Shown here in pieces: positions 1 to 64,000 of a stretch of DNA of 64,000 nucleotides. The DNA lies in IMG/VR virus record IMGVR_UViG_3300025133_009608, positions 124,001-188,000 of that record. One strand, written 5' to 3'. How positions within the stretch are numbered: position 1 is the first letter of the stretch; each line of letters opens with the position of its first letter. Below the pieces are notes generated by a model that saw nothing but the letters and a program-made list of their open reading frames with translations, ran no database searches and was not told where the DNA came from. The stretch comes from a virus. A program made the translations under genes and the position numbers.

Positions 1-36
1 CTCCTGTTTTCTCTATTGGGGGATATTTTACCAAAA

Positions 37-873
37 CTATCTAAGTAGATCTTCAAAAACTTTAAAAAATTCTTCGCCATAGGGCTCATCGAGAATTGAG
101 GAAAACCCCATTCTCTCAAAAGATTCTATAATTTTTTCCCTATTAAAACTTGAATCCGAGAAAACAATCTCAGATGAAACCGAAGAAAGATCAGCAAGCT
201 TTATTAGGGAATAGCTTAATTCATAAGCTTTTCGAAATGATTCATCCAGCAGTCTAGACTCCAACTCGCTTGGCTGATTTAGAATCTTTGAGGCAGTCTT
301 CTTCCCAATCCTACTAACCCCTGGAATATTATCTGCACGATCCCCTACCATTGCCTTCCACGAAACATAATCATAATCCGTGTTCTCTCTATACTTTTTG
401 GCAATTGGATTCCATAACCTAACATTGTTTGGAAACTCATTTAGTATTTGAATAAAATCAGTATCAGAAGATACAACAACGACATCATCATCAAAGTGCA
501 TATTTTTTACTACGAAATAAATAACATCATCAGCCTCATTGTCCGGATGCCCAACTACGGTCAGGGGAAAATCCTTCCTAAGAAGAGAATAAATAATATC
601 TTTCTGTCGTGAGAAGGATGCCCAGTAATCAGCCGACTCCGGATCATCCCTCCTTCTGTTCGCCTTGTACTCTGGAAACATCCTTAGCCTAGAAACCGGA
701 CTGCCATCAAAAGTAAAGTATACTTTATCTGGAGAGAAGTGCAGTAGAAGGGGCTTTATAATTCTAAAAAAATTATAAACAATTTGGAACTCACCCTCTG
801 CATCTCCGCCGCCCCACTGGAATCGACAACGGTGTATCATATTGTAACCATCTATAACAAGTATTCTATTCAA
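37..873 (-). CDS. 5'-3' exonuclease (FEN/RNase H-like, Pol I 5'-nuclease family)
   Basis: A 278-residue protein of the flap-nuclease family, expected to remove RNA primers and 5' flaps during phage replication. An N-terminal metal-binding Asp sits in the LVIDGYN motif (D8). FDGSPVSRLRMFPEYKANR is the typical arch-region signature. Acidic clusters NEADDVI (about 110-116) and SSDTDF (about 135-140) follow. A helix-hairpin-helix DNA-binding motif, GDRADNIPGVSRIGKKTA, lies near 177-195. The length matches T5 D15 and T4 RNase H. A sigma70-like promoter precedes it. The family assignment is secure; the phage role is inferred from the family. Confidence 0.93.
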   Translation of the reverse strand: MNRILVIDGYNMIHRCRFQWGGGDAEGEFQIVYNFFRIIKPLLLHFSPDKVYFTFDGSPVSRLRMFPEYKANRRRDDPESADYWASFSRQKDIIYSLLRKDFPLTVVGHPDNEADDVIYFVVKNMHFDDDVVVVSSDTDFIQILNEFPNNVRLWNPIAKKYRENTDYDYVSWKAMVGDRADNIPGVSRIGKKTASKILNQPSELESRLLDESFRKAYELSYSLIKLADLSSVSSEIVFSDSSFNREKIIESFERMGFSSILDEPYGEEFFKVFEDLLR

Positions 874-935
874 AACAATCTCCTAGGTGGGGCGCAAGTA
901 GCGTAAGCAGCATAAGGCATAATGCCCATGAATAT

Positions 936-957
936 ATTCGAATATAGTATATTTCTT
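936..957. promoter_or_regulatory. AT-rich inverted repeat downstream of the promoter (operator candidate)
   Basis: An inverted repeat centred on TATTCGAATA lies just downstream of the sigma70-like -10 box. The second copy of this promoter, at 48.46 kb, is also followed by an AT-rich near-palindrome (ATTCAATATACTGAAT). A repressor or activator site is inferred from position only. Confidence 0.3.
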
Positions 958-977
958 TAGCTGCTTTCGATAAGTAA

Positions 978-1005
978 AATATACCGAGCGTTCTTGTTTT
1001 TTCAA
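978..1005 (-). promoter_or_regulatory. Sigma70-like promoter
   Basis: On the minus strand, TTGAAA and TATATT are separated by 16 bp, upstream of the exonuclease gene. The sequence around the -10 (CGGTATATTTTACTT) and the -35 flank recur almost unchanged at 48461-48488. This looks like a host-type sigma70 promoter and is unlike the AAGATCGAT promoters of the right half. Confidence 0.6.
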
Positions 1006-1024
1006 GTGCTCTTTTGGATTTAGT

Positions 1025-1065
1025 TAAAAAAATAGCCACGATGGACTTAATCCGTCGCGGCTATT
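1025..1065 (-). terminator. Rho-independent terminator
   Basis: On the minus strand, AATAGCC and GGCTATT arms with an inner CGACGGA/TCCATCG stem are followed by a run of seven T. It lies directly downstream of the 67-residue gene ending at 1090, which it should terminate. Confidence 0.8.
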
Positions 1066-1089
1066 CTGCCGAACACCTCTTACGAGGGT

Positions 1090-1293
1090 CTATTCTTCCA
1101 GATTAGAGTTTAGAAAGCTCTGAAGAGTTTTTGCCTCACGGATAGTCATGCTGACCCGCTGATTTGGAATTCTCCAATCTTCCGAATTGACAGTGATATC
1201 AAGACGGTTGCTTCCGGCCTTCTTTCTGGTATCGTTATCTCGAAGAGACAAGCTAAGCCCCTTCGTTTGATGGGCGCTCTTTTTTGCGGGCAT
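1090..1293 (-). CDS. Hypothetical small protein
   Basis: A 67-residue protein with a basic N-terminus (MPAKKSAHQTK) and a conserved-looking C-terminal stretch, RVSMTIREAKTLQSFLN. AGGAG sits 7-8 nt before the ATG and a clear terminator follows the stop. No function recognised. Confidence 0.75.
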   Translation of the reverse strand: MPAKKSAHQTKGLSLSLRDNDTRKKAGSNRLDITVNSEDWRIPNQRVSMTIREAKTLQSFLNSNLEE

Positions 1294-1431
1294 GTTAGTT
1301 CTCCTTTTTTGTATTGAAAATCATTATCTTTTTTGGTGCCGACGAACTCTGCGTAGGCTTTTTCGAGACAACTTCGTTGTTTTTTGTTTGATTATTGTTT
1401 TTTCGAGTATTATTCAATCTCAACCTCTTCG

Positions 1432-1716
1432 TTAGTTTTCTTCATCTAAAAGTGCAGAGTCTATTCCCCAGCCCCTTCCGGCTCCAACCATATTATGAGG
1501 AATAATTCCTCCCATGGTCTTTGCCTCAAAGGACACAGCTCCAGTTTGAGCAAGATCATTTGGCTCGCACTTTTCTCTTAAATAAGATAAAGACATTATA
1601 TACAGACTCTCTGTAATTAACGCTCCATCTTCTATAGAAACCTTGTGAGAATCGAGGACTCCCAGTAGTTCTTCTATAATCGTTTCAAAGTATGCAAGAT
1701 TTTCTTTATTTATCAT
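1432..1716 (-). CDS. Hypothetical protein
   Basis: A 94-residue protein starting MINKENLAYFE. The frame is open further upstream to 1812, but the chosen ATG overlaps the stop of the upstream gene (ATGATAAATAA), the usual translational-coupling arrangement here. It is helical and acidic in the N-terminal half, with a Gly-rich C-terminus. No family recognised. Confidence 0.65.
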   Translation of the reverse strand: MINKENLAYFETIIEELLGVLDSHKVSIEDGALITESLYIMSLSYLREKCEPNDLAQTGAVSFEAKTMGGIIPHNMVGAGRGWGIDSALLDEEN

Positions 1717-1978
1717 CTGTAAGCCAGCCTGGGTTGTAGCGACTGAGTGACGCAATTTCATTTGTGAACGCCCTATTTCCAGAGGCGTCTGCTGTTTTAT
1801 AAATAACTTCAAGAGAATTCATATCAACCTTTTCTACAATCCCTCTTTCGAGGGTGTTGTTATTTTTTCTTATAGTTATGGAGTCTCCTGGATTAAAATC
1901 CTTAATAAAGAAGCACCGATGCTTGTCGAAGGGATACCCCTTCATTTTTGTGAGATTTGAATTCTTTTTATCTTTCAT
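1706..1978 (-). CDS. Hypothetical protein with small beta-barrel-like region
   Basis: A 90-residue protein. PGDSITIRKNNNTLERGIVEKVD resembles the strand pattern of small KOW/SH3-type barrels (weak inference). It is coupled to the gene at 1432-1716 by overlap. No function recognised. Confidence 0.65.
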   Translation of the reverse strand: MKDKKNSNLTKMKGYPFDKHRCFFIKDFNPGDSITIRKNNNTLERGIVEKVDMNSLEVIYKTADASGNRAFTNEIASLSRYNPGWLTDDK

Positions 1979-2116
1979 ATTATTTTCTTTCTTCTCCGCT
2001 AAAGGGTTGCGTAATGTACAGTATTATTTTCTATTACTGATTATAGAAATAATACGCCAAATACAGTTTTAATATAACTCAATTGGGCTATAAAGCTGTA
2101 TTTTTCTAAAATATAA

Positions 2117-2192
2117 TGGCGGGTCTACCAGGACTCGAACCTGGAATAGAAGCTTAGAAGGCTACTGTGATATCCTATTTCACCATAGACCC
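2117..2192 (-). tRNA. tRNA-Arg (anticodon UCU)
   Basis: The acceptor stem GGGTCTA pairs with TAGACCC, followed by discriminator G and an encoded CCA. The T-arm has GGTTCGAGTCC. The anticodon loop CTTCTAA gives anticodon TCT, reading AGA/AGG. The anticodon stem has one T-T mismatch. Confidence 0.9.
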
Positions 2193-2257
2193 ATAAAGAT
2201 ATTATACTATGAAAAACTACCTAATATTAAAAACCGGTTAGTTATACTGGTCGATCT

Positions 2258-2503
2258 TTATGATTCCATCTCTTCTTTTAAGAATCGATTTCCACGATTC
2301 CACACTTGAGATGCTGAACTTTTCGACGATATATTTGTTCTTCTCTTTAGTTTTCGAAATTTCCTTCTCATCTTTCTCGCACTCGCAGCAGACATGGCTC
2401 CGAATGGGTCTGTCCCAGATTCAGAGTGTTCCTTCCAGAGAGCCTCTGGGACTATCCCGTATAGGGTTTGTCTAATATAACACTCAATGTGGTAAGGACT
2501 CAT
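2258..2503 (-). CDS. Hypothetical basic protein between two tRNAs
   Basis: An 81-residue frame with a basic middle (ARKMRRKFRKLKRR), lying between tRNA-Arg and tRNA-Leu. The ribosome-binding site is weak. It could be a real basic protein or chance; the surrounding 2504-2678 holds no further gene that I can support. Confidence 0.4.
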   Translation of the reverse strand: MSPYHIECYIRQTLYGIVPEALWKEHSESGTDPFGAMSAASARKMRRKFRKLKRRTNISSKSSASQVWNRGNRFLKEEMES

Positions 2504-2678
2504 TCATTGCTCTTTTTGGGGTGATTACTAACGAAACCTCAGCTATTTCGCTTTCATCTGAATTACATTTCCCTTCTATGCTACCGACTTGCGACACAAT
2601 CAGTGGTACGGCTGAGAGAGATTATCTTAGGCAGAATGTCGCTTCTGCTTTTTCATCTTATATTCAATGAAAAAATAA

Positions 2679-2761
2679 TGCCCAAAGCCGGACTCGAACC
2701 GGCACGACCAATGGTCAAGTGATTTTAAATCACTCGTGTCTACCTATTCCACCATAAGGGC
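2679..2761 (-). tRNA. tRNA-Leu (anticodon UAA)
   Basis: A class II tRNA with a long variable arm. The anticodon loop TTTAAAA gives TAA. The T-arm is GCCGG TTCGAGT CCGGC. The acceptor GCCCTTA/TTTGGGC has two U-U oppositions, and CCA is not encoded after the discriminator A, so maturation needs a CCA-adding enzyme. Confidence 0.88.
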
Positions 2762-2854
2762 CAAAGCATATATCTGATAACTAACTTGAAGCAGAAGGCG
2801 GTGCGCTCCGCCGTTGTGATTACCAGAGCAATATAGTCACAAATTTAAAAAAAT

Positions 2855-3538
2855 CTATAGATTATTTGGGCAATTTTCGTATGCGGATTTTACCATCTTC
2901 TTTACTGTCTTTGATATTCCTGGATTTACAATCATCGCCATCGGCAATAATTCATTTCGAATATAGTTTCGCATATACCGAGAATCAGAATTTGACGGAT
3001 CGATAATGTATGGAATATTTTTTCTTTCGCACCAAGAAACAAGATCTTCTTTTTCTGTCAAAAGAAATGGGCGAAGGAAGTTATCCCTTTGGTGCGGAAT
3101 CAGCCTTCCCCTGCCATGGAGAGATGTAAATACCCAGTTCTCAACTGAGTCACCCAAATGATGAGCAGTTATAATTGTAGTAATTGAACAAAAAAATTCA
3201 TTCAAACCCTCTCTGCCAATCCCCATTGATTCGTGCCTCTTGTTTGCATAGCTGGAAAAAAATCCGTACCGCTCATTTCTCCAGTATTCTTCTTGAGATT
3301 CTTCTTTTCTTTTCTCACGAGAAATGCGACCGATAACCAGTGGAATATCATTTTCTTTACAGTAAGCTCTAACAAGCCGCTCTGCGTCCTGAGCGTGTTC
3401 TGATCCATGATTGAAGTGAAGAGCTACCAAGTCTCTCTTGCCGCCGTTATAAGCGAAGCTAAGGGCCGCCATTGAGTCTGCCCCACCACTAACTGCAATG
3501 ACAACTTTATGCGGGATTTGTCCCAGTACTCGAATCAT
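2855..3538 (-). CDS. tilS: tRNA(Ile)-lysidine synthetase (TilS-like)
   Basis: A PP-loop ATPase that converts C34 of tRNA-Ile(CAU) to lysidine so that it reads AUA. The P-loop SGGADS is at residues 17-22. Further TilS signatures are LHFNHG, ITAHHLGDSVENW, RPFLL, and DPSNSDSRYMRNYIRNELLP near the C-terminus. At 227 residues only the N-terminal catalytic domain is present. The start is set by AGAGAGG 6 nt before the ATG; an upstream in-frame ATG would lie almost on the predicted transcription start. A candidate substrate tRNA is at 18502-18578. Confidence 0.92.
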   Translation of the reverse strand: MIRVLGQIPHKVVIAVSGGADSMAALSFAYNGGKRDLVALHFNHGSEHAQDAERLVRAYCKENDIPLVIGRISREKRKEESQEEYWRNERYGFFSSYANKRHESMGIGREGLNEFFCSITTIITAHHLGDSVENWVFTSLHGRGRLIPHQRDNFLRPFLLTEKEDLVSWCERKNIPYIIDPSNSDSRYMRNYIRNELLPMAMIVNPGISKTVKKMVKSAYENCPNNL

Positions 3539-3558
3539 CTCGAACCTCTCTATCATGG

Positions 3559-3582
3559 CTATAATAAATCGAGATTATTTAT
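3559..3582 (-). promoter_or_regulatory. Phage promoter, variant class (AATCTCGATTTATTATAG)
   Basis: It reads AATCTCGATTTATTATAG on the minus strand, sharing its 3' half with the main promoter family but with TCTC in place of GATC. It lies about 20 nt upstream of the tilS start. Confidence 0.6.
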
Positions 3583-3593
3583 ATCAAAATTTT

Positions 3594-3848
3594 CTAATGC
3601 ATTGTTCCGCCAAGGCTTCCGCCGTTGGCATATAGTATTTCAATAATCTTTTCCATATAGATTATGCGCGTTTCTAGCATCTCAATGTTATCAGACAACA
3701 CTCCAAACCTCGCAGAGTGCAGCTGCATATGTTTATTTAATACTTCGACTTTGGCTTGTTCTGCATCTACCTTGTTTTTGTGTAAAAGAAACAAAGTTGT
3801 TACTAAATTTAGTATGCAAAATATCGATAATAAAATTAATGTTTCCAA
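3594..3848 (-). CDS. Small membrane-anchored coiled-coil protein
   Basis: An 84-residue protein with an N-terminal transmembrane helix (about residues 3-21) followed by a long helix (30-75) with coiled-coil character. The topology resembles i-spanin-like or other small inner-membrane phage proteins, but nothing identifies it as a spanin. Confidence 0.65.
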   Translation of the reverse strand: METLILLSIFCILNLVTTLFLLHKNKVDAEQAKVEVLNKHMQLHSARFGVLSDNIEMLETRIIYMEKIIEILYANGGSLGGTMH

Positions 3849-3968
3849 CCTTTAACTCCAAGATTTGCCATAAAACAGATATCTACTACTAAGTGAGATA
3901 TGGTCAACGGCTGTCGCTAAATGAAGTTTCAATAGTAGATGGTAATCATTATGTAAGCGGAGCAAGTC

Positions 3969-4169
3969 ATGCTTAAAGATTTATTTATATATGCAGCAAC
4001 GGCCATAATTGCCTCTGTAGCGACTATCGTTGTATTCGGTCACGAGCCATCCGGCCCGAACCCACACGTGGTAGGAGCGGCCTATGAGCTTCCGGCAGAA
4101 CATCTGATATATTCATCTCAAATGAGCCCAGAGACTCTGGTATTTTCAGACGAACTATTTTCCAACTAA
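3969..4169 (+). CDS. Small plus-strand membrane protein
   Basis: A 66-residue protein on the plus strand with one N-terminal hydrophobic segment (LFIYAATAIIASVATIVVF), then a polar tail. GCGGAGC precedes the ATG by about 7 nt. It converges on the minus-strand gene ending at 4166 and overlaps it by 4 nt. Function unknown; modest confidence because nearly all neighbours run the other way. Confidence 0.5.
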   Translation: MLKDLFIYAATAIIASVATIVVFGHEPSGPNPHVVGAAYELPAEHLIYSSQMSPETLVFSDELFSN

Positions 4170-4453
4170 GCCTTTAGCTTGTCCAAAATAAACAAAGCAG
4201 AATAACTATTATCTTCTGATAGCTCTACCACTTCCCAGTCGCCTAGCTCGTCAATCAGCCTATCATAGGCCTGGCCGGATCCCATCCTTCTTTGCGACTT
4301 GAGTCCCATATTTATAGTTCGAGTCAGATCGCCGAGTCTCGGCCATGTCTTGCCCAATTTGGACCACTCACTTCTTGAGATTGATCTTAAAAATAAACCG
4401 GTTTTTTTATTTCTCAATTTATAGCCTAGCGGCTTTGGCTTGCTTTCGTTCAT
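4166..4453 (-). CDS. Hypothetical protein
   Basis: A 95-residue protein. YKLRNKKTGLF, GKTWPRLGDLTRTI and DWEVVELSE follow a pattern common in small phage proteins (strand-rich start, then a helix carrying the conserved tryptophan, proline and Gly). Two nucleotides separate it from the CYTH gene upstream, so it probably shares that transcript. No assigned function. Confidence 0.7.
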   Translation of the reverse strand: MNESKPKPLGYKLRNKKTGLFLRSISRSEWSKLGKTWPRLGDLTRTINMGLKSQRRMGSGQAYDRLIDELGDWEVVELSEDNSYSALFILDKLKA

Positions 4454-4455
4454 AA

Positions 4456-5013
4456 CTACTTAGCGAGGCCTTCTTCGCAAAAGATCTCATACAGTGATCT
4501 TGACTCCCTTCTTAGGGAGGTCGTATCGAGCTGCCTCGCCCAGTCATTTATTATGGACACACCCTCTTCTGGCGTGGAATAGCTATGAGACTCAAGTTCA
4601 ATAACATTTCTTCCATCTGATAATGTATAATATGACAAATCACAATTATGGAAGTTCCAAATCCAGGCCTCCTTGTATACTTGAAATGACTTACTATATC
4701 CGCTTAAACCCAAAAACTCCTCAACTGCAGAGTCATCATTCGCAGATACATCAAGATTAATTTCTGTTCTTACTATATTTTCTTTAAGCTTTCGCTTTAC
4801 AGTAAGCTCGTATAAGCCGCCGCCCTTTCTAAACCTAACGAAGTCCTTGTCGTCCCCGTTGTCTCTTGTGTAATAATCATCGCACGAAACAACATAGATC
4901 GGCTTTGGCATATGGCATTCTGCATCGGCAACAACCAATTCGATCTTCTTGGCGAAGGATTCTTTCGAATAATCGTCGGCCCAATACTTGTATTCTATTT
5001 CTTTAAACTTCAT
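4456..5013 (-). CDS. CYTH-domain protein (triphosphate tunnel metalloenzyme-like)
   Basis: A 185-residue protein with the CYTH signature ExExK at its N-terminus (E5-I-E7-Y-K9), then DDYYTR, FVRFRKG, LTVKRK and a late ELESHS. Tunnel-lining charged residues alternate along strands as in CyaB and thiamine triphosphatase-type enzymes. Such proteins hydrolyse triphosphates or cyclise ATP; the substrate here is unknown. AGAGGAG precedes the ATG. Confidence 0.82.
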   Translation of the reverse strand: MKFKEIEYKYWADDYSKESFAKKIELVVADAECHMPKPIYVVSCDDYYTRDNGDDKDFVRFRKGGGLYELTVKRKLKENIVRTEINLDVSANDDSAVEEFLGLSGYSKSFQVYKEAWIWNFHNCDLSYYTLSDGRNVIELESHSYSTPEEGVSIINDWARQLDTTSLRRESRSLYEIFCEEGLAK

Positions 5014-5068
5014 GTGCTCCTCTTGTTATTTAACAAGAATATAATCTCATGTAGCAATCGGACAACCA

Positions 5069-5341
5069 CTAATCTGCATCAGCATAATCTAAGTCATAAG
5101 GGTCGATGATTTTTTTGCAGTTCTTCTTGGAAAAATTCAAGGCCAGCTGGCCCACTGTCTCTGCTGTGATATTTTTGCCCGAAATTTTAGCAACAAGATC
5201 ATAGTCTACACACTGATAGAACGCCGTGATGAAATCATCAATGTAAGATAGGCTAACCGGCTCTACAAGCTTTGAGGCATCTTCGGAGAATGAGTACATA
5301 AGCCTAACTATATCTATGTAATTACTTTCTATCTCTGTCAT
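5069..5341 (-). CDS. Hypothetical acidic protein
   Basis: A 90-residue, mostly helical protein. Its start overlaps the 3' end of the GlmU-like gene by 20 nt, indicating one operon. No motif recognised. Confidence 0.65.
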   Translation of the reverse strand: MTEIESNYIDIVRLMYSFSEDASKLVEPVSLSYIDDFITAFYQCVDYDLVAKISGKNITAETVGQLALNFSKKNCKKIIDPYDLDYADAD

Positions 5342-6059
5342 TTTTAATAATCTCCCTCACACTGTTCAGTGTCTTTTTGTCATTAATGCCAACGACCTCT
5401 TGTCGGTTGCTAGTCAGAACCCCTCCGAGCCCTTCTGACTCTGCGGCGAGCTTTATTACGTCTGTTATATAATACTCATTATTTGGAGGATGAGGCTTAA
5501 GACCTGGGACTGCAATCGAAAACAGCCAAGCTGCATCAAATATATAAAATCCAGTATTAAACTCTGTAATAAGAAGCTGCTCCGGTGTTGCTTCCGATGC
5601 TTCAACTATTTCTCTTATAAGATTTTTGTCTCTTACAACCCTTCCATATCCAGAGCTCTTTGCTTCTTCTTTTTTAATATTGGAAGTAAGGATCGTGCAC
5701 AAGCCAGTATGTTTTTTATATAACATCTTTAGGGTATTTGCAGATATAAGAGGCGCATCGCCGGGCATTACCAAGACGACTCCGGAGTGTGGAATCTTAT
5801 CTCCAGCAAGCATAACCGCATGTCCGGTCCCAAGCTGCTGGTCTTGATCTATGAATTGGGTTTTATCGGGAAGGATAAATTTTATTAAATCCTTCTTATG
5901 GCCAACAATGACTACGGGCTCAAACCCAGCGCCACTAGCCGCCGCATATACCATCTCGATCATAGTTTTATCTCCAACCTCATGCAAGACCTTTGGAAGG
6001 CTTGACTGCATTCTAGTTCCCCTTCCTGCTGCCAGGATTAGAGCTACTGGTTTATTCAT
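5322..6059 (-). CDS. GlmU N-domain-like sugar nucleotidyltransferase
   Basis: A 245-residue protein with the pyrophosphorylase signature LILAAGRGTRM (7-17) and LPKVL (21-25). QQLGTGHAV, MPGDAPLIS, SGYGRVVRD and FNTGFYIF follow, all typical of the uridyltransferase domain of GlmU that makes UDP-GlcNAc from GlcNAc-1-P and UTP. The C-terminal acetyltransferase hexapeptide domain is absent. It is coupled to the methyltransferase gene by an ATGA overlap. It may feed glycosylation of DNA, protein or cell surface (inference). Confidence 0.88.
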   Translation of the reverse strand: MNKPVALILAAGRGTRMQSSLPKVLHEVGDKTMIEMVYAAASGAGFEPVVIVGHKKDLIKFILPDKTQFIDQDQQLGTGHAVMLAGDKIPHSGVVLVMPGDAPLISANTLKMLYKKHTGLCTILTSNIKKEEAKSSGYGRVVRDKNLIREIVEASEATPEQLLITEFNTGFYIFDAAWLFSIAVPGLKPHPPNNEYYITDVIKLAAESEGLGGVLTSNRQEVVGINDKKTLNSVREIIKNDRDRK

Positions 6060-6694
6060 GACTTTATGGTGTCCAATATATTAGAATAAGACTCTCCGAG
6101 AGTGGCGTATAGCCCCTGGTCCTCTAGGGCTATAGATAGGGGATCGGTTCCGGCAAACGGATCAGCACAGACATCGCCCTCGCACAATGTTCTATTTAAG
6201 ATATCTCTCCAGATCTCTGGGGGTTTCGCCGACTGTCCTTTTGGTTTTTTGTATTCGAAAATATTCGGAACTCCTTGGACGTAATTCTTTGGCTTCCCCT
6301 TTGATGCGTATAAAATATACTCGGTTTGATTCCTCCAATGGTATCCCATCCCCATTACAGACTTGTTCCAAACCAACATGTTTCTGAACTTCCATCCCGC
6401 CGCCTCAAGAGCTCCCCATGTTCTTCTTAGTCCGTCTCTATTGCAAAAGATATAAAGCCTTGCACCATCGTTTGATCTTTCAAAGGCGTTTTTTATAAAG
6501 CTTTCTATTCCAGCCCAATCAAGTCTCGTGTACATTTCGTCGACATTATCAATGTGATTAAATCGAGAAGTTCCGTTTTGATTATTAAAAGGATATGGAG
6601 GGTCTGTTATCCATACATCGATGTTTTTTTCTAGAGCAGAGAACCAATCGTCTATATCCAAAGAGGTCTTTGTTATTTTTGACATTACATTCAT
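6056..6694 (-). CDS. DNA methyltransferase (beta-type motif order)
   Basis: A 212-residue protein. The catalytic motif DPPY is at residues 31-34 and the SAM-binding region DPFAGTDPLSIALE lies near the C-terminus, so the order is motif IV before motif I, as in beta-class amino-methyltransferases. The usual second glycine of the FxGxG loop is replaced (FAGTDP). ILYASKGKP and NIFEYKKPKG are typical of phage N6A/N4C enzymes. Target sequence unknown; it could protect phage DNA or regulate it. Confidence 0.85.
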   Translation of the reverse strand: MNVMSKITKTSLDIDDWFSALEKNIDVWITDPPYPFNNQNGTSRFNHIDNVDEMYTRLDWAGIESFIKNAFERSNDGARLYIFCNRDGLRRTWGALEAAGWKFRNMLVWNKSVMGMGYHWRNQTEYILYASKGKPKNYVQGVPNIFEYKKPKGQSAKPPEIWRDILNRTLCEGDVCADPFAGTDPLSIALEDQGLYATLGESYSNILDTIKS

Positions 6695-6732
6695 CCAGGG
6701 TTCGAGTTACAACTAGTTTACGCAAACTAGTT

Positions 6733-7293
6733 TTAAATAATTTCATCTATAACGCCCATGCTTAGCGCTTCTTCCGCCGACATGTACCAATCTTTTTTTG
6801 TTTTTAATATCTCTGAGAGCTTCTTCTTGGAAATCTTCGTAAGAGATGTTGTCATATCTTCTATTTTCTTTTGAAGCTTCTTGGTTTGAGCCAAGGACTC
6901 TTCCATGTCCTGAACTTTTCCGTAGAATCCAGTTGATACCTGATGATAAAGGGGAGTTGAGTGCTTATATCCAAATCGCTTATGGCCATTTATTAAAATC
7001 ACAAATCCACATGACATAGCGGCTCCAGTCACTATTGTATGAATTGGAACGGCAGAATTTTCAATAACACCAATAAGCCCGAAGCATTGATATACAGCGC
7101 CACCATAGGAGTCGATATATAGCTTAATTGGCTTTGGAATATATTCTAAATCATAAACCGAATATAGTTTTTTTAGCGTTGCATCGTCATCATTTATCTC
7201 TATAATAGACTTTGTAAGATCATTCATCGAAGCCTGAGTAACTTGTTTTGGTAAGTATATATTTCTTTTTAATGGCAATGGTAAGTCCTTCAT
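6733..7293 (-). CDS. ClpP-like serine protease
   Basis: A 186-residue protein starting MKDLPLPLK, the start fixed by a perfect AGGAGGT 7 nt upstream; an in-frame upstream ATG at 7338 is less likely. IDSYGGAVYQ (60-69), catalytic Ser94 in GAAMSCGF, His117 in LYHQVS and Asp168 in KKDWYMSAEEA restore the ClpP triad. In phages such proteins can act in capsid maturation or with ATPase partners. No Clp ATPase is seen in the window. Confidence 0.9.
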   Translation of the reverse strand: MKDLPLPLKRNIYLPKQVTQASMNDLTKSIIEINDDDATLKKLYSVYDLEYIPKPIKLYIDSYGGAVYQCFGLIGVIENSAVPIHTIVTGAAMSCGFVILINGHKRFGYKHSTPLYHQVSTGFYGKVQDMEESLAQTKKLQKKIEDMTTSLTKISKKKLSEILKTKKDWYMSAEEALSMGVIDEII

Positions 7294-7551
7294 TAGACGA
7301 CCTCCTTTCTTCTTTTTATTAAGATTTATTACCATCAAGCCTCGATCCGCTTTTCACATAGCGGGCGATTAGATTTTATTTATCATAGCTTGCAACTTAT
7401 TGGCTTACTATAATAATGTATTTTCGCAATATTTTATAGAATCAAGTCCAAAAATACATTTAAACTCTAGGCGCAAGATCTAATTAAAAAGCAAACAGGC
7501 TTATCTAGTTTTTATTTTTGTGTCACTTTGCCCGGCCCCAAACACCCCCTC

Positions 7552-7758
7552 CTAAAGCATCGGGGCCAGGTGGAAGTCATCTCGATATAGCGCCCTTACC
7601 TTTCCCTCGTAGTACCCGAAGAACATGCCCCACTTTCCCGAACCGACATCTCCCAAGTAGACTCCAATAGATTTTTTGTGAGTTCCATTGACCTCAACTA
7701 GGGTTCCTACCGTTATCTCTTGGCCCATTGGAATCATCCTGTCTTTCTTGTTATTCAT
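7552..7758 (-). CDS. Small beta-rich hypothetical protein
   Basis: A 68-residue protein with a barrel-like strand pattern: GTLVEVNG, IGVYLGDVG, MFFGYYEGKVRALYRDDFHLAP. Similar small barrel proteins occur at 8270-8518 and 8963-9148. Function unknown. Confidence 0.65.
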   Translation of the reverse strand: MNNKKDRMIPMGQEITVGTLVEVNGTHKKSIGVYLGDVGSGKWGMFFGYYEGKVRALYRDDFHLAPML

Positions 7759-7793
7759 AATTCCTTATCTATAATAAAAATCACCAATTTGCC

Positions 7794-8252
7794 CTACAGC
7801 TTCCCTGATAGCACATCAGATGCTATCAGAGCTCTAACTAGCGAATAGTCTGTCGCTTCATTTCTATAGGAATATTCTTCTTTGAATGATATTGCATATG
7901 TAGCCGCTCCGATCTTCTTGTAAATAGTCCTCTCCCCAACGGACGCCTCCTCTCCTGCCAGGTATGGGGTGATAACTTCATCAATTGCCTTTATTAAAAA
8001 GTCCTTCGTTATAAACCTGGAGATAAGGGCGGCTCTTGAATCCTCATCCAAAGAAAACAAGTGTTCCTCCTCTAATCGCTCGGATAGGTCCGGCGAGTCT
8101 ATCTCTTCGTAAACTTTATCTTCTATCGTTCTTCGAATAATATCCAAAGAGTCGCCAGAAAACTGATTAATTTTCTCTTTAATTTTTGCTATGTTGTGCA
8201 CAGATAATGATTTTGGAATTTCCAGCATAACCATTCTAATTGATCCTGACAT
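7794..8252 (-). CDS. Hypothetical helical protein
   Basis: A 152-residue, highly helical and acidic protein with no recognised motif. It lies in a run of small unknown minus-strand genes. Confidence 0.7.
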   Translation of the reverse strand: MSGSIRMVMLEIPKSLSVHNIAKIKEKINQFSGDSLDIIRRTIEDKVYEEIDSPDLSERLEEEHLFSLDEDSRAALISRFITKDFLIKAIDEVITPYLAGEEASVGERTIYKKIGAATYAISFKEEYSYRNEATDYSLVRALIASDVLSGKL

Positions 8253-8269
8253 TTTACCAACCTATAAGT

Positions 8270-8518
8270 TTAGACTTCTTCTTCAATCTTAATGACCTCG
8301 TAATGATCGCCAAATATAACTCCCGAAAGGCTTACCTCTGGGGACCAAAACACCATTAGGCACTCATCTTCGTATGGCCAGCGTCCCAATATGATCCCAA
8401 AATGAAAATCATCTTCAATGAATTTTTCTTTAAATTTTATAAAATCGCCGGCGCTCAGGTTGTCACACGGTGGAGAAGGCTTTAGTATGCTGAGTGATGA
8501 TGAAAAGGCAGTATCCAC
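8270..8518 (-). CDS. Hypothetical protein (GTG start)
   Basis: An 82-residue protein. The start is GTG, preceded by GAGAGAA. The C-terminal part (GDFIKFKEKF, FGIILGRWPYEDECLMVFW) looks like a small SH3-type barrel. Function unknown. Confidence 0.65.
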   Translation of the reverse strand: MDTAFSSSLSILKPSPPCDNLSAGDFIKFKEKFIEDDFHFGIILGRWPYEDECLMVFWSPEVSLSGVIFGDHYEVIKIEEEV

Positions 8519-8540
8519 AGTTTTCTCTCGGTGATATATT

Positions 8541-8945
8541 TTAGCTTCCGCCGTAAGTGATATGAAGATCTATTTCCTCTTCATAGTCCTCTTCCTTGCC
8601 GAAGATTGCCCGGTCCACATAGCCGCCTGTTGTTGGGTCGTCTATATCTAATACATATTCTTCTGAGTTAATGAAGGTAGGAGTCCCCTCTCCTAGCCAT
8701 GCTCCCAAGATATTATATTCTAGCCACTCCACTGCATCATCCCTGCTCCAATCGTTCTCGGCAACAAGGCACTCTATAACTTTCGCGGTGCAGTATAGAA
8801 CTAGATTTTTCTTTTCTTTTCGATCCCAGTGGTCATATTCTGGGCTTACTTCGCTTACAGACCCAAGTATTGCGCTTTTAAATACATCCTTTGGATCCAA
8901 AAACAGCGCATCTTCATCGGCGTTTTCAATTGGCATTATTAACAT
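8541..8945 (-). CDS. Hypothetical acidic protein
   Basis: A 134-residue, strongly acidic protein. CTAKVIECLVAENDWSRDDAVEWLEYNILGAW is an amphipathic helical pair also seen in phage proteins of unknown role. GGGAG precedes the ATG. Confidence 0.68.
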   Translation of the reverse strand: MLIMPIENADEDALFLDPKDVFKSAILGSVSEVSPEYDHWDRKEKKNLVLYCTAKVIECLVAENDWSRDDAVEWLEYNILGAWLGEGTPTFINSEEYVLDIDDPTTGGYVDRAIFGKEEDYEEEIDLHITYGGS

Positions 8946-8962
8946 TTATTAATCTCCCGTAT

Positions 8963-9148
8963 CTATGCTTCTAAAATTACCATTAAATATTTTTCTTTAT
9001 TTGACCCCGAAATTCGTCCATCCCGCCATACGATTACGGCTCTTTTGTCCGCGTTTCTATCTGGTCTGCTTGGCGGGAGGCTCGCCTTTATGACAATGCC
9101 ACAATCGTTAGGAGAGTTCTTTTTATAAACTATATCTCCGATCTTCAT
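8963..9148 (-). CDS. Small beta-barrel-like hypothetical protein
   Basis: A 61-residue protein starting MKIGDIVYKKN, with strand pattern GIVIKA and AVIVWRDGRISG typical of small KOW/SH3-like phage proteins. It begins 1 nt after the HNH gene stop, so it is co-transcribed. Function unknown. Confidence 0.65.
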   Translation of the reverse strand: MKIGDIVYKKNSPNDCGIVIKASLPPSRPDRNADKRAVIVWRDGRISGSNKEKYLMVILEA

Positions 9149-9149
9149 T

Positions 9150-9608
9150 TTAAATCCATTCGTCTTTCTTATTAAGATTATTCTCGACCCACGAAATGTC
9201 TAGAGTCCACTCTTCTCCTGATCTCTTCATCCAAGTTTCAAATGCTGCGTCAATGTAATGCTTCGCGTCTGACTCGGCCCAGCTATTTACTCTCATTAAG
9301 TGTCGCATAGCCCTTTGCCCGTTTCCAGTGGCGTTTGCCCTTCCTATGTGCTTTACTTCATGACAACTCGGGCAAAGGGCTATCAGTCCGTCTAGCCGCT
9401 GTACCTTTGTTTTTTCGTCATAATCCCATATTTCGTGGGCTTCAGTTGGCCACCTGCTCCCCTTTCCTCCGCACACTTCGCACCTATATCCCGCCTTAGC
9501 ATAGCATTCTTTTCTGAGCTTATCCCATTCAGACTTTTTTAGTTCGGACCTAAGATTCGCTCCCCATTGGCCGCGTGGTACGAGCTCTATTGTGAGTTTG
9601 GCTACCAT
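9150..9608 (-). CDS. HNH endonuclease-family protein
   Basis: A 152-residue protein. The zinc ribbon CEVCGG (about 43-48), then EAHEIWDYD and CPSCHEVKH, form the HNH/His-Me-finger core. It may be a free-standing homing-type nuclease or a phage nicking nuclease used in packaging or host DNA breakdown. Translationally coupled to the small Cys-rich gene upstream (overlap of ATG and TAG). Confidence 0.88.
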   Translation of the reverse strand: MVAKLTIELVPRGQWGANLRSELKKSEWDKLRKECYAKAGYRCEVCGGKGSRWPTEAHEIWDYDEKTKVQRLDGLIALCPSCHEVKHIGRANATGNGQRAMRHLMRVNSWAESDAKHYIDAAFETWMKRSGEEWTLDISWVENNLNKKDEWI

Positions 9609-9730
9609 TCTTTTGAGAGGGTTAGTAGTCTAGATTTTAGGCGGCGACAGTTAGCGCAAGACAATCGCTTGTCTGTCCCCGGCTTACACTCGAAGTTCTG
9701 GTAACAATAGGGCTTGTTCTTTTCGGTCAT
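9602..9730 (-). CDS. Small Cys-rich (zinc-binding) protein
   Basis: A 42-residue protein starting MTEKNKPYCYQNFECKPG, with CANCRR further on; four cysteines suggest one zinc. It overlaps both neighbours: its start overlaps the stop of 9727-9996 (ATGA) and its stop overlaps the ATG of the HNH gene. The double overlap supports a real gene despite the short length. Confidence 0.6.
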   Translation of the reverse strand: MTEKNKPYCYQNFECKPGTDKRLSCANCRRLKSRLLTLSKEW

Positions 9731-9996
9731 GACCTAATCACTCCATACTTATTCGTATTATTTTTCCAATCTTCCTCAAGATCATATACTGTAGCTTCAA
9801 CTTCTATTTCTCTCAGGCGAAAGGAGTGAAAACTATTATAGCTCAACTTCGTATAATCTCTTCCTCCGCCTATTGATACGCCGATGTGATGCCCGCGCTC
9901 CTCGCACAGACACCGCCTCATATCGCACCTGTGGCGACTATAGATTGTAACCTTACACTCTCGGCAATATAGGGCTGATACTTTTACTTTTTCCAA
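9727..9996 (-). CDS. Cys/His-rich zinc-ribbon protein (DUF7695-like)
   Basis: An 89-residue protein: YCRECK, then IYSRHRCDM, CLCEE and IGVSIGGGRDY. The spacing of CxxC, SxHxxD, CxC and GGxDY matches a widespread small phage/bacterial family of unknown function (DUF7695-like; recalled, not searched). Part of the 9.1-10.0 kb zinc-protein cluster. Confidence 0.7.
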   Translation of the reverse strand: MEKVKVSALYCRECKVTIYSRHRCDMRRCLCEERGHHIGVSIGGGRDYTKLSYNSFHSFRLREIEVEATVYDLEEDWKNNTNKYGVIRS

Positions 9997-10014
9997 TTAT
10001 CTTAATCCTGCTCT

Positions 10015-11043
10015 CTACTTTATAGCCGCTACCAATGACGAGCCAGGCCATACAATTCCCCCGTTCAAAACATATGGCGGATTAGACTGCTTTGGCCTCC
10101 CGTTTCTTGCAATGTAATCTTTGAGTCCTGGAATTGAATCTGAATCTTTTAGCAAGAACAGGGCATATTCTGGCTTAAAAGTATTCATCAAAGCAAACTC
10201 TTCGAACCTGCCTTTCAGTGTTGCTACCATTTCCTTTAAAGCATCCACTGAAGATATTGACTTACCATATAGATTCTCTAACTCAACAACCTTATCTGCA
10301 TAAGAATCATAGTCGATTCCCCCTATTTCGGAGTAAACTTTAAATACATGATCGCAAAGACCCGGATCGAAATCTAGGGAATATCTCATGGAATATTTAA
10401 ATGCGCGGAGTGCGTTAAAAATACGAGAAGCTATTGACCCGCCATACGCCTTGTCATCGTTCATTTGAAGCTGGAGATCTTTAAACGCAGAATCAATTCT
10501 ATCGTCATAGTATAAGACCCCAGACTTCCATGCGGCCATTGAGTTAATAAAGTCAAATGAACTTATTAAGCTCTCAGGAGATTCTGGCTCTGCCTTTATA
10601 AACTGATACTGTCCGACTCCAAATACGTTGGGGGCCATCCGAAATGTATTTGCCCACCGACTCGCTCTTGAAACTCCAAGGGCTCCGAGTGTTGGAGAAA
10701 AGTAATCCCGACCCGAAAGAGGGACGGCAACCGAGTTTGCCGTAGGTGGTGATATATCTCCAATCAATGGGTTATTTTCATCATTACTACTATGAATTTT
10801 ATGGCCCTTTAAAAACCAGCAGTCAACATCTCCAAAGACTGGCATCCCAGATGTTTTAGGGTTTCTCTCCACTCTTCTCTCAAAGTATTTCCATCTATCG
10901 TCCGTATCGTATAGAGTGACGGACAAATATACAGAAAGGATAGAGCCACCGGCAATTACTGGGTCTAGCTCTTCGAGCTTTTTTGAGTTTATTATCTTAG
11001 AAACAAGTCGATTAACTCTATCGCTCTTAATTGTTTTTATCAT
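10015..11043 (-). CDS. Putative nucleotidyltransferase-fold phage protein
   Basis: About 342 residues, starting MIKTIKSDRVNRL with GGAGCAGGGCG upstream. IAGGSILSVYL and FGDVDCWFLKG fit the GGS...DxD pattern of minimal nucleotidyltransferases. QYQFIKAEPESPESLISSFDF and ALRAFKYSMRYSLDF resemble the downstream part of phage tRNA-nucleotidyltransferase-like proteins. Substrate unknown; tRNA or nucleotide modification is possible. Confidence 0.6.
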   Translation of the reverse strand: MIKTIKSDRVNRLVSKIINSKKLEELDPVIAGGSILSVYLSVTLYDTDDRWKYFERRVERNPKTSGMPVFGDVDCWFLKGHKIHSSNDENNPLIGDISPPTANSVAVPLSGRDYFSPTLGALGVSRASRWANTFRMAPNVFGVGQYQFIKAEPESPESLISSFDFINSMAAWKSGVLYYDDRIDSAFKDLQLQMNDDKAYGGSIASRIFNALRAFKYSMRYSLDFDPGLCDHVFKVYSEIGGIDYDSYADKVVELENLYGKSISSVDALKEMVATLKGRFEEFALMNTFKPEYALFLLKDSDSIPGLKDYIARNGRPKQSNPPYVLNGGIVWPGSSLVAAIK

Positions 11044-11329
11044 GGTCGCCCTGCTCCAAAACAAATATATCTTTAATATTGGATAAATTATTTACTATAT
11101 CCGATAGCCTCAAGTCAACCTTGAATCTTGCAGCCTCAGAGGATATCTCTCTTCCTACTGCAACCTCTTTAAGGTCAGAGATGATAACCCAATTCCAATT
11201 ATCTCCGCCTTTAGTAACAATGGCAGCTACCTCTTTTCCATCTTCTGTATTTCGAACAAACATGCCCTCATGTCCAACCGGCGTTCGGAGCTTCCATTCG
11301 TTTATTATTTTATTTTCAATTGCCATCAA
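11027..11329 (-). CDS. Hypothetical protein
   Basis: A 100-residue protein with alternating strand and helix (MFVRNTEDGKEVAAIVTKGGDNWNWVIISD). It overlaps the start of the next gene by 17 nt and the 3' end of the gene above by 14 nt, forming an operon. Function unknown. Confidence 0.68.
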   Translation of the reverse strand: MMAIENKIINEWKLRTPVGHEGMFVRNTEDGKEVAAIVTKGGDNWNWVIISDLKEVAVGREISSEAARFKVDLRLSDIVNNLSNIKDIFVLEQGDHDKNN

Positions 11330-11570
11330 GACTGCCCCCTCTGCTTTTTATTGCTCTGAGCCGGTCCAATATCCAAAGATCTGGCTCTCCACTTCTACAT
11401 TTTGCTATCCCATAAGGCATTTCTTCCATATACACCTCAAACAATTGCTCATAGGCTTTTGAATGAAGAAATGACTCAGAACTCTCATCGCCGCATAGAA
11501 TTAGTTCTATCTTAATAATATCTTCTGGGTCAAGAATCTCTAAAAGATCTTTATTAAAACATAGATCCAA
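11316..11570 (-). CDS. Hypothetical protein
   Basis: An 84-residue acidic helical protein, first in a tightly overlapping group and immediately downstream of the tmRNA gene. No motif recognised. Confidence 0.65.
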   Translation of the reverse strand: MDLCFNKDLLEILDPEDIIKIELILCGDESSESFLHSKAYEQLFEVYMEEMPYGIAKCRSGEPDLWILDRLRAIKSRGGSLDGN

Positions 11571-11596
11571 CTAATTAACCCCAAGTAATAAGAAAA

Positions 11597-11999
11597 GGTG
11601 GACCCGGCGGGAGTCGAACCCGCGTCCAGAAAGTTTTAAAAGTTAAGTCATTCACAGGTTTGTTTAGTTAAATTTCCAAACTAAAAAGGTAGCAACAAAT
11701 TTCCCGCTTCTATGTTGCCTCGAAATCCACCTGATACAAAAGGTATCCACCTATCTCTAAGTGAAGTAAGCTTGTGCCAGGGAACCATTTTTGATTTTTT
11801 ATTTTCGTAGGATCTCTACCTATTATTCAATTTTGGGTAATAAGGTTATTGAAAACCCCACCACTAAGCAGCTAAAGCTGCGGCGTAGAAGTGATTATTG
11901 TTATTTGCAATTATCGTTTTGATGAACCTTTTAGCTTGAATCATCATTAAAGCACCTGCACTCTATTTCTCTGCTCCCTGTCGAAACCGTTACGAGCCC
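11597..11999 (-). ncRNA. ssrA: tmRNA (SsrA), phage-encoded
   Basis: The 5' end contains GTAACGGTTTCGACAGGGA and the 3' end GGGTTCGACTCCCGCC, both diagnostic of tmRNA. The acceptor GGGCTCG pairs with CGGGTCC (two wobbles), discriminator A; only CC of CCA is encoded. The reading frame resumes at GCA (11906-11908) and encodes ANNNNHFYAAALAA, then TAG (11864-11866), a degradation tag ending in LAA. The RNA would rescue stalled ribosomes with a phage-specified tag. It sits directly behind the stop of the SAM methyltransferase gene. Confidence 0.95.
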
Positions 12000-12449
12000 T
12001 TATTTTGTTAACTTGTAGATACAAAAATTATTCTTATATTCTTTTACGATTGGAAGATCTAAAAGCACATTCCTTTGAAAGCCTCGGCTTGTCTCTCCCT
12101 CGCTTTTTATATCGCGCCTAACCGCAATATAGGCAACCCCATCACTGCTTAAGAGTGATTTGATCTTATTTATAAGAAGCCCCTCTTGACTCTGCTTTAT
12201 TACATTAAAAACATAAGTGCAAAAGATCGTATTATAACTATTCTCCTTTCCGGCTAATGAGACTGGATTCCAATGAGGATCATAAGAATCTGTCATCAAA
12301 TTAATATTGCACAAATGCTTTGCATCAGCACCCTTTCCACATCCATAATCTATAATTGGAAGTGAAATGCTATCGTAAAAATTATTAAGAATATACTTGA
12401 GCGGGGCGCTCGGGCCACTTCGGTTTATCGCAGTATTATGGCTAGTCAT
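12000..12449 (-). CDS. Class I SAM-dependent methyltransferase-like protein
   Basis: A 149-residue protein. IIDYGCGKGADAKHL (about 32-46) is a canonical motif I. YDPHWNP and the NTIFCTYVFNVI region correspond to motifs II and IV. LLSSDGVAYIAVRRD closes the Rossmann core. Small size and lack of a target-recognition domain leave the substrate open. Its stop abuts the tmRNA 5' end. Confidence 0.8.
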   Translation of the reverse strand: MTSHNTAINRSGPSAPLKYILNNFYDSISLPIIDYGCGKGADAKHLCNINLMTDSYDPHWNPVSLAGKENSYNTIFCTYVFNVIKQSQEGLLINKIKSLLSSDGVAYIAVRRDIKSEGETSRGFQRNVLLDLPIVKEYKNNFCIYKLTK

Positions 12450-12468
12450 GTCAACTCTTTTTTTTCTA

Positions 12469-12663
12469 TTAAAAGATAAGGTTTGCTTTCTCTATCAGCC
12501 TTCTTGCATCTTCCGCTGATACAAATCCAAGAAGATCCTCCATTACGTCCTCGTCGCTTGTCATTTTTTCAGATACAGAGTCAATTATATCTGCCTCTTC
12601 GTGCATCTCAAGCTCGTCCAATCGGGTAGCCAAAGAGATGAGTTTTGATATATTTTTATTCAC
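12469..12663 (-). CDS. Small protein resembling the shared N-terminal module
   Basis: A 64-residue protein starting ISKLISLATRLDELEMHEEAD, a divergent form of the two-helix module at the N-terminus of many proteins between 20 and 38 kb. Here the module makes up nearly half the protein. It overlaps the upstream gene. Function unknown. Confidence 0.6.
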   Translation of the reverse strand: MNKNISKLISLATRLDELEMHEEADIIDSVSEKMTSDEDVMEDLLGFVSAEDARRLIEKANLIF

Positions 12664-12841
12664 CCTCCTCTCCTTCGATGACCTTTATTGGCTCCTCGGA
12701 GTCATCGACTGCCTTTTCCATATCATTTAAAAAAGCTGACAGCTCGCTATCAGAAAACTGATCCATATACATAAAGCCTTCATCGCTTTTCCATATTAAA
12801 TACTGATATCTTACATGCTCTCCTTTTTTTCTCTTAGTCAT
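12656..12841 (-). CDS. Hypothetical acidic protein
   Basis: About 61 residues starting MTKRKKGEHVRYQYLI. The start is chosen because GGAGG lies 5 nt upstream and the ATG overlaps the stop of the preceding gene. The C-terminal half is very acidic. Function unknown. Confidence 0.6.
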   Translation of the reverse strand: MTKRKKGEHVRYQYLIWKSDEGFMYMDQFSDSELSAFLNDMEKAVDDSEEPIKVIEGEEGE

Positions 12842-13037
12842 CATCTCCTCCGTTGTCAATGAATGGCAAAGCGCTATCTTCCCCTAAAGGCACCAGCCCG
12901 ATGGAGGTGGCTACCTCTTTGATTTCCGTATAAGCCTCAAGGATAAGCTCTCGATAGTGTGTTGATACCCACCCATCATTACGGGGAGAGGTGGCCTCCA
13001 TTCTCCAGTTTTTAATCTTTTTTCTTATGTCTTTCAT
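12834..13037 (-). CDS. Hypothetical protein
   Basis: A 67-residue protein with a basic N-terminus and acidic C-terminus; AAGGAGGG precedes the ATG. First gene of a small overlapping set downstream of the sigma factor gene. Function unknown. Confidence 0.6.
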   Translation of the reverse strand: MKDIRKKIKNWRMEATSPRNDGWVSTHYRELILEAYTEIKEVATSIGLVPLGEDSALPFIDNGGDDD

Positions 13038-13066
13038 GAGAAACCCTCCTTCTTAATAAGAAGTTA

Positions 13067-13918
13067 TTAGTAACTCCTGAAGTCTCTAATATCGAATTCT
13101 CGCCCTAGAGTTTTTCGAATACTGCCAAGCGCCCTGATCTCCATCTTTCTCGCCCACTCTCTAGAGATCTTTAAATCAGCTGCTAACTCCCGCAGTGTTT
13201 TTTTCTTATCCGAAAGGAATCGCTCTTTTACAATGTATCTCTCATCGTCGGGGAGTCGACTCAGAGCCGCCCCTATTGCTAGGGATAAGGCGACTTTTGA
13301 ACTCTCCTTCTCTACCTTGTCCTCCATTGTACCCTCATCAACCAGTAAGTCCTGCATTGTTGCGCCATTAGACTCATCTCCGATCGGAGTGCTAAGAGAT
13401 GTGTCATGTCCAGATAAGGCCTTTTGCATTTCCACAAGATCGGGGATCGAAACCCCCAGCAGATCGGCGATTCTAGTGGTTTTTTTATCCCCACACAATC
13501 CTTCTTTTTCCGCCTTTAGGCGTGCCTGGGTGATTCTAAAGAAAATGGCCCTAGAACTCCTGGTCGTTGCAAGGCGCACTATGCACTTTCGATCCATCAT
13601 GTGCCGCTTCATATAGGCGTTTGCCCACATCATTCCGTAGGACAAAAAGCTTGCGCCCTTATCTGGATCATAAGACTCCGCCGCCCGAAGCAAGCCAGCC
13701 ACCCCCTCTTGCATTAAATCTTCAAACGATGAGGCTACATTTTTTGAAGATAGCTTCCAAGCCTCCCTTGAAACTAATCTCATGTTTGAGAAAATTACAG
13801 CATCAAGAGCCTTTTTGTCTCCATCCGACTGCCAGATAGCTATAAGCTCCTTTTGCTTGTCATGAGGCATTGGGGGGTTTTCTGACAAAACCCTAGAAAG
13901 ATAAGATGAGTGTAGCAT
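13067..13918 (-). CDS. RNA polymerase sigma factor (sigma70 family, RpoH-like)
   Basis: About 283 residues, starting MLHSSYLSRVLSENPPM. Region 2 (NMRLVSREAWKL, EDLMQEGVAGLLRAAESYDP, ASFLSYGMMWANAYMKRHM) contains the core-binding and -10 recognition helices. Region 4 (TLRELAADLKISREWARKMEIRALGSIRKTL) is the -35 helix-turn-helix. The size and absence of region 1.1 fit heat-shock-type sigma factors. It could redirect host RNA polymerase to phage promoters. The frame is open to 13987, but that start overlaps the upstream gene. Confidence 0.92.
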   Translation of the reverse strand: MLHSSYLSRVLSENPPMPHDKQKELIAIWQSDGDKKALDAVIFSNMRLVSREAWKLSSKNVASSFEDLMQEGVAGLLRAAESYDPDKGASFLSYGMMWANAYMKRHMMDRKCIVRLATTRSSRAIFFRITQARLKAEKEGLCGDKKTTRIADLLGVSIPDLVEMQKALSGHDTSLSTPIGDESNGATMQDLLVDEGTMEDKVEKESSKVALSLAIGAALSRLPDDERYIVKERFLSDKKKTLRELAADLKISREWARKMEIRALGSIRKTLGREFDIRDFRSY

Positions 13919-13925
13919 GTTTTCT

Positions 13926-14129
13926 CTATTTAAATATGGAATTGTGGCGGGAGATGGAGACTGTAACTGTGTTATCAACCGATGCAATCACTTTTGTCCC
14001 AAAGGAATTAGCGGGGTAATTTTTCTCATAATCATCAATCCAAGATTTGATCTGATATCCAAAGCCTGTTATAGATGTAGTTGTTTTCTTTTTTGTCTTT
14101 TCAGTCCAATTTATCTTAAACATATCCAT
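13926..14129 (-). CDS. Hypothetical basic protein
   Basis: 67 residues starting MDMFKINWTEKTKKKTT; the ATG lies 3 nt after the stop of the upstream gene. Strand-rich C-terminus. Function unknown; start uncertain (an in-frame TTG lies upstream). Confidence 0.55.
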   Translation of the reverse strand: MDMFKINWTEKTKKKTTTSITGFGYQIKSWIDDYEKNYPANSFGTKVIASVDNTVTVSISRHNSIFK

Positions 14130-14134
14130 GATTG

Positions 14135-14470
14135 TCACGCGGGCCAAGTATGGTAATGATTATCATCATCAATTATTGTTAATTCGTTAACCCTTGAAAC
14201 TCTCCACCCCAAGGAGCTCCAAGACTTTGCCCGAGGATAGTAAGCAGAAATAATATTTATTATCTTTTTCTCTCTAGAGTCAGAGTACGCGGCCTTACCG
14301 CTATTCTTATCTGCTGGCCAACAAGCTTCTCTCGCAAGAAGGTTAGAGGGAAATACTCCAGACCCAGACAGGGTGAATGAATATCCGATATGACTTATTG
14401 TGTCAGGACGAATGTGATCGCCCACCTCATCTGATTCATAGTATGGAATTAAAGCGTCATTCGTTCCCAT
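14135..14470 (-). CDS. Hypothetical protein with DDxHxHT motif
   Basis: A 111-residue protein ending in IIDDDNHYHTWPA. The same DDxHxHT motif appears in the proteins at 25681-27180 and 27994-28623. HIGYSFTLSGSGVFPSNLLAREACWP is a distinctive conserved-looking segment. It overlaps the deaminase gene by 22 nt. Function unknown. Confidence 0.62.
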   Translation of the reverse strand: MGTNDALIPYYESDEVGDHIRPDTISHIGYSFTLSGSGVFPSNLLAREACWPADKNSGKAAYSDSREKKIINIISAYYPRAKSWSSLGWRVSRVNELTIIDDDNHYHTWPA

Positions 14471-14811
14471 TGTCCCTCCCAGTTCGTATATCGAACCCTC
14501 TTTACGCCATATCTTCTAAGATACTTTTGGCAGTATTTGCATGGCTTTGCCATTGAGATTTCTCCATTTTTTCTAAATCTAATAACATAAATCTCATCGG
14601 CGATTTGGCTCCCCATCTTTATCAAAAGATCCATCTCAGCGTGGAGATGGTAGCGAACCGTTCCGTCCCGATACCGTCGCATAAACTTTTTAGAACACCT
14701 CTCTGAGTTGACTCCAAAAGTAAGTGCGGCCCCACTCTTAAACCATGCCGCTATATGAAACGGCTGATTATTATTGAGGGCAATTTCTTGAGCTTTAATT
14801 GGATAATACAC
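14449..14811 (-). CDS. Cytidine/dCMP deaminase-family protein
   Basis: A 120-residue protein. The zinc site has HAE at residues 57-59 and PCKYC at 90-94, the hallmark of the CDA superfamily. Likely dCMP deaminase feeding dUMP/dTTP synthesis, or a nucleobase-modifying relative. The start appears to be GTG with a poorly placed ribosome-binding site, so the N-terminus is uncertain. Confidence 0.85.
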   Translation of the reverse strand: MYYPIKAQEIALNNNQPFHIAAWFKSGAALTFGVNSERCSKKFMRRYRDGTVRYHLHAEMDLLIKMGSQIADEIYVIRFRKNGEISMAKPCKYCQKYLRRYGVKRVRYTNWEGQWERMTL

Positions 14812-14854
14812 CAGGCATTTGGCCGCTCCTGTTATGGTTGTGAATAAAGATTCT

Positions 14855-15049
14855 CTATGGAATAATTAATGGACTATGCGCCTCTTCTGGAGAGCCTTCT
14901 TGTGGCTCATCGTCGAGCTGGATGATTCCTGCCTCGCCCAAGGCCATTAAAAGCTGAGAAAACATAGCCTCAAAAAACATCATTTTCTCGTTTAACTCTC
15001 GAATATCATTAGACATCGACTGCATCATTAATTCTGTTTTATCGATCAT
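14855..15049 (-). CDS. Small coiled-coil hypothetical protein
   Basis: A 64-residue protein: helical, coiled-coil-like N-terminal two thirds (MMQSMSNDIRELNEKMM) and an acidic, Pro-containing tail. Function unknown. Confidence 0.58.
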   Translation of the reverse strand: MIDKTELMMQSMSNDIRELNEKMMFFEAMFSQLLMALGEAGIIQLDDEPQEGSPEEAHSPLIIP

Positions 15050-15107
15050 TTAACTCTCACTTATAATTTACTTGGGAACGCAGATTATAAAAATCTCTGC
15101 GGATTAC

Positions 15108-15347
15108 TTATTGCTCCGGAGGCCTTCCACATCGTATCTCCGTTGTCTGAGCGGAATTGTAAATATAAAACAAAGATCCCTCTTCTACGATACACGGAAA
15201 TAATGCCATTGGCATGGAGATATAACTTACTTCGTTTTCAGAGTTAAGCAACTCAACTTCTGCATAATTATTAATTATTTGGTCTACAGAGCCCACCAGA
15301 ACTACGAATAACGCTGCCGTGTGCTGAATATTTATTTTGATATTCAT
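15108..15347 (-). CDS. Small beta-rich protein (DUF3006-like pattern)
   Basis: A 79-residue protein: VDQIINNYAEVELL, then ISMPMALFPCIVEEGSLFYI. The order of strand pair, short insert and xxPxxxxEGxxxxI resembles DUF3006-type small proteins (weak inference). Overlaps the acetyltransferase gene start region by 4 nt. Confidence 0.58.
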   Translation of the reverse strand: MNIKINIQHTAALFVVLVGSVDQIINNYAEVELLNSENEVSYISMPMALFPCIVEEGSLFYIYNSAQTTEIRCGRPPEQ

Positions 15348-15760
15348 AATTTATATTCAAAATTTACAGTTGTACTGTTTTCTCTTAATTTTATAGCATT
15401 ATTTTTTAAATGAAACTTTTCTGCCATCACAGTTTGTGGGGACAGGGTTATTACTCTAAAATCTTTTTTCTTTTCTCGTGCCATATCTAATATAGATTCT
15501 ATGATTTTTCTACCGGCTCCACGCTGATGACTCCAAACTGTATAGGGAGTTATAATCTTCCCGTTGGGATCGGCCATTAGCTCCAAGTCTGAAACCGAAG
15601 CTGGAATATCATTTAAAAATGATATACAAATAAAAGCTCTAAACTCACCGTCTACTATGAGTCCATAAATTCTTCTACCACTACTTGTTCTGAATTCATT
15701 TGAAAGATTCGGCCTTACCGGATCATCCTCTGTTTTTATTTTAAAGATTTCTTTTAACAT
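15344..15760 (-). CDS. GNAT-family N-acetyltransferase
   Basis: 138 residues from ATG (MLKEIFKIKTEDD). VWSHQRGAGRKIIESILDMA is the acetyl-CoA binding motif A, followed by VITLSPQ and a late helix FHLKNNA, as in GNAT proteins. Phage GNATs may modify host proteins; the target is unknown. The frame is open upstream to a TTG at 15832, inside the adjacent structured RNA; the downstream ATG is preferred. Confidence 0.78.
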   Translation of the reverse strand: MLKEIFKIKTEDDPVRPNLSNEFRTSSGRRIYGLIVDGEFRAFICISFLNDIPASVSDLELMADPNGKIITPYTVWSHQRGAGRKIIESILDMAREKKKDFRVITLSPQTVMAEKFHLKNNAIKLRENSTTVNFEYKL

Positions 15761-15839
15761 TATTTTCCACAACTGTATATCAAAAAAGGAGAGAAATTTA
15801 GCACTTCTATTTTCTCTGCTTGTGATCACCAAGCCTTTT

Positions 15840-16440
15840 GGGCCTGTCCCCTTTTCGGGTTAGGTGTAAGCACACCGGAAAGTAAAAACCGTTCACAAGC
15901 TTTCTCCCTGTTCTCGGCCTGTAAAGACCACGGAACAGCACGCCCTACTATCGTCATAATATTCTGCGTTTCTTCGAGTAAGCTGTACACTTCACCTCTT
16001 AGTTGCGCGTTATGTTTTTAACCCTTGGTAGGCCATCCACATAACCCCTTTCGGGACGACAGACTTGCTTCCAAATCCGCCAGAGAGACTTCTATTACCG
16101 ACAGTTAGATTCTAGAGAGGTTTAGCTCCCATTTCCAAGACTTTGTTTCTTGGTTATACCCTTATCCCGCTTCCACGATGAACCTACAAGTCCGTGGATA
16201 CTCTCGGCAGTACTCCTTCAGTGGTATGAAGGCCCATGCGTCGAATCACTAGATGATATTCAAAGCTACCACGCTTCTTTACTCATCCCCTCTCTTAGCT
16301 GGGCGGCAGTGGAGCATAAGAATGCTCCTTTCCCAATCGAGGTTTTCTCTATTGCCTTGGCTTTCGCCGTTGCACTCAAAGATCGGTAATTCCATTTGAG
16401 TTTAAAGACCCGAGAACTGGGGTCTTTATAGTGATGTAAA
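15840..16440 (-). ncRNA. Large structured non-coding RNA candidate (ROOL/GOLLD-type size and setting)
   Basis: About 600 nt with no supportable gene, next to tRNA-Ser. Read on the minus strand it forms many strong local hairpins in succession: AAAGACCC/GGGTCTTT, CTCAAA/TTTGAG, GGCGAAAGCC, GGAGCAT TCTT ATGCTCC, CCTTCA/TGAAGG, CCACG/CGTGG, CCAAGA/TCTTGG, CCCGAAAGGGG, CTGTTC/GAACAG, GGTGT GCTT ACACC. Size, structure density and position beside tRNA genes in a phage recall the ornate ROOL and GOLLD RNA families. Strand is inferred from neighbours and hairpin order. Confidence 0.65.
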
Positions 16441-16500
16441 AGATCAGAAGATATATTATAATACAATTATTACAAATATAATTTAATTTTTTCTAATAAA

Positions 16501-16586
16501 TGGCGGAAGGCTAGGGACTCGAACCCTAAACTGCTTTCACAGCGACGGATTTCAAATCCGCGTCCTAGCCAATTCGGATGCCTTCC
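16501..16586 (-). tRNA. tRNA-Ser (anticodon UGA)
   Basis: Class II tRNA. The acceptor GGAAGGC/GCCTTCC is followed by G and an encoded CCA; D-stem TCC/GGA; anticodon loop TTTGAAA (anticodon TGA). The variable arm is CTG...CAG. The T-arm is TAGGG TTCGAGT CCCTA. Confidence 0.92.
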
Positions 16587-16593
16587 TTTGTGG

Positions 16594-16788
16594 TTAATTC
16601 TCAATAGACCTACTTGATTCATCTTCATTGTCATCTGGGTCGCTGGGTGCGCTCAGCGCAACATAAATTACTTCATTTGTAATGACAGACTCTGGGTCAT
16701 CCCTAAGTGAGTCTAGGGCTTTTTGAAAGGCCTCATCTACAGACGAACCTCTTCCTTTTATTGTGATATTAAACTCATAATTTTTCAC
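16594..16788 (-). CDS. Hypothetical protein
   Basis: A 64-residue protein. YEFNITIKGRGSSVDEAFQKAL is a strand-helix pattern found in small phage proteins, followed by an acidic tail. Function unknown. Confidence 0.62.
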   Translation of the reverse strand: MKNYEFNITIKGRGSSVDEAFQKALDSLRDDPESVITNEVIYVALSAPSDPDDNEDESSRSIEN

Positions 16789-16803
16789 GGAACCCTTCCT
16801 CTT

Positions 16804-17097
16804 CTAGCCATAATCGCGCTCTGTTTCATACTGCCTTCGATATTTATGTTCGACCCACATATTCGGAAGAATATGTTCTCCAAACTTATAATACTTAGTT
16901 GAAGTTTGTTTCCCGGTAATTAAATCACGGATAATAGCAAAAACACACTTGCCGGCCTCGCCCTTACTTAGATCCTCAGAGTCAATCATTAAAAATTTTC
17001 CGTCCGGAAGAACCTGTGCAATGTCTGTTGTTATAGTTACAAGCCGCTCCTCTACTGTTCCATGAGTCCAGCGAATTCTTTCTGCTCTATATCCCAC
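16804..17097 (-). CDS. Hypothetical protein (GTG start)
   Basis: A 97-residue protein; AGAGGAA precedes a GTG start. Strand-rich with charged loops; between tRNA-Ser and tRNA-Asn. No motif recognised. Confidence 0.62.
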   Translation of the reverse strand: MGYRAERIRWTHGTVEERLVTITTDIAQVLPDGKFLMIDSEDLSKGEAGKCVFAIIRDLITGKQTSTKYYKFGEHILPNMWVEHKYRRQYETERDYG

Positions 17098-17132
17098 AAT
17101 TCCTCTCGCAAAAGTTTATTCCAAATAAATGA

Positions 17133-17209
17133 TGGCGGTTCAGGTAGGACTCGAACCTACGACCCTTCGATTAACAGTCGAATACTCTAACCATCTGAGT
17201 TACTGAACC
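17133..17209 (-). tRNA. tRNA-Asn (anticodon GUU), copy 1
   Basis: Acceptor GGTTCAG/CTGAACC, discriminator G, encoded CCA. The anticodon loop CTGTTAA gives GTT. Canonical D-arm and T-arm (GTAGG TTCGAGT CCTAC). A second, different tRNA-Asn is at 60496-60572. Confidence 0.93.
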
Positions 17210-17216
17210 TTGTATT

Positions 17217-17474
17217 TTAATGATAAAACGCCTTCTCTTCTAATAGTTCTGACATAATCCACGGAGCCAGTATATCGTAGCTCTCACTTTCGGCATACAT
17301 TCTCGACATTATGTCTGCTATATGTACCTTGCTTACACGTGGGGCTAAAGTTAGCTCTTCGTAAGTTATTTTAAAATCGAGGAGGATCTCCATGATTTCC
17401 TCATTTGATATGTTTTGAACTATCAAATGTAGCGTCAACGAACCAATACACCTTAAATACTCGCTATTGTCCAA
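17217..17474 (-). CDS. Hypothetical protein
   Basis: An 85-residue helical, acidic protein lying 7 nt downstream of tRNA-Asn on the same strand. No motif recognised. Confidence 0.6.
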   Translation of the reverse strand: MDNSEYLRCIGSLTLHLIVQNISNEEIMEILLDFKITYEELTLAPRVSKVHIADIMSRMYAESESYDILAPWIMSELLEEKAFYH

Positions 17475-17535
17475 TTCAACTTTCCTCTGGGCTAATTACG
17501 GGAATAGCGTATCTCAGGCCGTCAGATGTGGCAAG

Positions 17536-17772
17536 CTATTTATTTTTATTCTCTACGGCGACCCTGCGAGAAAGAATTGCCCTCTCAACCTCTTCGGTTG
17601 GAAGATCAAATGAGTCTTTAAGCTCTCTTAGGGCCAGCTCTATTTCGTCCGTCATATCCTCTGGCTCTTCAACATTATAAGTCAAAGGCTCCAAAGACCT
17701 TGTAGGTTTTTTGAAAATATCTCTTAAATTAAAGTGCATCATGCTAAACACAGGGAGTCTCCTTTTTGCCAT
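17536..17772 (-). CDS. Hypothetical protein
   Basis: A 78-residue protein. Basic N-terminus (MAKRRLPVFSMMHFNLRDIFKKP), then an acidic helix. AGCTACTAATAG lies just upstream, a motif also found before other left-half genes. Function unknown. Confidence 0.58.
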   Translation of the reverse strand: MAKRRLPVFSMMHFNLRDIFKKPTRSLEPLTYNVEEPEDMTDEIELALRELKDSFDLPTEEVERAILSRRVAVENKNK

Positions 17773-17789
17773 GAGGAAACTATTAGTAG

Positions 17790-17984
17790 CTAATCTGGTA
17801 TATGATTCTTTTTGTATCTAGGATCGGCATCTCGTCCGGTTTTAAATGATTGACGATCTCCGCCCTCCATATACCCCAACTCCTTTTCTAGACCTTCCGT
17901 TGCCCTTCCCTTTGCCTTAAATTTTTTAATCTTAGCGATAAGCCGCTTGATGTGCTGGTTTTGTCGCTCTGCCTTGCTTCCCAT
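17790..17984 (-). CDS. Small basic protein
   Basis: A 64-residue protein rich in Lys and Arg (QHIKRLIAKIKKFKAKGRA), probably nucleic-acid binding (inference from charge only). Confidence 0.58.
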   Translation of the reverse strand: MGSKAERQNQHIKRLIAKIKKFKAKGRATEGLEKELGYMEGGDRQSFKTGRDADPRYKKNHIPD

Positions 17985-18145
17985 TTTTTATACTCGTAGT
18001 AGTTATTGTTTTCTTAATTGTGCGAGACACCCGCCCTTCCTAACTAGCCCCAACCAAAAGGCTTTAAAACATTAGAATATACGCTCGCAGTTCCATCCAG
18101 TTAAGCAGCCGCCTATTAAGAGGGGACGGCCGCTTAGGAAAATGT

Positions 18146-18466
18146 TTAGTTTTGCTTCCAAGTACAGTTATTATTTCTCTCGCACTCTTCAATTGCCCGA
18201 AGAATTTGGCACGTGTTAAAGCTGAACGTATCACCCTCCAACTCTCCGCCTTCTGCAAACAACTCAGAGCCACACCTCTGCTCTATAAACTGCCTTGTTG
18301 TTAACTCCTCTTCTGCCCCTGGAGCCGAGAGAAGGTCAGAGGTAGATCTAAGCTGATCAGCAATGCTGTCAGTGCTTGGCGACGATCCCTCAGGAGTCTC
18401 GGCTCCATCGGTTAGTGGCTCTGTGGCAGTTATACAGGCTGCCAGTAAAAATATAACTTGATTCAT
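18146..18466 (-). CDS. Predicted lipoprotein, Cys-containing
   Basis: A 106-residue protein. The very short N-terminus MNQVIFLLAACITATEP contains a lipobox (LLAAC), giving a lipidated Cys near residue 11; the mature part is acidic, Ser/Thr-rich and carries four more cysteines that could form disulfides. Consistent with an envelope-exposed protein such as an o-spanin or superinfection-exclusion lipoprotein; neither can be shown. Confidence 0.65.
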   Translation of the reverse strand: MNQVIFLLAACITATEPLTDGAETPEGSSPSTDSIADQLRSTSDLLSAPGAEEELTTRQFIEQRCGSELFAEGGELEGDTFSFNTCQILRAIEECERNNNCTWKQN

Positions 18467-18501
18467 ATAATTTTCTCGAAAAAGAGGGTTTGAATGTTAG
18501 A

Positions 18502-18578
18502 TGGTAGGCCCACTCGGACTCGAACCGAGAACATCTTCCTTATGAGAGAAGCACTCTGACCAATTGAGTTATGGGCCT
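18502..18578 (-). tRNA. tRNA with CAU anticodon, probably tRNA-Ile(CAU)
   Basis: Acceptor AGGCCCA/TGGGCCT with A1-U72, discriminator A, encoded CCA. Anticodon loop CTCATAA (CAT). The AGGCC...GGCCTACCA ends match bacterial elongator tRNA-Ile rather than tRNA-Met. With a TilS-like gene at 2855, I infer lysidine modification and AUA decoding. tRNA-Met remains possible. Confidence 0.9.
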
Positions 18579-18595
18579 GAATTAAAAGCGCTTAT

Positions 18596-18820
18596 TTATT
18601 CGTTGACTACTGACGCGGAAGATAAAATTGTAATAAGAGAATCAGTGGAGTTAATTGTCATGGTCCCGCCGCTATTGTCCTCTGCGGTAACTGTCAAGAT
18701 TGATCCGCCATGAGGATCTTCCTCAATTTTAATGATTCGATTAACAGCGTAATACACAACTCTGTTTGTCGCCTCTCCGATAAGGTTTGATCTCATTGTT
18801 ACTGGTACGAATTTAGCCAT
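18596..18820 (-). CDS. Hypothetical beta-rich protein
   Basis: A 74-residue protein made of alternating strands (VVYYAVNRIIKIEE, GSILTVTAED, TMTINSTDSLITIL). TTTTGGAGAATAATAA precedes the ATG. A variant phage promoter lies about 115 nt upstream. Function unknown. Confidence 0.65.
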   Translation of the reverse strand: MAKFVPVTMRSNLIGEATNRVVYYAVNRIIKIEEDPHGGSILTVTAEDNSGGTMTINSTDSLITILSSASVVNE

Positions 18821-18933
18821 TTATTATTCTCCAAAATATACGCCGCCCCTTCTTGGGCGACCCATACAGCTTAATCACATTCGGGCATGGTGCCAACGAA
18901 AAGTTTGGAGCGATCTTCTGCGCTCTCATATCC

Positions 18934-18957
18934 CAATAATAAATCGAGATTATTTAT
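18934..18957 (-). promoter_or_regulatory. Phage promoter, variant class
   Basis: Carries the same 22 bases as the variant promoter at 3559-3582, ending ATTATTGGG. If active it transcribes the 18596-18820 gene with a leader of about 115 nt. Confidence 0.5.
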
Positions 18958-19013
18958 ATCAAAATTTTATATCAAACTTTATTAATTTTTAATGACTAAA
19001 ATATGGAGACACA

Positions 19014-19358
19014 ATGCAATCAAAGCTAATGGCCGCAATTAGCCTCATAGCGCTTGGAAACATAGTAACGTGGTTATGCTCCAATTCTCAGTTTATCTCT
19101 ACCTGGTGGAAAGCTAGGCCCATCTTGGCTATATCCGTGGCCTGCTTTCCTGCTTCCCTGTGCTTTTATTACGGATGGAAGTATGCAGTAGAGACAACTG
19201 GAGAGCTATGGGCAGCAAGATTTATTGGATTCGGAACAGCGACGATAGTGTTCGCGCTGATGACTCATTTTATAATGAACGAACAGATTACATCAAAAAC
19301 AGTATTGTGTCTTTTTCTTTCTGTAGTTATAATAATGATTCAAACACTGTGGAAATGA
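19014..19358 (+). CDS. Four-helix membrane protein (small DMT-like)
   Basis: A 114-residue plus-strand protein with four predicted membrane helices (about 6-24, 34-53, 65-86, 93-112). The layout, and the C-terminal helix preceded by NEQITSKT, resembles half-size DMT/EmrE-type phage membrane proteins. ATGGAGAC provides the ribosome-binding site. Converges on the SET gene. Transport function is not shown. Confidence 0.68.
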   Translation: MQSKLMAAISLIALGNIVTWLCSNSQFISTWWKARPILAISVACFPASLCFYYGWKYAVETTGELWAARFIGFGTATIVFALMTHFIMNEQITSKTVLCLFLSVVIIMIQTLWK

Positions 19359-19672
19359 CTATAACATGATAGCCAATAGGAGGCAGTTAGCTCACTTCCT
19401 TTTGGAATATTCTTTATTGCCCTTAACTTTATAAACCTTCCACATTTATATGCCTCACAGTTTGGCTCATCTGAATGATTAAAGAACCCCCCTAGGGGGG
19501 TTCTAATGAAACTGTCATCAAACTCGTCATCTCTTACATGTGTTATTCCGAACTCATGCCCTGAAAGTATGTCTACTTTTGCAAACAAGCCAAGCCCCTC
19601 TATTCCTGATGTTGAGATGGTTACCTCTGAGGGCAACGGCCTATATGTTTTTTTGTCGCCTACTATAGTCAT
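19340..19672 (-). CDS. SET-domain protein (lysine methyltransferase-like)
   Basis: A 110-residue minimal SET domain. IEGLGLFAKVDILSGHEF, GGFFNHSDEPNCEAY and LRAIKNIPKGSELTASYW correspond to the GxG, NHSxxPN and EEL-Y SET motifs that form the SAM-binding pseudoknot. Related viral and bacterial SET proteins methylate lysines of histones, ribosomal or other proteins. Overlaps the cupin gene by 32 nt. Confidence 0.85.
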   Translation of the reverse strand: MTIVGDKKTYRPLPSEVTISTSGIEGLGLFAKVDILSGHEFGITHVRDDEFDDSFIRTPLGGFFNHSDEPNCEAYKCGRFIKLRAIKNIPKGSELTASYWLSCYSHFHSV

Positions 19673-20036
19673 CTTCTATAATCTCTACTTCAGACTGATT
19701 GTTATTTGATGATTCTATTATGACCGAATCCACAATAGCCTCCAATCTATATGGACAGCCCGATGGAACCGTAAGAACCTGTCCCTCTAATAACTCTCCA
19801 GTGTTCATATCAGAGATATCAATGGAGCGGTCATCTCCATATACTACCAGCAATCTTCCGGATAGCAGGTAAAATGTTTCATCTTTTATGGAGTATTTCT
19901 TTAGAGATGTTCGGTGGCCCTTGTTAATCTTTAAGATCTTGTTGCAAGAGTGTCCAACGCTATTCCATGGAGAAACCTCTCCCCATGGCTTTTTCTGCGT
20001 TGTTATGTCTGAAATCCAAGCTACCTTGTTTGCCAT
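19641..20036 (-). CDS. Cupin-fold protein (phosphomannose isomerase type II-like)
   Basis: A 131-residue single cupin. KPWGE near the N-terminus, LKINKGHRTSLKKYSIKDETFYLLSGRLLVVYGDD, then LTVPSGCPYRLEA form the two cupin motifs. It resembles the C-terminal domain of mannose-6-phosphate isomerase/GDP-mannose pyrophosphorylase. Likely sugar-related but could be a binding-only cupin. Starts 1 nt after the gene above. Confidence 0.82.
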   Translation of the reverse strand: MANKVAWISDITTQKKPWGEVSPWNSVGHSCNKILKINKGHRTSLKKYSIKDETFYLLSGRLLVVYGDDRSIDISDMNTGELLEGQVLTVPSGCPYRLEAIVDSVIIESSNNNQSEVEIIEDDYSRRQKNI

Positions 20037-20426
20037 CTATGCCTCCTTCCACCAGACATAGCTTTTTCTGGTCTTTAGATAATCTGGGTTGTTTTCATGT
20101 TTGTACGCTTCAATTTCAAATGGAATTTGAAAATAAGCATCCATAGGATTCATTCCGCGAAAAAGATTTCTTACCCAAAAGAATGCGTACAGTACGGGGA
20201 ATCCAACGAACAGGAGTTCTATCCACTGCTGGTAATGAATTGTTTCATGGACTTTCATCTCTGGAGGTGCAGTCTCTCTGCAGAACACTAAGAATAGAAT
20301 ACTTATTGCGCTAATTTCTATTGGAGATATTTTAGATAGCAGCCTCGGAACGAAGCTATTTTCAATAAATATAGGCTTAAAGTCTTTTATCCTTCTTAGC
20401 GGCTCTTCTTCATTCTTGACTGTCAT
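20037..20426 (-). CDS. Membrane-associated HExxH protein
   Basis: A 129-residue protein. KVHETIHYQQWIELLFVGFPVLYAFFW places an HExxH-type motif (HETIH) before a membrane helix, and IPFEIEAYKHE supplies a third acidic ligand. The arrangement matches a bacterial/phage family of small membrane zincin-like proteins of unknown role. Overlaps the next gene by 17 nt. Confidence 0.7.
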   Translation of the reverse strand: MTVKNEEEPLRRIKDFKPIFIENSFVPRLLSKISPIEISAISILFLVFCRETAPPEMKVHETIHYQQWIELLFVGFPVLYAFFWVRNLFRGMNPMDAYFQIPFEIEAYKHENNPDYLKTRKSYVWWKEA

Positions 20427-20934
20427 AATCTTTTAGCTCTCTATTATGAAGCGCGGGCAGAACCTCAATTCGTTGAAATTCAATCATATTCATGTATTCC
20501 TCAAATTTAGTCGCCATCCACTTTAAAGGGTCCTCTATATCCTCTCCCTTTCGATCAATAGCCTCCGCTATTATTCCATCAACAATGGCGTAGCCAAGCT
20601 CACGGCTTATGCCGTTGTCTCCGGTAGCCATGTCTGCCCGCTCGAAAACTCCATCAAAGTACTCTACGATCTCAAGATCTGGTGACTGCCAAAGATCAGT
20701 GAGATCTTCATAGTTGCCCCACTCAGACATGAGGACGAAATTCTCAATAGCAAAATTCTTCCAGAATGCTTTTGACTCCTCTTCATTGGCATCCTCCGGG
20801 AGTCTATCACTGACGTCTTCCGAATACCCCTCTGAGCTTGCTACGTCCTCGATAACCCGGTCGAGAGTACTCGACTCTTCTACCAGACCTCTTTCGTCTA
20901 ATTCATTCGCTATCTTAATTAATTCTTTTAACAT
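20410..20934 (-). CDS. Tag-module protein
   Basis: A 174-residue protein. Residues 1-28 are the shared two-helix module (MLKELIKIANELDERGL, then EESSTLDRVI). The remainder is acidic and helical (KAFWKNFAIENFVLMSEWGNYEDLTDLW) without a recognised fold. Member of the N-terminal module set described in the findings. Confidence 0.72.
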   Translation of the reverse strand: MLKELIKIANELDERGLVEESSTLDRVIEDVASSEGYSEDVSDRLPEDANEEESKAFWKNFAIENFVLMSEWGNYEDLTDLWQSPDLEIVEYFDGVFERADMATGDNGISRELGYAIVDGIIAEAIDRKGEDIEDPLKWMATKFEEYMNMIEFQRIEVLPALHNRELKDYDSQE

Positions 20935-20940
20935 TTAAAA

Positions 20941-22134
20941 CTATGCCTCACCAAAATAAAGGTTATTACCATACCCTGTATGACCTGCCGGGAGAGAGTC
21001 CTCAAAAACAAACCCCATTCCTTCCAGTTTGTCTATAACCTTATCCCTCATTCCAGCGCCAAAGTCACCATTGGCATATATGTGCAAAAGAGCGGTGCCA
21101 TCAGTAATCGAGGTAGCCTTAACGTCGATCTCGCTGCCATAATGTTTAATCATTGATTTAACTTGATACTCAATACTGCGGGCTTCCGCAGCCATGTCAT
21201 TTGATTTTGATTGAAAAATACTTGCATTTCGACGGCTCTCAAAGTATCCTGCGGCGCTTACCCCGCCCTCCGTTGGAGGCTCTGATGACTCGGCTTCTAA
21301 AATCAACTCATTCAAAGCGTTGTACAAATACTCAATAACCTCGCTTTTGTTCGAGGCATTTTTATAATTAGATTCACGGTAAGAAAAAATCTCTAAGAAG
21401 CTATTTATTGACTGAGCAACACTGTCCCTCCTTCTCTCAGGAGACTCGTCACCGCCGTAGCGCCAAGGGCCATTCTTTGCGTTCTCGAGTTCGGCCACTA
21501 CAGAATTTTCTGTATTATTAAAATCTATCTCTACCCTTCCTTGCTCGTCTAGTGCGGCCTCTCCCTCTGCATCATGAACAAGCCAGTCTCCCCAATCACC
21601 GTACCGTATAGCGGCTTTTTTTAATAATTCCATATCTGAAGCAATATTATCCAAATCATCAGCCTCTTTAACGAGGCCTCTTTCGTCTAATTCATTTGCT
21701 ATCTTAATTAATTCTTTAATCATATTATATCCTTTCCTGTCAAATAAGCTTAGTTGCCTTTCTCCGTAATCCATATTACTCCGAAACGGAGAGGGGGCAA
21801 TAGATGGCCCTTCGCTTGTAATCAACTGAGTCACGGACCGCTCAGGTGGGGATGATAGCCCCTTCCACTCATTAAAATATCTCAAATACTCTCTTGGGTA
21901 ATCTCTTAATCGCCTATTTACATTTTGCATCTGTATCGCGGGAGTTAGCCTTGGGTCAATTTGACCCAAAGAAACAAGCTTTCTCTTTAGCCATACCCGA
22001 AAGACCTGAGGGAATTTTATCTTAGCAGATCCGGATGCAGTCAGAAGAAGAACAGTGGAGGCCTCAGGGAACAGTCCCTTGCCCTCCAAGTTCGTCGCCA
22101 ACGCCCGCAGGGATTTCAAAATATTATCGCGCAT
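20941..22134 (-). CDS. Double tag-module protein (probable in-frame fusion)
   Basis: A 397-residue frame. It begins with a divergent module (ILKSLRALATNLEGKGLF); residue 138 starts a second, canonical module (MIKELIKIANELDERGL), preceded by its own ribosome-binding site AGGAAAGGATATAAT at 21723. So either two proteins are made from one frame, or two adjacent tag genes fused. The C-terminal part (DWLVHDAEGEAALDEQGRVEIDF; HYGSEIDVKATSITDGTALLHIYANGDFG) is unrecognised. Confidence 0.7.
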   Translation of the reverse strand: MRDNILKSLRALATNLEGKGLFPEASTVLLLTASGSAKIKFPQVFRVWLKRKLVSLGQIDPRLTPAIQMQNVNRRLRDYPREYLRYFNEWKGLSSPPERSVTQLITSEGPSIAPSPFRSNMDYGERQLSLFDRKGYNMIKELIKIANELDERGLVKEADDLDNIASDMELLKKAAIRYGDWGDWLVHDAEGEAALDEQGRVEIDFNNTENSVVAELENAKNGPWRYGGDESPERRRDSVAQSINSFLEIFSYRESNYKNASNKSEVIEYLYNALNELILEAESSEPPTEGGVSAAGYFESRRNASIFQSKSNDMAAEARSIEYQVKSMIKHYGSEIDVKATSITDGTALLHIYANGDFGAGMRDKVIDKLEGMGFVFEDSLPAGHTGYGNNLYFGEA

Positions 22135-22200
22135 AGTTTAACCAAATTAACTCAACCAAGTCCTAATTATTCATAGAAGATTTATTGGTTTTTGTTTTTG

Positions 22201-22779
22201 TCATCGCGATTTATTTTTTGACCCAACGGCCTTGCAGAATAATCCGCTTACTCTTTTCGATGCAAAGTTAGTTATTTTATGTTGTTTGTTCTTTCGATTT
22301 TTATTTTTATCATTCAGTAGCTCGTATAGTTTCCCCGGAGGCATTTCGCGGCAATCATACAATCCAAATGTATCCCAACTTACAACCCCAGAAGCCTCAA
22401 GAGCATACGCCACCCACTCACTGCAATACCACTTCTTCGTTCTCTTTACTTTGAACTTAGTGATGTGAGACAGAACCATTCCAACCCAGTCGTAACCTTG
22501 AGCTTCGGTCGCATAAAAGAACTTCATTATATTATGAAACTGCTGCTCGCTAATAGTGAGATCTATAAAGTCCCAATCTCTAAGCTCCTTAGCGCCCTTT
22601 GTCGTCGGCCTTAGGCGCACATCACTATAAAACGGCGGACGAATACCAATCCAGCTTCCATCCGGTAGCACCAACTCAGTGTGACTATACTTGCTCTTTG
22701 TGTATTTTCTTATAAACTTATCTCGAAGCAATCCAGATCCCTTATAAAATGCTATCCTTATTTTTCTATCGGTACTCAA
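22201..22779 (-). CDS. NlpC/P60- or YiiX-like papain-fold protein
   Basis: A 192-residue protein (TTG start, CGGAG upstream). KYSHTELVLPDGSWIG carries the His motif, and YDWVGMVLSH and KWYCSEWVAYAL carry the Cys region of permuted papain-like amidases. These hydrolyse peptide or lipid amide bonds. The Lys/Asn-rich C-terminus includes a 33-bp DNA segment repeated upstream of the gene at 22803. Confidence 0.75.
   Translation of the reverse strand: MSTDRKIRIAFYKGSGLLRDKFIRKYTKSKYSHTELVLPDGSWIGIRPPFYSDVRLRPTTKGAKELRDWDFIDLTISEQQFHNIMKFFYATEAQGYDWVGMVLSHITKFKVKRTKKWYCSEWVAYALEASGVVSWDTFGLYDCREMPPGKLYELLNDKNKNRKNKQHKITNFASKRVSGLFCKAVGSKNKSR
22276..22308. repeat. 33-bp direct repeat, copy A
   Basis: Identical to 22803-22835. 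This copy encodes part of the Lys/Asn-rich tail of the papain-fold protein. Confidence 0.85.
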
Positions 22780-22802
22780 TATAACTCCGGGTTGGTTTGT
22801 TC

Positions 22803-22835
22803 TTTATGTTGTTTGTTCTTTCGATTTTTATTTTT
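22803..22835. repeat. 33-bp direct repeat, copy B
   Basis: Lies between the papain-fold gene start and the PcfJ-like gene; non-coding here. Probably the footprint of a recombination or duplication event around the 22201-22779 gene. Confidence 0.85.
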
Positions 22836-22898
22836 GCTCGCGTAGTCTGCAGAGTCTTGCACTATAACTATAATATTACTGCATTTCTTTGAGATATC

Positions 22899-25688
22899 TT
22901 AACTTCCCTCTCGGATTGCCCTAACTGCCCATAAGATTAAGTTGCCGAACTCCCTCTTCTCTCGAGATAGCACCTTTGAATCCCGGAATACTACATCTAT
23001 CGCCTGAGACTCATTAAATAATCTTTCTAGCTCCGGAATTAATGGTGCGCCAGATATACCTGTTGACCCTGCATAGTGAATCCAATCTCTCGCTGATATT
23101 GGAGAAGTATTTCTAGAGATATCATTTCTATCTTTTACGGTTACTTTCTTCATCTCCTCTTTGTAAAAGGATATAGTCCTTGGGTTATGCGCCTTGATTA
23201 GATAAAGATTATGCACCATATCTTTCTTAAGATCCCCTGCGCCCCGAGGTGTTAGAGGATCTTCGGCCAAAGAGTTTGTCGAACTTGGGGCGCTCGATTC
23301 TTCTAACTCTAACTTCTTTAGATCTGCTCCGCTTGTGTACCCTTTAAGCTCTTTGTCTGCCATCCTAAAGTTGTCTATTAGCTTGTCCGAAATATTATTT
23401 CTTAGGGGACTCGCTTCGTTTAAATAGCCAAGTATTGATCGATCCAGCCTTCTCTTGTAAATGGTTTTGAATCTTCCATAAGTTCCATCTTTTCTGCGAA
23501 TAGCTCCCTCTGTTCTGTTTTCTCTTTCGAACCCATCCCTTAGTCTTTCATAATCTAGTTTTTCCAAAACTGAAGATATCAAGGTTTCTCTTAGTTCTCT
23601 CTTTCGGGGAGAGTCCTTCATATTGGAATATGCCTCCGCCATCCTATCTAGTTCGACCTCATTCGAAGCTCTTGAGGTTGCCAAAAGATTGCTTAACTCC
23701 TCCTCTGTAAACCTCTCTGGGAAAATTTTAGCCAGTTGGATCAACCTATAGTTTCCTTTAAATATTCCTGCGTAATCATATAGCTCTTTAAATAATTCAT
23801 CACTCACGTTTGATGGATCGAATCTATTATGAAGAACCTCTCCGTTTATCTTGGTGATTAAAGAGCTCTTAATATTATTAAGAGCATCCCTGATCTGCTC
23901 TTCCTTTGTCGTATGAAGTACAGAATACCTTTTTCTATCTCCCGATGCGAATTCTAATAAATCTTCTCCTTCGGAAGTTAAAGCCTTGTTTGCCCCGAAG
24001 TCATCTTCTTCAATTTTGAACCCACATTCGTTTTTTTTAATATCATATTCTGAAGCTAATTCGTAACTATAGTCACCAACCCTCCAGATGAATTCATGTA
24101 GCTCCTCGCGCCAGTAGTTTGATTCATATTTTATCCACTGTTCTGCCTCATCTCTTGAATAAAATATAATTCCATTACCTCCGAGGTGCGGTGTGGTTAT
24201 TTTATCTCCGTAATAATCATCGTCGCCATCTGTGAAAATCTCACTATGCTCGTTGTAGAGATCATCTATAACTGTATATGTATCTTCTTTCTCTATCATC
24301 TCGGGATTTAAAACTATTTTAGATAGTCCAGATATCGTTCCTCCTGCCCCCGATGTTTCGTCTATTGTGTGAATCTTGGAGTCATCATCGAAAGTATCCG
24401 AATAACCGCCGCCTCTTAAGAAGTATGTCCCGAGCGGAAGCTTTCCCTGCTTGCTATCGAGCCATTCCTGCACTATCCTTTCGAATCCTGGATACTCTGT
24501 GCCATCAGAATATAATTCATCTTCCATTATGGCAACGGCTTCTTTTGTTCTTGCGGAATCAAATCTTCTTATTCTATATCTGGCTAACGGGTTCTCTACT
24601 TCTTTATCTTCTTTGTTAATTAGATATGCAATAAAGCCGCCCTCTCTTATCTCACAATATACTCCCCGGCTAAAGCCTCCCCCGTCCAGATTCATGCAGG
24701 AGGTCCATCTCTTGCCCGTGGACATCCCCGCTATATCCGTTGGGTCTTTAGATATAACAACTAAATAATCTTTATTGGCTAAGTTTCCTCTTATGGGAGA
24801 ATTTAAATAATCACTCATTGTAGTTTTAACTTCATAAACTACATTATTAATGTTTACAATTAATGAATACTTATCAAGTCCTTCCTCGCGAATTAGTTTA
24901 TTATCTTCTATTGCGGCCCCCAGTTGGTCCTCGGGGCCGCCGAGCACTCTTCTTATGTAGGCGTCCAGGAAAAAAGAAACAAAAGCCTCCTGAGACATCG
25001 AGGGCTCGGTGGCGGGGGTTCTCCATGATGCCGGGTCATTATATATCCCTGCGGCTATTTCTTTTATTCTATCTTCGTTTCCGTTCTTTTTAAATTCATT
25101 CAAGAATCTTCTATAAATATCATCCAAAGATATCCCCAAGGGGTTTCCCTGTTCGGTCATGGTTCTTTGCAGATTGTTGTATGTCTCTTTTAATAAAGAT
25201 AAATGTTTATTTCTAATTCCCTTATCCCCCCATTGATTTGAAATGGTGGACACAAAGTTTCTTTTATCTTCCGTTAAAGAGCCGCTGTGCTGGGCGTGAA
25301 GCTCTTCTAACTCTTTCCTTAGGACTTGATAGAAGAACTTTTCTCCGAGGCGTCTGCCGGAGCTCAGACGTCCGTAAAGCAGGGATGCTTCATCGGATGA
25401 CTCTCCGGTATAGGCATCTATCCAACCAAGGATAGTTTTAAACTCTTCTCTTAGGGATTTTTCTTTTTCTTCATCCGTTGAGCTATCTTCTTCATATTGC
25501 AGATATATTCTTTCTTTTCCATCGAACCATTTTGCAAACGGATCCTCTCTATCTCTACCTGCCGCATCTATTTTTTCCCTATGGTCTTCTATTCCTGCGT
25601 AGGAGAAAAGACCATAAGCCGCAGAAGAGGCAACAAATAATCCTTTAGAGTCAAGGTATTTAATTAATGTTCTTGCGGCTTTATTCAT
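22899..25688 (-). CDS. PcfJ-like giant phage protein
   Basis: A 929-residue protein. The centre has SKDPTDIAGMSTGKRWTSCM and YCEIREGGFIAYLINKED, then NPLARYRIRRF, the hallmark of PcfJ-like proteins and a frequent large phage family with WTSCM and AYL motifs. The N-terminus (MNKAARTLIKYLDSKGLF) is a divergent form of the shared module. Two later acidic regions surround a helical domain (LNNIKSSLITKINGEVLH). It begins 8 nt inside the gene above. Function unknown; the size makes it a candidate virion or ejected protein. Confidence 0.78.
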   Translation of the reverse strand: MNKAARTLIKYLDSKGLFVASSAAYGLFSYAGIEDHREKIDAAGRDREDPFAKWFDGKERIYLQYEEDSSTDEEKEKSLREEFKTILGWIDAYTGESSDEASLLYGRLSSGRRLGEKFFYQVLRKELEELHAQHSGSLTEDKRNFVSTISNQWGDKGIRNKHLSLLKETYNNLQRTMTEQGNPLGISLDDIYRRFLNEFKKNGNEDRIKEIAAGIYNDPASWRTPATEPSMSQEAFVSFFLDAYIRRVLGGPEDQLGAAIEDNKLIREEGLDKYSLIVNINNVVYEVKTTMSDYLNSPIRGNLANKDYLVVISKDPTDIAGMSTGKRWTSCMNLDGGGFSRGVYCEIREGGFIAYLINKEDKEVENPLARYRIRRFDSARTKEAVAIMEDELYSDGTEYPGFERIVQEWLDSKQGKLPLGTYFLRGGGYSDTFDDDSKIHTIDETSGAGGTISGLSKIVLNPEMIEKEDTYTVIDDLYNEHSEIFTDGDDDYYGDKITTPHLGGNGIIFYSRDEAEQWIKYESNYWREELHEFIWRVGDYSYELASEYDIKKNECGFKIEEDDFGANKALTSEGEDLLEFASGDRKRYSVLHTTKEEQIRDALNNIKSSLITKINGEVLHNRFDPSNVSDELFKELYDYAGIFKGNYRLIQLAKIFPERFTEEELSNLLATSRASNEVELDRMAEAYSNMKDSPRKRELRETLISSVLEKLDYERLRDGFERENRTEGAIRRKDGTYGRFKTIYKRRLDRSILGYLNEASPLRNNISDKLIDNFRMADKELKGYTSGADLKKLELEESSAPSSTNSLAEDPLTPRGAGDLKKDMVHNLYLIKAHNPRTISFYKEEMKKVTVKDRNDISRNTSPISARDWIHYAGSTGISGAPLIPELERLFNESQAIDVVFRDSKVLSREKREFGNLILWAVRAIREGS

Positions 25689-27180
25689 CTAACAGCTCCT
25701 CGTGCGAAATGCTCCACTCATTTCGATGCTCCATTTTAATATCATTAATTATAGCGGTCGAGACTTTCACCTCGCCTTCTTCCTCCGGGTTTCCGGATAT
25801 TATATCTTCCGGTTTATACTTTAACTTAAGGATGGCCTCCTCGGAATCCGTAAGTCCTGAGTAATAATCAACCACAAACTCCTCTGAGGTTCCAATATAG
25901 ACCCCGTTCGGGTGTGAAATCATATTATCATTCCTGCCACCACTGTATGGGTATCGTATCTCGGGATTCTGCAAGGAGAATAATCCACGCTTATCCCTTC
26001 CGACTATCTTATACCCAGTTAGAAAACTATCCTTATATCTCTCCCTTCTTTCGCGAGTGACGTCATAAGAGTCTTTAGCGGCAGATAATAGCTGCTCGTC
26101 TGTAATGCCCTCCTTTAAATATCCATTTGAATATCCATAACTTTTAGCTAAGTGCCTTAACCTTAGCGCAAGCCCAGTGGCTCCACTATCATGAGCGTCT
26201 TCATATAAATAGCTCCTACCTCTATGCTCCGATTGCCCCATAAGGTATTCAAAGTGCATCTTTGAAAATTCTAACATTAATTCATTCAAGTCTCTGGATT
26301 GATGCTGGTGTTCCACATCAGAGCCTCCCGTGTTGCTCTCCCCTTGAAATCCCACTTCTGCCATCATGCTTCCAAGCTCTTCTTCTGCCTCTGCATATTC
26401 AACATCCAACGCCTCTGCGTTTGGCGAGCCGTCCTCGTAAGCATCCATTGATAGTTGATTTAGTTCTTCGAGCCTATGGATTCTACTTCTGATGTCTGCT
26501 GAGAGTCCGAATAAGTTGTATAAACTTTCGGGAGTATCCGCCCTAGACTCGTCCCCATACTCAAGAGATGCCGCCCTCCATAGTGCTGCCACCTTTAGCT
26601 CTCTGCGGTGCGGTCGGCACAATACCTTTTTCTGCTCCACGGTATGATGATGATTATCATCACCAAATGCACTAACACCAGAGGGTTCCGAAATAATCTT
26701 AATTGATTGATTTTCATTAAAACAATGAGATGATAGCTTCATAAAATACTTTATTGAAGCTTCTCTGTTGCTTTTGTCTTGAGGGTCATATGATATCCAT
26801 AGCGAATCAAACTCTGGGCCACTAGATGCTTCTTTGTCCGCTTCTTCCATCGACTCGGGAGTGTTCCTTAGGACCGCCTCCGCTTCATCTAATTCTATAA
26901 TCTTTGGGCCAATTAGATTTACGTCCCCGTCCCAAGTAACTTCCTCTACGAAGCCTTTGCTTGGGACTGTATCCGTTCGAAACATTACAGCTACGATGTC
27001 ATCGCTATCTATATGGGTATGTTGCACTTGCGGAAGATAAACCCCCCAGACTCCGGACACTGCAAAGTTAGAGTACCCACGCTCAACGGACAGCCTTCTT
27101 TCCGATACAATCTTCTTTGCAATTTCTCTATCAGCAAAGTGAATAAAGAAATCATTTTCTACTTTCTTTTCTACTCTCAC
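25681..27180 (-). CDS. Large protein with ADP-ribosyltransferase-like features
   Basis: A 499-residue protein. N-terminal part: FIHFADREIAKKIVSERRLSV, VWGVYLPQV, VMFRTDTVPSK, EEVTWDG. C-terminal part: GYKIVGRDKRG, NGVYIGTSEEFVVDYYSG, LKLKYKPEDIISG. Both resemble the strand order of ART-fold enzymes (H-x-T-like start, later Y/S strand, final E-x-E-like turn). The resemblance is weak. The middle contains SAFGDDNHHHTVEQ, the DDxHxHT motif. Function unassigned. Confidence 0.6.
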   Translation of the reverse strand: MRVEKKVENDFFIHFADREIAKKIVSERRLSVERGYSNFAVSGVWGVYLPQVQHTHIDSDDIVAVMFRTDTVPSKGFVEEVTWDGDVNLIGPKIIELDEAEAVLRNTPESMEEADKEASSGPEFDSLWISYDPQDKSNREASIKYFMKLSSHCFNENQSIKIISEPSGVSAFGDDNHHHTVEQKKVLCRPHRRELKVAALWRAASLEYGDESRADTPESLYNLFGLSADIRSRIHRLEELNQLSMDAYEDGSPNAEALDVEYAEAEEELGSMMAEVGFQGESNTGGSDVEHQHQSRDLNELMLEFSKMHFEYLMGQSEHRGRSYLYEDAHDSGATGLALRLRHLAKSYGYSNGYLKEGITDEQLLSAAKDSYDVTRERRERYKDSFLTGYKIVGRDKRGLFSLQNPEIRYPYSGGRNDNMISHPNGVYIGTSEEFVVDYYSGLTDSEEAILKLKYKPEDIISGNPEEEGEVKVSTAIINDIKMEHRNEWSISHEELLDE

Positions 27181-27340
27181 TGTTATTTATCCTAATAATA
27201 TTCAAATTAACTGTCCGAACCGCGAACTGAACCGACCACGTTATTAATAACAAAATTAGTAGTGGCGCTACCAAGAGATACGTCATGGGAATCATTATAG
27301 AATCGAATATATCATCCCATAGCGTTGAGAACTTACTCAT
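27152..27340 (-). CDS. Small membrane protein
   Basis: A 62-residue protein with one long hydrophobic segment (MIPMTYLLVAPLLILLLITW) and a charged C-terminus. Overlaps the start of the next gene by 29 nt. Confidence 0.58.
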   Translation of the reverse strand: MSKFSTLWDDIFDSIMIPMTYLLVAPLLILLLITWSVQFAVRTVNLNIIRINNSESRKESRK

Positions 27341-27342
27341 AC

Positions 27343-27585
27343 TTAGCGCCTCTGAAGATCGGTTACGGTCATTACTCCCCAGTTATAATCGCTTCGAACG
27401 GAACCCTCCAGCCCCAACTCTTCCAGGGCGGCAAAAACCTCTCTCTGCATATCAATCGATTTACCTGTTATTACCTCGAACGGCAAAGCCCAATCGTTCT
27501 TCAAGAGAAACGACTCTATAGCCTTATAGACATCGCAGTGACGAACCCCGTGAAGATCTACGGAAGATGGCCTACCATTCCCCAT
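27343..27585 (-). CDS. Smr-domain protein
   Basis: An 80-residue protein. VDLHGVRHCDVYKAIESFL, FEVITGKS and a final NWGVMTV reproduce the Smr (MutS2 C-terminal) domain, which binds or nicks branched DNA or cleaves mRNA at stalled ribosomes. Ribosome rescue is an attractive link to the phage tmRNA (inference). Overlaps the tag gene upstream by 14 nt. Confidence 0.82.
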   Translation of the reverse strand: MGNGRPSSVDLHGVRHCDVYKAIESFLLKNDWALPFEVITGKSIDMQREVFAALEELGLEGSVRSDYNWGVMTVTDLQRR

Positions 27586-27982
27586 AGATCCTATTATCAG
27601 ATCCTTCTATTGGCATCCCATGATCCCAAGCGGCATGTGGAATATCCGCTCCGAGTCTTTCATTGTGCCTTTCGTTATCCTCCGGGGTGACAATCCAGCA
27701 GTTTAATGTGTTATCCACACCCATAGCATGATAGATGACCAGCCCATCTTCTTTCTCGGCCTTTATCTCGACCAGCTCTCCGAGAGCATCACGGCTATCT
27801 TTATTAATTTTATTGAAGAACTTTTCTACGGCGCTTCGTATCTCCGGGGACATTTCTTTTTCTCTTTTAAAGAAGTCGAACATACCAGCGCAATTTATAA
27901 TGATATTATCTATTTCATTTGCACCAGACTCAAGTCCCAGCTTATCTAGCTCATTTGCCAACCTAATTAGCTTGTCTAACAT
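27572..27982 (-). CDS. Tag-module protein
   Basis: A 136-residue protein. The N-terminal module MLDKLIRLANELDKLGL (then GANEIDNII) is a moderately diverged copy. The body (FFKREKEMSPEIRSAVEKFF; LVEIKAEKEDGLVIYHAMG) is unrecognised. Confidence 0.7.
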   Translation of the reverse strand: MLDKLIRLANELDKLGLESGANEIDNIIINCAGMFDFFKREKEMSPEIRSAVEKFFNKINKDSRDALGELVEIKAEKEDGLVIYHAMGVDNTLNCWIVTPEDNERHNERLGADIPHAAWDHGMPIEGSDNRIYGEW

Positions 27983-27993
27983 ATTATTATCCT

Positions 27994-28623
27994 CTAGGAG
28001 ATTTCATCCATTATTTGCTCAACGACAGTATCGATATCCATATCTTTATCCCCTGTCTCTACGTCATCAGTCAGAGCGGCAGTAATCAGGTCAGAAAAAT
28101 AACTTGTTGCATCATACTCCTCAAACTGCTGAGGATCAGTGGCTCCGTTATCAAATACAAAGTTGAGCCGGTCACCATCCAAATAGATTACCTCTTCTTT
28201 CCCGTCCCACAAGTCCCATGGAGTCTCGGTTCTAGCGTGCCAAAACAAGCTCTCAATTAGCTCCGAAGCCTCAGGGCCAGCGCCAAGCTCTATTACTGCA
28301 TTCTTTTTTCTTTCTTCCAATGTAATTGACTCTTCATCATCTGGGCTATGCGGTTCTTCTTCGGTTCCCGCCATGATCTTTGCCGTTGCGATAGCATCCT
28401 CCTTATCTCCTGTGTGATAATGGTCATCGGTTCCAATTGAATCCGGAGGAATAACGCGGTACTCTTTCCATTCGGCGTTATAATAAACTTCCGCGCCTCC
28501 CACTGACAATACAAGGTCTTGAGAGTCGGACGCAAGCCTGACAACTCGGTCCAAAGCATCAGCCTCTTTTACAAGACCTCTTCCGTCCAATGTGTTTGCA
28601 ATTTTAATTAGTTCTTTTATCAT
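27994..28623 (-). CDS. Tag-module protein with DDxHxHT motif
   Basis: A 209-residue protein. The N-terminal module is MIKELIKIANTLDGRGL, KEADALDRVV. VYYNAEWKEYRVIPPD and IGTDDHYHTGDKEDAIATAK follow; the latter contains the DDxHxHT motif. The acidic C-terminal half has no known fold. Confidence 0.72.
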   Translation of the reverse strand: MIKELIKIANTLDGRGLVKEADALDRVVRLASDSQDLVLSVGGAEVYYNAEWKEYRVIPPDSIGTDDHYHTGDKEDAIATAKIMAGTEEEPHSPDDEESITLEERKKNAVIELGAGPEASELIESLFWHARTETPWDLWDGKEEVIYLDGDRLNFVFDNGATDPQQFEEYDATSYFSDLITAALTDDVETGDKDMDIDTVVEQIMDEIS

Positions 28624-28635
28624 TTTAGTTCTCCA

Positions 28636-29352
28636 TTAAATAACTATAACGCCATCATCTTTGTCGGCGGCTGCTATGAATATCTCTCGAATCGAGTGAA
28701 GCCTGTCGCTCAGATATTCGTCGGAAAGTCCAGAATCAATCATTCTCGCTCCCCTTTGCACGCTTATATCAAACGTGCCGTCATCCCTCTCTTTCATCAC
28801 TCGCGATTCGCGCCTTGTGTCTGATGGAGGAACAACGTGTTTTGCAATTTCGTCCGGGAGGTTTAATAGCCTGTTTATTTTTCGAATAACATTTGAGACA
28901 TCTTCTGCCGGTATCTCTAAAACATGTTCGTCAATGTAAAATCCAAGAATATTAAATAACTTTCTGGCGTTCCGATTTGACAAATTAACATAATCCTCTG
29001 CCAACTCGCTTCCGATGTGCATTCCCATGCCGTCGATAACTTGATCGTGCTTTAGGTCGCAGAGGTCAATAGGGTTCTTTCCATAGAATTTATTCTTTAG
29101 CTCCGCAAATCTTTCGGCGTTTTCTTCTATCCATGGGTCGTCGCTCTTGCCGTCGGAGACAAACTCTATATCATCCTTGGCTCTCTCGCACTTCCAGCAC
29201 TCATTGAGAACATCTTTCCACTCGGCATTCGCCCTTCGAACATCCATACTGGATGTCTTTAGTAATGAGGCGACCTTTTTAAACTCAGAGTAGTTGCCTT
29301 TAAGCAGCCACCGGCGCAACGCGGATAATGCCGCCTCGTCTTTCTCTTTCAT
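28636..29352 (-). CDS. Hypothetical protein, helical N-terminus
   Basis: About 238 residues starting MKEKDEAALSALRRWLLKG; the ATG lies 1 nt after the stop of the upstream gene with GAGGCAGC ahead of it. The frame is open to 29391. The first 40 residues (LLKGNYSEFKKVASLLK) form a two-helix segment different in sequence from, but similar in layout to, the tag. Rest unrecognised. Confidence 0.65.
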   Translation of the reverse strand: MKEKDEAALSALRRWLLKGNYSEFKKVASLLKTSSMDVRRANAEWKDVLNECWKCERAKDDIEFVSDGKSDDPWIEENAERFAELKNKFYGKNPIDLCDLKHDQVIDGMGMHIGSELAEDYVNLSNRNARKLFNILGFYIDEHVLEIPAEDVSNVIRKINRLLNLPDEIAKHVVPPSDTRRESRVMKERDDGTFDISVQRGARMIDSGLSDEYLSDRLHSIREIFIAAADKDDGVIVI

Positions 29353-29353
29353 G

Positions 29354-29908
29354 TTAGCTGCCTCTTCGGGCAAGGTTCTCGATAATTTCATCGAGAATGT
29401 CAGCCTCTTTCGTTAAAGACTTTTGATCCAGCTCTGTGGCGATTTTTGATAGCCCCGTCAAAACAACAGAGGCTTGCGCGATAGGGTTATAAGCAGGAGT
29501 TAACCGAGCCAGGTCATCTCTCTCATCAGAGAGTCCCCATGCTGGGTGAGTGACATCATCTTTTGGCGCGAAATCTTGGTCACTTCGAGATACTGTTTCG
29601 GCTCCAACGCCAAGGTATATATCAAACATAGTAGATAGTTGATCCTCCATGCCTTGAAGCTTTTCCTTCCCGATAGATATCATATGATCCAATATCTCAA
29701 AGGGATCCTCTTCGTGCTCGCGGGCTTCAGCCTCGGCTTCTTCGAGCGAACTTTTCAAGGATTTAACTCCGCTCTGAAGCCCGGTAACAAGCTCCTGAAA
29801 GTCGGCCATATCAATAATCTTAGAGAACTCCATATCCCCTTCGATTACGGTGTCCTCGTCTGTTATCGCTTCTCTGTTGTCTTCGATTTCTATTTTTTCA
29901 TTTGACAT
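29354..29908 (-). CDS. Acidic protein with a C-terminal copy of the tag module
   Basis: A 184-residue protein with a very acidic N-terminal half and coiled-coil centre. The C-terminus carries LSKIATELDQKSLTKEADIL followed by DEIIENL, the same module found at other N-termini. The only member with a C-terminal copy, so position is not strictly N-terminal. Confidence 0.7.
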   Translation of the reverse strand: MSNEKIEIEDNREAITDEDTVIEGDMEFSKIIDMADFQELVTGLQSGVKSLKSSLEEAEAEAREHEEDPFEILDHMISIGKEKLQGMEDQLSTMFDIYLGVGAETVSRSDQDFAPKDDVTHPAWGLSDERDDLARLTPAYNPIAQASVVLTGLSKIATELDQKSLTKEADILDEIIENLARRGS

Positions 29909-30784
29909 CTTTCGTCTTTCCTAAAAATACTTTTGGTTTCTGCCCGTACTTTGTACATTGACTATCAATTTATTAGTAGCTTTGTTTTTCGGGAATTTTT
30001 TATTTTTATTTATTTTTAATATTCAGAAATCTCGGCTTGATTTGTTCTGTTGTCTTTGGTTGGTTTTCTTTCGTTATAAAAACCCACGGACCCCGAAGTT
30101 CTATAAAATATAATCCCATACCATATAGCGGGCCAGACTTTATATTTATACGAAAGAGCCGGAGGCTCTTTTATTATAAACTTATCTTATTTGGCCCACC
30201 ATGTAACCTCTGGGGGCTTGGGCTCTTTGGAATCCGTGGGCTCCTAGTTTATTATCTTTTTAAACCCCTCATCATACAGTCCGGCTTTTTCCGGTGAGCT
30301 CTGACGACAAAATTTTAAGCGAGCAGAAAAATTTATATAAAAAACTTTAAAAAAAAATTATAGGAAATTTTTAGGGGGTGCCGTTCTTATATAAAAAACA
30401 TAAAAAATTGAGCAAATTGGGCAACCACCCTACGTGCTTTATCTGCTTTTTCCCAGAAAACCCCAAAAAAAACTGCCGCGAAATAAGCTTCTCTGCGCCC
30501 CAGAAAAAAGACCTCCTCGCTCTCAGAAAAAAGACCTTCTCTCTCTCAGGAATAAAAAGACTCCCCTGTGGGAATAAAGGCCTCTCTACCCCCTATGGAT
30601 TTATTATCTTTATTCTTCTTTATGTTCTCTACCCTATAAGGATAAAAAGAATCCAAAGGACTATGGATAGCTTTTCTTTTATTGTATTCTCCTATAGAGG
30701 TATTGGGCTGGGGGTTATCCTTTTTATTATCCTATTCAACAACTGGGATAATTTATTTATTTATTGTGGGGTCGCTGGATTATA
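29909..30784. other. Long intergenic region with short tandem repeats
   Basis: 876 bp without a supportable gene; open frames on the plus strand are low-complexity. It holds a hairpin AAAGAGCC/GGCTCTTT with a T-run (about 30152-30175). A run of about three imperfect 24-bp units (CAGAAAAAAGACCTYCTC type) spans roughly 30490-30575, and A/T blocks lie around 30330-30375. Possibly a promoter/terminator zone or origin-like region. Confidence 0.5.
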
Positions 30785-31123
30785 TTATCGTTCAAAATTT
30801 CTCAGATCAATTAGATCTTGCTGCCTCTCCCCCTCCCAATACTCGCGCTCCTCGTAGCCTGACAGGTTCTCGACGTAATCGTAATATGCCTCTTCATAAA
30901 TATCTTTGATTCTTGCCATCGATTGAGCTATCCTGATCATATCGTCGGGGTCCCTAGCCTCTTTCATTTCTTTTGTTAATTCCTTTAGACGAGCTGCTGG
31001 GTCCATGCGCTCGTCTTCTTCTTTCTCTGTCGCCTTCTTTATAATAGAATCTAGATAGTCTGCTTCTTTCGAAAGACCCTTGCTATCTAAGTGAGTTGCT
31101 AATTTTATTAATTCTTTAATCAT
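30785..31123 (-). CDS. Tag-module protein
   Basis: A 112-residue protein: canonical module MIKELIKLATHLDSKGL, KEADYLDSIIKK, then a charged helical body (ERMDPAARLKELTKEMKEA; MARIKDIYEEAYYDY). Small and almost entirely helical; function unknown. Confidence 0.72.
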   Translation of the reverse strand: MIKELIKLATHLDSKGLSKEADYLDSIIKKATEKEEDERMDPAARLKELTKEMKEARDPDDMIRIAQSMARIKDIYEEAYYDYVENLSGYEEREYWEGERQQDLIDLRNFER

Positions 31124-31143
31124 TGTTTAATCCTTGTTTAATC

Positions 31144-31623
31144 CTAACAGCTTTTAATATGTCCCGACACGATATTCTCCCTGGATATCCGCCCATCATT
31201 GTCCAGCTCCCAAGTTAGCTCAACACTAAGCATCCCGGTATCTCCCGTGTCCATATGCATTGCATCTCGTAGGAATTCATAATTCTTACATTTCCATGAT
31301 AGTATAATTTGGTTTCCTTCTTCGCTCTTCTCTGCACATGAGTGATTATTAACATCGCCGTTGCACACCGGATTCACATCTATGGCGGCACCAGAATCAT
31401 CATAAATAAATTCAAAATCTATTTCGCCATTTGTCTCCGAAGATAGATCATCTTTAGATACCGGCTTACACCCAGAGGCTCCTGTTGCGGCAACAGCAAA
31501 ACATAGTGCGATCATAATCGGGGCTATTGCCTCCTTCTTTATAATAGAATCTAGATAGTCCGCCTCTTTCACAAGGCCTCTGCTGTCCAATTCGTTTGCT
31601 AATTTTATTAATTCTTTAATCAT
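31144..31623 (-). CDS. Tag-module protein followed by a lipobox-like segment
   Basis: A 159-residue protein from MIKELIKLANELDSRGL. After KEADYLDSIIKKEA comes a hydrophobic stretch, PIMIALCFAVAATGASGC, that ends in a lipobox-like ASGC. If the tag is cleaved near KKEA, the remainder would start like a lipoprotein precursor. The rest has four cysteines. The frame is open upstream to 31653, but SD position favours 31623. Confidence 0.7.
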   Translation of the reverse strand: MIKELIKLANELDSRGLVKEADYLDSIIKKEAIAPIMIALCFAVAATGASGCKPVSKDDLSSETNGEIDFEFIYDDSGAAIDVNPVCNGDVNNHSCAEKSEEGNQIILSWKCKNYEFLRDAMHMDTGDTGMLSVELTWELDNDGRISRENIVSGHIKSC

Positions 31624-31662
31624 TGTTCCATTTTCCTTAAGAATACATTTCAACGTTGAATA

Positions 31663-32247
31663 TTAATAGTTAAAACTTGCTCTATCAAACTTCCCTGAGA
31701 ATAGAACTTCTTTGTTTTCTTCTATCTTGTCGTCGGGCCATTCCCACCATTTTAATTTAAGTAGAAACTCAATGTCTTCATCGCTAAATCTTTTCCTTAT
31801 TTGCTTGGCCGGGTTCCCTCCGACGATAGCATATGGCTCCACATCTTTTACGACGTTTGCATTGGCAGCAATGACCGCTCCATCCCCGATGGTTACTCCC
31901 GACATTACAGTTGCTCCAAACCCAATCCACACATCGTTTCCGATTGTAATGTCACCATTTGATATGATTCCCGGCTCTTCTATATCATAGTGAAGGTATG
32001 TTGATGTACGTTCGGCGATATGATTTCCGCCCAAGAAAAATATGCAGTTGGTTGCTATCGAGCAATAGTCTCCAATTATTAATCGTGCATCTTCTTTTGC
32101 ATTCGGTGTCGTTTCCCATAAGAAGACTTTAGAGCTTGGGACAAAAGAGGATGTTGAGATCGTGGTTCTGGGTCCCAGAATTACTTTCGCCTCTCCTCCG
32201 AGAGTTTTGTTTATCTCTCTGTAGTTAGCTAAATCATAAATTATCAT
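31663..32247 (-). CDS. Hexapeptide-repeat acyltransferase (XAT/Vat-like)
   Basis: A 194-residue left-handed beta-helix protein. IIGDYCSIATNCIFFLGGNH, ITIGNDVWIGFGATVMSGVTIGDGAVIAANANVVKDV and YAIVGGNPAKQIRKRF carry the hexapeptide repeats and the conserved C-terminal motif of acetyltransferases acting on sugars or antibiotics. Together with the GlmU-like and cupin genes it suggests sugar or surface modification. Confidence 0.88.
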   Translation of the reverse strand: MIIYDLANYREINKTLGGEAKVILGPRTTISTSSFVPSSKVFLWETTPNAKEDARLIIGDYCSIATNCIFFLGGNHIAERTSTYLHYDIEEPGIISNGDITIGNDVWIGFGATVMSGVTIGDGAVIAANANVVKDVEPYAIVGGNPAKQIRKRFSDEDIEFLLKLKWWEWPDDKIEENKEVLFSGKFDRASFNY

Positions 32248-32258
32248 TTTCTAATTAT

Positions 32259-32624
32259 TTAAATTACTTGCATCTCTGGAGTATTCATTTCAGCCGAGTG
32301 ACCATCCAGCGGCGAATCCAATGAGAGCTCAACTATATCAAATGAGGCGCCGTGCGGCTGGCCTTCCGAGGCGGTATCTTCCGCCCAAGTTTCTTTGTAT
32401 TCTTCTTTTACTGATTCATTGTTCCAAGATTTATAATTACTAATAGCCTCTTCCGCTTTGGCTCTAGAGCTATATGCCCCCTCCACTCCCGTGGTGCTAA
32501 AGCTATCCTCTCCCAAGCTTCTATGTGCTGCGACAACAACATAAATTAAATTATTACTTTGTGCTTCTTTTATAAGATTACTATAATTTCTATCTGATGC
32601 TATCTTTATTAATTCCTTAATCAT
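32259..32624 (-). CDS. Short-module protein (DUF7336-like pattern)
   Basis: A 121-residue protein beginning MIKELIKIASDRNYSNLIKEA, a shortened variant of the module that keeps the first helix and uses an ADRNY-type link. It is followed by LIYVVVAAHRSLGED, VEGAYSSRAKAEEAISNY, a pattern of small phage proteins of unknown function. Confidence 0.68.
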   Translation of the reverse strand: MIKELIKIASDRNYSNLIKEAQSNNLIYVVVAAHRSLGEDSFSTTGVEGAYSSRAKAEEAISNYKSWNNESVKEEYKETWAEDTASEGQPHGASFDIVELSLDSPLDGHSAEMNTPEMQVI

Positions 32625-32683
32625 TATTCTTTATCCTTCTTAATTATTACGAGGCTGCTTCATCTTCCTGATGGGGCCACTTG

Positions 32684-33166
32684 TTATCGCTCATAATTCT
32701 GCATAAAAAATTCGTCTTGATGGTCGCCCTCTCCCATCTCAGCAACATACTCTTCAGCGGTCTGCTTCTCGCGATTATCAAGATCGTGGGGGGCGTTACG
32801 GCCCTCTTCATCTCGGAATCTCTCCATCATATTCACCATATTAGTCAAAAACTCTTTGCCCGCGCCTTCAACAGAGTAGCTGCGATCGACTAGACTTTTA
32901 AGAGTTCTTTGATGCTCTCCTGAGTTTCTCAGAACATAGGTCAAATCCTCTTGTGATAGGCCCGGAACCAGATCTCCCAAGATATTAGCCAGAGCACCTT
33001 CAAATTGCTCAATATAATTATCGCCAGTATTTCTTGTCAGAGTGTGAATGGTTTCGTTATCAACACCCAGAGAAGCCCGCTTAATAACCGTATCCAAATA
33101 GTCTGCTTCTTTTGCCAAGCCTCTTTCATCCAGATGAGTAGCTAATTTTATTAATTCTTTAATCAT
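32684..33166 (-). CDS. Tag-module protein
   Basis: A 160-residue protein. The canonical module MIKELIKLATHLDERGL, KEADYLDTVIKR precedes an acidic helical body (EQFEGALANILGDLVPGLSQEDL; MVNMMERFRDEEGRN). GGAGAGTGCAA precedes the ATG, which overlaps the gene above. Confidence 0.72.
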   Translation of the reverse strand: MIKELIKLATHLDERGLAKEADYLDTVIKRASLGVDNETIHTLTRNTGDNYIEQFEGALANILGDLVPGLSQEDLTYVLRNSGEHQRTLKSLVDRSYSVEGAGKEFLTNMVNMMERFRDEEGRNAPHDLDNREKQTAEEYVAEMGEGDHQDEFFMQNYER

Positions 33167-33788
33167 TTGCACTCTCCATCTCTTCTAATTCTTCATCTCG
33201 CATGTTCTTATAAAGATTAAACTGATCCAGAGCGGTGGCGGTTAACGCCTTTGCTACATTCTTTTCGATAAAATACCTATAGTAATCATTTCCCCTAGCC
33301 ATGCGCGAATGGATTTCATGTGCCATCTCATTGACAAAACTTTTTAATCCTTCTTCTGCGAATTGAGCCTGACTGTGAGCTCGATCATCAGAGTTCCAGC
33401 GCCTTTCTTCATTCTCTTCCCGGGACCCATGCTCCTCAAATAGGAAGCTTATAACGCCACTCATAGAGTGCGCGCCCACTTGCGCGGGTGCGGTGTTATA
33501 CACCACGTCCCCATCCGGCCCTGACTTATCGTCAAATAGAACTATATTAAACCCGACGCTATCATCATATCGAAGCTCCGCTGCCGGAGTTATCTCATAT
33601 TTAAATAAATCCGCTCCATCGAGTTCACTTCCATTATAAATAATCTTTTCATCGGTTGATTCCACCAGGGTCAGGGAGCCTATTCTCTCTGGCCATGTGG
33701 TGTCTTTCGACTCTGCAATTTTATTTAAATTATAATTATTGATACTCGCTATCCTCTTGAGATTGCTTCTTTGTGATATCTTTTTCAT
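33159..33788 (-). CDS. Hypothetical protein with variant N-terminus
   Basis: About 209 residues from MKKISQRSNLKRIASINNYN; AGGGAG precedes the ATG. The first 30 residues repeat the K-I-A/ADRNY-like elements without the full module. The body has beta and helical parts, including VNEMAHEIHSRMA (HExxH-like but not followed by known zincin context). Upstream leader resembles that of the 31144 gene. Confidence 0.65.
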   Translation of the reverse strand: MKKISQRSNLKRIASINNYNLNKIAESKDTTWPERIGSLTLVESTDEKIIYNGSELDGADLFKYEITPAAELRYDDSVGFNIVLFDDKSGPDGDVVYNTAPAQVGAHSMSGVISFLFEEHGSREENEERRWNSDDRAHSQAQFAEEGLKSFVNEMAHEIHSRMARGNDYYRYFIEKNVAKALTATALDQFNLYKNMRDEELEEMESAND

Positions 33789-33841
33789 TTTACAACTCTC
33801 CCTATAAATACATTTCAATGTTGATTATTAATAGTTTATTT

Positions 33842-34147
33842 TTAAAATAAAAAATCCAAATGGAACAGTAATTTTCCGGCGATTTCTTTCGGGCAATTAT
33901 CTAATATATAATCTGATGATACTTGCTTATAGAATATTTCTTTATGATTGTCGGTGACCGGGGATATGGTGCCGGTCAAAGACCTTCCGGATGGAACTAC
34001 CGATACAATAGTCTTAACTCTCCACTGTGGGCCGAGGGCGTTTATATTTAAAACAAACTCTGTACCCTTAAGTATAAACTCTCCTCTTTCAAGCGAAATG
34101 GGAGAGAATAATCCGGTCTTAAAAACTTTTGAAGATAATGGGGACAT
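33842..34147 (-). CDS. Hypothetical protein
   Basis: A 101-residue beta-rich protein (ISLERGEFILKGTEFVLNI, WRVKTIVSVV, GTISPV) ending LLFHLDFLF. The protein at 48047-48331 ends in a similar LLFHLDFF, hinting at distant relation. Function unknown. Confidence 0.62.
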   Translation of the reverse strand: MSPLSSKVFKTGLFSPISLERGEFILKGTEFVLNINALGPQWRVKTIVSVVPSGRSLTGTISPVTDNHKEIFYKQVSSDYILDNCPKEIAGKLLFHLDFLF

Positions 34148-34156
34148 TATTAAATA

Positions 34157-34351
34157 CTAAAGATTTATTCCCAAAATCTTCTTAACCTTGTCAAGAAGGC
34201 CTATTATCTTTTCGCTGGCTTTGATATTTAATTCTATAAGCTTGCGAACGCAGTAGCCAAGGCCCGATAAAAAAAGCAGCACCACCATAAGGACCATTGC
34301 AATTAAAAAAGATATAATATTTAATACCTTTCCCATGACTATCTGGAACAT
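34157..34351 (-). CDS. Small membrane protein
   Basis: A 64-residue protein: hydrophobic helix (IISFLIAMVLMVVLLFLSGL), then an amphipathic basic C-terminus. It follows the M15 peptidase gene directly (1-nt overlap), so it may act with it, for example as a holin-like protein (inference). Confidence 0.62.
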   Translation of the reverse strand: MFQIVMGKVLNIISFLIAMVLMVVLLFLSGLGYCVRKLIELNIKASEKIIGLLDKVKKILGINL

Positions 34352-35238
34352 TAAACGATCGCCGTTGTTGAAGTTCCGGAATCCAAAAACGCAAGACCTT
34401 CTTGGCTTACCGATTCAATCTTCATGTGCACGTGCGGGCGAGCATCACCCGTTTCATCTCCAACTCTTCCGGAAATTAATCCGCGACTTACAGCCTCTCT
34501 TGCGACCGCAAGGGCTCCGGGGGTATTTCTAAGATCAAATGCAATACCGCGGGCGTGATTTGACATAGGGTGAGAAGTCAGCCTTCTCTCTGCGCAGCTT
34601 AGTGATTCGGCATCTGTTGCCATCTCAAAGCAGTCTGCTACAGCGTTTGCGTTATCAGGCTGAGAACTATACAATCTTACTAGATAATCTCTGCCTCTTT
34701 GCGCATCTCCGTTGCCGTTACTTTTATAATTGTTATACATCGCACGCGCCTGCCTGCCTGGGCCTCTAAATCCGGACGTCATAACCAGCGGTGGATGCCC
34801 CATCTCTTCTGCTAACAGCGCTAGAATATCTGCCGCCTTCTTTGCATCTGAGTCTAGGCCGCTATAATCAACTCCATCTTTTATTTCTATAATTGATTCT
34901 CCGGAATAATTTCTTGGACTGACCCTCTGGCGTCTCACCCAAGGAGATGTCGCCTCTGGAGGAACATATCTTCCGCGAACAGAGCTCGCTCCTCCGGCCC
35001 AAGGAGATGTCGCCTCTGGGGGAACATATCTTTGAGTATTGCCCGGCCGAGAGGCGGGAGTAGAGCTTGCATACTGAGAGGATGCTGGACCTTGGCGGTC
35101 CGTCCCATAGAATAGCTCATCTGAGTGCTGCTGTAATATATCTTGAAACCCAACGGCAAGTTTTGTTATCTCGTCAGACTCACTTTGGAGTCCTAGGTCT
35201 TTTAGTTTTTTTGCCAATAATTTTATTTTATCATTCAT
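34351..35238 (-). CDS. M15-type peptidase/endolysin-like protein with tag module
   Basis: 295 residues from MNDKIKLLAKKLKDLGL, a divergent tag. A Pro/Ser-rich linker contains RYVPPEATSPW twice. The C-terminal domain has MTSGFRGPGRQARAMYN, SNHARGIAFDLR (H...D zinc ligands) and RPHVHMKIES (HxH), the pattern of M15 D,D-/L,D-carboxypeptidases used as phage lysins. A lysis or entry role is likely. Upstream in-frame starts up to 35265 are possible. Confidence 0.8.
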   Translation of the reverse strand: MNDKIKLLAKKLKDLGLQSESDEITKLAVGFQDILQQHSDELFYGTDRQGPASSQYASSTPASRPGNTQRYVPPEATSPWAGGASSVRGRYVPPEATSPWVRRQRVSPRNYSGESIIEIKDGVDYSGLDSDAKKAADILALLAEEMGHPPLVMTSGFRGPGRQARAMYNNYKSNGNGDAQRGRDYLVRLYSSQPDNANAVADCFEMATDAESLSCAERRLTSHPMSNHARGIAFDLRNTPGALAVAREAVSRGLISGRVGDETGDARPHVHMKIESVSQEGLAFLDSGTSTTAIV

Positions 35239-35379
35239 TTTATACCCATGCGCGCGTACATACATTAAGATTTAATATTAGTAATCATAACTTTTTAGTT
35301 ATACTTAAATTATATAAAAATAGCTATACATGTCGATAGATGGATATATTTATATAATTTATCTCACCCCTTGTTCTGG

Positions 35380-35730
35380 CTATTTCTCAAGCATATCATC
35401 TTCATAATCAAGCCATATGGAGCCATAATTAAAAAAATCACTCCATGCCGTATAGTCGCCCTCATAAGCCAAGAGCCCAGACGATGAAGTCAGATCATAA
35501 AAATTACTTCCAGAATCATGTGTTAGCGGAAATAATATAGACCCACCTGGCGCGCTGTGAGCGCCAGGCTGGCTGGGATGAGTTGGGTTATTATTCTGAA
35601 GAAACTCATCTATATCGCTCTTCTCAACATCGGCAAGGATTAATTTATCTGTCGCAATACTAAAAAGTGAGTATTTATTATCATCAGTTTTTACAAAGTA
35701 AAATTTTGTCTCCGCAAATAAGTCGAGCAT
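35380..35730 (-). CDS. Hypothetical protein
   Basis: A 116-residue protein with strand-rich N-terminus (KFYFVKTDDNKYSLFSIATD) and acidic, aromatic C-terminus. No tag module. First minus-strand gene after a 680-bp divergent intergenic region. Function unknown. Confidence 0.65.
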   Translation of the reverse strand: MLDLFAETKFYFVKTDDNKYSLFSIATDKLILADVEKSDIDEFLQNNNPTHPSQPGAHSAPGGSILFPLTHDSGSNFYDLTSSSGLLAYEGDYTAWSDFFNYGSIWLDYEDDMLEK

Positions 35731-36336
35731 TTTGTTTTCCTTTTGTTTAATAAAATAGATTATAAGCCCTTCTCAAAATGGGACGAAAAAAGCTCACATC
35801 CTACTTCAATTATTAGTTGAAAAAAGACATGAGCTTGGCTATCTTGGCAGTAGAACTGGAATATAAAATATATTTTATTCCGTGGCGCTTTGCGGTTCTA
35901 TTTGGCATTATTAATAATCAAAGCAAGTTCCTAGATTTTAAGCAAAAGAATAACCAGATAAAACGTTTATCTTATCTTGTTAAACACTATATATAATTAT
36001 ATAGAACTATCCTTACTGCTACATAAGAAATCGAGATTATTTATATTAAAAATATCTGATCTAATATTTTAATGAGTTGTCAACTTTTTGCCCAAAAATT
36101 TTTTGACATATCTTGAATATCAACTTCACATCTTTTTTGAACTTAAAGCATATAGAGATATAATATTAGACCAGATAGTATCAAAGTATATGGTCTTTAT
36201 TTGATATACCGTTGCATCTAATAGTTTAATTATTATAGATGATATGGTGTAAAAATATCTTTACGGGAAGTCAATTTTTTGCCCAAACACCCATTGCCGT
36301 GTCAATGGCGCAATAACCTCCGGGCCGAAAAGTTCG
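35731..36336. other. Divergent intergenic region
   Basis: About 600 AT-rich bases separating the minus-strand operon from the plus-strand paralogue gene. It holds a weak variant promoter (36021-36044), two copies of the TTTTTGCCCAA motif (36081-36095 and 36271-36286) and short A/T palindromes, but no supportable gene. Likely a regulatory hub. Confidence 0.6.
36021..36044 (-). promoter_or_regulatory. Weak copy of the variant promoter
   Basis: Contains AATCTCGATTTCTTAT on the minus strand, one base off in the TATTAT box. It would direct transcription toward the 35730 gene start, about 290 nt away. Confidence 0.35.
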
Positions 36337-36360
36337 ATAAATAAGATCGATTTATTATAG
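36337..36360 (+). promoter_or_regulatory. Phage promoter (main class), plus strand
   Basis: AAGATCGATTTATTATAG in plus orientation, 54 nt before the ATG of the 36415 gene. Its orientation flips together with the gene, strong support that this repeated element is a promoter. Confidence 0.82.
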
Positions 36361-36414
36361 TAAAGTGTAAGGGGAAAGGCCTCTTGCGCCCTACTCACAA
36401 CCAAGGAAAATAAA

Positions 36415-36849
36415 ATGAGTATTTCACTATTCAATGATCAGAAGGATGTCTCCTCTGTTCAGACCATTCGCGAGACGATGAACGTCTCGCTCAGCGACGA
36501 TGGGACCCCCATCGTTTCGTTTGCCACAAATCGCGGCAAGGGATCTGGGGCTCAGTCTATGGCTGTCGCTGATTACGCCGAGTATGTCGCGGCTCTTAGT
36601 CACTTTGCTTCTAACGGAATTGAAGAGATTCCAACTGAAGACCTCTCTCCTGCGGAGACTGTCCGTCAGACTATCGCCCTTGATGACTCTGGAGTGATCT
36701 CATTCCGAGTGAAGAGCGGGAAGGGCTCAAAGCCAGCTAAGGTTGGCGCCGGAGAGTTCTCTGAAGTTACCGATCTTCTTCGCTCTACCCTTGAGGCGGT
36801 TGAAGCGGCTGCTGCCCGCCTCACTGGAAGTGACACTGAAGAAGAGTAG
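36415..36849 (+). CDS. Internally duplicated small phage protein, paralogue 1
   Basis: A 144-residue protein. Two similar halves: IRETMNVSLSDDGTPIVSFA...GKGSGAQ...helix (about 19-66), and VRQTIALDDSGVISFRVKSGKG...helix (about 78-125). Each half has an R-x-T, SF and GKG pattern giving a beta-hairpin plus helix, somewhat reminiscent of PC4/Whirly-type nucleic-acid binding folds (inference). It has its own promoter and terminator. Paralogues at 47544 and 51950. Confidence 0.85.
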   Translation: MSISLFNDQKDVSSVQTIRETMNVSLSDDGTPIVSFATNRGKGSGAQSMAVADYAEYVAALSHFASNGIEEIPTEDLSPAETVRQTIALDDSGVISFRVKSGKGSKPAKVGAGEFSEVTDLLRSTLEAVEAAAARLTGSDTEEE

Positions 36850-36870
36850 TAACTACTCTCAATAAAGCTA

Positions 36871-36908
36871 AGGCTCCACTGGTTTAATCCCCGGTGGAGC
36901 CTTTCTTT
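36871..36908 (+). terminator. Rho-independent terminator
   Basis: AGGCTCCACTGG/CCGGTGGAGCCT stem with a TTTCTTT tail, directly after the paralogue 1 gene on the plus strand. Confidence 0.88.
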
Positions 36909-37006
36909 GCTTAAGATGTCAAACTTTTGCCCAAGTGATCGATCTTTTCATAATAAATCCTCCTTGTTGCGATAGGTGCGATTGGCATGTCTTTTATTTA
37001 TTTTAC

Positions 37007-37213
37007 CTATATCTTCTTAAGCCCTTCGACCTCGCCTTCAAGCTCGAAAATTGAGACGTATGGTGTATTGCGTTCAATGGCCTGATCCCTTGCAGCTTTA
37101 AGTATAGCAAGCGCACTATCAAGAGCTGCATTCCAAGCGGCAGATTCCTTCGCGGAGCAATCCTCACTGCTCTTCCTCAGTCTATAATTTCTATCTGCCG
37201 CAATCTTTCTCAT
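37007..37213 (-). CDS. Short protein with ADRNY-type N-terminus
   Basis: 68 residues starting MRKIAADRNYRLRKSSEDCS, with GGAGG 7 nt before the ATG. KIAADRNY also follows the tag in the neighbouring 37293 gene. The rest is one or two helices (WNAALDSALAILKAARDQAI). Probably a shuffled relative of the tag proteins. Confidence 0.65.
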   Translation of the reverse strand: MRKIAADRNYRLRKSSEDCSAKESAAWNAALDSALAILKAARDQAIERNTPYVSIFELEGEVEGLKKI

Positions 37214-37292
37214 AACAAATCCTCCGAGATTTAACACTTCTATCTTACAGATGCCCTATTGAGCAATCCCAATGCCGGCCAAGATTGAGAAG

Positions 37293-37670
37293 TTACTCAA
37301 TAGACAGATCGTCATATTCAGTCTGTCCGCCAAGATGTTGCTCCCGCCGCCTCTTTTGATTTTCGGACAGCGCTCGAACAATCTCAATCGATATATTTCG
37401 AATTGTCTCAGAGATTGTTGGATCAACATTAAGATGACCGCTGTTCTGTAAATGGCCAATCCAATGGGCTACATTGTCAACATCTTCCTCAAATCCTGCC
37501 ATATCCAGTTCTAAGCTGTAGCCCTTAGAGTTCGACCCTAATTCGTCCATAGCGTATTTATAATTTCTATCTGCCGCAATCTTTTTAATCACAGAGTCCA
37601 AATAGTCCGCTTCTTTTGCCAAGCCTCGCTCATCTAGATGAGTCGCTAGCTTAATCAGTTCTTTAATCAT
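37293..37670 (-). CDS. Tag-module protein
   Basis: A 125-residue protein: canonical module MIKELIKLATHLDERGL, KEADYLDSVIKK, then IAADRNYKYAMDELGSNSKG. The body is helical and acidic. GGAGG precedes the start. Last (rightmost) member of the module series. Confidence 0.72.
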   Translation of the reverse strand: MIKELIKLATHLDERGLAKEADYLDSVIKKIAADRNYKYAMDELGSNSKGYSLELDMAGFEEDVDNVAHWIGHLQNSGHLNVDPTISETIRNISIEIVRALSENQKRRREQHLGGQTEYDDLSIE

Positions 37671-37818
37671 TATTGTAGATCCTCCGAGATTTATTATCTC
37701 TATATTTATTTAACAGTTCTATCTTGATTATTAATATATTGTCAAACTTTTGCCCAATAAATCAATCAACACATTTCGGCATCCTGCCGAATATTCCCCG
37801 TTAAAGCAGGAGGATGCC

Positions 37819-38220
37819 GTGTACTACGCTTCAACAATCGCTGTATTTAACGATAAAAAAGAAATATTAATTATCAAGCGAAGCGACAAGGCCGACAGCT
37901 ATCCTGGATACTGGGGGCTGCCAGGCGGAAAGATCGAGCAAAACGAATCTCCAGTACAAACTGCGGCTAGAGAATTAAAAGAAGAAGTAAACCTAGATGT
38001 TGACATTAAAGATTTAACTTTTCTTTATAATATAAAAAGAAGCCCCGATAAAGAAATCCTATCATTTGTTGCAGAAAATTGGACTGGAAATATAAAGCTG
38101 AACCCAGAAAGCACAGACTATCAATGGATTGATCCTGCTGATTTATTCTCAGTCAATCTTGTTCCCACTCCAGCAATCTTCGTAAAGCTATTAGAGATGT
38201 GGTCCGATCTTGTAATTTAA
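37819..38220 (+). CDS. NUDIX hydrolase
   Basis: 133 residues on the plus strand from a GTG preceded by AGGAGG at 5-nt spacing. The Nudix box runs from G37 to L59 (GKIEQNE...REL...EEVNL), with the usual Gly near its end replaced by Asn (N58). Such enzymes hydrolyse nucleoside diphosphates linked to X, for example damaged NTPs or mRNA caps. The frame is open upstream to a TTG at 37750. Its 3' end overlaps the convergent 38217 gene. Confidence 0.87.
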   Translation: MYYASTIAVFNDKKEILIIKRSDKADSYPGYWGLPGGKIEQNESPVQTAARELKEEVNLDVDIKDLTFLYNIKRSPDKEILSFVAENWTGNIKLNPESTDYQWIDPADLFSVNLVPTPAIFVKLLEMWSDLVI

Positions 38221-38534
38221 AAGATCTCTCCTACCCAGACCTTGGAAAGAACATGGGTTCTCTTTTTATCTATTGCCCTCTGTAGTCGGTGGTTCCCATC
38301 AAGGATGTATTGAAAGTCTCCATCTTTCTTTACTATAATAATTGGTTTAGACAAATCCGCCGTCTCTATTCTGCCCCTCTCAAGTGGTATCTCCTTCCTG
38401 ATGCCAGTTAGCACATCTACCCTCACCTGGATGGCGGGCTCGCCTTCTAATCTCAATAGGACCTCCTGAATGGATACCCTATTGCTTCCTTCGGCATCTT
38501 CCCAATATGTTTTCTCCCAATCGCGTGGTTTCAT
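38217..38534 (-). CDS. ParB/Srx-like domain protein
   Basis: A 105-residue protein. ADLSKPIIIVKKDGDFQYILDGNHRLQRAIDKK carries the G-x-HR signature of the ParB N-terminal/sulfiredoxin fold, which can act as a nuclease, CTPase or DNA-binding element. Role unknown. Converges with the NUDIX gene. Confidence 0.72.
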   Translation of the reverse strand: MKPRDWEKTYWEDAEGSNRVSIQEVLLRLEGEPAIQVRVDVLTGIRKEIPLERGRIETADLSKPIIIVKKDGDFQYILDGNHRLQRAIDKKRTHVLSKVWVGEIF

Positions 38535-38740
38535 TTTTGATTTCTATTTAAAAGATTTTCCCTGTACTCTTCAAGTCTTGCGGTAGACATTCCGCCTCGT
38601 ACCATCTCAAGATCAAAATCTAATAATTCCCTCTCTTTTTTCTCTCTTCCTCTATCGCATCGGATAACTTTCTTGCGCTCGTTGCGATGGAAAACAATGG
38701 CAAGGCAACTACTATAAGCCAAATTGATAAAATTGTACAT
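38531..38740 (-). CDS. Possible small protein (frame uncertain)
   Basis: A 69-residue frame that ends convincingly (EMVRGGMSTARLEEYRENLL resembles other small phage proteins), but its first half overlaps the 38620-38754 gene in another frame and has no ribosome-binding site. If real, translation may start at an internal ATG near EMVRGG. Confidence 0.35.
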   Translation of the reverse strand: MYNFINLAYSSCLAIVFHRNERKKVIRCDRGREKKERELLDFDLEMVRGGMSTARLEEYRENLLNRNQK

Positions 38741-38754
38741 AATGCTATCTCCAT
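38620..38754 (-). CDS. Small membrane protein
   Basis: A 44-residue protein starting MEIALCTILSIWLIVVALPL, one transmembrane helix, then a charged tail (DAIEEERKKRGNY). GAGGGAG precedes the ATG, which overlaps the stop of the upstream gene (TAATG). The overlap and strong SD favour this frame over the alternative at 38531-38740. Confidence 0.6.
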   Translation of the reverse strand: MEIALCTILSIWLIVVALPLFSIATSARKLSDAIEEERKKRGNY

Positions 38755-39005
38755 TATACTCCCTCTTCGTCGCCGGCCGCCAGCATCATCGTCCCCAAGA
38801 GATCTAAAATATCATCCAAAACAGAAATTGTGGCCTTGATATTATCTTTATCTGATGAAAACTCTAAGTCTCTTACGATATTAAGAAGAGTGTTAAATTG
38901 GTTCTTAACCTCAGTTAGGCTAAAATAAATTGTCATCTGGCCTTTGGCCGACTCAATTTTTACCGAGATATCCAAAATAGTTTTCCTATGATTATAAAGG
39001 TTCAA
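38754..39005 (-). CDS. Hypothetical helical protein
   Basis: An 83-residue protein; TMMLAAGDEEGV at the end, amphipathic helices before (NQFNTLLNIVRDLEF, TISVLDDILDLLG). Coupled to the membrane peptide downstream. Function unknown. Confidence 0.62.
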   Translation of the reverse strand: MNLYNHRKTILDISVKIESAKGQMTIYFSLTEVKNQFNTLLNIVRDLEFSSDKDNIKATISVLDDILDLLGTMMLAAGDEEGV

Positions 39006-39028
39006 TCATAGTTACCAAGAATATTAAT

Positions 39029-39063
39029 AAAAAAGGCCGCCCCGAAATTAATCGAAGCGGCCT
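39029..39063 (-). terminator. Rho-independent terminator
   Basis: GGCCGC/GCGGCC stem followed by T6 on the minus strand, just after the Hc1-like gene. Confidence 0.85.
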
Positions 39064-39084
39064 AAAATCTTAGAGTTTATTTTA

Positions 39085-39264
39085 CTAAACTTCTTTACCG
39101 AGAGTGAGCTTTACTAGATTACCGGCCTCACGTTTAAGCTGACGAAGTCCCTTTCGGGCCCGAGTACCGGCAGCGGCGTTCCCAGTTGCATTCTTTACGA
39201 CATCAGTCTCGAGGCTCGCAACCAATGTTTTAATCTCTTCCCATTTACTTTCTACTGTAGCCAA
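39085..39264 (-). CDS. Histone H1/Hc1-like DNA-binding protein (TTG start)
   Basis: 59 residues from a TTG with AGGAGG at 5-nt spacing. SLETDVVKNATGNAAAGTRA and RKGLRQLKREAGNLV match the Hc1-like histone family, in which NxAAGTRxRK is the signature. Such proteins compact DNA. A terminator follows immediately. In the phage it could condense phage or host DNA. Confidence 0.78.
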   Translation of the reverse strand: MATVESKWEEIKTLVASLETDVVKNATGNAAAGTRARKGLRQLKREAGNLVKLTLGKEV

Positions 39265-39360
39265 GATGGCCTCCTGTTTTTAATTTAAGGCAAATTTGAT
39301 TTTGCCAAAAAGGTTTAAGCCCACATCAAAATGCCAGTAATTGATGGTGGTCCATGTATT

Positions 39361-39567
39361 TTACCAATTTATTGGATCATTTGGCAAAAATTCTTCTATT
39401 TCGTACTCTGGCTCTCTCTCGTTGCACAAAACAGACTCGGGAGCTAACGTAATTTTCTTTTCGCAAAGATACGCTATAAGCCCCCCCTCTGTGGCTCTAA
39501 TAGAATAGACGCACCCCAAGCAGCTTCTAGATTCCGGCCATCGGTTTAGATTTAACTTAGATTGCAT
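39361..39567 (-). CDS. Cys-containing small protein
   Basis: 68 residues from MQSKLNLNRWPESRSCLGCV; AGGAAG precedes the ATG. CLGC, later Cys, and a TEGGLIAYLCEKK segment are distinctive. Acidic end. Possible zinc binding; function unknown. Confidence 0.62.
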   Translation of the reverse strand: MQSKLNLNRWPESRSCLGCVYSIRATEGGLIAYLCEKKITLAPESVLCNEREPEYEIEEFLPNDPINW

Positions 39568-39575
39568 CTTACTTC

Positions 39576-39659
39576 CTAATCGATAAATACTGTCGCGGTT
39601 GCGGCGACAGCCATCAGCCACAAGCTAGCCAAAGTTGGTAGCATAATTATTTCTAGCAT
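39576..39659 (-). CDS. Micro membrane peptide
   Basis: A 27-residue hydrophobic peptide (MLEIIMLPTLASLWLMAVAA, short polar end) with AGGAAAT ahead of the ATG. It fits the series of tiny membrane peptides in this region. Existence inferred from SD and composition only. Confidence 0.42.
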   Translation of the reverse strand: MLEIIMLPTLASLWLMAVAATATVFID

Positions 39660-39759
39660 TTTAATTTCCTATTTATTTTATTGTAATATGTCGTCGAACT
39701 TCTAATTAAGATCGTTGAAGGTGCGACATTCTACTAAAAACTTTAATAATTAAAATTAT

Positions 39760-40008
39760 TTATGCTTTCTTTATAAGATAAATCATTTCCTCTTGATTTA
39801 GTTTGTGAACCTTATCAGTTCGAATCCAATTATCGAGAGGGTCGAAGCTAGGATTCTCATGCGCCAAGGACGAATGATATACTTCTCCATTAGAGAATCT
39901 GATCTTGTGATACCTCCAGCCCCCCTCGGTGCACTCTGAGTCCGTAATGGTTCCAAAAAGAATGTTTCCTTTCCAGATCATGTAAACTTTTCTTCCTATA
40001 TGATTCAT
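39760..40008 (-). CDS. Hypothetical beta-rich protein
   Basis: An 82-residue protein. VYMIWKGNILFGTITDSE and YHKIRFSNGEVYHSS form a barrel-like strand series seen in small phage proteins. Ends in a helix. Function unknown. Confidence 0.64.
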   Translation of the reverse strand: MNHIGRKVYMIWKGNILFGTITDSECTEGGWRYHKIRFSNGEVYHSSLAHENPSFDPLDNWIRTDKVHKLNQEEMIYLIKKA

Positions 40009-40025
40009 CTCTTACCCTAAATGAT

Positions 40026-40277
40026 TTAACTTTCTTCTCTTGCCCTTTTTCTTTCTTCTCGCTCTGCTTCAAATTGAAGCTGCACGACGACCGAGGATGC
40101 CATTAGCCCAGTCACAAGAGCCGAAGCGTATATCACCTGGCTCGCAATAGAAGATAAGCCCAAAAAGCTACCCCCCCACACAAAAATAAACAATCCTCCG
40201 AAGATCATAGACAGGAACAATAACATTTTCCCCATCTCTTTCGCGGTTCTCAGCGCAACCTTTTGATAAAACTCCAT
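40026..40277 (-). CDS. Two-helix membrane protein
   Basis: An 83-residue protein with two transmembrane segments (MLLFLSMIFGGLFIFVW and SQVIYASALVTGLMASSVVV) and a Glu/Arg-rich C-terminal helix. Possible holin or membrane-takeover protein, not demonstrable. Confidence 0.64.
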   Translation of the reverse strand: MEFYQKVALRTAKEMGKMLLFLSMIFGGLFIFVWGGSFLGLSSIASQVIYASALVTGLMASSVVVQLQFEAEREERKRAREES

Positions 40278-40456
40278 CGATACTACTCCCCATTCTTATA
40301 TTTAATATAAAAAGCAAGCAGAAATAATTATCCACTCACCCATGTGTACCCCTAGCGTGTCTCGCCACTCTCAAGCGGTGGGCGGAGGTGCTATGGGTTT
40401 GTAAAGATTATACTGCGCGCTGCTTTAGTTTTCTAGTTTTATTTCCCAACAAGTTC

Positions 40457-40720
40457 TTAAAGCCAGCGGCCATTCTGGTCGCGAAATCTTACTCCGCCGT
40501 CCCTTTGCCTAACTACGTATCCAGCCCACGAACAATGCTTTGCGCTCTTCAGTGGCGCAACTATCTCTCTTGATGCGAGCAAGCTGTTTGAGCAAAAAAC
40601 GGAGGCTTTCGCCCCATGCTCACCAGAGCGAAGCCCCCACTTGATTGGCGAGCCACAATCTGGGCATTTATTATTCCATTCTTTTGGAACAGAACCAAAT
40701 TGGAAATTATAATATGACAT
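40457..40720 (-). CDS. Zinc-ribbon protein
   Basis: An 87-residue protein: CPDCGSPIKWG, then FCSN and HCSWAGYVVRQRDG. Four to five cysteines plus His fit a zinc ribbon. Own main-class promoter about 83 nt upstream. Function unknown. Confidence 0.66.
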   Translation of the reverse strand: MSYYNFQFGSVPKEWNNKCPDCGSPIKWGLRSGEHGAKASVFCSNSLLASREIVAPLKSAKHCSWAGYVVRQRDGGVRFRDQNGRWL

Positions 40721-40803
40721 GATCCTTCGTATAATGTCATATTATTCATAGTTACCCGCCCAGACCGAGATCGGCTTCGACGATCTTCATATCTATCACT
40801 TGT

Positions 40804-40827
40804 TTATAATAAGTCGATCTTATTTAT
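40804..40827 (-). promoter_or_regulatory. Phage promoter (main class)
   Basis: Core with one change (CGACTTATTATAA), 83 nt before the zinc-ribbon gene. Leftmost clear copy on the minus strand. Confidence 0.7.
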
Positions 40828-40836
40828 CGAAGATTT

Positions 40837-41925
40837 TTATTCATAGTCCCTAACACAGATTCCAACAGGGAATCTGGGAACACCATCCTCTGTTAATTCA
40901 AAGAATTTTACGGTCAGATGCTTTCCAATATAGCTTTGGCCATCCTTAAATGCACGCGCACGCGTTTCGTGCGTTCCCTGCGGACGCACGCCGAACTCAA
41001 ACCCAGAGTCAGTAACACATCTGTATACAATTAATCCAGACTCACGACCATCGCCGTCAGTAAACCCTACGATCTTGTACTCGGCATCTTGGAATCGCTT
41101 AACCTTCATGAGATCGTAACTACGATTCTTAAACTTATAAAGAGAATTACAGTTCCGAGCCATCAGTCCTTCATACCCATCCGCAAGCACGCGCTCCTCA
41201 TACTCGTCCAGCTCATCGGATGTCTTTAGCATCTTCGTTTGCACAAACTTAATACGCGAAGGTGGAGACTGCTCCGTGTTTACGAACCTATCCTCAAATG
41301 TTTCAACCTCATGGGGGCGGTCATAAATGTGATACTCAAGCAGATCGGTATCATCACGCTTCTTCTTTACAGCAGAGATAACTCTCTGGAAAGTCCAGCC
41401 ATGAACATACAACTCACCATCAGTGCACTCTCCATCGCTAAGTAATGTACAGAGCTGATCATTAATTTTATCTGGAATATCAATTAATTTCCCCTTCCTA
41501 GACCACATTGTGACGGCGCCATTCTCTTTTCGCGCAAGCATACGCACGCCATCGAGCTTCGGCTGGCCCCAGCAGGGGAAGCTGATTTTACTTGGGTGCT
41601 TATCATATCTGTGCGCGAGCATAGGAAGAAACAGTCCATCCGACTCTTTAGGGATGTTACTCTTATCCTCTACGTATCCTGAATCTTTTTTACGCTCAAA
41701 CGCAGATCGAGCCTCAGAGAGTGCTTGCTCCCTAATGGTCGTTTCATTTGCACGTCCCAAATTCTTACCTTCGGCAATAAGCCTTGAATCAAGCTGCTTT
41801 TTGCCTGTGACATAACCGTGTTCAGTTTCAACGTAGCAGGTGCCGTCGCCCATTTCAAGGACCGAGATATTCCACTCTTTAATTTTACCATTGGTCGATC
41901 TTCCATATAAGGTTGGTAGACTCAT
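40837..41925 (-). CDS. ATP-dependent DNA ligase
   Basis: 362 residues from MSLPTLYGRSTNG (GAGGGG upstream; frame open to 41985). Adenylation Lys123 lies in PKLDGVRM. DGELYVHG, EGLMARN and LMKVKRF are motifs III, IV and V of covalent nucleotidyltransferases. The N-terminal about 85 residues (LGRANETTIREQALSEARSAFERK) look like a WGR-type DNA-binding domain. Seals nicks in phage replication and repair. No NAD-binding domain. Confidence 0.93.
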   Translation of the reverse strand: MSLPTLYGRSTNGKIKEWNISVLEMGDGTCYVETEHGYVTGKKQLDSRLIAEGKNLGRANETTIREQALSEARSAFERKKDSGYVEDKSNIPKESDGLFLPMLAHRYDKHPSKISFPCWGQPKLDGVRMLARKENGAVTMWSRKGKLIDIPDKINDQLCTLLSDGECTDGELYVHGWTFQRVISAVKKKRDDTDLLEYHIYDRPHEVETFEDRFVNTEQSPPSRIKFVQTKMLKTSDELDEYEERVLADGYEGLMARNCNSLYKFKNRSYDLMKVKRFQDAEYKIVGFTDGDGRESGLIVYRCVTDSGFEFGVRPQGTHETRARAFKDGQSYIGKHLTVKFFELTEDGVPRFPVGICVRDYE

Positions 41926-41926
41926 T

Positions 41927-42130
41927 TTAACACCCCTCTTCTTGTACATAACCTGTAACTTCCAACATAACTTCTCCGTCTTCATTTAGGCCAACAATCA
42001 GCCATCCGATATCCTGAAGCATCGGCTCCGCTAGAAGTTCGCAAAGATATTCGTTCCAAGAATTAATATCTGACTCAATTGCAACATCGAAGTCAATAGA
42101 AATTGTTTCTTTTACATCATACTGAATCAT
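41927..42130 (-). CDS. Hypothetical protein
   Basis: 67 residues from MIQYDVKETISIDF; GGAGGAAG precedes the ATG. Sits 1 nt before the ligase gene and is likely co-transcribed. Strand-rich acidic protein of unknown function. Confidence 0.64.
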   Translation of the reverse strand: MIQYDVKETISIDFDVAIESDINSWNEYLCELLAEPMLQDIGWLIVGLNEDGEVMLEVTGYVQEEGC

Positions 42131-42504
42131 CACTCTTCCTCCACTGCCCACTTAAACTGTTCAGGCTCGATAGTTGTTTCAAAGGATTGCGTTTCAAGCA
42201 TCCACTCAAGGTTTCCGTTTATCACCTGCTGAATTGCGTCCGATTCATTTAAAGCGTGTACGCGAGCCTGTGTCAGATAAAGCTCTGGAACCGTGACTAC
42301 ATAATATTTATTATACTCTTTGCCGCCACTGTTATCTACAACGCTAGCCCTAGATTGGAAATGATATATCTCATCCCATGTGGACGTACACATATCACAC
42401 GTAACTTCCTGCCAACAATAAACTTCGTCGAATTTAACTTCGCCACCCGTTATATCTTCGGAGGAACAAATGGGGCATTTATTGTTGCTTACAATCTTCT
42501 TCAT
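42130..42504 (-). CDS. Zinc-finger protein
   Basis: 124 residues from MKKIVSNNKCPICSSED. CPIC and CDMC (about 10-13 and 36-39) form one zinc site. The middle (YYVVTVPELYLTQARVHALNESDAIQQVINGN) resembles small phage proteins with a strand-helix repeat. Upstream SD GGGAAGAGG. Operon with neighbours. Confidence 0.68.
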   Translation of the reverse strand: MKKIVSNNKCPICSSEDITGGEVKFDEVYCWQEVTCDMCTSTWDEIYHFQSRASVVDNSGGKEYNKYYVVTVPELYLTQARVHALNESDAIQQVINGNLEWMLETQSFETTIEPEQFKWAVEEE

Positions 42505-42506
42505 AA

Positions 42507-42704
42507 TTAGACCTCTTCCCAAGACAGGACGTACCCTCCCCCAGACTCTTCGTGGAGGTAATCATTAATTACATCAATGAAGCTCTCCTCCGCGCACTCT
42601 CCGTCCGCATCCGTATATACATCGGAAGGAATAGTGAACAGGGTTTGCTCTGGAACGAAATCATCAGAATCCCACTCTACCTCTACCCTCATTGAATTTT
42701 TCAT
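42507..42704 (-). CDS. Hypothetical acidic protein
   Basis: A 65-residue acidic protein (VEVEWDSDDFVPEQTLFTIP), 2 nt ahead of the zinc-finger gene. Function unknown. Confidence 0.6.
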   Translation of the reverse strand: MKNSMRVEVEWDSDDFVPEQTLFTIPSDVYTDADGECAEESFIDVINDYLHEESGGGYVLSWEEV

Positions 42705-42732
42705 ATCTGCCTCCCAAGTAGTCTTTAAAGAT

Positions 42733-43251
42733 TTAAATCAGTACGCCATTAGTTAGGAATACTGCCCTGATCATCTCTGCGGCCTCGCGCGTATGTCCGC
42801 CCATGTTCCATTCCCATACTTCTTCTGGCTCAACCATTACTCCATAATTGGGGCCGTTCTTCCAGTTGTAAATGGTGGCAATAACATCATTTGAAAAATG
42901 GATTCTCCACTCCCAATCTGACTTATCCGCATTTCTATTCTCAGGCTCTCCAAACGCCTTTACAATATCCTCATAGGAAACATCCAAGTGTCCCTGAAGA
43001 CAAGTCCCGTTCGTGTTAATGGATACAGAGTTATGGGTAAAATAGCACTCGCCACTATTAATCGTCGTCGCCATCTTTTTTGCCATAGCTACAACATCCA
43101 TTCCATATTCGGACTCTAACTCCTCAAGAGTCTCGGTGTCGTTGTATTCATCTGGCGGAAACATGGCATTAAGAATATCTGCCGATAGCCCATGTTCCTT
43201 CATAAATCCGTCCAATCTCTCGCCCGCTTCCATATCTTCGTCAGCTTCCAT
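42733..43251 (-). CDS. Hypothetical protein
   Basis: 172 residues; GGAGG ahead of ATG of MEADEDMEAG. Main-class promoter 23 nt upstream. Pattern of strand/helix with IYNWKNGPNYGVMVEPEEVWEWN near the end; no recognised fold. First gene of the ligase operon. Confidence 0.68.
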   Translation of the reverse strand: MEADEDMEAGERLDGFMKEHGLSADILNAMFPPDEYNDTETLEELESEYGMDVVAMAKKMATTINSGECYFTHNSVSINTNGTCLQGHLDVSYEDIVKAFGEPENRNADKSDWEWRIHFSNDVIATIYNWKNGPNYGVMVEPEEVWEWNMGGHTREAAEMIRAVFLTNGVLI

Positions 43252-43274
43252 GTATCTTTCCTCCATTTGCTTTA

Positions 43275-43298
43275 ATATAATAAATCGATCTTATTTAT
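43275..43298 (-). promoter_or_regulatory. Phage promoter (main class)
   Basis: AAGATCGATTTATTATAT core, 23 nt before the 43251 start. It drives the ligase-containing operon unless terminators intervene. Confidence 0.8.
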
Positions 43299-43315
43299 CG
43301 AACTTTTCCGCCCCG

Positions 43316-43993
43316 TTATAGGTTATCCATGTTTACCGCGCTTGCGTTTGCCTGACTAATCGTGGCTGGCACTCCGTGGGTTTCAAACATAACAATCTTG
43401 TTTTTTGTCTTATCGTCAATTCTGCATAGCGTACAGCTATCACAGTTGATATCCTTTTTCCCAGAAACTCCGCTACGAGCGGGGCATAGAAAGGCCGATT
43501 GTCCTGCGATCTTAGTACTCTTTGGAACGCTGCTTCCGTAAACAGATAGGGCGACTCCCCATCCCATTTTAATCGCCTCCTCTGCCTCTTCAATGGAATT
43601 ACAACTTGCTCTAAAGTCATCTTTCAAAACCTGAGCCTCATCCGCTTTCCAGTGGTGAGTATAGCCAATGTTAATTAGACCCTCTTTCTCAATGTATCTG
43701 CACTCCTCATAGGTGTTTTCTGCATCACCTACAACGTCACCAACCACCCTGTGTCGGGCAATACGAGCCTTGCGGCGGCTACTATCCATAGCCGAAAAGA
43801 CACTGCGAATTGTCAGCCTACCATCACTAATTTTTTCTCCCAAATTTCTAATATAGAACAAGGCCCAGCCATAGCAGCCGCCTTTCTTAAATCCACATGA
43901 ATCAGGACAGGTATCTAATGGCGAATAGCTCGCCATTACTTTTCCGATCTTTTTATCTCTCGAGATAGATACCCAGTGTACTTTTCTTTCCAT
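43316..43993 (-). CDS. gp88-like Cys-rich phage protein
   Basis: A 225-residue protein. CPDSCGFKKGGCYG (about 29-42), GDVVGDAENTYEE, then IGYTHHWKAD, ASCNSIEEAEEAIKMGWGVAL and CDSCTLCR. Cys/His arrangement and the GYTHHW motif match a phage family often called gp88. Cysteines may bind a metal or cluster; function unknown. Private promoter 38 nt upstream. Confidence 0.75.
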   Translation of the reverse strand: MERKVHWVSISRDKKIGKVMASYSPLDTCPDSCGFKKGGCYGWALFYIRNLGEKISDGRLTIRSVFSAMDSSRRKARIARHRVVGDVVGDAENTYEECRYIEKEGLINIGYTHHWKADEAQVLKDDFRASCNSIEEAEEAIKMGWGVALSVYGSSVPKSTKIAGQSAFLCPARSGVSGKKDINCDSCTLCRIDDKTKNKIVMFETHGVPATISQANASAVNMDNL

Positions 43994-44031
43994 GATAGGC
44001 TCGCCTTGTATTGGTGTTTTCTTACACCGAT

Positions 44032-44055
44032 ATATAATAAATCGATCTTATTTAT
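44032..44055 (-). promoter_or_regulatory. Phage promoter (main class)
   Basis: AAGATCGATTTATTATAT core, 38 nt before the gp88-like gene. Confidence 0.8.
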
Positions 44056-44058
44056 GAA

Positions 44059-44279
44059 AAAAGTATGCCTATCGGCAACGATTGATCAATCGTTGTAACC
44101 TCGCGGTACTTGGGCCTGAGTGGGCAATTATCACCGATAAGCGGGTCAGGCTCTCTCTCGCTTGGTCTTTCGGCTTGCGCCATACCAATACCCCTTGAGC
44201 TGCCGCGGCAGCCCTTGGCGGCTCTCAGCCAATTTTGGGCAAAATATTTGTATCTATTTTTGAATAATTCTCTGACATT
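44059..44279. other. Hairpin-rich intergenic stretch
   Basis: 220 bp with palindromes CAACGATTGATCAATCGTTG (44078-44097) and GCTGCCGCGGCAGC, a GCCTGA/TCAGGC pair, and one TTTTGGGCAAAA motif copy. No gene supported; could be a terminator plus a small structured RNA. Confidence 0.4.
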
Positions 44280-44492
44280 TTATTCAGCCAGATCCCCAAC
44301 GCCGTCGAGAGGATCAATCTCATACATATCGCAAACTCCAAACGCCTCTGTATTTCCCTCTCTTGAGATACTTACAAGTCGGGTCATAGCCGAGTCAATT
44401 AATACTCTTAGGAAATCCTTGGACATTAGCTGATCCTCTTCGGCTTCTGTTTCGACCGAAAAGGCCATATCAATTAAGTAATTCTTTTTCAT
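44280..44492 (-). CDS. Hypothetical protein
   Basis: 70 residues from MKKNYLIDMAFSVETEAEED; TTTAGGATTATT gives the SD. Strand-helix pattern; the end VCDMYEIDPLDGVGDL is acidic. Function unknown. Confidence 0.6.
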   Translation of the reverse strand: MKKNYLIDMAFSVETEAEEDQLMSKDFLRVLIDSAMTRLVSISREGNTEAFGVCDMYEIDPLDGVGDLAE

Positions 44493-44499
44493 AATAATC

Positions 44500-44709
44500 C
44501 TAAAGTGCTGGAATTGATTGAATATACTCTTGCATCTCCATTGGAGGGAGGATCTCCCAAAATGGATCGCCCTCATTTAAGCAATTTCCTCGAGAGTCAT
44601 AAATATCATAAAAATCATATTCCCCCTCAGGAGTCATGTCCTCATATACTCCATAAAGATAATACTTTTGATCTCCTATAAAATAGGTTCCAACTATTTC
44701 ACTCCCCAC
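44500..44709 (-). CDS. Hypothetical protein (GTG start)
   Basis: A 69-residue aromatic, acidic protein (TYFIGDQKYYLYGVYEDM, PFWEILPP). The GTG start overlaps the previous gene's stop. Pattern of small phage proteins; no function. Confidence 0.58.
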   Translation of the reverse strand: MGSEIVGTYFIGDQKYYLYGVYEDMTPEGEYDFYDIYDSRGNCLNEGDPFWEILPPMEMQEYIQSIPAL

Positions 44710-44836
44710 CCTTAGCCACCTTTACGATAAATGTGTCATGCGCTTGCCTTCTCGCGTCCTCTTCACTTTCTGCGGTTACTTCAAATGAATTTTCTCTAAT
44801 CGCATATTCGCGATAAACCATATTATATTTTTTCAC
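44699..44836 (-). CDS. Small protein (GTG start)
   Basis: 45 residues: MKKYNMVYREYAIRENSFEV then AESEEDARRQAHDTF, a strand-strand-helix fragment shared by phage proteins acting on unknown targets. GGGAGGT sits 2-3 nt before the GTG. Overlaps the next gene by 11 nt. Confidence 0.62.
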   Translation of the reverse strand: MKKYNMVYREYAIRENSFEVTAESEEDARRQAHDTFIVKVAKGGE

Positions 44837-44848
44837 ACTACCTCCCTG

Positions 44849-45313
44849 TTATGCTTTGAGAGAAAAATTATCATAATCAAAATCCGAGACTCCAAGCCCA
44901 ACCGAAACTCCAGACTCATCAATCATATTCAGTAGGGAATATGATTCCGTAGGAACATCGCCCCACGATAGTCCTCCAGAGAGTAGCCATCTGGTTCCCT
45001 TCAAGCCAAGCTGCGTAATATCTCGCCCACAGAAATCTTCAGAAAAGACCTTCTCAATGGCTTCTCTTAACCCTTTCCTTGCATATTCGATCATGGCCTT
45101 TTCGGTCAAGTCATCAAGGTCAAAAAGATCACCCTCAGAGAGAGAATTAATCTTATCTTCTACAATATCATCCTCCTCGTTATAAAAGTGGTTTTCTGCA
45201 ATCTGACGGAGTACGCCATCGGGGATATTCTCAAGTCGAATATCCATAACTTCCCGCCCTCGCTTTAAGTCAAATACGTCTTCACAAACTGCTATCACCA
45301 TATCTGCGCCCAT
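44849..45313 (-). CDS. Hypothetical protein
   Basis: A 154-residue acidic helical protein (EDDIVEDKINSLSEGDLFDL; IEKVFSEDFCGRDITQLG). Main-class promoter 28 nt upstream. Function unknown. Confidence 0.66.
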   Translation of the reverse strand: MGADMVIAVCEDVFDLKRGREVMDIRLENIPDGVLRQIAENHFYNEEDDIVEDKINSLSEGDLFDLDDLTEKAMIEYARKGLREAIEKVFSEDFCGRDITQLGLKGTRWLLSGGLSWGDVPTESYSLLNMIDESGVSVGLGVSDFDYDNFSLKA

Positions 45314-45341
45314 GTTTCCCCCTCATTTGGTTGTTACTATA

Positions 45342-45365
45342 ATATAATAAATCGATCTTATTTAT
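45342..45365 (-). promoter_or_regulatory. Phage promoter (main class)
   Basis: AAGATCGATTTATTATAT core, 28 nt before the 45313 start. Confidence 0.8.
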
Positions 45366-45373
45366 CGAACTTT

Positions 45374-45649
45374 TCACTCAGACGTATACTTGAGTCCGTC
45401 CTCTGGAAGCTTAGAAGTGTCCATCTCCAGCCCCATAATAATCTTCTCCCCAGTAAAAATACTGGAGCCGAGCGGAACCAGCCTATATCCCATAACATCG
45501 CGGTTCCATTTGAAAATTTCCCATGGCTGATTATCGTATGCAGCTCCACGCACATACGCTCCAAAAACCCACCCGATACAGAATATCACCATATAGCTAA
45601 AGAACATTAACATTATAATACTACCTTGTGCATTTAAAATACGGCTCAT
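45374..45649 (-). CDS. Small membrane protein
   Basis: 91 residues from MSRILNAQGSIIMLMFFSYM. One transmembrane helix (about 11-32) with GWVFGAYVRG, then a soluble C-terminus (GYRLVPLGSSIFTGEKIIMG). Function unknown; the start overlaps the small gene above. Confidence 0.58.
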   Translation of the reverse strand: MSRILNAQGSIIMLMFFSYMVIFCIGWVFGAYVRGAAYDNQPWEIFKWNRDVMGYRLVPLGSSIFTGEKIIMGLEMDTSKLPEDGLKYTSE

Positions 45650-45794
45650 TAAATCCAGGAACAATAAGTGTTACGCTTCCTCCGAACCTCTGTATCGCCT
45701 CGTCCCAAGCAATCGATCGATCGTTTGATCCGTAAAACTTTTCGTACCCATAACTCTCTTCGCTGATTTTTATAATAACAGTATAAGCCAACAT
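45621..45794 (-). CDS. Small alpha-beta protein
   Basis: 57 residues: MLAYTVIIKISEESYGYEKF, then SIAWDEAIQRFGGSVTLIV, a compact strand-helix-strand. GAGGGGAC lies upstream and the ATG overlaps the previous stop (TAATG). Function unknown. Confidence 0.6.
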   Translation of the reverse strand: MLAYTVIIKISEESYGYEKFYGSNDRSIAWDEAIQRFGGSVTLIVPGFNEPYFKCTR

Positions 45795-46459
45795 TATTTA
45801 GTCCCCTCAGACTCGCACTCACACCAATCTTCCGTTTCATCACAATGAACGCAACGCACACACTCACACTCGGGCGGCCTCTCCCCACATTCTCCGCATA
45901 TAGGGTTTAGATTCTCATGGTTACAATGCACCCCGCCCTCGTAAAGATCTGATCCGTGAAGCTCGCAACCTGACTCATCGTAAGTTATCAAAAAACTCAT
46001 ATCCTTGTACATCGAAGACATTTTTTCAACCGCTTCCAGCGGCGGCCCCCACGGTGAATCAAACTCCAATGTAATATAATTCTCCCCAAAGTCAACCTCT
46101 GGATCTATATCCCATTTTACTCCCCAGTTATTAACCTGCCACGTATAGCCGCCATGATCCTGCTCTGCTCCAATCTCCTCTCGCGCCTTAGATGCCTGAT
46201 TGCAATCATAAGGAAATCTCATAATATCATCTGGGACGGGACATAGTGCGTTCAAAGAAAAATCTTGAATTGGATTATTATTATCGGGAGGCGTTGCATA
46301 GTGAGCTTTTTTAATTTCACAAAACTCCGTTCCGCTTTCAATAGATTCAGATAGATATTTATTATATGCTGGCGAACGCCCACGCATAGATTCTCTAAAT
46401 CTTTTAATATCTTCGACTGAACCGTTAATCTCAATAGTATTTATACACCAGTTTGGCAT
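45794..46459 (-). CDS. DUF1281/YubB-like protein with Cys-rich tail
   Basis: 221 residues from MPNWCINTIEINGSVEDI, with GGAGG 6 nt before the ATG. FSLNALCPVPDD, WQVNNWGVKWDIDPEV and LEFDSPWGPPLEAVEKMSSM match the DUF1281/YubB ferredoxin-like family. The last about 45 residues add CGECGERPPECECVRCVHC, a zinc-binding tail. Function unknown. Confidence 0.82.
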   Translation of the reverse strand: MPNWCINTIEINGSVEDIKRFRESMRGRSPAYNKYLSESIESGTEFCEIKKAHYATPPDNNNPIQDFSLNALCPVPDDIMRFPYDCNQASKAREEIGAEQDHGGYTWQVNNWGVKWDIDPEVDFGENYITLEFDSPWGPPLEAVEKMSSMYKDMSFLITYDESGCELHGSDLYEGGVHCNHENLNPICGECGERPPECECVRCVHCDETEDWCECESEGTK

Positions 46460-46469
46460 CACTCACCTC

Positions 46470-46667
46470 CTAATCGGTTGCTTTGCTTACATATTCACGC
46501 GCAGACTCAGCCGCCTCAACCCCAGCGACGGCGGCCTTCGCCGTCACCTCTTCGATGTCCTCGCGCAACCTTTCGGCACCACGAGGATTATCCAAAGCAT
46601 AAGCCAAAATAGCATACGCGCATACGCATATCAATGCAAAATAGATAATCTTTTTCACTTCTTCCAC
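46470..46667 (-). CDS. Small membrane protein
   Basis: A 65-residue protein: N-terminal helix KIIYFALICVCAYAILAYAL, then a charged, Ala-rich helix (EDIEEVTAKAAVAGVEAAES). Function unknown. Overlaps the gene upstream by 13 nt. Confidence 0.62.
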   Translation of the reverse strand: MEEVKKIIYFALICVCAYAILAYALDNPRGAERLREDIEEVTAKAAVAGVEAAESAREYVSKATD

Positions 46668-46882
46668 CTATCAGTTTTTGAGAAAATCATCGTACTCTCG
46701 CGCTCGCGCATACTCTCCAGAAACTTCTTGGACTTTTCAGATCCACGATCCGAAAGATCCCGATGGTACTGCATCCGTCGCGCCCTTGCCTGATCCTTTT
46801 TGTCGGCATATCGCAGAACGTCGATTGAACCTCCGCCAGCCAAAAACCTCTCAATCTCTCGATCCATTTCTTCTCGATCCAT
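46655..46882 (-). CDS. Small charged protein
   Basis: A 75-residue highly charged helical protein (DKKDQARARRMQYHRDL; SEKSKKFLESMRERE); AGAGGTG upstream. Variant promoter 25 nt before the ATG. Function unknown. Confidence 0.6.
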   Translation of the reverse strand: MDREEMDREIERFLAGGGSIDVLRYADKKDQARARRMQYHRDLSDRGSEKSKKFLESMRERESTMIFSKTDRWKK

Positions 46883-46907
46883 GCCACACCTCTCTGTTGT
46901 TAAATAG

Positions 46908-46931
46908 CTATAATAAATTAAGATTATTTAT
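46908..46931 (-). promoter_or_regulatory. Phage promoter, variant class
   Basis: AATCTTAATTTATTATAG on the minus strand, 25 nt before the 46882 start; closer to the variant than to the main class. Confidence 0.55.
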
Positions 46932-46953
46932 ATTAAAACCTTCTAATATGATA

Positions 46954-47235
46954 TTAGAAAATCGAAATAACATTTTTCAAAAGCTCCCTACTTCTTTTTC
47001 TTTCTCTTTTGGTCTTTTTCTCTTTTACTGGAGATCGAAAAGAAGCGGCATCAGTACCGTTTTCAATTGCGGCCTTTCTTAGCTCCTTCCAGAACCCCGA
47101 AGGGGCCACCAAATTTTCTCCAGAAAAAGCCTGAGAGTTTGGATTTTCAGATCCGCGAGAGACGCAGAGCCAAAAAGCCCTTCCCCCATCGAGATAAAAC
47201 CTAAACGTATTCCCCTCATAAACAACATCAATCAT
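46954..47235 (-). CDS. Hypothetical protein
   Basis: 93 residues from MIDVVYEGNTFRFYLDGGRA; AGAGGT ahead of ATG. Strand-rich N-terminus with FWLCVSRG, then a very basic tail (PVKEKKTKRERKRSREL), suggesting nucleic-acid contact. The frame continues open upstream to 47556, but that part crosses the promoter. Confidence 0.6.
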   Translation of the reverse strand: MIDVVYEGNTFRFYLDGGRAFWLCVSRGSENPNSQAFSGENLVAPSGFWKELRKAAIENGTDAASFRSPVKEKKTKRERKRSRELLKNVISIF

Positions 47236-47280
47236 AATATACCTCTGGTTTGGTCGAAGCACCTCGCCTCTCTCACCGAA

Positions 47281-47304
47281 ATATAATAAATCGATATTAT
47301 TTAT
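47281..47304 (-). promoter_or_regulatory. Phage promoter, variant class
   Basis: AATATCGATTTATTATAT, intermediate between the two classes, 45 nt before the 47235 start. Confidence 0.55.
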
Positions 47305-47462
47305 ATCAAAATCTATCATCGGTAGATAGAAAGGCTTGTTAAGTTTTTGCCCAAAAATAAAGCAAAAAGCGTCAAAAACAGGAAAGGAATAAATTAGAAC
47401 GATATGAAAAGTTTTTGCCCAATATGGCAGGGGGCGAGGGCGAGTCGGGGCGGAGAAGTTCC

Positions 47463-47486
47463 ATAAATAAGATCGATTTATTATAG
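47463..47486 (+). promoter_or_regulatory. Phage promoter (main class), plus strand
   Basis: Same core in plus orientation, 57 nt before paralogue 2. Two TTTTTGCCCAA motifs lie within 120 nt upstream. Confidence 0.82.
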
Positions 47487-47543
47487 GTAAGCGAGAGGGA
47501 GAGTTGGCTTCCTCCATCAACCAAAAAATAGGAAAAAGAAAAA

Positions 47544-47954
47544 ATGAGTATTTCACTATTCAATGATCAGAAGGATGAATCTTCCGTCCAAATCATTCGC
47601 GAAACGATGAATGTTTCGCTTGCCGATGACGGCACCCCAATTGTTTCGTTTGCAACAAATCGGGGCAAGGGTTCTGGAGCACAGTCGATGGCCGTTTCGG
47701 ACTTCGGCGACTACATCGAGGCTCTTGAGGAAGTCGCCCAAAATGGAATCGAGGAGCGGGCAGAAGAGAACCTTTCTCCTGCGGATACTGTTCGGCGCAC
47801 CATCACAAATGTTGATGGCATGGTTCACTTCCGAGTTCGTAGCGGCAAGGGTGCGAAGCCCGCAAAGGTGTCGGCACCAGAGTTTGCCGAAGTTACGGAA
47901 CTTCTTCGCTCCACAGTTGGCGCGGTAGAAGAGGCGGCGGCCCGACTTTCATAG
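47544..47954 (+). CDS. Internally duplicated small phage protein, paralogue 2
   Basis: A 136-residue protein. First 60 residues are nearly identical to paralogue 1, including RETMNVSLADDGTPIVSFAT and GKGSGAQSMAV; the second half diverges more. Same two-repeat architecture. Own plus-strand promoter and terminator. Confidence 0.85.
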   Translation: MSISLFNDQKDESSVQIIRETMNVSLADDGTPIVSFATNRGKGSGAQSMAVSDFGDYIEALEEVAQNGIEERAEENLSPADTVRRTITNVDGMVHFRVRSGKGAKPAKVSAPEFAEVTELLRSTVGAVEEAAARLS

Positions 47955-47966
47955 TCAAAAACAAAG

Positions 47967-48000
47967 ATGGGGGCTTCGATTATATAATCGAGGCTCCCAT
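47967..48000 (+). terminator. Hairpin terminator
   Basis: ATGGG-GGC-TTCGATTATATAATCGA-GGC-CCCAT type stem-loop just after paralogue 2; no strong T-run on the plus strand. Confidence 0.6.
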
Positions 48001-48046
48001 ACCTTCGAAAAAGATGTCAAATTTTTGCCCGCTGTTCTGATAGTCT

Positions 48047-48331
48047 CTACTTGCGAGAAGAAACAAAGTCTCGGGAGAAAAAATCTAAATGAAACAATAA
48101 CCCCTCTTGGACCGAGGGAGGGACATTAGATAAAACTTTTTCAAAAGAAACTATTCGATAGTCGTCCTCTCCGCTTGATCTACGGTACCTCTCCCACCAC
48201 AGGACGGAATCATAATCCAAAAATAAACTAAAATTACTTCCAACTATCTTTAGTTGGAAATCTTCCCCAGGTGGATCTTGGAATAACCCAGTTTCAAGCA
48301 AACTATTTACTGTTTTTAGATAGCGCTCCAT
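48047..48331 (-). CDS. Hypothetical protein
   Basis: 94 residues from MERYLKTVNSLLETGLF. Strand-helix pattern ending EGLLFHLDFFSRDF; the 33842 protein ends similarly. Sigma70-like promoter 130 nt upstream. Function unknown. Confidence 0.6.
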   Translation of the reverse strand: MERYLKTVNSLLETGLFQDPPGEDFQLKIVGSNFSLFLDYDSVLWWERYRRSSGEDDYRIVSFEKVLSNVPPSVQEGLLFHLDFFSRDFVSSRK

Positions 48332-48460
48332 ATCCAAAGAGAATAAAGTAGCTGAAAATCAACGTCAGTGGGGCCCAATGAGCATAGGAAGCCAAGAAGC
48401 CAACTGCAGTATACACTATTCAATATACTGAATATAATATGTTTGCTTCCTGTCAAGTAA

Positions 48461-48488
48461 AATATACCGAACTCTTTCGTTTTTTCAA
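48461..48488 (-). promoter_or_regulatory. Sigma70-like promoter
   Basis: TTGAAA and TATATT with 16-bp spacing on the minus strand; flanks match the promoter at 978-1005. An AT-rich near-palindrome follows (about 48420-48436). Confidence 0.58.
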
Positions 48489-48594
48489 GTCGAGATTGGA
48501 AAATAATCAAAAATAATTGTTGAATAGGAATTATTCTTTTGATTTTCAATAACTTTATTTTTAATTAAATTTAGTTAATTTTTTGCCCATACAC

Positions 48595-48711
48595 ATGCGT
48601 ACAATTTCAATCGTGGACGAAGAAAGAAAATTACAACTGCTTGCCGAGGCAGTTTCCTTTTCCGTAATTCTCTCTCTGGTTGCGGCTCTTATCCTATCTA
48701 CAAAAATTTAA
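48595..48711 (+). CDS. Possible micro membrane peptide, plus strand
   Basis: A 38-residue frame (MRTISIVDEERKLQLLAEAV, then a hydrophobic stretch VILSLVAALIL). No ribosome-binding site is visible and the TTTTTGCCC motif is just upstream, so this is weak. Confidence 0.27.
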   Translation: MRTISIVDEERKLQLLAEAVSFSVILSLVAALILSTKI

Positions 48712-48763
48712 GGCAGACCAATGATGGCCCGCCTATTCTTTGAAGGCTCCAATAAATAAATTA

Positions 48764-48967
48764 TCAGAAAATCTTCAAACTGCTCGGGTAAATCTTTTTC
48801 GCCAAAGAGTAAAACCCAGAAGTAAGAACAAAGGAAATTATAAGCTCTACCGTTCCAAACAATGCCTCTCCATTGAAAATCAACGCCACTGCCCCAAGCA
48901 ATCCGACTGCAAAAAACGCAGAAAACAATAGCAAAATCATTCCAACAATTTTTCGGATAAACCCCAT
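48764..48967 (-). CDS. Two-helix membrane protein
   Basis: A 67-residue protein with two hydrophobic helices (IVGMILLLFSAFFAVGLLGA; VELIISFVLTSGFYSL) and basic ends. Holin-like size, function unproven. Confidence 0.62.
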   Translation of the reverse strand: MGFIRKIVGMILLLFSAFFAVGLLGAVALIFNGEALFGTVELIISFVLTSGFYSLAKKIYPSSLKIF

Positions 48968-49005
48968 CGCCTAATCTCCAAGAACTGTTGGGGTGTATCT
49001 GGCTT

Positions 49006-49173
49006 TCATTGTTCTATTCCTTCGATATAGTCCCATTGTTGGGCGCGGGCAGCGTCGTTTTCTTCTTCCGTGCAGTCAATACACAGTGCTGTATTCTTTG
49101 GGCTTGCCATAGCATCTACTTTCTTATATCCACACGACATGCATTTAAATAGTTTTGGTTGTTCGTTACTCAT
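49006..49173 (-). CDS. Zinc-ribbon mini-protein
   Basis: 55 residues: FKCMSCGYKKVDAMASPK, then CIDCTEEEND. Two CxxC pairs make a zinc ribbon. Start overlaps the previous gene's stop (TAATG). A 12-codon frame follows with an ATGA overlap. Confidence 0.62.
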   Translation of the reverse strand: MSNEQPKLFKCMSCGYKKVDAMASPKNTALCIDCTEEENDAARAQQWDYIEGIEQ

Positions 49174-49349
49174 TATTCTAACTCCTGATTGTGGTTGCCG
49201 GAATGCCGCGTGTCAAAAGTATGGTTTTGAGGCCGCGACTTCATATGCTTTCTTGCCTCTTGAATAGTCGAGAACGTCTTTGAAAGCCTCCATGTCCCGT
49301 CTGGAAGCATTTGATATATTTCGCAGCCGCGTCGTTTTAGAATAAGCAT
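49173..49349 (-). CDS. Hypothetical small protein
   Basis: 58 residues from MLILKRRGCEIYQMLPDGTW; GAGGGCGG precedes the ATG. Pattern of a strand pair and helix (STIQEARKHMKS). Promoter 22 nt upstream. Function unknown. Confidence 0.6.
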   Translation of the reverse strand: MLILKRRGCEIYQMLPDGTWRLSKTFSTIQEARKHMKSRPQNHTFDTRHSGNHNQELE

Positions 49350-49371
49350 CTGTCCGCCCTCTTTCATGGAC

Positions 49372-49395
49372 CTATAATGAATCGATCTTATTTAT
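49372..49395 (-). promoter_or_regulatory. Phage promoter (main class) inside a coding end
   Basis: Core AAGATCGATTCATTATAG, 22 nt before the 49349 start. It overlaps the last codons and stop of the 49372-49593 frame, whose last eight codons lie in it. Confidence 0.8.
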
Positions 49396-49593
49396 GGAAG
49401 AAGTGCGCGCGTGTGTAAAGTTTTTGCCCCGAGAGTGCGCGGGGCCGCATAGTTTTTCAAGATCTTCTTGCGCTTTCTGCGCGCAAATATCATATACGTA
49501 TTCTTCATATAGGAAAGAATACTTCTCTATTGTATCCCTGTTCAAGGCATACCCATTATTTTTTAGCCACTCCCCGAATGTAAGAATTTCCAT
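49372..49593 (-). CDS. Hypothetical protein with promoter-encoded C-terminus
   Basis: A 73-residue protein (EILTFGEWLKNNGYALNRDT; FLYEEYVYDICAQKAQEDL). It resembles phage proteins with WLKNNG-type helices. The last residues (SSINKIDSL) are written by the promoter core itself, which also supplies the stop codon. Confidence 0.62.
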   Translation of the reverse strand: MEILTFGEWLKNNGYALNRDTIEKYSFLYEEYVYDICAQKAQEDLEKLCGPAHSRGKNFTHARTSSINKIDSL

Positions 49594-49615
49594 TTACTCT
49601 CCTTCAATTTCTAAA

Positions 49616-49690
49616 TTACAGCACATATGTGGCTACTGCTGCGGAAAATGTAAAGATAGCAAAAAGTACTATCCAAAAAGCTTTATTCAT
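49616..49690 (-). CDS. Micro membrane peptide
   Basis: A 24-residue peptide MNKAFWIVLFAIFTFSAAVA plus a short end; AAGGAGAAAAA before the ATG is a strong SD. It overlaps the upstream gene by 8 nt. Possibly a membrane-active regulator. Confidence 0.55.
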   Translation of the reverse strand: MNKAFWIVLFAIFTFSAAVATYVL

Positions 49691-49919
49691 TTTTTCTCCT
49701 TATGGGGTCAGGGGCACATCGCCTCATCACAATTTCATGGTGAATAATATCAGAGATAGAATAACCCAGAACTACGGATAAATCAAGAAGATCTACTGGC
49801 CCATCGGCCTCCACCTTTTTGATAAAATCTCGCAGAATATCTACAAACTCGCCCTCTATGCGTACGCCCCTGTCCGTAATCTTGGAGTCGCCCATCGGGT
49901 TTCTGGTAAATAATTCCAT
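49683..49919 (-). CDS. Hypothetical protein
   Basis: 78 residues from MELFTRNPMGDSKITDRG. DLLDLSVVLGYSISDIIHHE is a helical segment; acidic otherwise. The frame extends to 50033 but GAGAAG supports this start. Confidence 0.58.
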   Translation of the reverse strand: MELFTRNPMGDSKITDRGVRIEGEFVDILRDFIKKVEADGPVDLLDLSVVLGYSISDIIHHEIVMRRCAPDPIRRKNE

Positions 49920-50342
49920 ATTCATACTTCTCAGTGGTAGATTTGCAAATTTAATTTTATATAAAAGTGATGCAGATGGGTAACAAATTTTTGCGTTACC
50001 TTGACCAAAGGCCAGCAATAGTAATATATGCACCTATCCAATTTATGCAATAAAAAGTGGGTAGTGCCGCCGACGTTTCTCCGGTTCTTATATATTCCTT
50101 CGCCACAGGCACCCATGCACGAGCCTCTACTACCTGCTCCACCAATATATAAAATATACCTCCACGCCAAACGGCTTCGGGGCTACCCGCACCGACCCAC
50201 TTATGGCAGGGCATACCAGCTTTTTTTACGGAAACTATCCCGCTTCTTCATGGGTAGCTCGCCACACCCACTATCCGAGGTCAGTCGGAACGTACTATTA
50301 TTTTATTTTTTCCTTAATTATAATCTATTTCAACGCCTGTAT
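49920..50342. other. Unassigned 420-bp region
   Basis: No gene is firmly supported. A 72-codon minus frame (49996-50214, beginning MPCHKWVGAGSPEAVWRG) exists but lacks a ribosome-binding site. Short palindromes and an AT-rich stretch near 50300 suggest a promoter or structured RNA. Confidence 0.4.
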
Positions 50343-50576
50343 TTAAGACATTGCCCTCAAAAGTGCGCGATCATTCTCGGCCTCGATAGGCTCGTCCACA
50401 TCCGCCTGACCATAGCCTGTAAGGATTTCTGGGCGATAACAACTGAGCTTGACCTCTTCGCAGTCCTCGCACACTCGGCATAGGTAGATTCCTTGTGCGT
50501 CATATTCTGGCCAAACGGTTTTGGTTGATTCGGCCTCTGTTTTTTCGCACCAATGGGTGATCTCATCCATTTTCAT
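50343..50576 (-). CDS. Conserved small Cys protein
   Basis: 77 residues from MKMDEITHWCEKTEAES; AAGGAG 6 nt before the ATG. GIYLCRVCEDCEEVKLSCYR and LTGYGQADVDEPIEAE match a widespread small phage/proteobacterial family of unknown function (recalled). Zinc site CxxCxxC. Confidence 0.76.
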   Translation of the reverse strand: MKMDEITHWCEKTEAESTKTVWPEYDAQGIYLCRVCEDCEEVKLSCYRPEILTGYGQADVDEPIEAENDRALLRAMS

Positions 50577-50577
50577 C

Positions 50578-50907
50578 TCATTCTCCTTCATATCTTTCAT
50601 GGCCCAACTGAATGTCCCCAGAGCAAAGCCCAAGACAGACCTCCAACATCTCAAGTCCGAGATCTTCAGTGTCAACTGGAATCCCCCAGTTTACCTGACG
50701 GCCAGGAAGCACCTTGACGAAGATCCCGCTATTCGGAGTATCGCCCATAATATGAAAAGTTGTTTCATGGCCCTTCGGAATCGTAACGGTGATTCGGCCG
50801 CCATCGTCGTCCTTTACATAGGTGAGGCCATTCCGAGCAAACTGAAGTCTCGACTTAGAATATCCAATCTTCCTCATTCGTGCAAAAAACTGTCGTCGCG
50901 TAAGCAT
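50578..50907 (-). CDS. Hypothetical protein
   Basis: A 109-residue protein (FARMRKIGYSKSRLQFARNG; ITVTIPKGHETTFHIMGD) with strand-rich centre; promoter 45 nt upstream. Function unknown. Confidence 0.65.
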   Translation of the reverse strand: MLTRRQFFARMRKIGYSKSRLQFARNGLTYVKDDDGGRITVTIPKGHETTFHIMGDTPNSGIFVKVLPGRQVNWGIPVDTEDLGLEMLEVCLGLCSGDIQLGHERYEGE

Positions 50908-50952
50908 AATCTCATTCTCCTTTTCGGGCCTGTTTGTCTTCCCTTCACTTTA

Positions 50953-50976
50953 CTATAATGAATCGATCTTATTTAT
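50953..50976 (-). promoter_or_regulatory. Phage promoter (main class)
   Basis: AAGATCGATTCATTATAG core, 45 nt before the 50907 start. A TTTTTGCCCAA motif lies about 45 bp further upstream. Confidence 0.82.
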
Positions 50977-51066
50977 CGAGCTTTTGTTGGTCGCTCATGC
51001 CACGATACAGAAGGGCGTAAAGTTTTTGCCCAAGGATATGAAAAAGGATATGAAAGAAGCCCCGTT

Positions 51067-51092
51067 GAAGCCGCCCGTTTTTGGGCGGCTTC
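51067..51092 (-). terminator. Hairpin terminator
   Basis: GAAGCCGCCC/GGGCGGCTTC stem, 10 bp, just below the stop of the 51107 gene. Confidence 0.7.
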
Positions 51093-51106
51093 TTGGCGCG
51101 TCCGCC

Positions 51107-51535
51107 CTACTCGGCAGACCATTCGGCGCGATTCAAACGAGCCTTACCCTTTCGAACCTTATTCGGAAGCCCCTGAGCAAGATCGAGTTGCAGGCTCTTT
51201 AGCTCATTCTTCATGTAGGCTACGGTTGTTTCAAGCTCATCGCCGATTGGCCTTCCGTTGCTCATGGCATCTTTCGCAGACTTGATAATCAAATCTCGGA
51301 TGCCATCACGCTGAAACCCTGCACGATGGAGCGCAACGACCATTGTGGCGAGAAGCGGAATGGAAGTTGTGGGAACATATTGTTCGTCCTCTGAAACCAA
51401 AAGCTCTCCACTCAATGTAACGGTGAATGGCTCAACGGTATAAAGACCAGCAGCAGGAGTCGCACTCTTAGCTTCCTTGGCAGAAGCCTTTGAGAGAATA
51501 ACGAGTTGCTCGGGCGAAAGGGATGACAGTGACAT
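51107..51535 (-). CDS. Hypothetical protein
   Basis: A 142-residue protein: strand region LYTVEPFTVTLSGELLVSE, then helices (LLATMVVALHRAGFQRDGI; TVAYMKNELKSLQLDLAQ). Own promoter 52 nt upstream and terminator downstream. Function unknown. Confidence 0.68.
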   Translation of the reverse strand: MSLSSLSPEQLVILSKASAKEAKSATPAAGLYTVEPFTVTLSGELLVSEDEQYVPTTSIPLLATMVVALHRAGFQRDGIRDLIIKSAKDAMSNGRPIGDELETTVAYMKNELKSLQLDLAQGLPNKVRKGKARLNRAEWSAE

Positions 51536-51587
51536 TTTATTTCCGTTCTTTGGAGGGTAGTAGTGAGGGGATTATCCCTTCATATCT

Positions 51588-51611
51588 CTATAATGAATCG
51601 ATCTTATTTAT
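51588..51611 (-). promoter_or_regulatory. Phage promoter (main class)
   Basis: AAGATCGATTCATTATAG core, 52 nt before the 51535 start. Confidence 0.82.
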
Positions 51612-51807
51612 CAAGAGTTGCTGGCTTTAGGTATCCTATCTCTCGCAGGTAATCATAAGCATCGGCCATTGTTGCTCTAAAATGCTCAGTCCTATGTTCA
51701 GACGGGCAATCCTCGTCTGCCTGACCGCACATCGCGACCAATCGATCTGCTAGTTGTTTATTTTGATCTTTTAGATCTTCAATAACTGTACTTGTACTAA
51801 CTGGCAT
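51604..51807 (-). CDS. Hypothetical protein
   Basis: A 67-residue helical protein (VIEDLKDQNKQLADRLVAM, coiled-coil-like; AYDYLREIGYLKPATLDK). Its 3' end runs into the next promoter core, which supplies the stop. Function unknown. Confidence 0.6.
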   Translation of the reverse strand: MPVSTSTVIEDLKDQNKQLADRLVAMCGQADEDCPSEHRTEHFRATMADAYDYLREIGYLKPATLDK

Positions 51808-51857
51808 GGCAATGTCTCCTCTGGCCGAAGACGGGCATTCCGTCTCCTTTCATGTTT

Positions 51858-51881
51858 CTATAACGAATCGATCTTATTTAT
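51858..51881 (-). promoter_or_regulatory. Phage promoter (main class)
   Basis: Core ends CGATTCGTTATAG (one change from consensus), 50 nt before the 51807 start. Confidence 0.76.
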
Positions 51882-51908
51882 CGAGCAAACCCGCCCCAAG
51901 GTGGGAAG

Positions 51909-51938
51909 AACCCCTCTTTGCACGTGCAAAGAGGGGTT
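51909..51938 (-). terminator. Palindromic hairpin terminator
   Basis: AACCCCTCTTTGCACGTGCA palindrome, perfect 15-bp arms, just downstream of paralogue 3. No T-run. Confidence 0.62.
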
Positions 51939-51949
51939 GGCAATATTGA

Positions 51950-52369
51950 CTACTCCTGTGGAGCCAGTCGTTCCGCTGCCGCCTCGACCGCCTCAAGGGT
52001 TCCTCGCAAGAGTTGGGCAACATCGGAAAACTCCGCCGAGTTTACCTTGGCTGGCTTGGCACCCTTCCCGCTCTTGACACGAAACGTGATCACGCCGTTA
52101 TCCATAGCGATAGTCCGACGAACAGTATCCGCAGGAGAAAGGTTCTCTTCTGCCTGTTCCTCGATTCCATTTTTGGCAACCTCCTCAAGAGCCGTAACGT
52201 ATTCGGCATAATCGGCAACAGCCATAGACTGCGCTCCAGAACCCTTGCCGCGATTCGTTGCAAACGAAACGATCGGAGTCCCATCATCGCTGAGCGAAAC
52301 GCTCATCGTCTCCCGAATAATCTGAACGGAAGATTCGACCTTTTGATCATTAAACAGCGAAATAGACAT
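51950..52369 (-). CDS. Internally duplicated small phage protein, paralogue 3
   Basis: A 139-residue protein from MSISLFNDQKVESSVQ; ATGGAG ahead of the ATG. Same two-repeat layout (RETMSVSLSDDGTPIVSFAT; RRTIAMDNGVITFRVKSGKG). Minus strand, unlike its two relatives. Promoter 89 nt upstream. Confidence 0.85.
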   Translation of the reverse strand: MSISLFNDQKVESSVQIIRETMSVSLSDDGTPIVSFATNRGKGSGAQSMAVADYAEYVTALEEVAKNGIEEQAEENLSPADTVRRTIAMDNGVITFRVKSGKGAKPAKVNSAEFSDVAQLLRGTLEAVEAAAERLAPQE

Positions 52370-52458
52370 AATATTCTCCATTGTGGGGAAACTGGTCGTC
52401 CCACGTATCGCCCGTGATGGGCTGCGTTCGGGAGGCATCTTGCGCCCCTTACACTTAC

Positions 52459-52482
52459 CTATAATGAATCGATCTTATTTAT
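52459..52482 (-). promoter_or_regulatory. Phage promoter (main class)
   Basis: AAGATCGATTCATTATAG core, 89 nt before paralogue 3. Confidence 0.82.
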
Positions 52483-52587
52483 GGAAGTTTTCTCGGCCAT
52501 CGACACTATGCTAAAAATGAAAATCTTTTGCCCAAATCTGAAAACAAGACTAAGCCGCACCTCAGATTTGGGCATCACTCTAATGGA

Positions 52588-52755
52588 CTATTCCTCAACG
52601 CTGCATACTGTCACGGGTCGGCTACCACTCAGCAGTATCCGTAGATCGCGAATGATAAACGATAATGCAATAACCATATCCCTTTCCATATTCCACTTTG
52701 CACTATTCATTCGTAACTCATACCTCTCTATTAGATTTTCGATATCTTTTTCCAC
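52588..52755 (-). CDS. Small helical protein (GTG start)
   Basis: 55 residues: MEKDIENLIERYELRMNSAK, then MVIALSFIIRDLRILLSG. GGGGGAAT upstream of the GTG. Promoter 32 nt upstream. Function unknown. Confidence 0.58.
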   Translation of the reverse strand: MEKDIENLIERYELRMNSAKWNMERDMVIALSFIIRDLRILLSGSRPVTVCSVEE

Positions 52756-52787
52756 TTCTAATTCCCCCTTGTCTTTATAGCATTTTT

Positions 52788-52811
52788 TTATAATAAATCG
52801 ATCTTATTTGT
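52788..52811 (-). promoter_or_regulatory. Phage promoter (main class)
   Basis: AAGATCGATTTATTATAA core, 32 nt before the 52755 gene. Confidence 0.78.
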
Positions 52812-52843
52812 CGAAACAACCTCGGAGCCTACGGCGGGCAATG

Positions 52844-52871
52844 CCTTGAGCTTTGGCTCCAAAGCTCAAGG
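52844..52871 (-). terminator. Hairpin terminator
   Basis: CCTTGAGCTTTG/CAAAGCTCAAGG, 12-bp stem, after the 52884 gene. Confidence 0.6.
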
Positions 52872-52883
52872 CGGCACCTATCT

Positions 52884-53078
52884 CTACTTGAGCGGCAAAT
52901 CTTCCCCGCGAAACAGAGTATCAATCTGTTCGTCGGTGTATTTGATGGTCTTATCGGGACGGTCATCGGCCCAAGAGAAGGTTAGGCCTTCTTTGAGCAT
53001 CCGACGCACATTTTCCCGCATCCCTGCCGTGGCCTTAGACCAGGGGATAGGCTTTCTATCCTTCTTGTTATCTTCCAT
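52884..53078 (-). CDS. Hypothetical protein
   Basis: A 64-residue protein (MEDNKKDRKPIPWSKATAGM; RRMLKEGLTFSWADDRPDKT; YTDEQIDTLFRGE). No promoter core recognised upstream. Function unknown. Confidence 0.6.
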   Translation of the reverse strand: MEDNKKDRKPIPWSKATAGMRENVRRMLKEGLTFSWADDRPDKTIKYTDEQIDTLFRGEDLPLK

Positions 53079-53197
53079 GTGTGTTTCCTTTGGCTGATTG
53101 GCGCGACCAACCCTCGCGCTGGGCTAACTGACTCCTTCAGCCTTAGGGTTCCGTGGCAAAATCGGAACAGCAAGGCCTTGTCATAATAATCGGTGTT

Positions 53198-53749
53198 TCA
53201 TTCTTCCTCCATTAGTTCGAAAAACTCATCGTCAGCCGCATCAAGAATCTCATCTTGCGTTCGATAAAGAGGGTGAGCCTCGACGCTCCTTAGAATGATT
53301 GGCCGAATCGCATCACCCGCAACTCCGCCGCGCAGTGGAGTGAAGTCTGCCCAGACATCCCCCGTCAATAGGTTTAGCGATTCTGGCCCACTCTCAAAAA
53401 GGTGTTCGCGCATCATACAGACGGTAGACACGGCAACATGAAACTCGCCCATCCTAAGAAACTCAAGAGCAGTTATCGCCCATGGCACTACGTCATCGCT
53501 ACCGTATGGGGTGTTTATCCAGCAGGTTAGCTCTCTCGCCAATCGTTCATCGTGCGGAGTCTGGAGATCCAAGCGTAGATTTTCCAAATCACGCAACAGG
53601 ACTTGCTCGGCCTTCCCAGAGATGATCCACGATTTCATAAAATCTGGCCCCTTATCGAGAAGGTCTTGGTGGATGCCTCGGCTAAAGGCGGCTCTCTCTG
53701 CGAGATAATCCTCAAGTTGGGCTGGGGTGAATAGTTTTTGATTAGTCAT
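53198..53749 (-). CDS. Hypothetical protein
   Basis: 183 residues from MTNQKLFTPAQLEDYLAERA; AAGGAAGG ahead of ATG. Helical N-terminus, then AITALEFLRMGEFHVAVSTV. Upstream lies a set of repeats that may be a divergent promoter array. Function unknown. Confidence 0.66.
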   Translation of the reverse strand: MTNQKLFTPAQLEDYLAERAAFSRGIHQDLLDKGPDFMKSWIISGKAEQVLLRDLENLRLDLQTPHDERLARELTCWINTPYGSDDVVPWAITALEFLRMGEFHVAVSTVCMMREHLFESGPESLNLLTGDVWADFTPLRGGVAGDAIRPIILRSVEAHPLYRTQDEILDAADDEFFELMEEE

Positions 53750-53794
53750 ATTTTCCTTCCTTCTGCTATTATAACGATCCAACGACTCGTTCAC

Positions 53795-53831
53795 GGACAA
53801 CAAATCTGAGATTTATTTTGAACGCCTCGCC
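53795..53831. repeat. 37-bp direct repeat, copy 1 (promoter-like)
   Basis: Identical to 53901-53937. Minus strand reads CAAAATAAATCTCAGATTTG, a possible relative of the promoter family. Confidence 0.75.
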
Positions 53832-53900
53832 GCGAGGTCTGGGACTATTGGCGGTAACTCGCCTTCCCTACTATTATAGACGACAAGAATGGCCGCTGGC

Positions 53901-53937
53901 GGACAACAAATCTGAGATTTATTTTGAACGCCTCGCC
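53901..53937. repeat. 37-bp direct repeat, copy 2
   Basis: Second identical copy. A partial third (GGGACAACGAATC-A-rich) is at 53975-54000. The 418 bp between 53750 and 54167 hold no supportable gene apart from these. Confidence 0.75.
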
Positions 53938-54167
53938 ATGGCCTCCATCATAACAACGAGGCACAGCCCACTCAGGGACAACGAATCAAAAATAAATCGA
54001 CTATTGAAGTTTTTTCTTCAGCACAATGGCGATATAGCAAGACAATGCAGATAATACATTTAATGCCATCAAGCCCCGATCGCCGAGAATAAAAGTTGAT
54101 ACAATAAATAATAATACATTTATTATAATAAATGTTTCAAATAAATGTATGAAAAGTTTTTGCCCCA

Positions 54168-54473
54168 TTATAGGCACTCATCTCTTCGGGCATCGGAGTA
54201 AAGCCCCGCAACCGATGACGCCAACTCGTTCTCTTCTTGAATCCATATTGAATAACCTCGTCGATATTCTTCGATGTCAATGGTTCCATTTTGAAACTGT
54301 AAAACTTTTGCCCTATACTCAGTACGGGCATCATCACGGAGTTCTTGTATTTCTAAGATTTTGCCCACCACAGAATAACAATCTCTATTAGAGATTATCA
54401 GCCAACCAAGCCATGTAGCAGGAGATAGAAAGATAATGGTAATAATAAACGCCATTATCTTTCTATTGTCCAC
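54168..54473 (-). CDS. Membrane-anchored protein
   Basis: About 101 residues from a GTG with GGGAG 5 nt upstream. N-terminal helix MAFIITIIFLSPATWLGWLI, then a charged helical part (EYRAKVLQFQNGTIDIEEYR). Spanin-like topology; unproven. It contains one TTTTGCCC copy within its coding part. Confidence 0.58.
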   Translation of the reverse strand: MDNRKIMAFIITIIFLSPATWLGWLIISNRDCYSVVGKILEIQELRDDARTEYRAKVLQFQNGTIDIEEYRRGYSIWIQEENELASSVAGLYSDARRDECL

Positions 54474-54559
54474 ACGCACTCCCGCTCACTATATGCAAAT
54501 ATAGTAGCATGGATTTTCAATAGTCCAGTTTGAATCTACTATTTTTAGAAACTGAACCG

Positions 54560-54763
54560 ATGGAAGAGGATATAAAAAAACTAAAATCTGGAGACACTGT
54601 TGAAATAAAGTGCAAAACAGGACTGTACAGAATCGTGAAGATAATCACTACTGATGGTCACAACTTTACCTCAAAGATATCTACCAGTGGGCCCAAGAAA
54701 ATATCATTTATCGCAGATGATATTACAAGAATCATTGGCAAATCAAAATGTCGTTGTCATTAG
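54560..54763 (+). CDS. Small plus-strand protein
   Basis: 67 residues from MEEDIKKLKSGDTVEIKCK, a small beta-barrel-like protein with late cysteines (KSKCRCH). It converges on the 54760 gene. Start uncertain. Confidence 0.5.
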   Translation: MEEDIKKLKSGDTVEIKCKTGLYRIVKIITTDGHNFTSKISTSGPKKISFIADDITRIIGKSKCRCH

Positions 54764-54945
54764 TTTTGATGCATTATTAGTTCTTCGTGTTTATTTTTAT
54801 ACTCAACAATAAGATTTCTTGCTTCCTCTGCTTCTTCCTCAGATAGGTATACTTTATTTTTTATCCCATCCTTATATTGATAACGGAATCCATCTTTGGC
54901 AATCTGTTCATATTTGGCAGCTAAATCTAAATAATCAATAATCAT
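54760..54945 (-). CDS. Hypothetical protein
   Basis: A 61-residue helical acidic protein (IIDYLDLAAKYEQIAKDGF; EEEAEEARNLIVEYKNKH). Overlaps the gene upstream by 4 nt. Confidence 0.6.
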   Translation of the reverse strand: MIIDYLDLAAKYEQIAKDGFRYQYKDGIKNKVYLSEEEAEEARNLIVEYKNKHEELIMHQN

Positions 54946-55181
54946 TGTTCTCCTCTCTTGTACTGGGCCATACAGCCGATATATTCCTTTGTAGTATAGT
55001 GATCTACAACAAAGCCGCTGGAGAGTAATGCGTTTTCAAGATTTTCTGAGATTTTATATTGCCAATACATGCTCGGCCTACCCGCGCGCGCGCAGAACTC
55101 CGCATTTCGGATCATAGTTCTGTCCTTGTCGGCCGAAGCCATATAGGTAACGACAAGGTCTCTAATAAATCTTGAATACAT
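54942..55181 (-). CDS. Hypothetical protein
   Basis: 79 residues from MYSRFIRDLVVTYMASADKD; GGAGGG ahead of ATG. Helical, then a strand pair (FVVDHYTTKEYIG). Function unknown. Confidence 0.6.
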   Translation of the reverse strand: MYSRFIRDLVVTYMASADKDRTMIRNAEFCARAGRPSMYWQYKISENLENALLSSGFVVDHYTTKEYIGCMAQYKRGEQ

Positions 55182-55197
55182 TTCACCCTCCACCAAT

Positions 55198-55221
55198 AAC
55201 TTTCATATCGATCTTATTTAT
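55198..55221 (-). promoter_or_regulatory. Degenerate phage promoter
   Basis: Keeps AAGATCGAT but loses the TTATTATAG half; 16 nt before the 55181 start. Confidence 0.35.
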
Positions 55222-55293
55222 CGAAAAGTTGGATTGCCCGCTGTCCGTAAAAAATATTACGATCTGGGCAAAAGTTTTGCGCATGTAAATAAA

Positions 55294-55377
55294 GGCACCC
55301 AGCGGTCAAGTGGGTGCCGTTTTTTCTAAAGCCATTCATTGGCTCACCATACGCGCTTGACCGCGTATGGGTTTTTT
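55294..55377 (+). ncRNA. Tandem terminator hairpins with complementary loops
   Basis: Two hairpins, GGCACCCA/TGGGTGCC (55294-55318) and CCATACGCG/CGCGTATGG (55347-55370), each followed by T6 on the plus strand. Loop 1 holds GTCAAG and loop 2 CTTGAC, so a kissing interaction is possible. Could end a plus-strand small RNA, or act as attenuator. No promoter is identified. Confidence 0.5.
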
Positions 55378-55474
55378 ATCTTTAGACGGCGGGTAGCGTA
55401 ACCGAGATTTGGGGGAGGTGCACAATAAGCTACCGCCCGATTTGTCTTGCCGCCCCGCCATCTAAAAAATAACT

Positions 55475-55714
55475 TTACTGCCTGAGGATTAGCGTGGAAA
55501 CCGTATGATCTGCACACCAGTCGCTTGCAAATGCCATGCCTCGACCAACATCAAGGGCCGTATCGTGACCCAGCTGTGATGGTAAATCGAAATCAAATCG
55601 CGATGCGTTTAGGCAATCTTCTTCGTCGTTTTCAAAATACTCGATCAACTCGTCGATGGTTTCAAAATCATCCATCGTTCCGATGATAAATATATATTCT
55701 GTAACTTCATTCAT
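55475..55714 (-). CDS. Hypothetical acidic protein
   Basis: A 79-residue acidic protein (DFETIDELIEYFENDEEDCL; RFDFDLPSQLGHD). Promoter 22 nt upstream. Function unknown. Confidence 0.62.
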   Translation of the reverse strand: MNEVTEYIFIIGTMDDFETIDELIEYFENDEEDCLNASRFDFDLPSQLGHDTALDVGRGMAFASDWCADHTVSTLILRQ

Positions 55715-55736
55715 TTTTCTATCTCCTTATGCTTTA

Positions 55737-55760
55737 CTATAATAAATCGATCTTATTTTC
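55737..55760 (-). promoter_or_regulatory. Phage promoter (main class)
   Basis: AAGATCGATTTATTATAG core, 22 nt before the 55714 start; upstream A/T block slightly altered. Confidence 0.8.
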
Positions 55761-55908
55761 CGAATAAAGGCGGAAGCCCACAAAGAAAATGAGGTTTTGT
55801 CCAGACCCCAAACTGGAGGCTTGCCTTGGGAGTCTCGTTTTCTGCCAGAGTTTATTCCAAGGTTTGTTTGCAGGTTGGCATCCTGCCTGCACTCCGAAGC
55901 CGTAATCA

Positions 55909-56163
55909 CTAATCACCAGTGGCTTTATTCCAATGTTTGTTGGCCATGACCTCGACTGAGGCCGCTGCAAGATGCCGCGCCAAAATCTCTAACTCATCTG
56001 GCTGATTCATATTTCCAAGACCATGACTATATATCACATCTTTCACTTTTTGAGCAACATTCATCGCCGCTTCCAGTCTGAGCCGATCTCTATTGTTGGC
56101 GATATATCGGGCCATTCCGGCTTCTTCTGCGCGGGTTTCGCTATGATCATCTAAGTTTTTCAT
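55909..56163 (-). CDS. Hypothetical helical protein
   Basis: An 84-residue helical protein (ARYIANNRDRLRLEAAMNVA; LEILARHLAAASVEVMAN). Promoter 24 nt upstream. Function unknown. Confidence 0.62.
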   Translation of the reverse strand: MKNLDDHSETRAEEAGMARYIANNRDRLRLEAAMNVAQKVKDVIYSHGLGNMNQPDELEILARHLAAASVEVMANKHWNKATGD

Positions 56164-56187
56164 TCTTTCTATTCTCCCTTCATATCA

Positions 56188-56211
56188 CTATAATGAATCG
56201 ATCTTATTTAT
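56188..56211 (-). promoter_or_regulatory. Phage promoter (main class)
   Basis: AAGATCGATTCATTATAG core, 24 nt before the 56163 start. Confidence 0.83.
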
Positions 56212-56225
56212 GGAAGAATCCTTTA

Positions 56226-56792
56226 TTACCTTATGACGGCATACTCCGACCAAAATGACACGGATCGCTCATATTCCTCCCTATCGAGAGGGACTCCGCT
56301 CCCGCCCTCTTGCTTTCCAAGGGCGTTCCTCATCATTGTTATTGGTGGCATCGGGCTTTCATCGGCAGATTCCGCCGAGTTTATAGACACAATCCCCCAG
56401 TCTCCCTCAATGTAGATGCCCTCAGTTGCAAGGTGTTCTGCAGAGTAGAGGACAAGATCAAGAAATAGCGATGGGGATGGCTCAATATCATCCGAGTCAA
56501 ACCATCGCGTAAGAATCGGAAGCTCGCCCTCTCGCCGCGCAAAGTATCCTGAGTTCAAATACTCTCTATTCTCAAGAGTGATCCTGCTAACTCCAGATAG
56601 CGCGCCTACAAAGTTCCCAATAAAAATGTGCTTACAGAATGGAGCGTACCCGTCCACAAGGTCTTTGTCTATGAATCCAGCAGCAGAAACCCGAGAAGAA
56701 AATAGATCCACAGTACATGGGATTTTAGTTCCTGCGAACTCTGGGTTATCAAAATGCCTCTTTGAGGCAAAGTCCGTCAAACAGATTTTCAT
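56226..56792 (-). CDS. DUF3228-like protein
   Basis: A 188-residue protein. LTDFASKRHFDN, then LVDGYAPFCKHIFIGNFVGA, SGYFARREGELPILTRWF and LDLVLYSAEHL match the DUF3228 family pattern from memory. Function unknown. Last gene of a three-gene unit from the 57278 promoter. Confidence 0.7.
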   Translation of the reverse strand: MKICLTDFASKRHFDNPEFAGTKIPCTVDLFSSRVSAAGFIDKDLVDGYAPFCKHIFIGNFVGALSGVSRITLENREYLNSGYFARREGELPILTRWFDSDDIEPSPSLFLDLVLYSAEHLATEGIYIEGDWGIVSINSAESADESPMPPITMMRNALGKQEGGSGVPLDREEYERSVSFWSEYAVIR

Positions 56793-56801
56793 GGTACAGT
56801 C

Positions 56802-57005
56802 TTATCCTTTATTCTCAGCAGAGTTTGGGCAGCCATCCATATGTCCCATATCCTTTGGAGCATAACAGCACTTAAAATGCTCGTTACGACTCACTTCAAC
56901 GAGAGTTGGCCATTCGGCGCCACACCCTCGGCATATGCGAGTATCTCCATAAAATGTATCGTATGCCTCACAGCATTTGGTTAGAAAGACTAAGTTATTG
57001 CTCAC
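56802..57005 (-). CDS. Cys-rich zinc protein (GTG start)
   Basis: 67 residues from a GTG with GGGGGAC upstream; the GTGA overlap with the previous stop sets the start. KCCEAYDTF, ICRGCGAEWPTLVEVSRN and HFKCCYAP give seven or eight cysteines, one or two zinc sites. Role unknown. Confidence 0.68.
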   Translation of the reverse strand: MSNNLVFLTKCCEAYDTFYGDTRICRGCGAEWPTLVEVSRNEHFKCCYAPKDMGHMDGCPNSAENKG

Positions 57006-57256
57006 AATGTCCCCCAGAGGGTTTTGATTTTTAGAAAGCAAGCCCCCTCGCTGGAGAGTCGACTGAGGCGACGAAGCATTTTTATAGCCTCTGGGGGGGC
57101 AAGTGGCATCCACTCTTTCTCTCTGTAATGAGAAGAAAAGTACGGACTATCATCGTCGTCGTCCCCTCGGCAGTCCCATATAATCATGTCCTCGGTATGA
57201 TCAGGAAAATGGATTCCCTTGCAGTCACATGACCATCGTACAAGCTCGGCTTTCAT
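57002..57256 (-). CDS. Hypothetical protein
   Basis: An 84-residue protein with Cys/His N-terminus (LVRWSCDCKGIHFPDHTEDM), a very acidic patch and a helical end. First gene behind the 57278 promoter. Confidence 0.6.
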   Translation of the reverse strand: MKAELVRWSCDCKGIHFPDHTEDMIIWDCRGDDDDDSPYFSSHYREKEWMPLAPPEAIKMLRRLSRLSSEGACFLKIKTLWGTL

Positions 57257-57277
57257 TTTTCATCTCCCTTCATATCA

Positions 57278-57301
57278 CTATAATGAATCGATCTTATTTA
57301 C
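57278..57301 (-). promoter_or_regulatory. Phage promoter (main class)
   Basis: AAGATCGATTCATTATAG core, 21 nt before the 57256 start. Confidence 0.83.
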
Positions 57302-57349
57302 CTAAGAATATTCTGTTACTTTGGGTTTGGGCGACACTGGGCAAAAAGT

Positions 57350-58018
57350 TTACCCTTCTGCGTATTCTCCTCCGATTCCGCAACAAGAGTATCTTGTGCC
57401 ATCTATATCCCAGTTTTCAAGTATATGATGATGCCCGAAGTAGTAATGAGCGGGCCGATGGTTAGAGAGTCTAATAACATTTTGAAGATTTTTCGGGGTG
57501 ACCTGTGAGTCGCGACCACTGCGATTCAGACTCACACATAGTGGAGCCTCGTGCGCGACTACAATATCAGGCCTTCCGGTGTCAAATGCTTCAAAAAAAT
57601 CCGAAAACTCTGATGCGGTAGGTGTTTCGTAGTCCCACCACGTAAGACCGTCCACTCTCATGTGTTTGTCAATAGACTCGGCCCCACCAAAGAACAGGTG
57701 GCTCTTTCCATCAAGCTCAATCGTGTGCGCTCGGGTTACCCAAAAAAATCCAGATACGATTTCGACAACTTTGGATTTTTGCTCCAACTTGTGTGCACGC
57801 CACCTATCCCAGTTCTCGTGATTCCCTCCGCAGCTATACCATATCGGGCTATCAAGGTTTCTTTCTTTGAAATACTTGACTACCGAACAGGAGTCGTTCC
57901 AAGATACTCCCGAGTCTCCAACTTGAACGATAATATCAACATTGTTTTTTCTGGCTATTTGATCAATCTCAGCGAAGGCCGATACCTCTCCGTGCAGATC
58001 TCCAACATACATTATCAT
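57350..58018 (-). CDS. Calcineurin-like metallophosphoesterase
   Basis: 222 residues from MIMYVGDLHGEV; GAGGGG ahead of ATG. The metal-ligand blocks GDLHG (6-10), QVGDSG, GGNHEN, VVAHEAP and FGHHH are complete for the PPP/MPE superfamily. Substrate could be a phosphoprotein, cyclic nucleotide or phosphodiester (phage lambda phosphatase-type). Second gene of its operon. Confidence 0.9.
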   Translation of the reverse strand: MIMYVGDLHGEVSAFAEIDQIARKNNVDIIVQVGDSGVSWNDSCSVVKYFKERNLDSPIWYSCGGNHENWDRWRAHKLEQKSKVVEIVSGFFWVTRAHTIELDGKSHLFFGGAESIDKHMRVDGLTWWDYETPTASEFSDFFEAFDTGRPDIVVAHEAPLCVSLNRSGRDSQVTPKNLQNVIRLSNHRPAHYYFGHHHILENWDIDGTRYSCCGIGGEYAEG

Positions 58019-58028
58019 CGCAAACCCC

Positions 58029-58400
58029 TCACTGCCCAAAGCCGCACAGCGTCTTGTTTAGGCTCCAATCGGTTTGTGCGTTTAGCTCTTTTACTGTATC
58101 CGAAATAATGGCGATAAGTAAGGCTTCGACAAGCTGAATGGGAGCACTCGGAGGAATGGCCATTTCCCTCAAAGAAAACTCTCCGCCGACAACTGCCGCA
58201 ATCGAAAAGATGACCCCATTGCTTCCATCATTTCGACAGGCCGCCGAAACGACAGAGCCACCACTATCTGCAATGCGACTAAGATTATCAAGCCTTTCTT
58301 GAACCTCCTGATCGCTCAGCCTTTTCGCAACAGGCCTCTCAGCTGGATCTACAAAGTAAATCGGAGAGCCTACGCAATCATCACTCGCTTTATCAAACAT
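58029..58400 (-). CDS. Hypothetical protein
   Basis: A 123-residue protein (RLSDQEVQERLDNLSRIADS; VVGGEFSLREMAIPPSAP; LVEALLIAIISDTVKEL). Promoter 21 nt upstream; co-transcribed with the phosphoesterase gene (stop codon 11 nt before its ATG). Function unknown. Confidence 0.63.
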   Translation of the reverse strand: MFDKASDDCVGSPIYFVDPAERPVAKRLSDQEVQERLDNLSRIADSGGSVVSAACRNDGSNGVIFSIAAVVGGEFSLREMAIPPSAPIQLVEALLIAIISDTVKELNAQTDWSLNKTLCGFGQ

Positions 58401-58421
58401 TTTCTATCTCCTTATGCTTTA

Positions 58422-58445
58422 CTATAATAAATCGATCTTATTTAT
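58422..58445 (-). promoter_or_regulatory. Phage promoter (main class)
   Basis: AAGATCGATTTATTATAG core, 21 nt before the 58400 start. Confidence 0.83.
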
Positions 58446-58471
58446 CGAACAAGTCATGGAGTTTGTCCTCC

Positions 58472-58705
58472 TTACAGGCTTGCATTGTAGGCTTCGATCC
58501 CATGCGCCATGCCCTCTTGCATGGCTTCTTCGATTGCGGCCTTCCCAGCTCGACGCTCGACCGTTTCGTGAGCCTTCTCTACCCGAGAAGCAGAGGCGCG
58601 ACGACGCTTGCCCCTCCCTCCCCCGTTCCCGCCGTGACGACGAGCCTCATACTTCTTTCCATTGGCATTACCGCCACGGCCACTGCATCCTTTTGCTCTA
58701 TTCAC
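58472..58705 (-). CDS. Small Arg/Gly-rich basic protein
   Basis: A 77-residue protein: CSGRGGNANGKKYEARRHGG and GRGKRRRASASRVEKAHETV, then a helix (AAIEEAMQEGMAHGIEAYN). Strong positive charge suggests RNA or DNA binding. Promoter 21 nt upstream. Confidence 0.66.
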   Translation of the reverse strand: MNRAKGCSGRGGNANGKKYEARRHGGNGGGRGKRRRASASRVEKAHETVERRAGKAAIEEAMQEGMAHGIEAYNASL

Positions 58706-58726
58706 TTTCCGCCTCCCTTCATATCT

Positions 58727-58750
58727 CTATAATAAGTCGATCTTATTTAT
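58727..58750 (-). promoter_or_regulatory. Phage promoter (main class)
   Basis: AAGATCGACTTATTATAG core (one change), 21 nt before the 58705 start. Confidence 0.8.
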
Positions 58751-58800
58751 CGCAACAATCTTTTGGTCCCTATTTTGGGCAAAAAGTTGTCATCCGAGGC

Positions 58801-59046
58801 CTACCCCACCTCTACGAGATAGGCGAAGTTTGTCCGAATAAATCCATCCCAATGAGCACGAAGCCTATCCGCCGTTGTCTCGGCCACGCACAGTCTGTGT
58901 ACGCCCGTCATGGGAGATGTCATTATATACTCACCTCCCCTGCGCGAGAGGTGAACAGTCCATCCCTCATAGGCGGGGATTATAATCTCCCAACTACGAT
59001 GCAGGGTCAAGCTCAGAACGTCGGTATTTGAAATATTTATTTTCAT
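58801..59046 (-). CDS. Hypothetical protein
   Basis: An 81-residue strand-rich protein (SLTLHRSWEIIIPAYEGWTV; GEYIMTSPMTGVHRLCVAET), promoter 20 nt upstream. Function unknown. Confidence 0.62.
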   Translation of the reverse strand: MKINISNTDVLSLTLHRSWEIIIPAYEGWTVHLSRRGGEYIMTSPMTGVHRLCVAETTADRLRAHWDGFIRTNFAYLVEVG

Positions 59047-59066
59047 CTCATCCTCCTTTCACTTAC

Positions 59067-59090
59067 CTATAATGAATCGATCTTATTTAT
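59067..59090 (-). promoter_or_regulatory. Phage promoter (main class)
   Basis: AAGATCGATTCATTATAG core, 20 nt before the 59046 start. The stop codon of the 59083 gene lies inside this core. Confidence 0.83.
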
Positions 59091-59280
59091 CGAGATTCTT
59101 CGAACATGCTCCTGACTCTATTAGTGCCATTGCAGTGCGCCCGAACCACCCTTGAAGCTCCCATGCAAGGCCAGTATCAATGAGGTGTTGCCATGCTTTG
59201 ATAATAGTTTCTTCATCGGTGCATGGAATAAATCCTTCTGCTATTCCTATCGCGGTAAAATCACTCATTTTTCGCCCCAT
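59083..59280 (-). CDS. Hypothetical protein
   Basis: A 65-residue protein (IAEGFIPCTDEETIIKAWQH; GLAWELQGWFGRTAMALIES); a pattern of small phage proteins with a late GWFGRTA motif. Overlaps the upstream gene by 20 nt. Confidence 0.62.
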   Translation of the reverse strand: MGRKMSDFTAIGIAEGFIPCTDEETIIKAWQHLIDTGLAWELQGWFGRTAMALIESGACSKNLDK

Positions 59281-59602
59281 TGTTTATAACGGCCGTTTTG
59301 ACCCACAAAGTGGATTGCCCAGTATCATCGCATATTTTTCTGTAAGTTGTGCTTCTATATAGCTGGCCAGCCTTGACCTTCCCATCTTTATGATCTTTTC
59401 TGCAAGTATGTGTCCGTGTCCGTACTTTTCGCTCCCAGTATCCATAGCTCAGTGTATATCCAGAGTTCTCAAGCCAAGGACGATCAGACCCTGCTACGGC
59501 CTCGGACTCACAGCCACACGAGCCTTCTGACGCATGATAGTTACGGCCGCACCATTCGCAATCAACATAGTAACAGTGCCAATCATCGGGTATATTCTGC
59601 AT
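59261..59602 (-). CDS. Zinc-binding hypothetical protein
   Basis: A 113-residue protein: CEWCGRNYHASEGSCGCES, then strand-rich part (YTLSYGYWERKVRTRTHTC). Promoter 20 nt upstream. Function unknown. Confidence 0.64.
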   Translation of the reverse strand: MQNIPDDWHCYYVDCEWCGRNYHASEGSCGCESEAVAGSDRPWLENSGYTLSYGYWERKVRTRTHTCRKDHKDGKVKAGQLYRSTTYRKICDDTGQSTLWVKTAVINNGAKNE

Positions 59603-59622
59603 CTCATCCTCCCTTCACTTAC

Positions 59623-59646
59623 CTATAATGAATCGATCTTATTTAT
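59623..59646 (-). promoter_or_regulatory. Phage promoter (main class)
   Basis: AAGATCGATTCATTATAG core, 20 nt before the 59602 start. Confidence 0.83.
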
Positions 59647-59866
59647 GGGAGTTTTGACGACTCACTACCTCGAACTCTTTGGCCTCCTCCCAGCAGCCAA
59701 AGCCCCCCATAACACCTGGAAAGACCTCAACATCTGGGGCTTCCTCATTCTCCTCGGTCAGCATAACCCAAAGCCCATCATCATCCATAACTGCGGCTAC
59801 CTCAAAAACGAAGTGAGCCTCCTCTGGACGCGCGCGAACATAACGAACCAAATCACCGATCTTCAT
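59639..59866 (-). CDS. Small beta-barrel-like protein
   Basis: 75 residues from MKIGDLVRYVRARPEEAHFV; GAGGAAAA ahead of ATG. KOW/SH3-like strand series (VFEVAAVMDDDGLWVMLTEE). Its stop codon lies in the upstream edge of the next promoter core. Confidence 0.66.
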   Translation of the reverse strand: MKIGDLVRYVRARPEEAHFVFEVAAVMDDDGLWVMLTEENEEAPDVEVFPGVMGGFGCWEEAKEFEVVSRQNSHK

Positions 59867-59907
59867 TGTTTTCCTCGCCGCCCAGTTCTCTGGGCAAAAA
59901 CTTTGCA

Positions 59908-60417
59908 TCATTTTATCTTGCGGAACGAAAGAGAAGCCCCACAGCCTTTATGATAATAGGTGGCCCTTGGGTTTTTTGGCATACGGCTTCTGGTGCCAAC
60001 TACACCGCACCGATCGCAGATAAGCTGAACATTTTTAGGCTGAGTTTTTCGACCAAGCCCTGCTGTATCAAGGGTGTGACACCGATGATTTTTTCTAACT
60101 CCAGTGATCCGAGTCATCATTGATTGAAACTCATAGCCGTGGCCCCCAAGGTTTTTGACCTGAAGAAGATAGGCGTGTACCATCTCGTGAATAAGAGTTT
60201 CTCGGATCTTGCTGGCATCCATATTTTCATTTCTAAAAATACCAAGACTAAGGTCGATCTTCGTAGGGGTAGAAACTCCCATCCGCTTTGTAAAGTGACA
60301 CCGACCCGCAGTGGAGGTAAGGCGACTATTCCATTTTACGGGGATTGTAGAAATCATCCCTTCAAAGTGGGCTTGATTGATCGCGTCGAACATTTGATTC
60401 AGCATTACTTCGGTCAT
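59908..60417 (-). CDS. SprT-like zinc metalloprotease-family protein
   Basis: 169 residues from MTEVMLNQMFDAINQAHFEG; GGAGGATGAG ahead of ATG. HEMVH at residues 77-81 is the zinc-binding HExxH, followed by GHGYEFQSMM, and a zinc ribbon (CDRCGVVG, then KGCGA) at the C-terminus. Related to SprT/Spartan proteases that remove DNA-protein crosslinks. Promoter 20 nt upstream. Confidence 0.88.
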   Translation of the reverse strand: MTEVMLNQMFDAINQAHFEGMISTIPVKWNSRLTSTAGRCHFTKRMGVSTPTKIDLSLGIFRNENMDASKIRETLIHEMVHAYLLQVKNLGGHGYEFQSMMTRITGVRKNHRCHTLDTAGLGRKTQPKNVQLICDRCGVVGTRSRMPKNPRATYYHKGCGASLSFRKIK

Positions 60418-60437
60418 CTCATCCTCCATACACTTGC

Positions 60438-60461
60438 CTATAATGAATCGATCTTATTTAT
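60438..60461 (-). promoter_or_regulatory. Phage promoter (main class)
   Basis: AAGATCGATTCATTATAG core, 20 nt before the SprT-like gene. Confidence 0.83.
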
Positions 60462-60495
60462 GGGAGTTATTGGATTATTTAATGAAAGATGGAAA

Positions 60496-60572
60496 TGGCT
60501 GGGGCAGTAGGACTCGAACCTACAACGGCCGGGGTAACAACCCGGTGCGACTGCCAGTGTCGCCTCACCCCA
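60496..60572 (-). tRNA. tRNA-Asn (anticodon GUU), copy 2
   Basis: Acceptor TGGGGTG/TGCCCCA with U1-A72 and discriminator G, encoded CCA. Anticodon loop TTGTTAC (GTT); D-arm GCGA/TCGC; T-arm GTAGG TTCGAGT CCTAC. Sequence differs clearly from the first tRNA-Asn. Confidence 0.9.
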
Positions 60573-60608
60573 TCTGCACGTAAGTACGTTTATATTAGCA
60601 TAGAAAAG

Positions 60609-60684
60609 TGGTGGGTCGAGAGGGGCTCGAACCCTCGGCCGATCGGTTAAAAGCCGATTGCTCTACCAACTGAGCTACCAACCC
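60609..60684 (-). tRNA. tRNA-Lys (anticodon UUU)
   Basis: Acceptor GGGTTGG/TCGACCC, discriminator A, encoded CCA. Anticodon loop CTTTTAA (TTT). Canonical D- and T-arms. Confidence 0.94.
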
Positions 60685-60692
60685 TTCTGATC

Positions 60693-61118
60693 CTACTTGC
60701 TAAGCGCGTGCGCCGCCCAAAACTCTCTTGCCGCATCCGCATCGTGGTTATCTGGGTCGTCAGGGTTTTGAGGGGCCAGCGGGCCACCATAAACAGTGAA
60801 CAACGTGGCCGCCTCACCATCTCGAACCCCAATCACCTGAACATACCCAACTGGCCGCGTGGGACGATCAATCATGCGATCTGCCCACGTGCGTGGATCA
60901 TTTGCGCTAAATCGCACAATCCGTTCTACTTCAGTTTCTAATACTGGCTCATCGCCCATAGCTGGGCCGTGAAGCCCGCAAGGAACAGTCCCCAACTCAG
61001 CGGGAATCTCCACTTGACGAATAAAGAACCCATCTACCTGCTCTGCGATCACGGCGTTCACGTGCGCTTGCTGCTCATCGGAAATGCCGTGATCGGCGTG
61101 CAAAACTGTTACTTCCAT
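60693..61118 (-). CDS. Conserved hypothetical phage protein
   Basis: A 141-residue protein. VPCGLHGPAMGDEPVLE and RMIDRPTRPVGYVQVIGV match a small phage protein family I recall but cannot name. Ends LAPQNPDDPDNHDADAAREF. Promoter 44 nt upstream. Function unknown. Confidence 0.72.
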   Translation of the reverse strand: MEVTVLHADHGISDEQQAHVNAVIAEQVDGFFIRQVEIPAELGTVPCGLHGPAMGDEPVLETEVERIVRFSANDPRTWADRMIDRPTRPVGYVQVIGVRDGEAATLFTVYGGPLAPQNPDDPDNHDADAAREFWAAHALSK

Positions 61119-61162
61119 TTTCTATCTCCTTTCTGGGCTGAGTTATTCTGCCCTTCATATCA

Positions 61163-61186
61163 CTATAATGAATCGATCTTATTTAT
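61163..61186 (-). promoter_or_regulatory. Phage promoter (main class)
   Basis: AAGATCGATTCATTATAG core, 44 nt before the 61118 start. Confidence 0.83.
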
Positions 61187-61248
61187 GGGAGTTATTTCGT
61201 AAGCACACCTGCGTGTATAGTCTTATGAAAAACTTTTGCCCAAAAAAA

Positions 61249-61274
61249 GAAGGGGGCCGCAGGCGGCCCCCTTC
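61249..61274 (-). terminator. Rho-independent terminator
   Basis: GAAGGGGGCCGC/GCGGCCCCCTTC-type stem followed by T7 on the minus strand, after the 61291 gene. The T-run merges with a GGGCAAAAG motif copy. Confidence 0.88.
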
Positions 61275-61290
61275 TCGCTCTTTGCTCGCC

Positions 61291-61950
61291 CTATGCGTAG
61301 TGGATGGGGATCGGAGCGCGCGCATCAAACGCAACCCAGTCCTGATCCAGCCATAGATCGGGGCGATGTTTTGCCACTCGCGCCCACTCGATCCGAAATC
61401 GAGTATATTCAAACTTCTTTATCGTGCCGTCAGCCTTTTTGTACTTCCGAATATCGGCACGTAGCTTGACAGTCTCAGGGGGCAACTCTCCGAGGTCTTG
61501 AGCCCTGATCACTTCCGAGGCGTTGATCCGCCTCATCTGCAGTTCTCCGCCCATCTCCCTCACCAGAATCACCCAAAGGGGAGTCTCAGCCGCCGCCATA
61601 GCGGTGGGAATCTTGTAATGAAGGGTCAAATCACGGTTGCCGTAACCTCGGCCCTTTGACCCCTTGAGGGCAACTGGCACCATCTCTACAATGGCCCCCT
61701 CAACAATCGTCATAGGGATCACATCATCGAACAGGCCTTGGCCTCGGCCTGCCTGAAGCGGGCGACCGATGCGATCAATCTTTCCGCTCTTGGCCTTGCC
61801 ATCCCTCGCAGGGGGCAACATGTCGGCCAGAGGGCCGAGCCATGCACACACCGCGCCGAAACCAGCACCGATCCCAGCCAGCGATCCACCTGCCTCGGCA
61901 ATACGGCAAGACGCTTCTAACTCTAAATCGTTGATAAAGCTCATTTTCAA
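61291..61950 (-). CDS. Hypothetical protein
   Basis: A 219-residue protein. Helical start (RIAEAGGSLAGIGAGFGAVC), strand region MTIVEGAIVEMVPVALKG, basic YGNRDLTLHY, end KKFEYTRFRIEWARVAKHRP. Own promoter 37 nt upstream and terminator. Function unknown. Confidence 0.68.
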   Translation of the reverse strand: MKMSFINDLELEASCRIAEAGGSLAGIGAGFGAVCAWLGPLADMLPPARDGKAKSGKIDRIGRPLQAGRGQGLFDDVIPMTIVEGAIVEMVPVALKGSKGRGYGNRDLTLHYKIPTAMAAAETPLWVILVREMGGELQMRRINASEVIRAQDLGELPPETVKLRADIRKYKKADGTIKKFEYTRFRIEWARVAKHRPDLWLDQDWVAFDARAPIPIHYA

Positions 61951-61987
61951 TCCTCCGAGAAAGGTGGTTTGTCCTCTCTACACTTAC

Positions 61988-62011
61988 CTATAATGAATCG
62001 ATCTTATTTAT
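61988..62011 (-). promoter_or_regulatory. Phage promoter (main class)
   Basis: AAGATCGATTCATTATAG core, 37 nt before the 61950 start; a TTGGGCAAAAACTTT motif directly abuts its upstream edge. Confidence 0.83.
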
Positions 62012-62070
62012 AAAGTTTTTGCCCAAGTCACTCACTCCCCAGCAAAGAGGCCGAAGGCAGTTCGTGTAAT

Positions 62071-62094
62071 CCATGATAAATCGATCTTACTTAT
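62071..62094 (-). promoter_or_regulatory. Degenerate tandem promoter copy
   Basis: AAGATCGATTTATCATGG, differing in the TATAG end, 60 nt upstream of the good copy at 61988. Probably decayed. Confidence 0.4.
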
Positions 62095-62116
62095 CGAAAA
62101 GTGATAAGATGAAAGC

Positions 62117-62150
62117 GCGGAGCAGGGAGAACCACAAACCCCTGCTCCGC
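62117..62150 (-). terminator. Hairpin terminator
   Basis: GCGGAGCAGGG/CCCTGCTCCGC stem, loop ACCACAAAC, below the 62172 gene; the same loop sequence recurs at 63405-63439. Confidence 0.72.
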
Positions 62151-62171
62151 TGGAGTCGCACCACTGGCGCA

Positions 62172-62378
62172 TTACCAAGACTTGCGGTGCTTCGCGTAAC
62201 GCTGAGCCTTGCCCTTTCCTCGTCGCCCGTCGCCCCTTGAGGCCTTTGATTGATGCTTTCCAGCACCCGCCCCTGCCCGAAGAATAAGGCCAATCGCCCC
62301 CTCGTCGCGGCGGCGAGGTGCCGAAACAACAATCCGCTTTTTTTTCCTCTCGTTTACGATTTGGGGCTTTTTGGCCAT
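62172..62378 (-). CDS. Small basic protein
   Basis: 68 residues from MAKKPQIVNERKKKRIVVSA; GGGAGG ahead of ATG. Arg/Lys/Gly-rich end (ASRGDGRRGKGKAQRYAKHR). Likely nucleic-acid or ribosome binding. Promoter 20 nt upstream. Confidence 0.68.
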   Translation of the reverse strand: MAKKPQIVNERKKKRIVVSAPRRRDEGAIGLILRAGAGAGKHQSKASRGDGRRGKGKAQRYAKHRKSW

Positions 62379-62398
62379 CACATCCTCCCTATACTTCG

Positions 62399-62422
62399 CT
62401 ATAATGAATCGATCTTATTTAC
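62399..62422 (-). promoter_or_regulatory. Phage promoter (main class)
   Basis: AAGATCGATTCATTATAG core, 20 nt before the 62378 start; last stop codon of the gene above lies in its edge. Confidence 0.83.
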
Positions 62423-62615
62423 GGGAAACGAGGCCGCCCATTGGAGCGTATTCAAAGATATTCGGATTTGTTAGAATGTCCCTTGTTTTTTCTCGGATAT
62501 ACTCAAGCGTACACGCCGAGAAGGTACGGAGGCAATACCCCTCTGTTCCGTTATGATAAATGGCATGAGCATAGCAAAGCTCGCCCTCGCGCGCTTCAAT
62601 GTATATTCCTTCCAT
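62415..62615 (-). CDS. Hypothetical protein
   Basis: A 66-residue protein: GIYIEAREGELCYAHAIYHN, then CLRTFSACTLEYIREKTRDI, resembling small phage proteins with a strand pair and helix. Stop codon lies in the next promoter. Promoter 45 nt upstream. Confidence 0.63.
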   Translation of the reverse strand: MEGIYIEAREGELCYAHAIYHNGTEGYCLRTFSACTLEYIREKTRDILTNPNIFEYAPMGGLVSRK

Positions 62616-62660
62616 TTCCTCATCCCTCCGAGAAAGGTGGTTTGTCCTCTCTACACTTAC

Positions 62661-62684
62661 CTATAATGAATCGATCTTATTTAT
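62661..62684 (-). promoter_or_regulatory. Phage promoter (main class)
   Basis: AAGATCGATTCATTATAG core, 45 nt before the 62615 start. Confidence 0.83.
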
Positions 62685-62716
62685 GGAAGTTATTGCTTAT
62701 AAGTATAGCCCGAAGC

Positions 62717-62738
62717 GGGGCGCGGATATCCGCGCCCC
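62717..62738 (-). terminator. Palindromic hairpin terminator
   Basis: GGGGCGCGGAT/ATCCGCGCCCC perfect palindrome below the 62747 gene. Confidence 0.7.
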
Positions 62739-62746
62739 TATGGGAG

Positions 62747-63289
62747 TTATCCGACCCTCTCGCCTCCGATGGATACGTACTCATAAGAGCCGGCGGTAAG
62801 CTTGAACCTGCGGAACTTGCTCGCTGGAGCCTGACGCTGGATCCAGCGTTTTACCAGCGTCTTGTCAGCGGAGGTTACCGCCTTGTAAACTCCGCGCTGT
62901 ACGGTGTCTTTGGAGACAATCAAGCCCCAGAGGTAAAGATCCCCTTGAGGGTCTGACGCAAGTCGGGCCAACCCGTCTTGTACATAGTTGTAGTCGGTAG
63001 AGCCGCCACCAGCGGCGATCCGAGAAATACTTTTCTCGTAACTTGCGGACTGCTCCGCAAGAGCCTTGCGGCAAGTTTCAAGGTCAACACCTTGAACTCC
63101 GCAGTTCGCGAACACCGTCTCGGCAGTCATCTCGGCCAGCACGATCGCCGATCGCTCCAACAGGGACAGGTAACTAACCTTTCCGTTTACCGTGTAATGG
63201 GCGATCTCGCCAGAAGTCTTGCTCTCATAAGAACGAAGATGAAGGAAGCCGCCAGCTACGGCCGCCGAGTTTGCAGTTTGAATATCCAT
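62747..63289 (-). CDS. Hypothetical protein
   Basis: 180 residues from MDIQTANSAAVAGGFLHLRS; TTGGAG ahead of ATG. TSGEIAHYTVNGKVSYLSLL and YLWGLIVSKDTVQRGVYK are distinctive, and the C-terminus is basic and aromatic. Own promoter 58 nt upstream and terminator. Function unknown. Confidence 0.7.
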   Translation of the reverse strand: MDIQTANSAAVAGGFLHLRSYESKTSGEIAHYTVNGKVSYLSLLERSAIVLAEMTAETVFANCGVQGVDLETCRKALAEQSASYEKSISRIAAGGGSTDYNYVQDGLARLASDPQGDLYLWGLIVSKDTVQRGVYKAVTSADKTLVKRWIQRQAPASKFRRFKLTAGSYEYVSIGGERVG

Positions 63290-63347
63290 GATAAACTCCA
63301 ACGCAAAGAGGGGAAAAGTAAAAGTGGTTTGTCCTCTCTACACTTAC

Positions 63348-63371
63348 CTATAATGAATCGATCTTATTTAT
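63348..63371 (-). promoter_or_regulatory. Phage promoter (main class)
   Basis: AAGATCGATTCATTATAG core, 58 nt before the 63289 start. Confidence 0.83.
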
Positions 63372-63404
63372 GGAAGTTATATAGAAACATTTGAGACATG
63401 AGTT

Positions 63405-63439
63405 GGGCGGCCGAAGAAAACCACAAACCTCGGCCGCCC
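63405..63439 (-). terminator. Hairpin terminator
   Basis: GGGCGGCCGA/TCGGCCGCCC stem with loop AACCACAAACC below the 63480 gene. Confidence 0.72.
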
Positions 63440-63479
63440 TGCGAGAATCACCGCCAGACTCGATCGCAACTCAAAAGTT

Positions 63480-63770
63480 TTAGTATGCCACCTGAACCCA
63501 TTTTGTGGACTCAGGTGTGCTAACGCTCTCCAGACCGTCATACTCAGATATTACATACCTGCACCCCTCATGGCATTCCACCTCAAGCGAGGCGTTCGGC
63601 CCAGAGGCCGCCTCCTCTCCGAGCGCGAGCACACACTCTACGAGAAGGGGATCGTGCCTATTATTGTAATAAAAAGACTCAGGATCAGCCCCACGAGCAG
63701 TCAGCCATTCTTCTGCCGCAGATGACAACCCGAAGCCGCCATAACAACTATTCACTACTACTTTAAACAT
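63480..63770 (-). CDS. Hypothetical protein
   Basis: A 96-residue protein (FKVVVNSCYGGFGLSSAAEE; DPLLVECVLALGEEA; YVISEYDGLESVSTPE). The VVNSCYGGFGLS start recalls small conserved phage proteins. Promoter 22 nt upstream. Confidence 0.68.
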   Translation of the reverse strand: MFKVVVNSCYGGFGLSSAAEEWLTARGADPESFYYNNRHDPLLVECVLALGEEAASGPNASLEVECHEGCRYVISEYDGLESVSTPESTKWVQVAY

Positions 63771-63792
63771 TTTCTATTCTCCCTTCATATCA

Positions 63793-63816
63793 CTATAATG
63801 AATCGATCTTATTTAT
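63793..63816 (-). promoter_or_regulatory. Phage promoter (main class)
   Basis: AAGATCGATTCATTATAG core, 22 nt before the 63770 start. Confidence 0.83.
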
Positions 63817-63842
63817 GGAACAAGTGCGTTCGTGCCTACGGG

Positions 63843-63870
63843 GGAATGGGGCCGTATACGGCCCCATTCC
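63843..63870 (-). terminator. Palindromic hairpin terminator
   Basis: GGAATGGGGCCGTA/TACGGCCCCATTCC perfect palindrome below the ArdC-like gene. Confidence 0.7.
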
Positions 63871-63876
63871 ATTTGT

Positions 63877-64000
63877 CTAAAGCTCCCTTAGAAACTTGAT
63901 GGCACGGTTCGCTTGCCCTGCGGCCTCCGAGATTTTTCTCGGATCTTTTTTGAGACAGCGAATCCAAGACCCGATGTAGGCTTCGTGATTTTTAAAGATC
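63877..64000 (-). CDS. ArdC-like antirestriction/zincin protein, C-terminal fragment
   Basis: The gene enters from the right edge; 40 C-terminal residues are visible. NHEAYIGSWIRCLKKDPRKI and SEAAGQANRAIKFL match the C-terminal helices of ArdC-type (DUF1738/zincin-like) proteins, which protect incoming DNA from restriction. The catalytic part lies outside the window. Confidence 0.72.
   Translation of the reverse strand, partial: IFKNHEAYIGSWIRCLKKDPRKISEAAGQANRAIKFLREL

Follow-up and report, generated by a model that had tools for sequence, protein, structure and literature searches.

A two-helix module on unrelated proteins of a jumbo-phage lineage: a candidate address tag for loading into the virus particle

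The 64,000-nucleotide stretch analysed here (the window) derives from a jumbo-phage record of 316,664 bases that carries 16 profile-detected copies of a short two-helix module on otherwise unrelated proteins. We interpret the module as a portable docking hairpin for virion incorporation, most likely via the prohead core, a reading to which we assign a probability of roughly 0.6. Gene position, promoters and the types of protein involved together suggest that the module serves as an address by which its bearers are loaded into virus particles.

The module, its copies and the proteins that bear it

The consensus, MIKELIKLANxLD-xxG-LxKEADxLDxIIKK, describes two amphipathic helices over about 30–35 residues. 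Open reading frames (ORFs) were called mechanically, without a trained gene finder, and a profile was built on eight window copies; seven of the window copies (starting at 37670, 33166, 31623, 31123, 28623, 20934 and 27982) match it at E values of 1e-20 to 2e-16. All window copies lie on the minus strand. Near-identical N-termini had been reported from the sequence alone at all seven positions, and six are strong matches: 37581..37670 (ORF 37293-37670; E=1.1e-20), 33077..33166 (ORF 32684-33166; 1.9e-20), 31534..31623 (ORF 31144-31623; 2.4e-20), 31034..31123 (ORF 30785-31123; 3.9e-20), 28537..28623 (ORF 27994-28623; 2.5e-18) and 20848..20934 (ORF 20410-20934; 3e-18). The seventh, at 27896..27982 (N-terminus of ORF 27572-27982), is significant (2.3e-16) but more divergent than had been claimed, with LESGANEID replacing KEADYLD. 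Among the proposed divergent copies, the one at the N-terminus of ORF 12469-12663 (12565..12651; 7.9e-7) holds up, while those at 22134 and 35238 (E about 1–2; the latter a degenerate N-terminal hairpin of ORF 34351-35265, E=2.3) are not significant alone and the one at 25688 has no profile match. The shortened form at 32562..32624 (ORF 32259-32624) does retain the first 12 residues, followed by an ASDRNY motif, but scores only E=0.011. Two strong window copies had been missed, neither at an annotated N-terminus: one internal to ORF 20941-22134 (21640..21723; 9.1e-18), the other C-terminal in ORF 29354-29908 (29378..29455; 1.8e-8). The module spans the whole record, with further copies at record positions 195764, 114229, 113814, 53386 and 59244. 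In the translation of ORF 31144-31623, a hydrophobic stretch comes after the module and ends in GASGC, which resembles a lipobox.

AlphaFold2, run on an alignment of natural sequences only (A3), places helices at residues 2–14 and 18–35 across 40 copies with a mean pLDDT of 89.9, and on this model the module is a confident two-helix hairpin. A second alignment (A2) holds 43 natural rows and two, the L044 and L040 copies, with an artificial initial Met; a model of a protein with several modules (the DQHGIF protein, see below) reached a pLDDT of 53 and was left unused. In the proteins scanned, no Pfam or PHROGs family matched significantly across the module positions, and the sole notable match of the profile in the PDB was a PPR-type helical repeat protein (E=0.017).

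Clustering of the copies, with module genes adjacent on one strand, could mean that a 5′ gene end prone to recombination, comprising promoter, ribosome-binding site and initial codons, spreads as DNA and has no targeting role. We consider this very improbable, since nucleotide identity among eight copies of the record is just 56–84%, the C-terminal copies lack start signals, and selection on the module is seen in an excess of synonymous over non-synonymous codon differences between the closest copies: 18 to 5 for the copy at 37670 against that at record position 195764, and 12 to 4 in a second example.

Thirteen records, including the window's own, bear 1–24 module copies each, while four jumbo phages whose capsid proteins are related have none. 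A pattern-based scan, of limited sensitivity, across 84,980 species of bacteria and archaea confirmed no relative, and one 32-residue copy searched against 50,697 phage records gave no match at E 10. The approximately 150 module proteins fall into 117 unrelated body families, and no two of this record's 15 module proteins have similar bodies, bearing out the claim that the module sits on otherwise unrelated proteins. Recognisable body domains include SLT, LysM with a cell-wall hydrolase, GDSL with a peptidoglycan-binding domain, and PilZ, peptidoglycan activity being frequent among them; less typical of virion cargo are a poly(A)-polymerase/CCA-type enzyme, a cupin and a methyltransferase. The body of ORF 27994-28623 matches phrog_7884, of unknown function (1.1e-8). 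Several identities suggested by eye are not reflected in Pfam: the 929-residue protein of ORF 22899-25688, described as PcfJ-like, matched no family at E up to 1 and this identity was dropped, and neither the ADP-ribosyltransferase reading of ORF 25681-27180, nor the kinase and M15 readings of several bodies, nor the M15-type likeness behind the supposed peptidase of ORF 34351-35265 has a match.

Placement within proteins and the question of cleavage

Were the module a cleaved N-terminal capsid-targeting propeptide of the T4 type, the head protease would cut after IKK and release the mature cargo, as the sequence-only reading proposed. Most copies (79 of 119) are indeed N-terminal, and the record encodes a candidate enzyme, a head maturation protease domain (phrog_18299, E=1.5e-11) within record ORF 39998-43321. 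Past helix 2 the copies share a common run, (S/A)-(I/V)-I-K-K-A-(A/S), which could mark a cut, but its basic residues fit the end of a helix equally well and no protease-type residue is fixed there, in contrast to the motif of SPN3US gp245 (PMC7411985). Moreover, 13 of the 119 copies are C-terminal and 27 internal, 17 of the latter having no Met where the module begins, and two or three modules occur together in some proteins. Because of these C-terminal, internal and tandem copies and the lack of a conserved cleavage residue, cleavage after IKK is unsupported, and we regard the cleaved propeptide as unlikely. A cut within KEAD at an SPN3US-type motif was also considered and rejected, as the required residues vary among copies. 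Removal of some N-terminal copies by the head protease is possible but not indicated.

Some internal copies may nevertheless begin proteins of their own. An in-frame ribosome-binding site precedes seven of them (related copies are not independent of one another in the SD test, nor in the permutation tests below), and these seven probably head nested products. Within ORF 20941-22134, the copy at 21723 has a Met start with the in-frame ribosome-binding site gacaggaaaggatataatATG upstream and is a probable nested translation start.

Head-operon context and promoter-like elements

Module genes hold a conserved place beside the terminase and portal genes. In four of the records (G000, G003, G004 and G009, the last with two genes), and weakly in G010, they lie between homologues of record ORFs 53677-54690 and 51652-52272, immediately upstream of the large terminase. 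In relatives, one to three modules sit on the DQHGIF protein, encoded beside the head genes; here it is the gene adjoining the DQHGIF gene that opens with the module. The hairpin is found again in the family that includes record ORF 45864-46757, which lies between the portal and protease genes (hhalign E=1e-5, a score reached by none of 200 column permutations); three homologues match the module profile unaided. A weaker match closes the acidic protein 39491-39994, between the protease gene and the major capsid gene (record 34009-35082), which by its position we take to be scaffold-like (tail-only E=9e-4, 0 of 200 permutations; E=0.029 when the whole family is compared). The head-operon families 45864-46757, 59247-59870, 59804-61363 and 53677-54690 were unmatched in the 50,697 phage records.

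A promoter-like element links the module genes to virion genes. On the minus strand, the candidate late-promoter element CTATTAATA occurs at 31661..31669, upstream of module gene 31144-31623, and at 33826..33834, where it precedes ORF 33159-33788 and, after that, module gene 32684-33166. Trained on four virion-region CTATTAATA sites (those of the sheath, a baseplate-like, a head-operon and one large tail-region gene), a matrix finds further late-type elements on the same strand: TCTATGAATAATT at 22165..22177 upstream of ORF 20941-22134 (12.0 bits), TATATTAATAATC at 37726..37738 upstream of module gene 37293-37670 (10.6 bits) and GCTACTAATAAAT at 29968..29980 upstream of ORF 29354-29908, whose module is C-terminal (9.6 bits). 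At a threshold of at least 9 bits, the matrix matches upstream of 8 of 37 module-cluster genes, 4 of 65 other virion-region genes and none of 37 early-region genes, although module genes were in the pool from which the motif first emerged and the gene classes were picked after it had been seen; 200 shuffled matrices gave a mean of 0.68 on the module-cluster genes, and none reached 8. In relatives, the CTATTAATA word lies upstream of five orthologues of head-operon gene 61374-61850 and before three module-cluster genes with degenerate-hairpin-like N-termini, eight matches in all against 0.32 with shuffled words.

These observations bear on whether the module might be a tag for an intracellular compartment or complex independent of the virion, such as a replication compartment or a membrane or lysis complex. 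Enzymes such as the poly(A)-polymerase-type protein among the bearers would suit such a tag, the many cell-wall-acting bodies could equally serve in lysis, and the window copy with the downstream GASGC would also be in keeping with it. However, the main module cluster (record 144–159 kb) contains the virion-gene element and neither of two early-type promoter elements, and the head-operon place is conserved; we therefore think a compartment tag improbable. Somewhat less probable still is a hairpin for dimerisation or polymerisation, through which module proteins would bind one another rather than a head partner. Proteins with several modules and the PPR-type match (E=0.017), PPR being a stacking fold, are consistent with such self-assembly, but by itself it does not explain why each genome should have a dozen unrelated bodies under late-type promoters, unless the purpose is co-assembly, in which case it merges into the docking-hairpin explanation.

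A proposed docking hairpin and its known counterparts

If the docking-hairpin reading is correct, module proteins would be made late, alongside head and tail proteins, and the hairpin would bind a head-assembly partner, be it the scaffold or core, a protease–scaffold protein, or the coat. A bearer so bound would therefore be trapped within the particle as it assembles, with part of the cargo probably delivered into the next host. The earlier suggestion of a packaging or ejection signal gains indirect support from gene position, the head-operon hairpins, the shared promoter-like element and the cargo-like bodies; its cleavage after IKK is not supported.

A bolder version, which we hold tentatively and with less than even confidence, is a lineage-wide head sorting code in which the core or scaffold, conserved head proteins and a changing set of cargo proteins, twelve or more in each phage, share one hairpin class. 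Here the hairpin would suffice and its removal would not be obligatory, so that an N-terminal, C-terminal or nested copy alone could make any protein a virion passenger. If the docking reading is right, the hairpin profile would be a sequence rule for predicting particle-borne proteins of uncultivated giant phages, covering more than 100 families, most of which have no known function and which may be rich in proteins for host entry, takeover or counter-defence. It would also take the capsid-targeting idea known from T4 into an unrelated lineage, where the tag is folded and can act from either terminus, and would give capsid engineering a portable loading tag.

Among the T-even internal proteins, bodies are diverse and the capsid-targeting sequence alone is conserved (PMC3012670). 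In T4, this sequence (on IPI-III and Alt) is an N-terminal propeptide of 10–19 residues, 10 being enough, that is removed by gp21 (PMC9026906). The docking hairpin is best read as working in the same way, though unrelated to it: in both, one short element sits on diverse proteins of a single phage, and head entry would be expected here too. The module differs in being a folded hairpin of 30–35 residues that also occurs C-terminally, internally and in tandem, without a recognisable cleavage motif or any fixed residue beyond IIKK-A-(A/S). The jumbo phage SPN3US has many packaged and ejected head proteins, and some of its N-terminal propeptides have been proposed to target proteins to the prohead (PMC7411985, PMC10052503); these are 20–254 residues long and cut at a defined motif (PMC7411985), whereas the module has no fixed cleavage residue. 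PPR and TPR repeats are helix-turn-helix hairpins of comparable length, but they form tandem arrays, while the module occurs as single, isolated hairpins at protein ends and is virus-restricted at the sensitivity used.

The module matches in size and layout the C-terminal helix-turn-helix of the P22 scaffolding protein, some 36 residues (268–303) that are essential in capsid assembly (PMC9962691). Both elements comprise two helices over about 35 residues, a likeness of form, and a weakly matching hairpin-like tail may likewise close the candidate scaffold protein 39491-39994. In P22 the element is confined to one protein, whereas the module is found on more than 100 body families and is mostly N-terminal.

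The module across the phage lineage

The 316,664-base IMG/VR virus record that contains the window (bases 124001–188000) is, judging from its genes, that of a jumbo myophage. It encodes a major head protein (record 34009–35082; phrog_2522, E = 2.5e-73), a head-maturation-protease domain within a 1108-aa protein (39998–43321), a portal (48142–49845), a large terminase (49849–51630), a tail sheath (2181–5414) and a baseplate wedge protein. Bacillus phage G has the nearest capsid protein, at 51% identity; next come Tunturiibacter phage Tunturi_5, Virus Rctr197k and an uncultured 485-kb phage. The module profile found no copies in any of these four.

With a profile built on eight window copies, the two-helix module was recovered where the sequence-only reading had placed it (E from 1e-20 to 2e-16; 8e-7 at 12663), along with two strong copies absent from that reading, one within an ORF (window 21723) and one C-terminal (29455–29378). 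Four copies listed there as divergent or shortened (22134, 25688, 35238, 32624) were individually non-significant or marginal with this profile. With a second, wider profile the record has 16 copies, and 13 records, this one included, each carry 1–24 (24 copies in 223 kb, for example, 14 in 121 kb and 12 in 371 kb). Six module-bearing records have the same capsid protein, at 45–87% identity over most of its length. No relative was confirmed in a scan of 84,980 bacterial and archaeal species. The feature is real and lineage-wide.

Nucleotide identity among eight close copies is just 56–84%, and the closest copies differ mainly at synonymous codon positions (18 synonymous to 5 non-synonymous; 12 to 4), a pattern that points to an old module conserved as protein. 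AlphaFold2 models of 40 natural copies place helices at residues 2–14 and 18–35 (mean pLDDT 89.9). The closest solved structure by sequence, a PPR repeat protein (E = 0.017), suggests the type of hairpin only. A second N-terminal motif, KIA(A/S)(D/K)RNY, recurs on other small proteins (window 32259–32624, 37007–37213, 37293–37670; record 53385–53690; relatives L015:13131, L016:7888, L018:9953), once immediately after the module.

Position within proteins and in the head operon

The 119 distinct copies comprise 79 at the N-terminus, 13 at the C-terminus and 27 inside the protein. Ten internal copies have Met at or beside the module start, and all seven with upstream DNA read are preceded by an in-frame Shine–Dalgarno-like sequence, against 16% (173/1083) of internal ATG codons in the record's long ORFs; five of these seven come from one family, with an HExxH-like stretch conserved in most homologues, and are not independent. 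Such copies are probably nested genes whose product begins with the module, an arrangement that recalls lambda C/Nu3. T4 gp21 has a comparable second start (PMC9026906). The C-terminal and tandem copies genuinely depart from a strictly N-terminal placement. By eye, another C-terminal motif, approximately (M/I)AK..S.EF....G.V.R, recurs in relatives (L081:8218, L083:8341, L097:9524, L022:1247) and is possibly another sorting or cleavage signal.

In five genomes, counting the weak case G010, a module gene sits immediately upstream of the large terminase, between homologues of 53677–54690 and 51652–52272. In relatives, members of the 'DQHGIFQHF' family, which adjoins the conserved head-region protein 59804–61363, have between one and three modules; in the record itself it is the gene next door, 58534–59262, that begins with the module. 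At L031:9104–10096 and L019:4917–5972, this family and a module-bearing peptidase-like protein have a further segment in common, AHED-SS-YKL-P...NL-EEEA-IV, which suggests that more pieces than the hairpin have been shuffled. A hairpin in the 45864–46757 family, encoded between portal and protease, can be aligned with the module profile (E = 1e-5): its segment scores 28, whereas none of 200 column permutations exceeds 15.9. Three homologues pass the profile independently (L094:12612, L096:16880, L142:19252). The acidic 168-aa protein 39491–39994 sits between the protease and capsid genes, and all seven members of its family end in a hairpin-like tail (e.g. LSKIAADLDASGDDFSADMVRVTLSRIK); the likeness is suggestive, as the tail alone matches the module at E = 9e-4 (0/200 permutations) and the whole-family comparison is weak (0.029).

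Promoter-like elements

More than 30 near-identical intergenic sites of ATAAATAAGATCGATTYATTATAG (window 36338–63815; record 160338–191795), most directly upstream of small ORFs, likely form an early-promoter array. Three close paralogues (MSISLFNDQK...) each lie beside an early-type element (window 36415–36849, 47544–47954, 51950–52438). A second class, TTTTGATATAAATAATCTCGATTTATTAT, precedes other genes (window 3581, 18956, 46930, 47303; record 103077, 109452, 116795, 122423). Neither class was found in the main module cluster (144–159 kb) or the head and tail regions.

The word CTATTAATA and close variants, mostly 41–72 nt ahead of the gene start, occur upstream of the tail sheath gene, a baseplate-like gene, the head-operon gene 61374–61850, the large gene 277497–282047 and several module-cluster genes. 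A matrix derived solely from four virion-region sites, with a cut-off of 9 bits, hit 8 of the 37 module-cluster genes (mean for controls 0.68; 0/200 shuffles), 4 of 65 held-out virion-region genes (1/200 shuffles) and 0 of 37 early-region genes. Because gene classes were defined after the motif was seen, the cross-genome result weighs most: in relatives the word occurs eight times with a Shine–Dalgarno sequence and ATG 30–80 nt downstream, versus 0.32 for shuffled words. Five occurrences precede orthologues of 61374–61850 and three precede genes with N-termini like degenerate hairpins. Module genes may therefore be expressed late. At window 11597–11999 and 13067–13918 the phage has genes for a tmRNA (tag ANNNNHFYAAALAA) and a sigma-70 factor carrying both region 2 and region 4; this factor is a candidate for reading the CTATTAATA element.

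Packaging and the module-bearing proteins

The packaging role proposed from sequence is the most likely reading (probability about 0.6), with indirect support from gene position, hairpins in head-operon proteins, the CTATTAATA element and the kinds of body; the cleavage after IKK proposed with it found no support. The simplest account would be a docking hairpin recognised while the head assembles. The T4 capsid-targeting sequence is N-terminal only, whereas the module is not, and coat binding, a feature of the P22 scaffolding-protein C-terminal helix-turn-helix, is putative here; the module is therefore classed with neither.

The bodies of about 150 module proteins fall into 117 families, with no resemblance between any two of the record's 15. 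Bodies active on peptidoglycan feature prominently, as one would expect if these were entry proteins. Pfam matches include GDSL lipase with PG_binding_1, LysM with Hydrolase_2 (two proteins) and an SLT transglycosylase whose hairpin is degenerate (record 196629–197924). Others match PilZ, poly(A) polymerase, methyltransferase, cupin, and EF-hand with zinc ribbon; some of the remaining bodies are not obviously virion proteins. Elsewhere, the window encodes a small SET-domain protein, unusual for a phage (19340–19672; Pfam E = 1.9e-9), and two proteins of the record (64671–66338, 117003–118451) have, by eye, N-termini like GroEL-type chaperonins.

Follow-up and report, generated by a model that had tools for sequence, protein, structure and literature searches.

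The window is a stretch of 64,000 nucleotides corresponding to bases 124001-188000 of a 316,664-base IMG/VR virus record. Next to a tRNA-Ser gene lies a region predicted to encode a large structured RNA. The locus consists of the following features.

16501..16586, minus strand: tRNA-Ser (tga), the upstream neighbour (ARAGORN and Rfam)
16433..16495, minus strand: A+T-rich stretch containing weak matches to sigma70-like promoters and, at the 5' edge of the RNA, a conserved TTCTTT-type motif (weak)
15784..16445, minus strand: predicted large structured non-coding RNA, ~650 nt (six homologous loci, conservation limits, covariation)
15784..15817, minus strand: terminator-like hairpin AGAGAAA...TTTCTCT followed by CCTTTTTT (fold, T run)
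15344..15760, minus strand: downstream ORF, ATG at 15760, beginning past the terminator-like hairpin (ORF calls)

The RNA is on the same minus strand as the neighbouring genes. Its 5' end is at ~16445, ~56 nt past tRNA-Ser, and its 3' end at ~15784. These limits were placed using the drop in conservation and the terminator-like hairpin. The downstream ORF has no Pfam or PHROG match.

The first-pass annotation described this region as free of genes and strongly folding. Coding calls are indeed nearly absent. A coding caller placed no gene in 15773-16265 or 16380-16593 and made one weak 38-aa call in between. Short ORFs are present on both strands, none of them convincing between tRNA-Ser and the ORF at 15760. 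When homologs were compared, codon position had no effect on substitution rate (p 0.22), there was no 3-base periodicity, and many indels were not divisible by three. ORFs inside the region were rejected as genes because codon periodicity is absent. The RNA is non-coding.

Strong folding was confirmed for one strand, the minus strand. Here, 15830-16445 folds to -201 kcal/mol (z -3.3, 20 shuffles); the plus strand of the same region has a z-score of -1.75 (20 shuffles). Three family members gave z-scores of -3.3, -3.9 and -3.8. GC content is 47% in the RNA region compared to 43% across the window. When the window was scanned in sliding steps, this locus ranked on the minus strand among the stronger-folding stretches, yet was not the top one. 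Since other stretches fold as strongly, folding energy alone is no proof of an RNA. The lowest z-scores of the window fall at 60700-63900, on both strands, where no tandem repeats were found. Separately, 53794-53937 contains a 38-nt sequence repeated exactly in direct orientation, the two copies lying 106 bases apart in gene-poor DNA that folds strongly on both strands.

Relatives were recovered by scanning 2.9 million viral contigs (IMG/VR) for exact 16-mers; other approaches gave none. The 16-mer CAACTAAGAGGTGAAG identified locus L177, 79% identical to the window copy over 649 nt. A second 16-mer, GACTTGTAGGTTCATC, common to the window and L177, identified L197, L194, L205 and L200. Loci L194 and L205 are nearly identical and were counted as one distinct member. 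Hence, the family comprises six loci and five distinct sequences including the window, with 66-80% pairwise identity, all from uncultivated metagenomic contigs. The carrier contigs span 37-317 kb, the five outside the window measuring 293, 37, 76, 62 and 223 kb. A profile built from the family sequences matched all six loci at E 1e-164 or better. Such scores are expected because the scored sequences went into the profile; independent evidence comes from pairwise BLAST.

The remaining 16-mer matches in viral contigs were judged to be chance, as were both matches from a first 19-mer scan and five GTDB matches to a 17-mer. Two exact-pattern scans of GTDB genomes found no relative. Likewise, no GenBank phage gave a blastn match for any of the five distinct members, and a DNA similarity search of PLSDB plasmids with the region found no relative. 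Nine loci reached via the downstream ORF (15347-15757) all lacked the RNA, and the sigma factor used as bait led directly to no RNA homolog. The RNA was also absent from the searched records of terminase relatives of the window's phage, including four with a sigma-factor relative; blastn across 47 records (80 terminase-relative loci) returned short weak matches only. A match beside tRNA-Ser in L107/L108 was rejected because it falls within a small reading frame. Elements in L126 and L128 were rejected as homologs; they resemble each other and not this RNA. These elements (L126 12416-12190, minus strand; L128 9555-9780, plus strand) constitute a different gene-free structure with the motif CAGATGAA..CTAT..GTAGYTAGTAATC; a small ORF rich in lysine and arginine lies downstream. 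They have no Rfam match.

A consensus structure was derived with RNAalifold from the five distinct sequences and scored on the same alignment that produced it. It comprises 161 pairs in ~27 helices; the covariation term is -26.7 kcal/mol, and 95.5% of alignment cells are paired. Compensatory changes occur in 71 of the 161 pairs, compared to 31.9 +/- 3.9 in shuffles. Sliding the partners by 1-3 columns left 6-18 pairs with such changes. The compensated helices (2, 6, 8-10, 12, 16, 17, 19 and 21) are distributed along the molecule. This takes the case for a real RNA beyond folding energy, and an earlier description of the region as an ornate non-coding RNA is confirmed across the five homologs. 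We conclude that a conserved structured RNA is almost certainly encoded here. Its predicted elements, all on the minus strand, are listed below.

16403..16428: 5' hairpin TAAAGACCC/GGGTCTTTA (single-sequence fold of the window copy)
15891..16417: helix 1, which closes the structure over a long range by pairing 16417-16408 with 15900-15891 (93% of cells paired, zero compensatory changes)
16375..16400: helix 2 (compensatory changes in 7 of 8 pairs)
16289..16342: arm of helices 5-8; loop 16321-16318 pairs with 16296-16293 (alignment, contact scan)
16251..16288: arm of helices 9-10, apical loop GUGGUA at 16272-16267 (alignment)
16200..16246: arm of helices 11-12, apical loop UACCAC at 16226-16221 (alignment)
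16221..16272: 6-bp kissing contact between loops 16272-16267 and 16226-16221 (formed in 5 of 5 sequences, with double changes)
16164..16198: helices 13-14, the most strongly conserved block, GGACUUGUAGGUUCAUCGUGGAA (close to invariant across the five)
15943..16109: helices 17-24, a multibranch domain of 167 nt at the centre and the basis of covariance model R1 (alignment)
16046..16055: CCC-GAAA-GGG hairpin with GNRA tetraloop (invariant in all five)
15984..15989: palindromic UGUACA in an apical loop, a candidate symmetric kissing loop (invariant in the alignment; function inferred)
15904..15942: helix 25, CUGUUC/GAACAG, conserved (alignment)

The 5' hairpin at 16428-16403 and helix 1 exclude each other and hence are alternatives. 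Helices 13, 14, 20 and much of 25 are invariant or nearly so, and covariation therefore gives no test of them. The 3' tail past helix 27 aligns poorly in L205 and L200. GNRA-capped hairpins, also claimed from the first inspection, are real: GAAA caps occur at 16055-16046 and in a second hairpin at 16368-16359.

The 6-bp contact was spotted by eye before a scan that covered all unpaired alignment columns. In the scan, it was the only 6-bp contact with double changes. It joins the apical loop of helix 10 to that of helix 12, with the variants GUGGUA/UACCAC, GUGGAA/UUCCGC and GUAGUG/UACUAC. A parallel-orientation control yielded no contact with double changes. The scan also found a 4-bp contact between loop 8 and a joint (UCUU/AAGA, UCAU/GUGA). 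An AGAGA/UCUCU match between columns 83-87 and 357-361 is invariant and is a candidate contact. Because the two hairpins are adjacent arms, intramolecular kissing is feasible, and the 6-bp contact could form within one molecule. Elements of these kinds, like the invariant UGUACA loop and the GNRA hairpin, join chains in ROOL, GOLLD and OLE (PMC12286853); here they may act within or between molecules.

Conservation starts at the TTCTTT-type motif (~16445) and stops at the 3' hairpin. The upstream sigma70-like matches are weak, their combined score being reached in 4% of mononucleotide shuffles. The hairpin at 15784-15817 was missed by an automated search because of its long loop. Together with the T run, it is clear in the window, L177, L197 and L205 (four of five distinct members), and weaker in L200.

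Outside these limits, the neighbouring genes differ among distinct carriers and synteny is absent. The RNA shares its strand with most neighbours. Genes for an FKBP-type isomerase and an asparagine synthase are its neighbours in G062, a GP88-like gene is nearby in G066, and small orphan ORFs are found in G065. In G064 and G067 only, a zinc-finger ORF with weak zf-BED/C2H2 matches lies directly upstream (L224 11201-11755, minus strand; L227 9744-10298, plus strand). No protein neighbour is conserved across carriers. The proximity to tRNA-Ser, noted in the first-pass annotation, holds for the window; tRNA distances vary across the family. Distances are 56 nt to tRNA-Ser in the window, ~0.5 kb to tRNA-Gly in L177 and 5-8 kb in L197 and L200; L194 and L205 have no tRNA within the stretches read. 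With a tRNA within 1 kb in only two of five distinct members, this neighbourhood is not a defining feature. The RNA copies are 69-80% identical to that of the window, a higher figure than for most proteins compared between the carriers and the window's phage (many at 24-60% aa identity). Strong constraint would agree with this, as would horizontal exchange or a combination of the two.

Two large phage RNA classes, ROOL and GOLLD, form RNA-only cages, the former an octamer and the latter a 14-mer. To our knowledge, neither has an established function. ROOL had been the family suggested for this locus from length and setting. Both features were found: the RNA is ~650 nt long and is carried by IMG/VR viral contigs. 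Like ROOL RNAs, which measure ~550-650 nt, are borne by phages or plasmids and are often near tRNA islands, it has many stems, kissing-loop contacts and ends joined by a long-range helix. However, the ROOL model (RF03087) matched nothing at E<=10, either in the 316-kb record of the window or in the five other carrier records. As a positive control, the same model detected the L. salivarius pMP118 ROOL with a score of 130.4 bits. Hence, the assignment to ROOL was not upheld. The conserved blocks printed for ROOL also differ from those of the family, and the R1 domain model had no match in the ROOL plasmid. A long abundant non-coding RNA of L. salivarius is the subject of PMC5643018.

The RNA resembles GOLLD as a large ornate phage RNA with a tRNA neighbourhood and a conserved GNRA loop. 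Unlike GOLLD members of >800 nt, it is shorter, and cmscan with the GOLLD model (RF02032), run with no known GOLLD as positive control, had no match in the whole record or the five distinct members. The Rfam model has 416 positions; GOLLD RNA can exceed 800 nt. The covariance search advised in the first-pass annotation also included group I introns, and no model matched. Matches to group I or group II introns, or to rRNA, named there as grounds for abandoning the claim, were sought in Rfam and are absent (introns at E<=10). Across the region and the five distinct members, no covariance model for rRNA, tmRNA, RNase P or any other Rfam family matched. With Rfam 15 at E<=10, the region gave nothing save tRNA-Ser and chance matches.

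Other large RNAs offer looser comparisons. OLE is likewise large and ornate, with symmetric kissing loops (PMC12286853), but is bacterial rather than phage-borne, and the window RNA has no Rfam match. The ~800-nt non-coding RNA of ICP1 and the lncRNAs of phage K are abundant and have been likened to ROOL and GOLLD by size, expression or, for phage K, tRNA proximity, not by sequence (PMC7567579, PMC9241854). The R1 domain model, under strict filters, had no match in the ICP1 or phage K genomes. No published description of the RNA was found in the open-access literature searched.

The best reading is an RNA that recalls ROOL and GOLLD in its size, its setting and its loop contacts and is unrelated to both in sequence. 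Judged from the alignments and model searches, the family is very likely separate from ROOL and GOLLD. It probably represents a new class of large, structured non-coding RNA carried by big tailed phages and comparable in kind to ROOL and GOLLD as regards size and setting. We infer that during infection it is made as a separate transcript, which acts as a folded RNA rather than as a message.

By analogy with ROOL and GOLLD, self-assembly into a homo-oligomer is plausible and is the leading, if tentative, proposal for the mechanism. Copies of the RNA would self-assemble as those RNAs do. The kissing loops GUGGUA/UACCAC, perhaps with the palindromic UGUACA loop, would join copies, and GNRA or purine-rich A-minor contacts might also link them. 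The homo-oligomer could then be a scaffold or container during infection. It is somewhat doubtful that this is an independently evolved third phage RNA family forming a protein-free closed homo-oligomer in several big phages.

A serious alternative, itself quite possible, is a structured phage RNA whose working form is a monomer or a complex with a protein or the ribosome, for example a regulator, decoy or chaperone. The loop contact would then be intramolecular. The adjacency of the two kissing arms favours this, and no observation requires more than one chain. Conversely, a conserved protein partner is missing from the neighbourhood, and the size, conserved loops and setting resemble those of oligomerising RNAs (PMC12286853).

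That the RNA is a catalytic or mobile element, of an intron-like or homing-associated kind, is very unlikely. The lack of synteny and the zinc-finger ORF in G064 and G067 would suit such an element, but that ORF is absent beside other members and no intron model matched. Furthermore, the RNA has its own terminator-like hairpin and sits between an intact tRNA-Ser and an intact ORF, with no interrupted exons. A highly divergent ROOL or GOLLD, beyond recognition by covariance models, is very unlikely. Its length class, carriers, long-range closing helix and, in the window, tRNA neighbour are those of ROOL, yet five distinct members fail both models, a genuine ROOL is readily detected by the ROOL model, and neither the printed ROOL blocks nor R1 connect the two. 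That there is no RNA at all, merely a degenerate gene or chance folding, is barely credible: other window stretches fold equally and short ORFs occur on both strands, but covariation is well above both controls, indels break frame with no codon periodicity, and conservation in distinct phages is full-length.

A further class of ROOL/GOLLD-like RNA, with covariation-backed structure, would permit a direct test of whether RNA assemblies are a general phage strategy. Five natural variants are on hand for structural work. The family also shows that large RNAs outside Rfam coverage exist in big uncultivated phages.

Several other features of the window and related records were recorded. A phage-encoded tmRNA with the tag ANNNNHFYAAALAA is located at 11596-11999 (minus strand), close to a sigma-70-type factor at 13067-13987 (minus strand). 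This pairing recurs in the related phage records G053 (L128) and G048 (L134). In G054:C1:169978-170838, a relative of the sigma factor contains in-frame TGA and TAG codons, consistent with a broken gene or recoding. Finally, the proteins of window ORFs at 20410, 20941 and 27994 (minus strand) share a motif resembling M(L/I)KELIKIANELDERGLVKEAD; it lies at the N terminus or close to it and is joined to bodies that differ.
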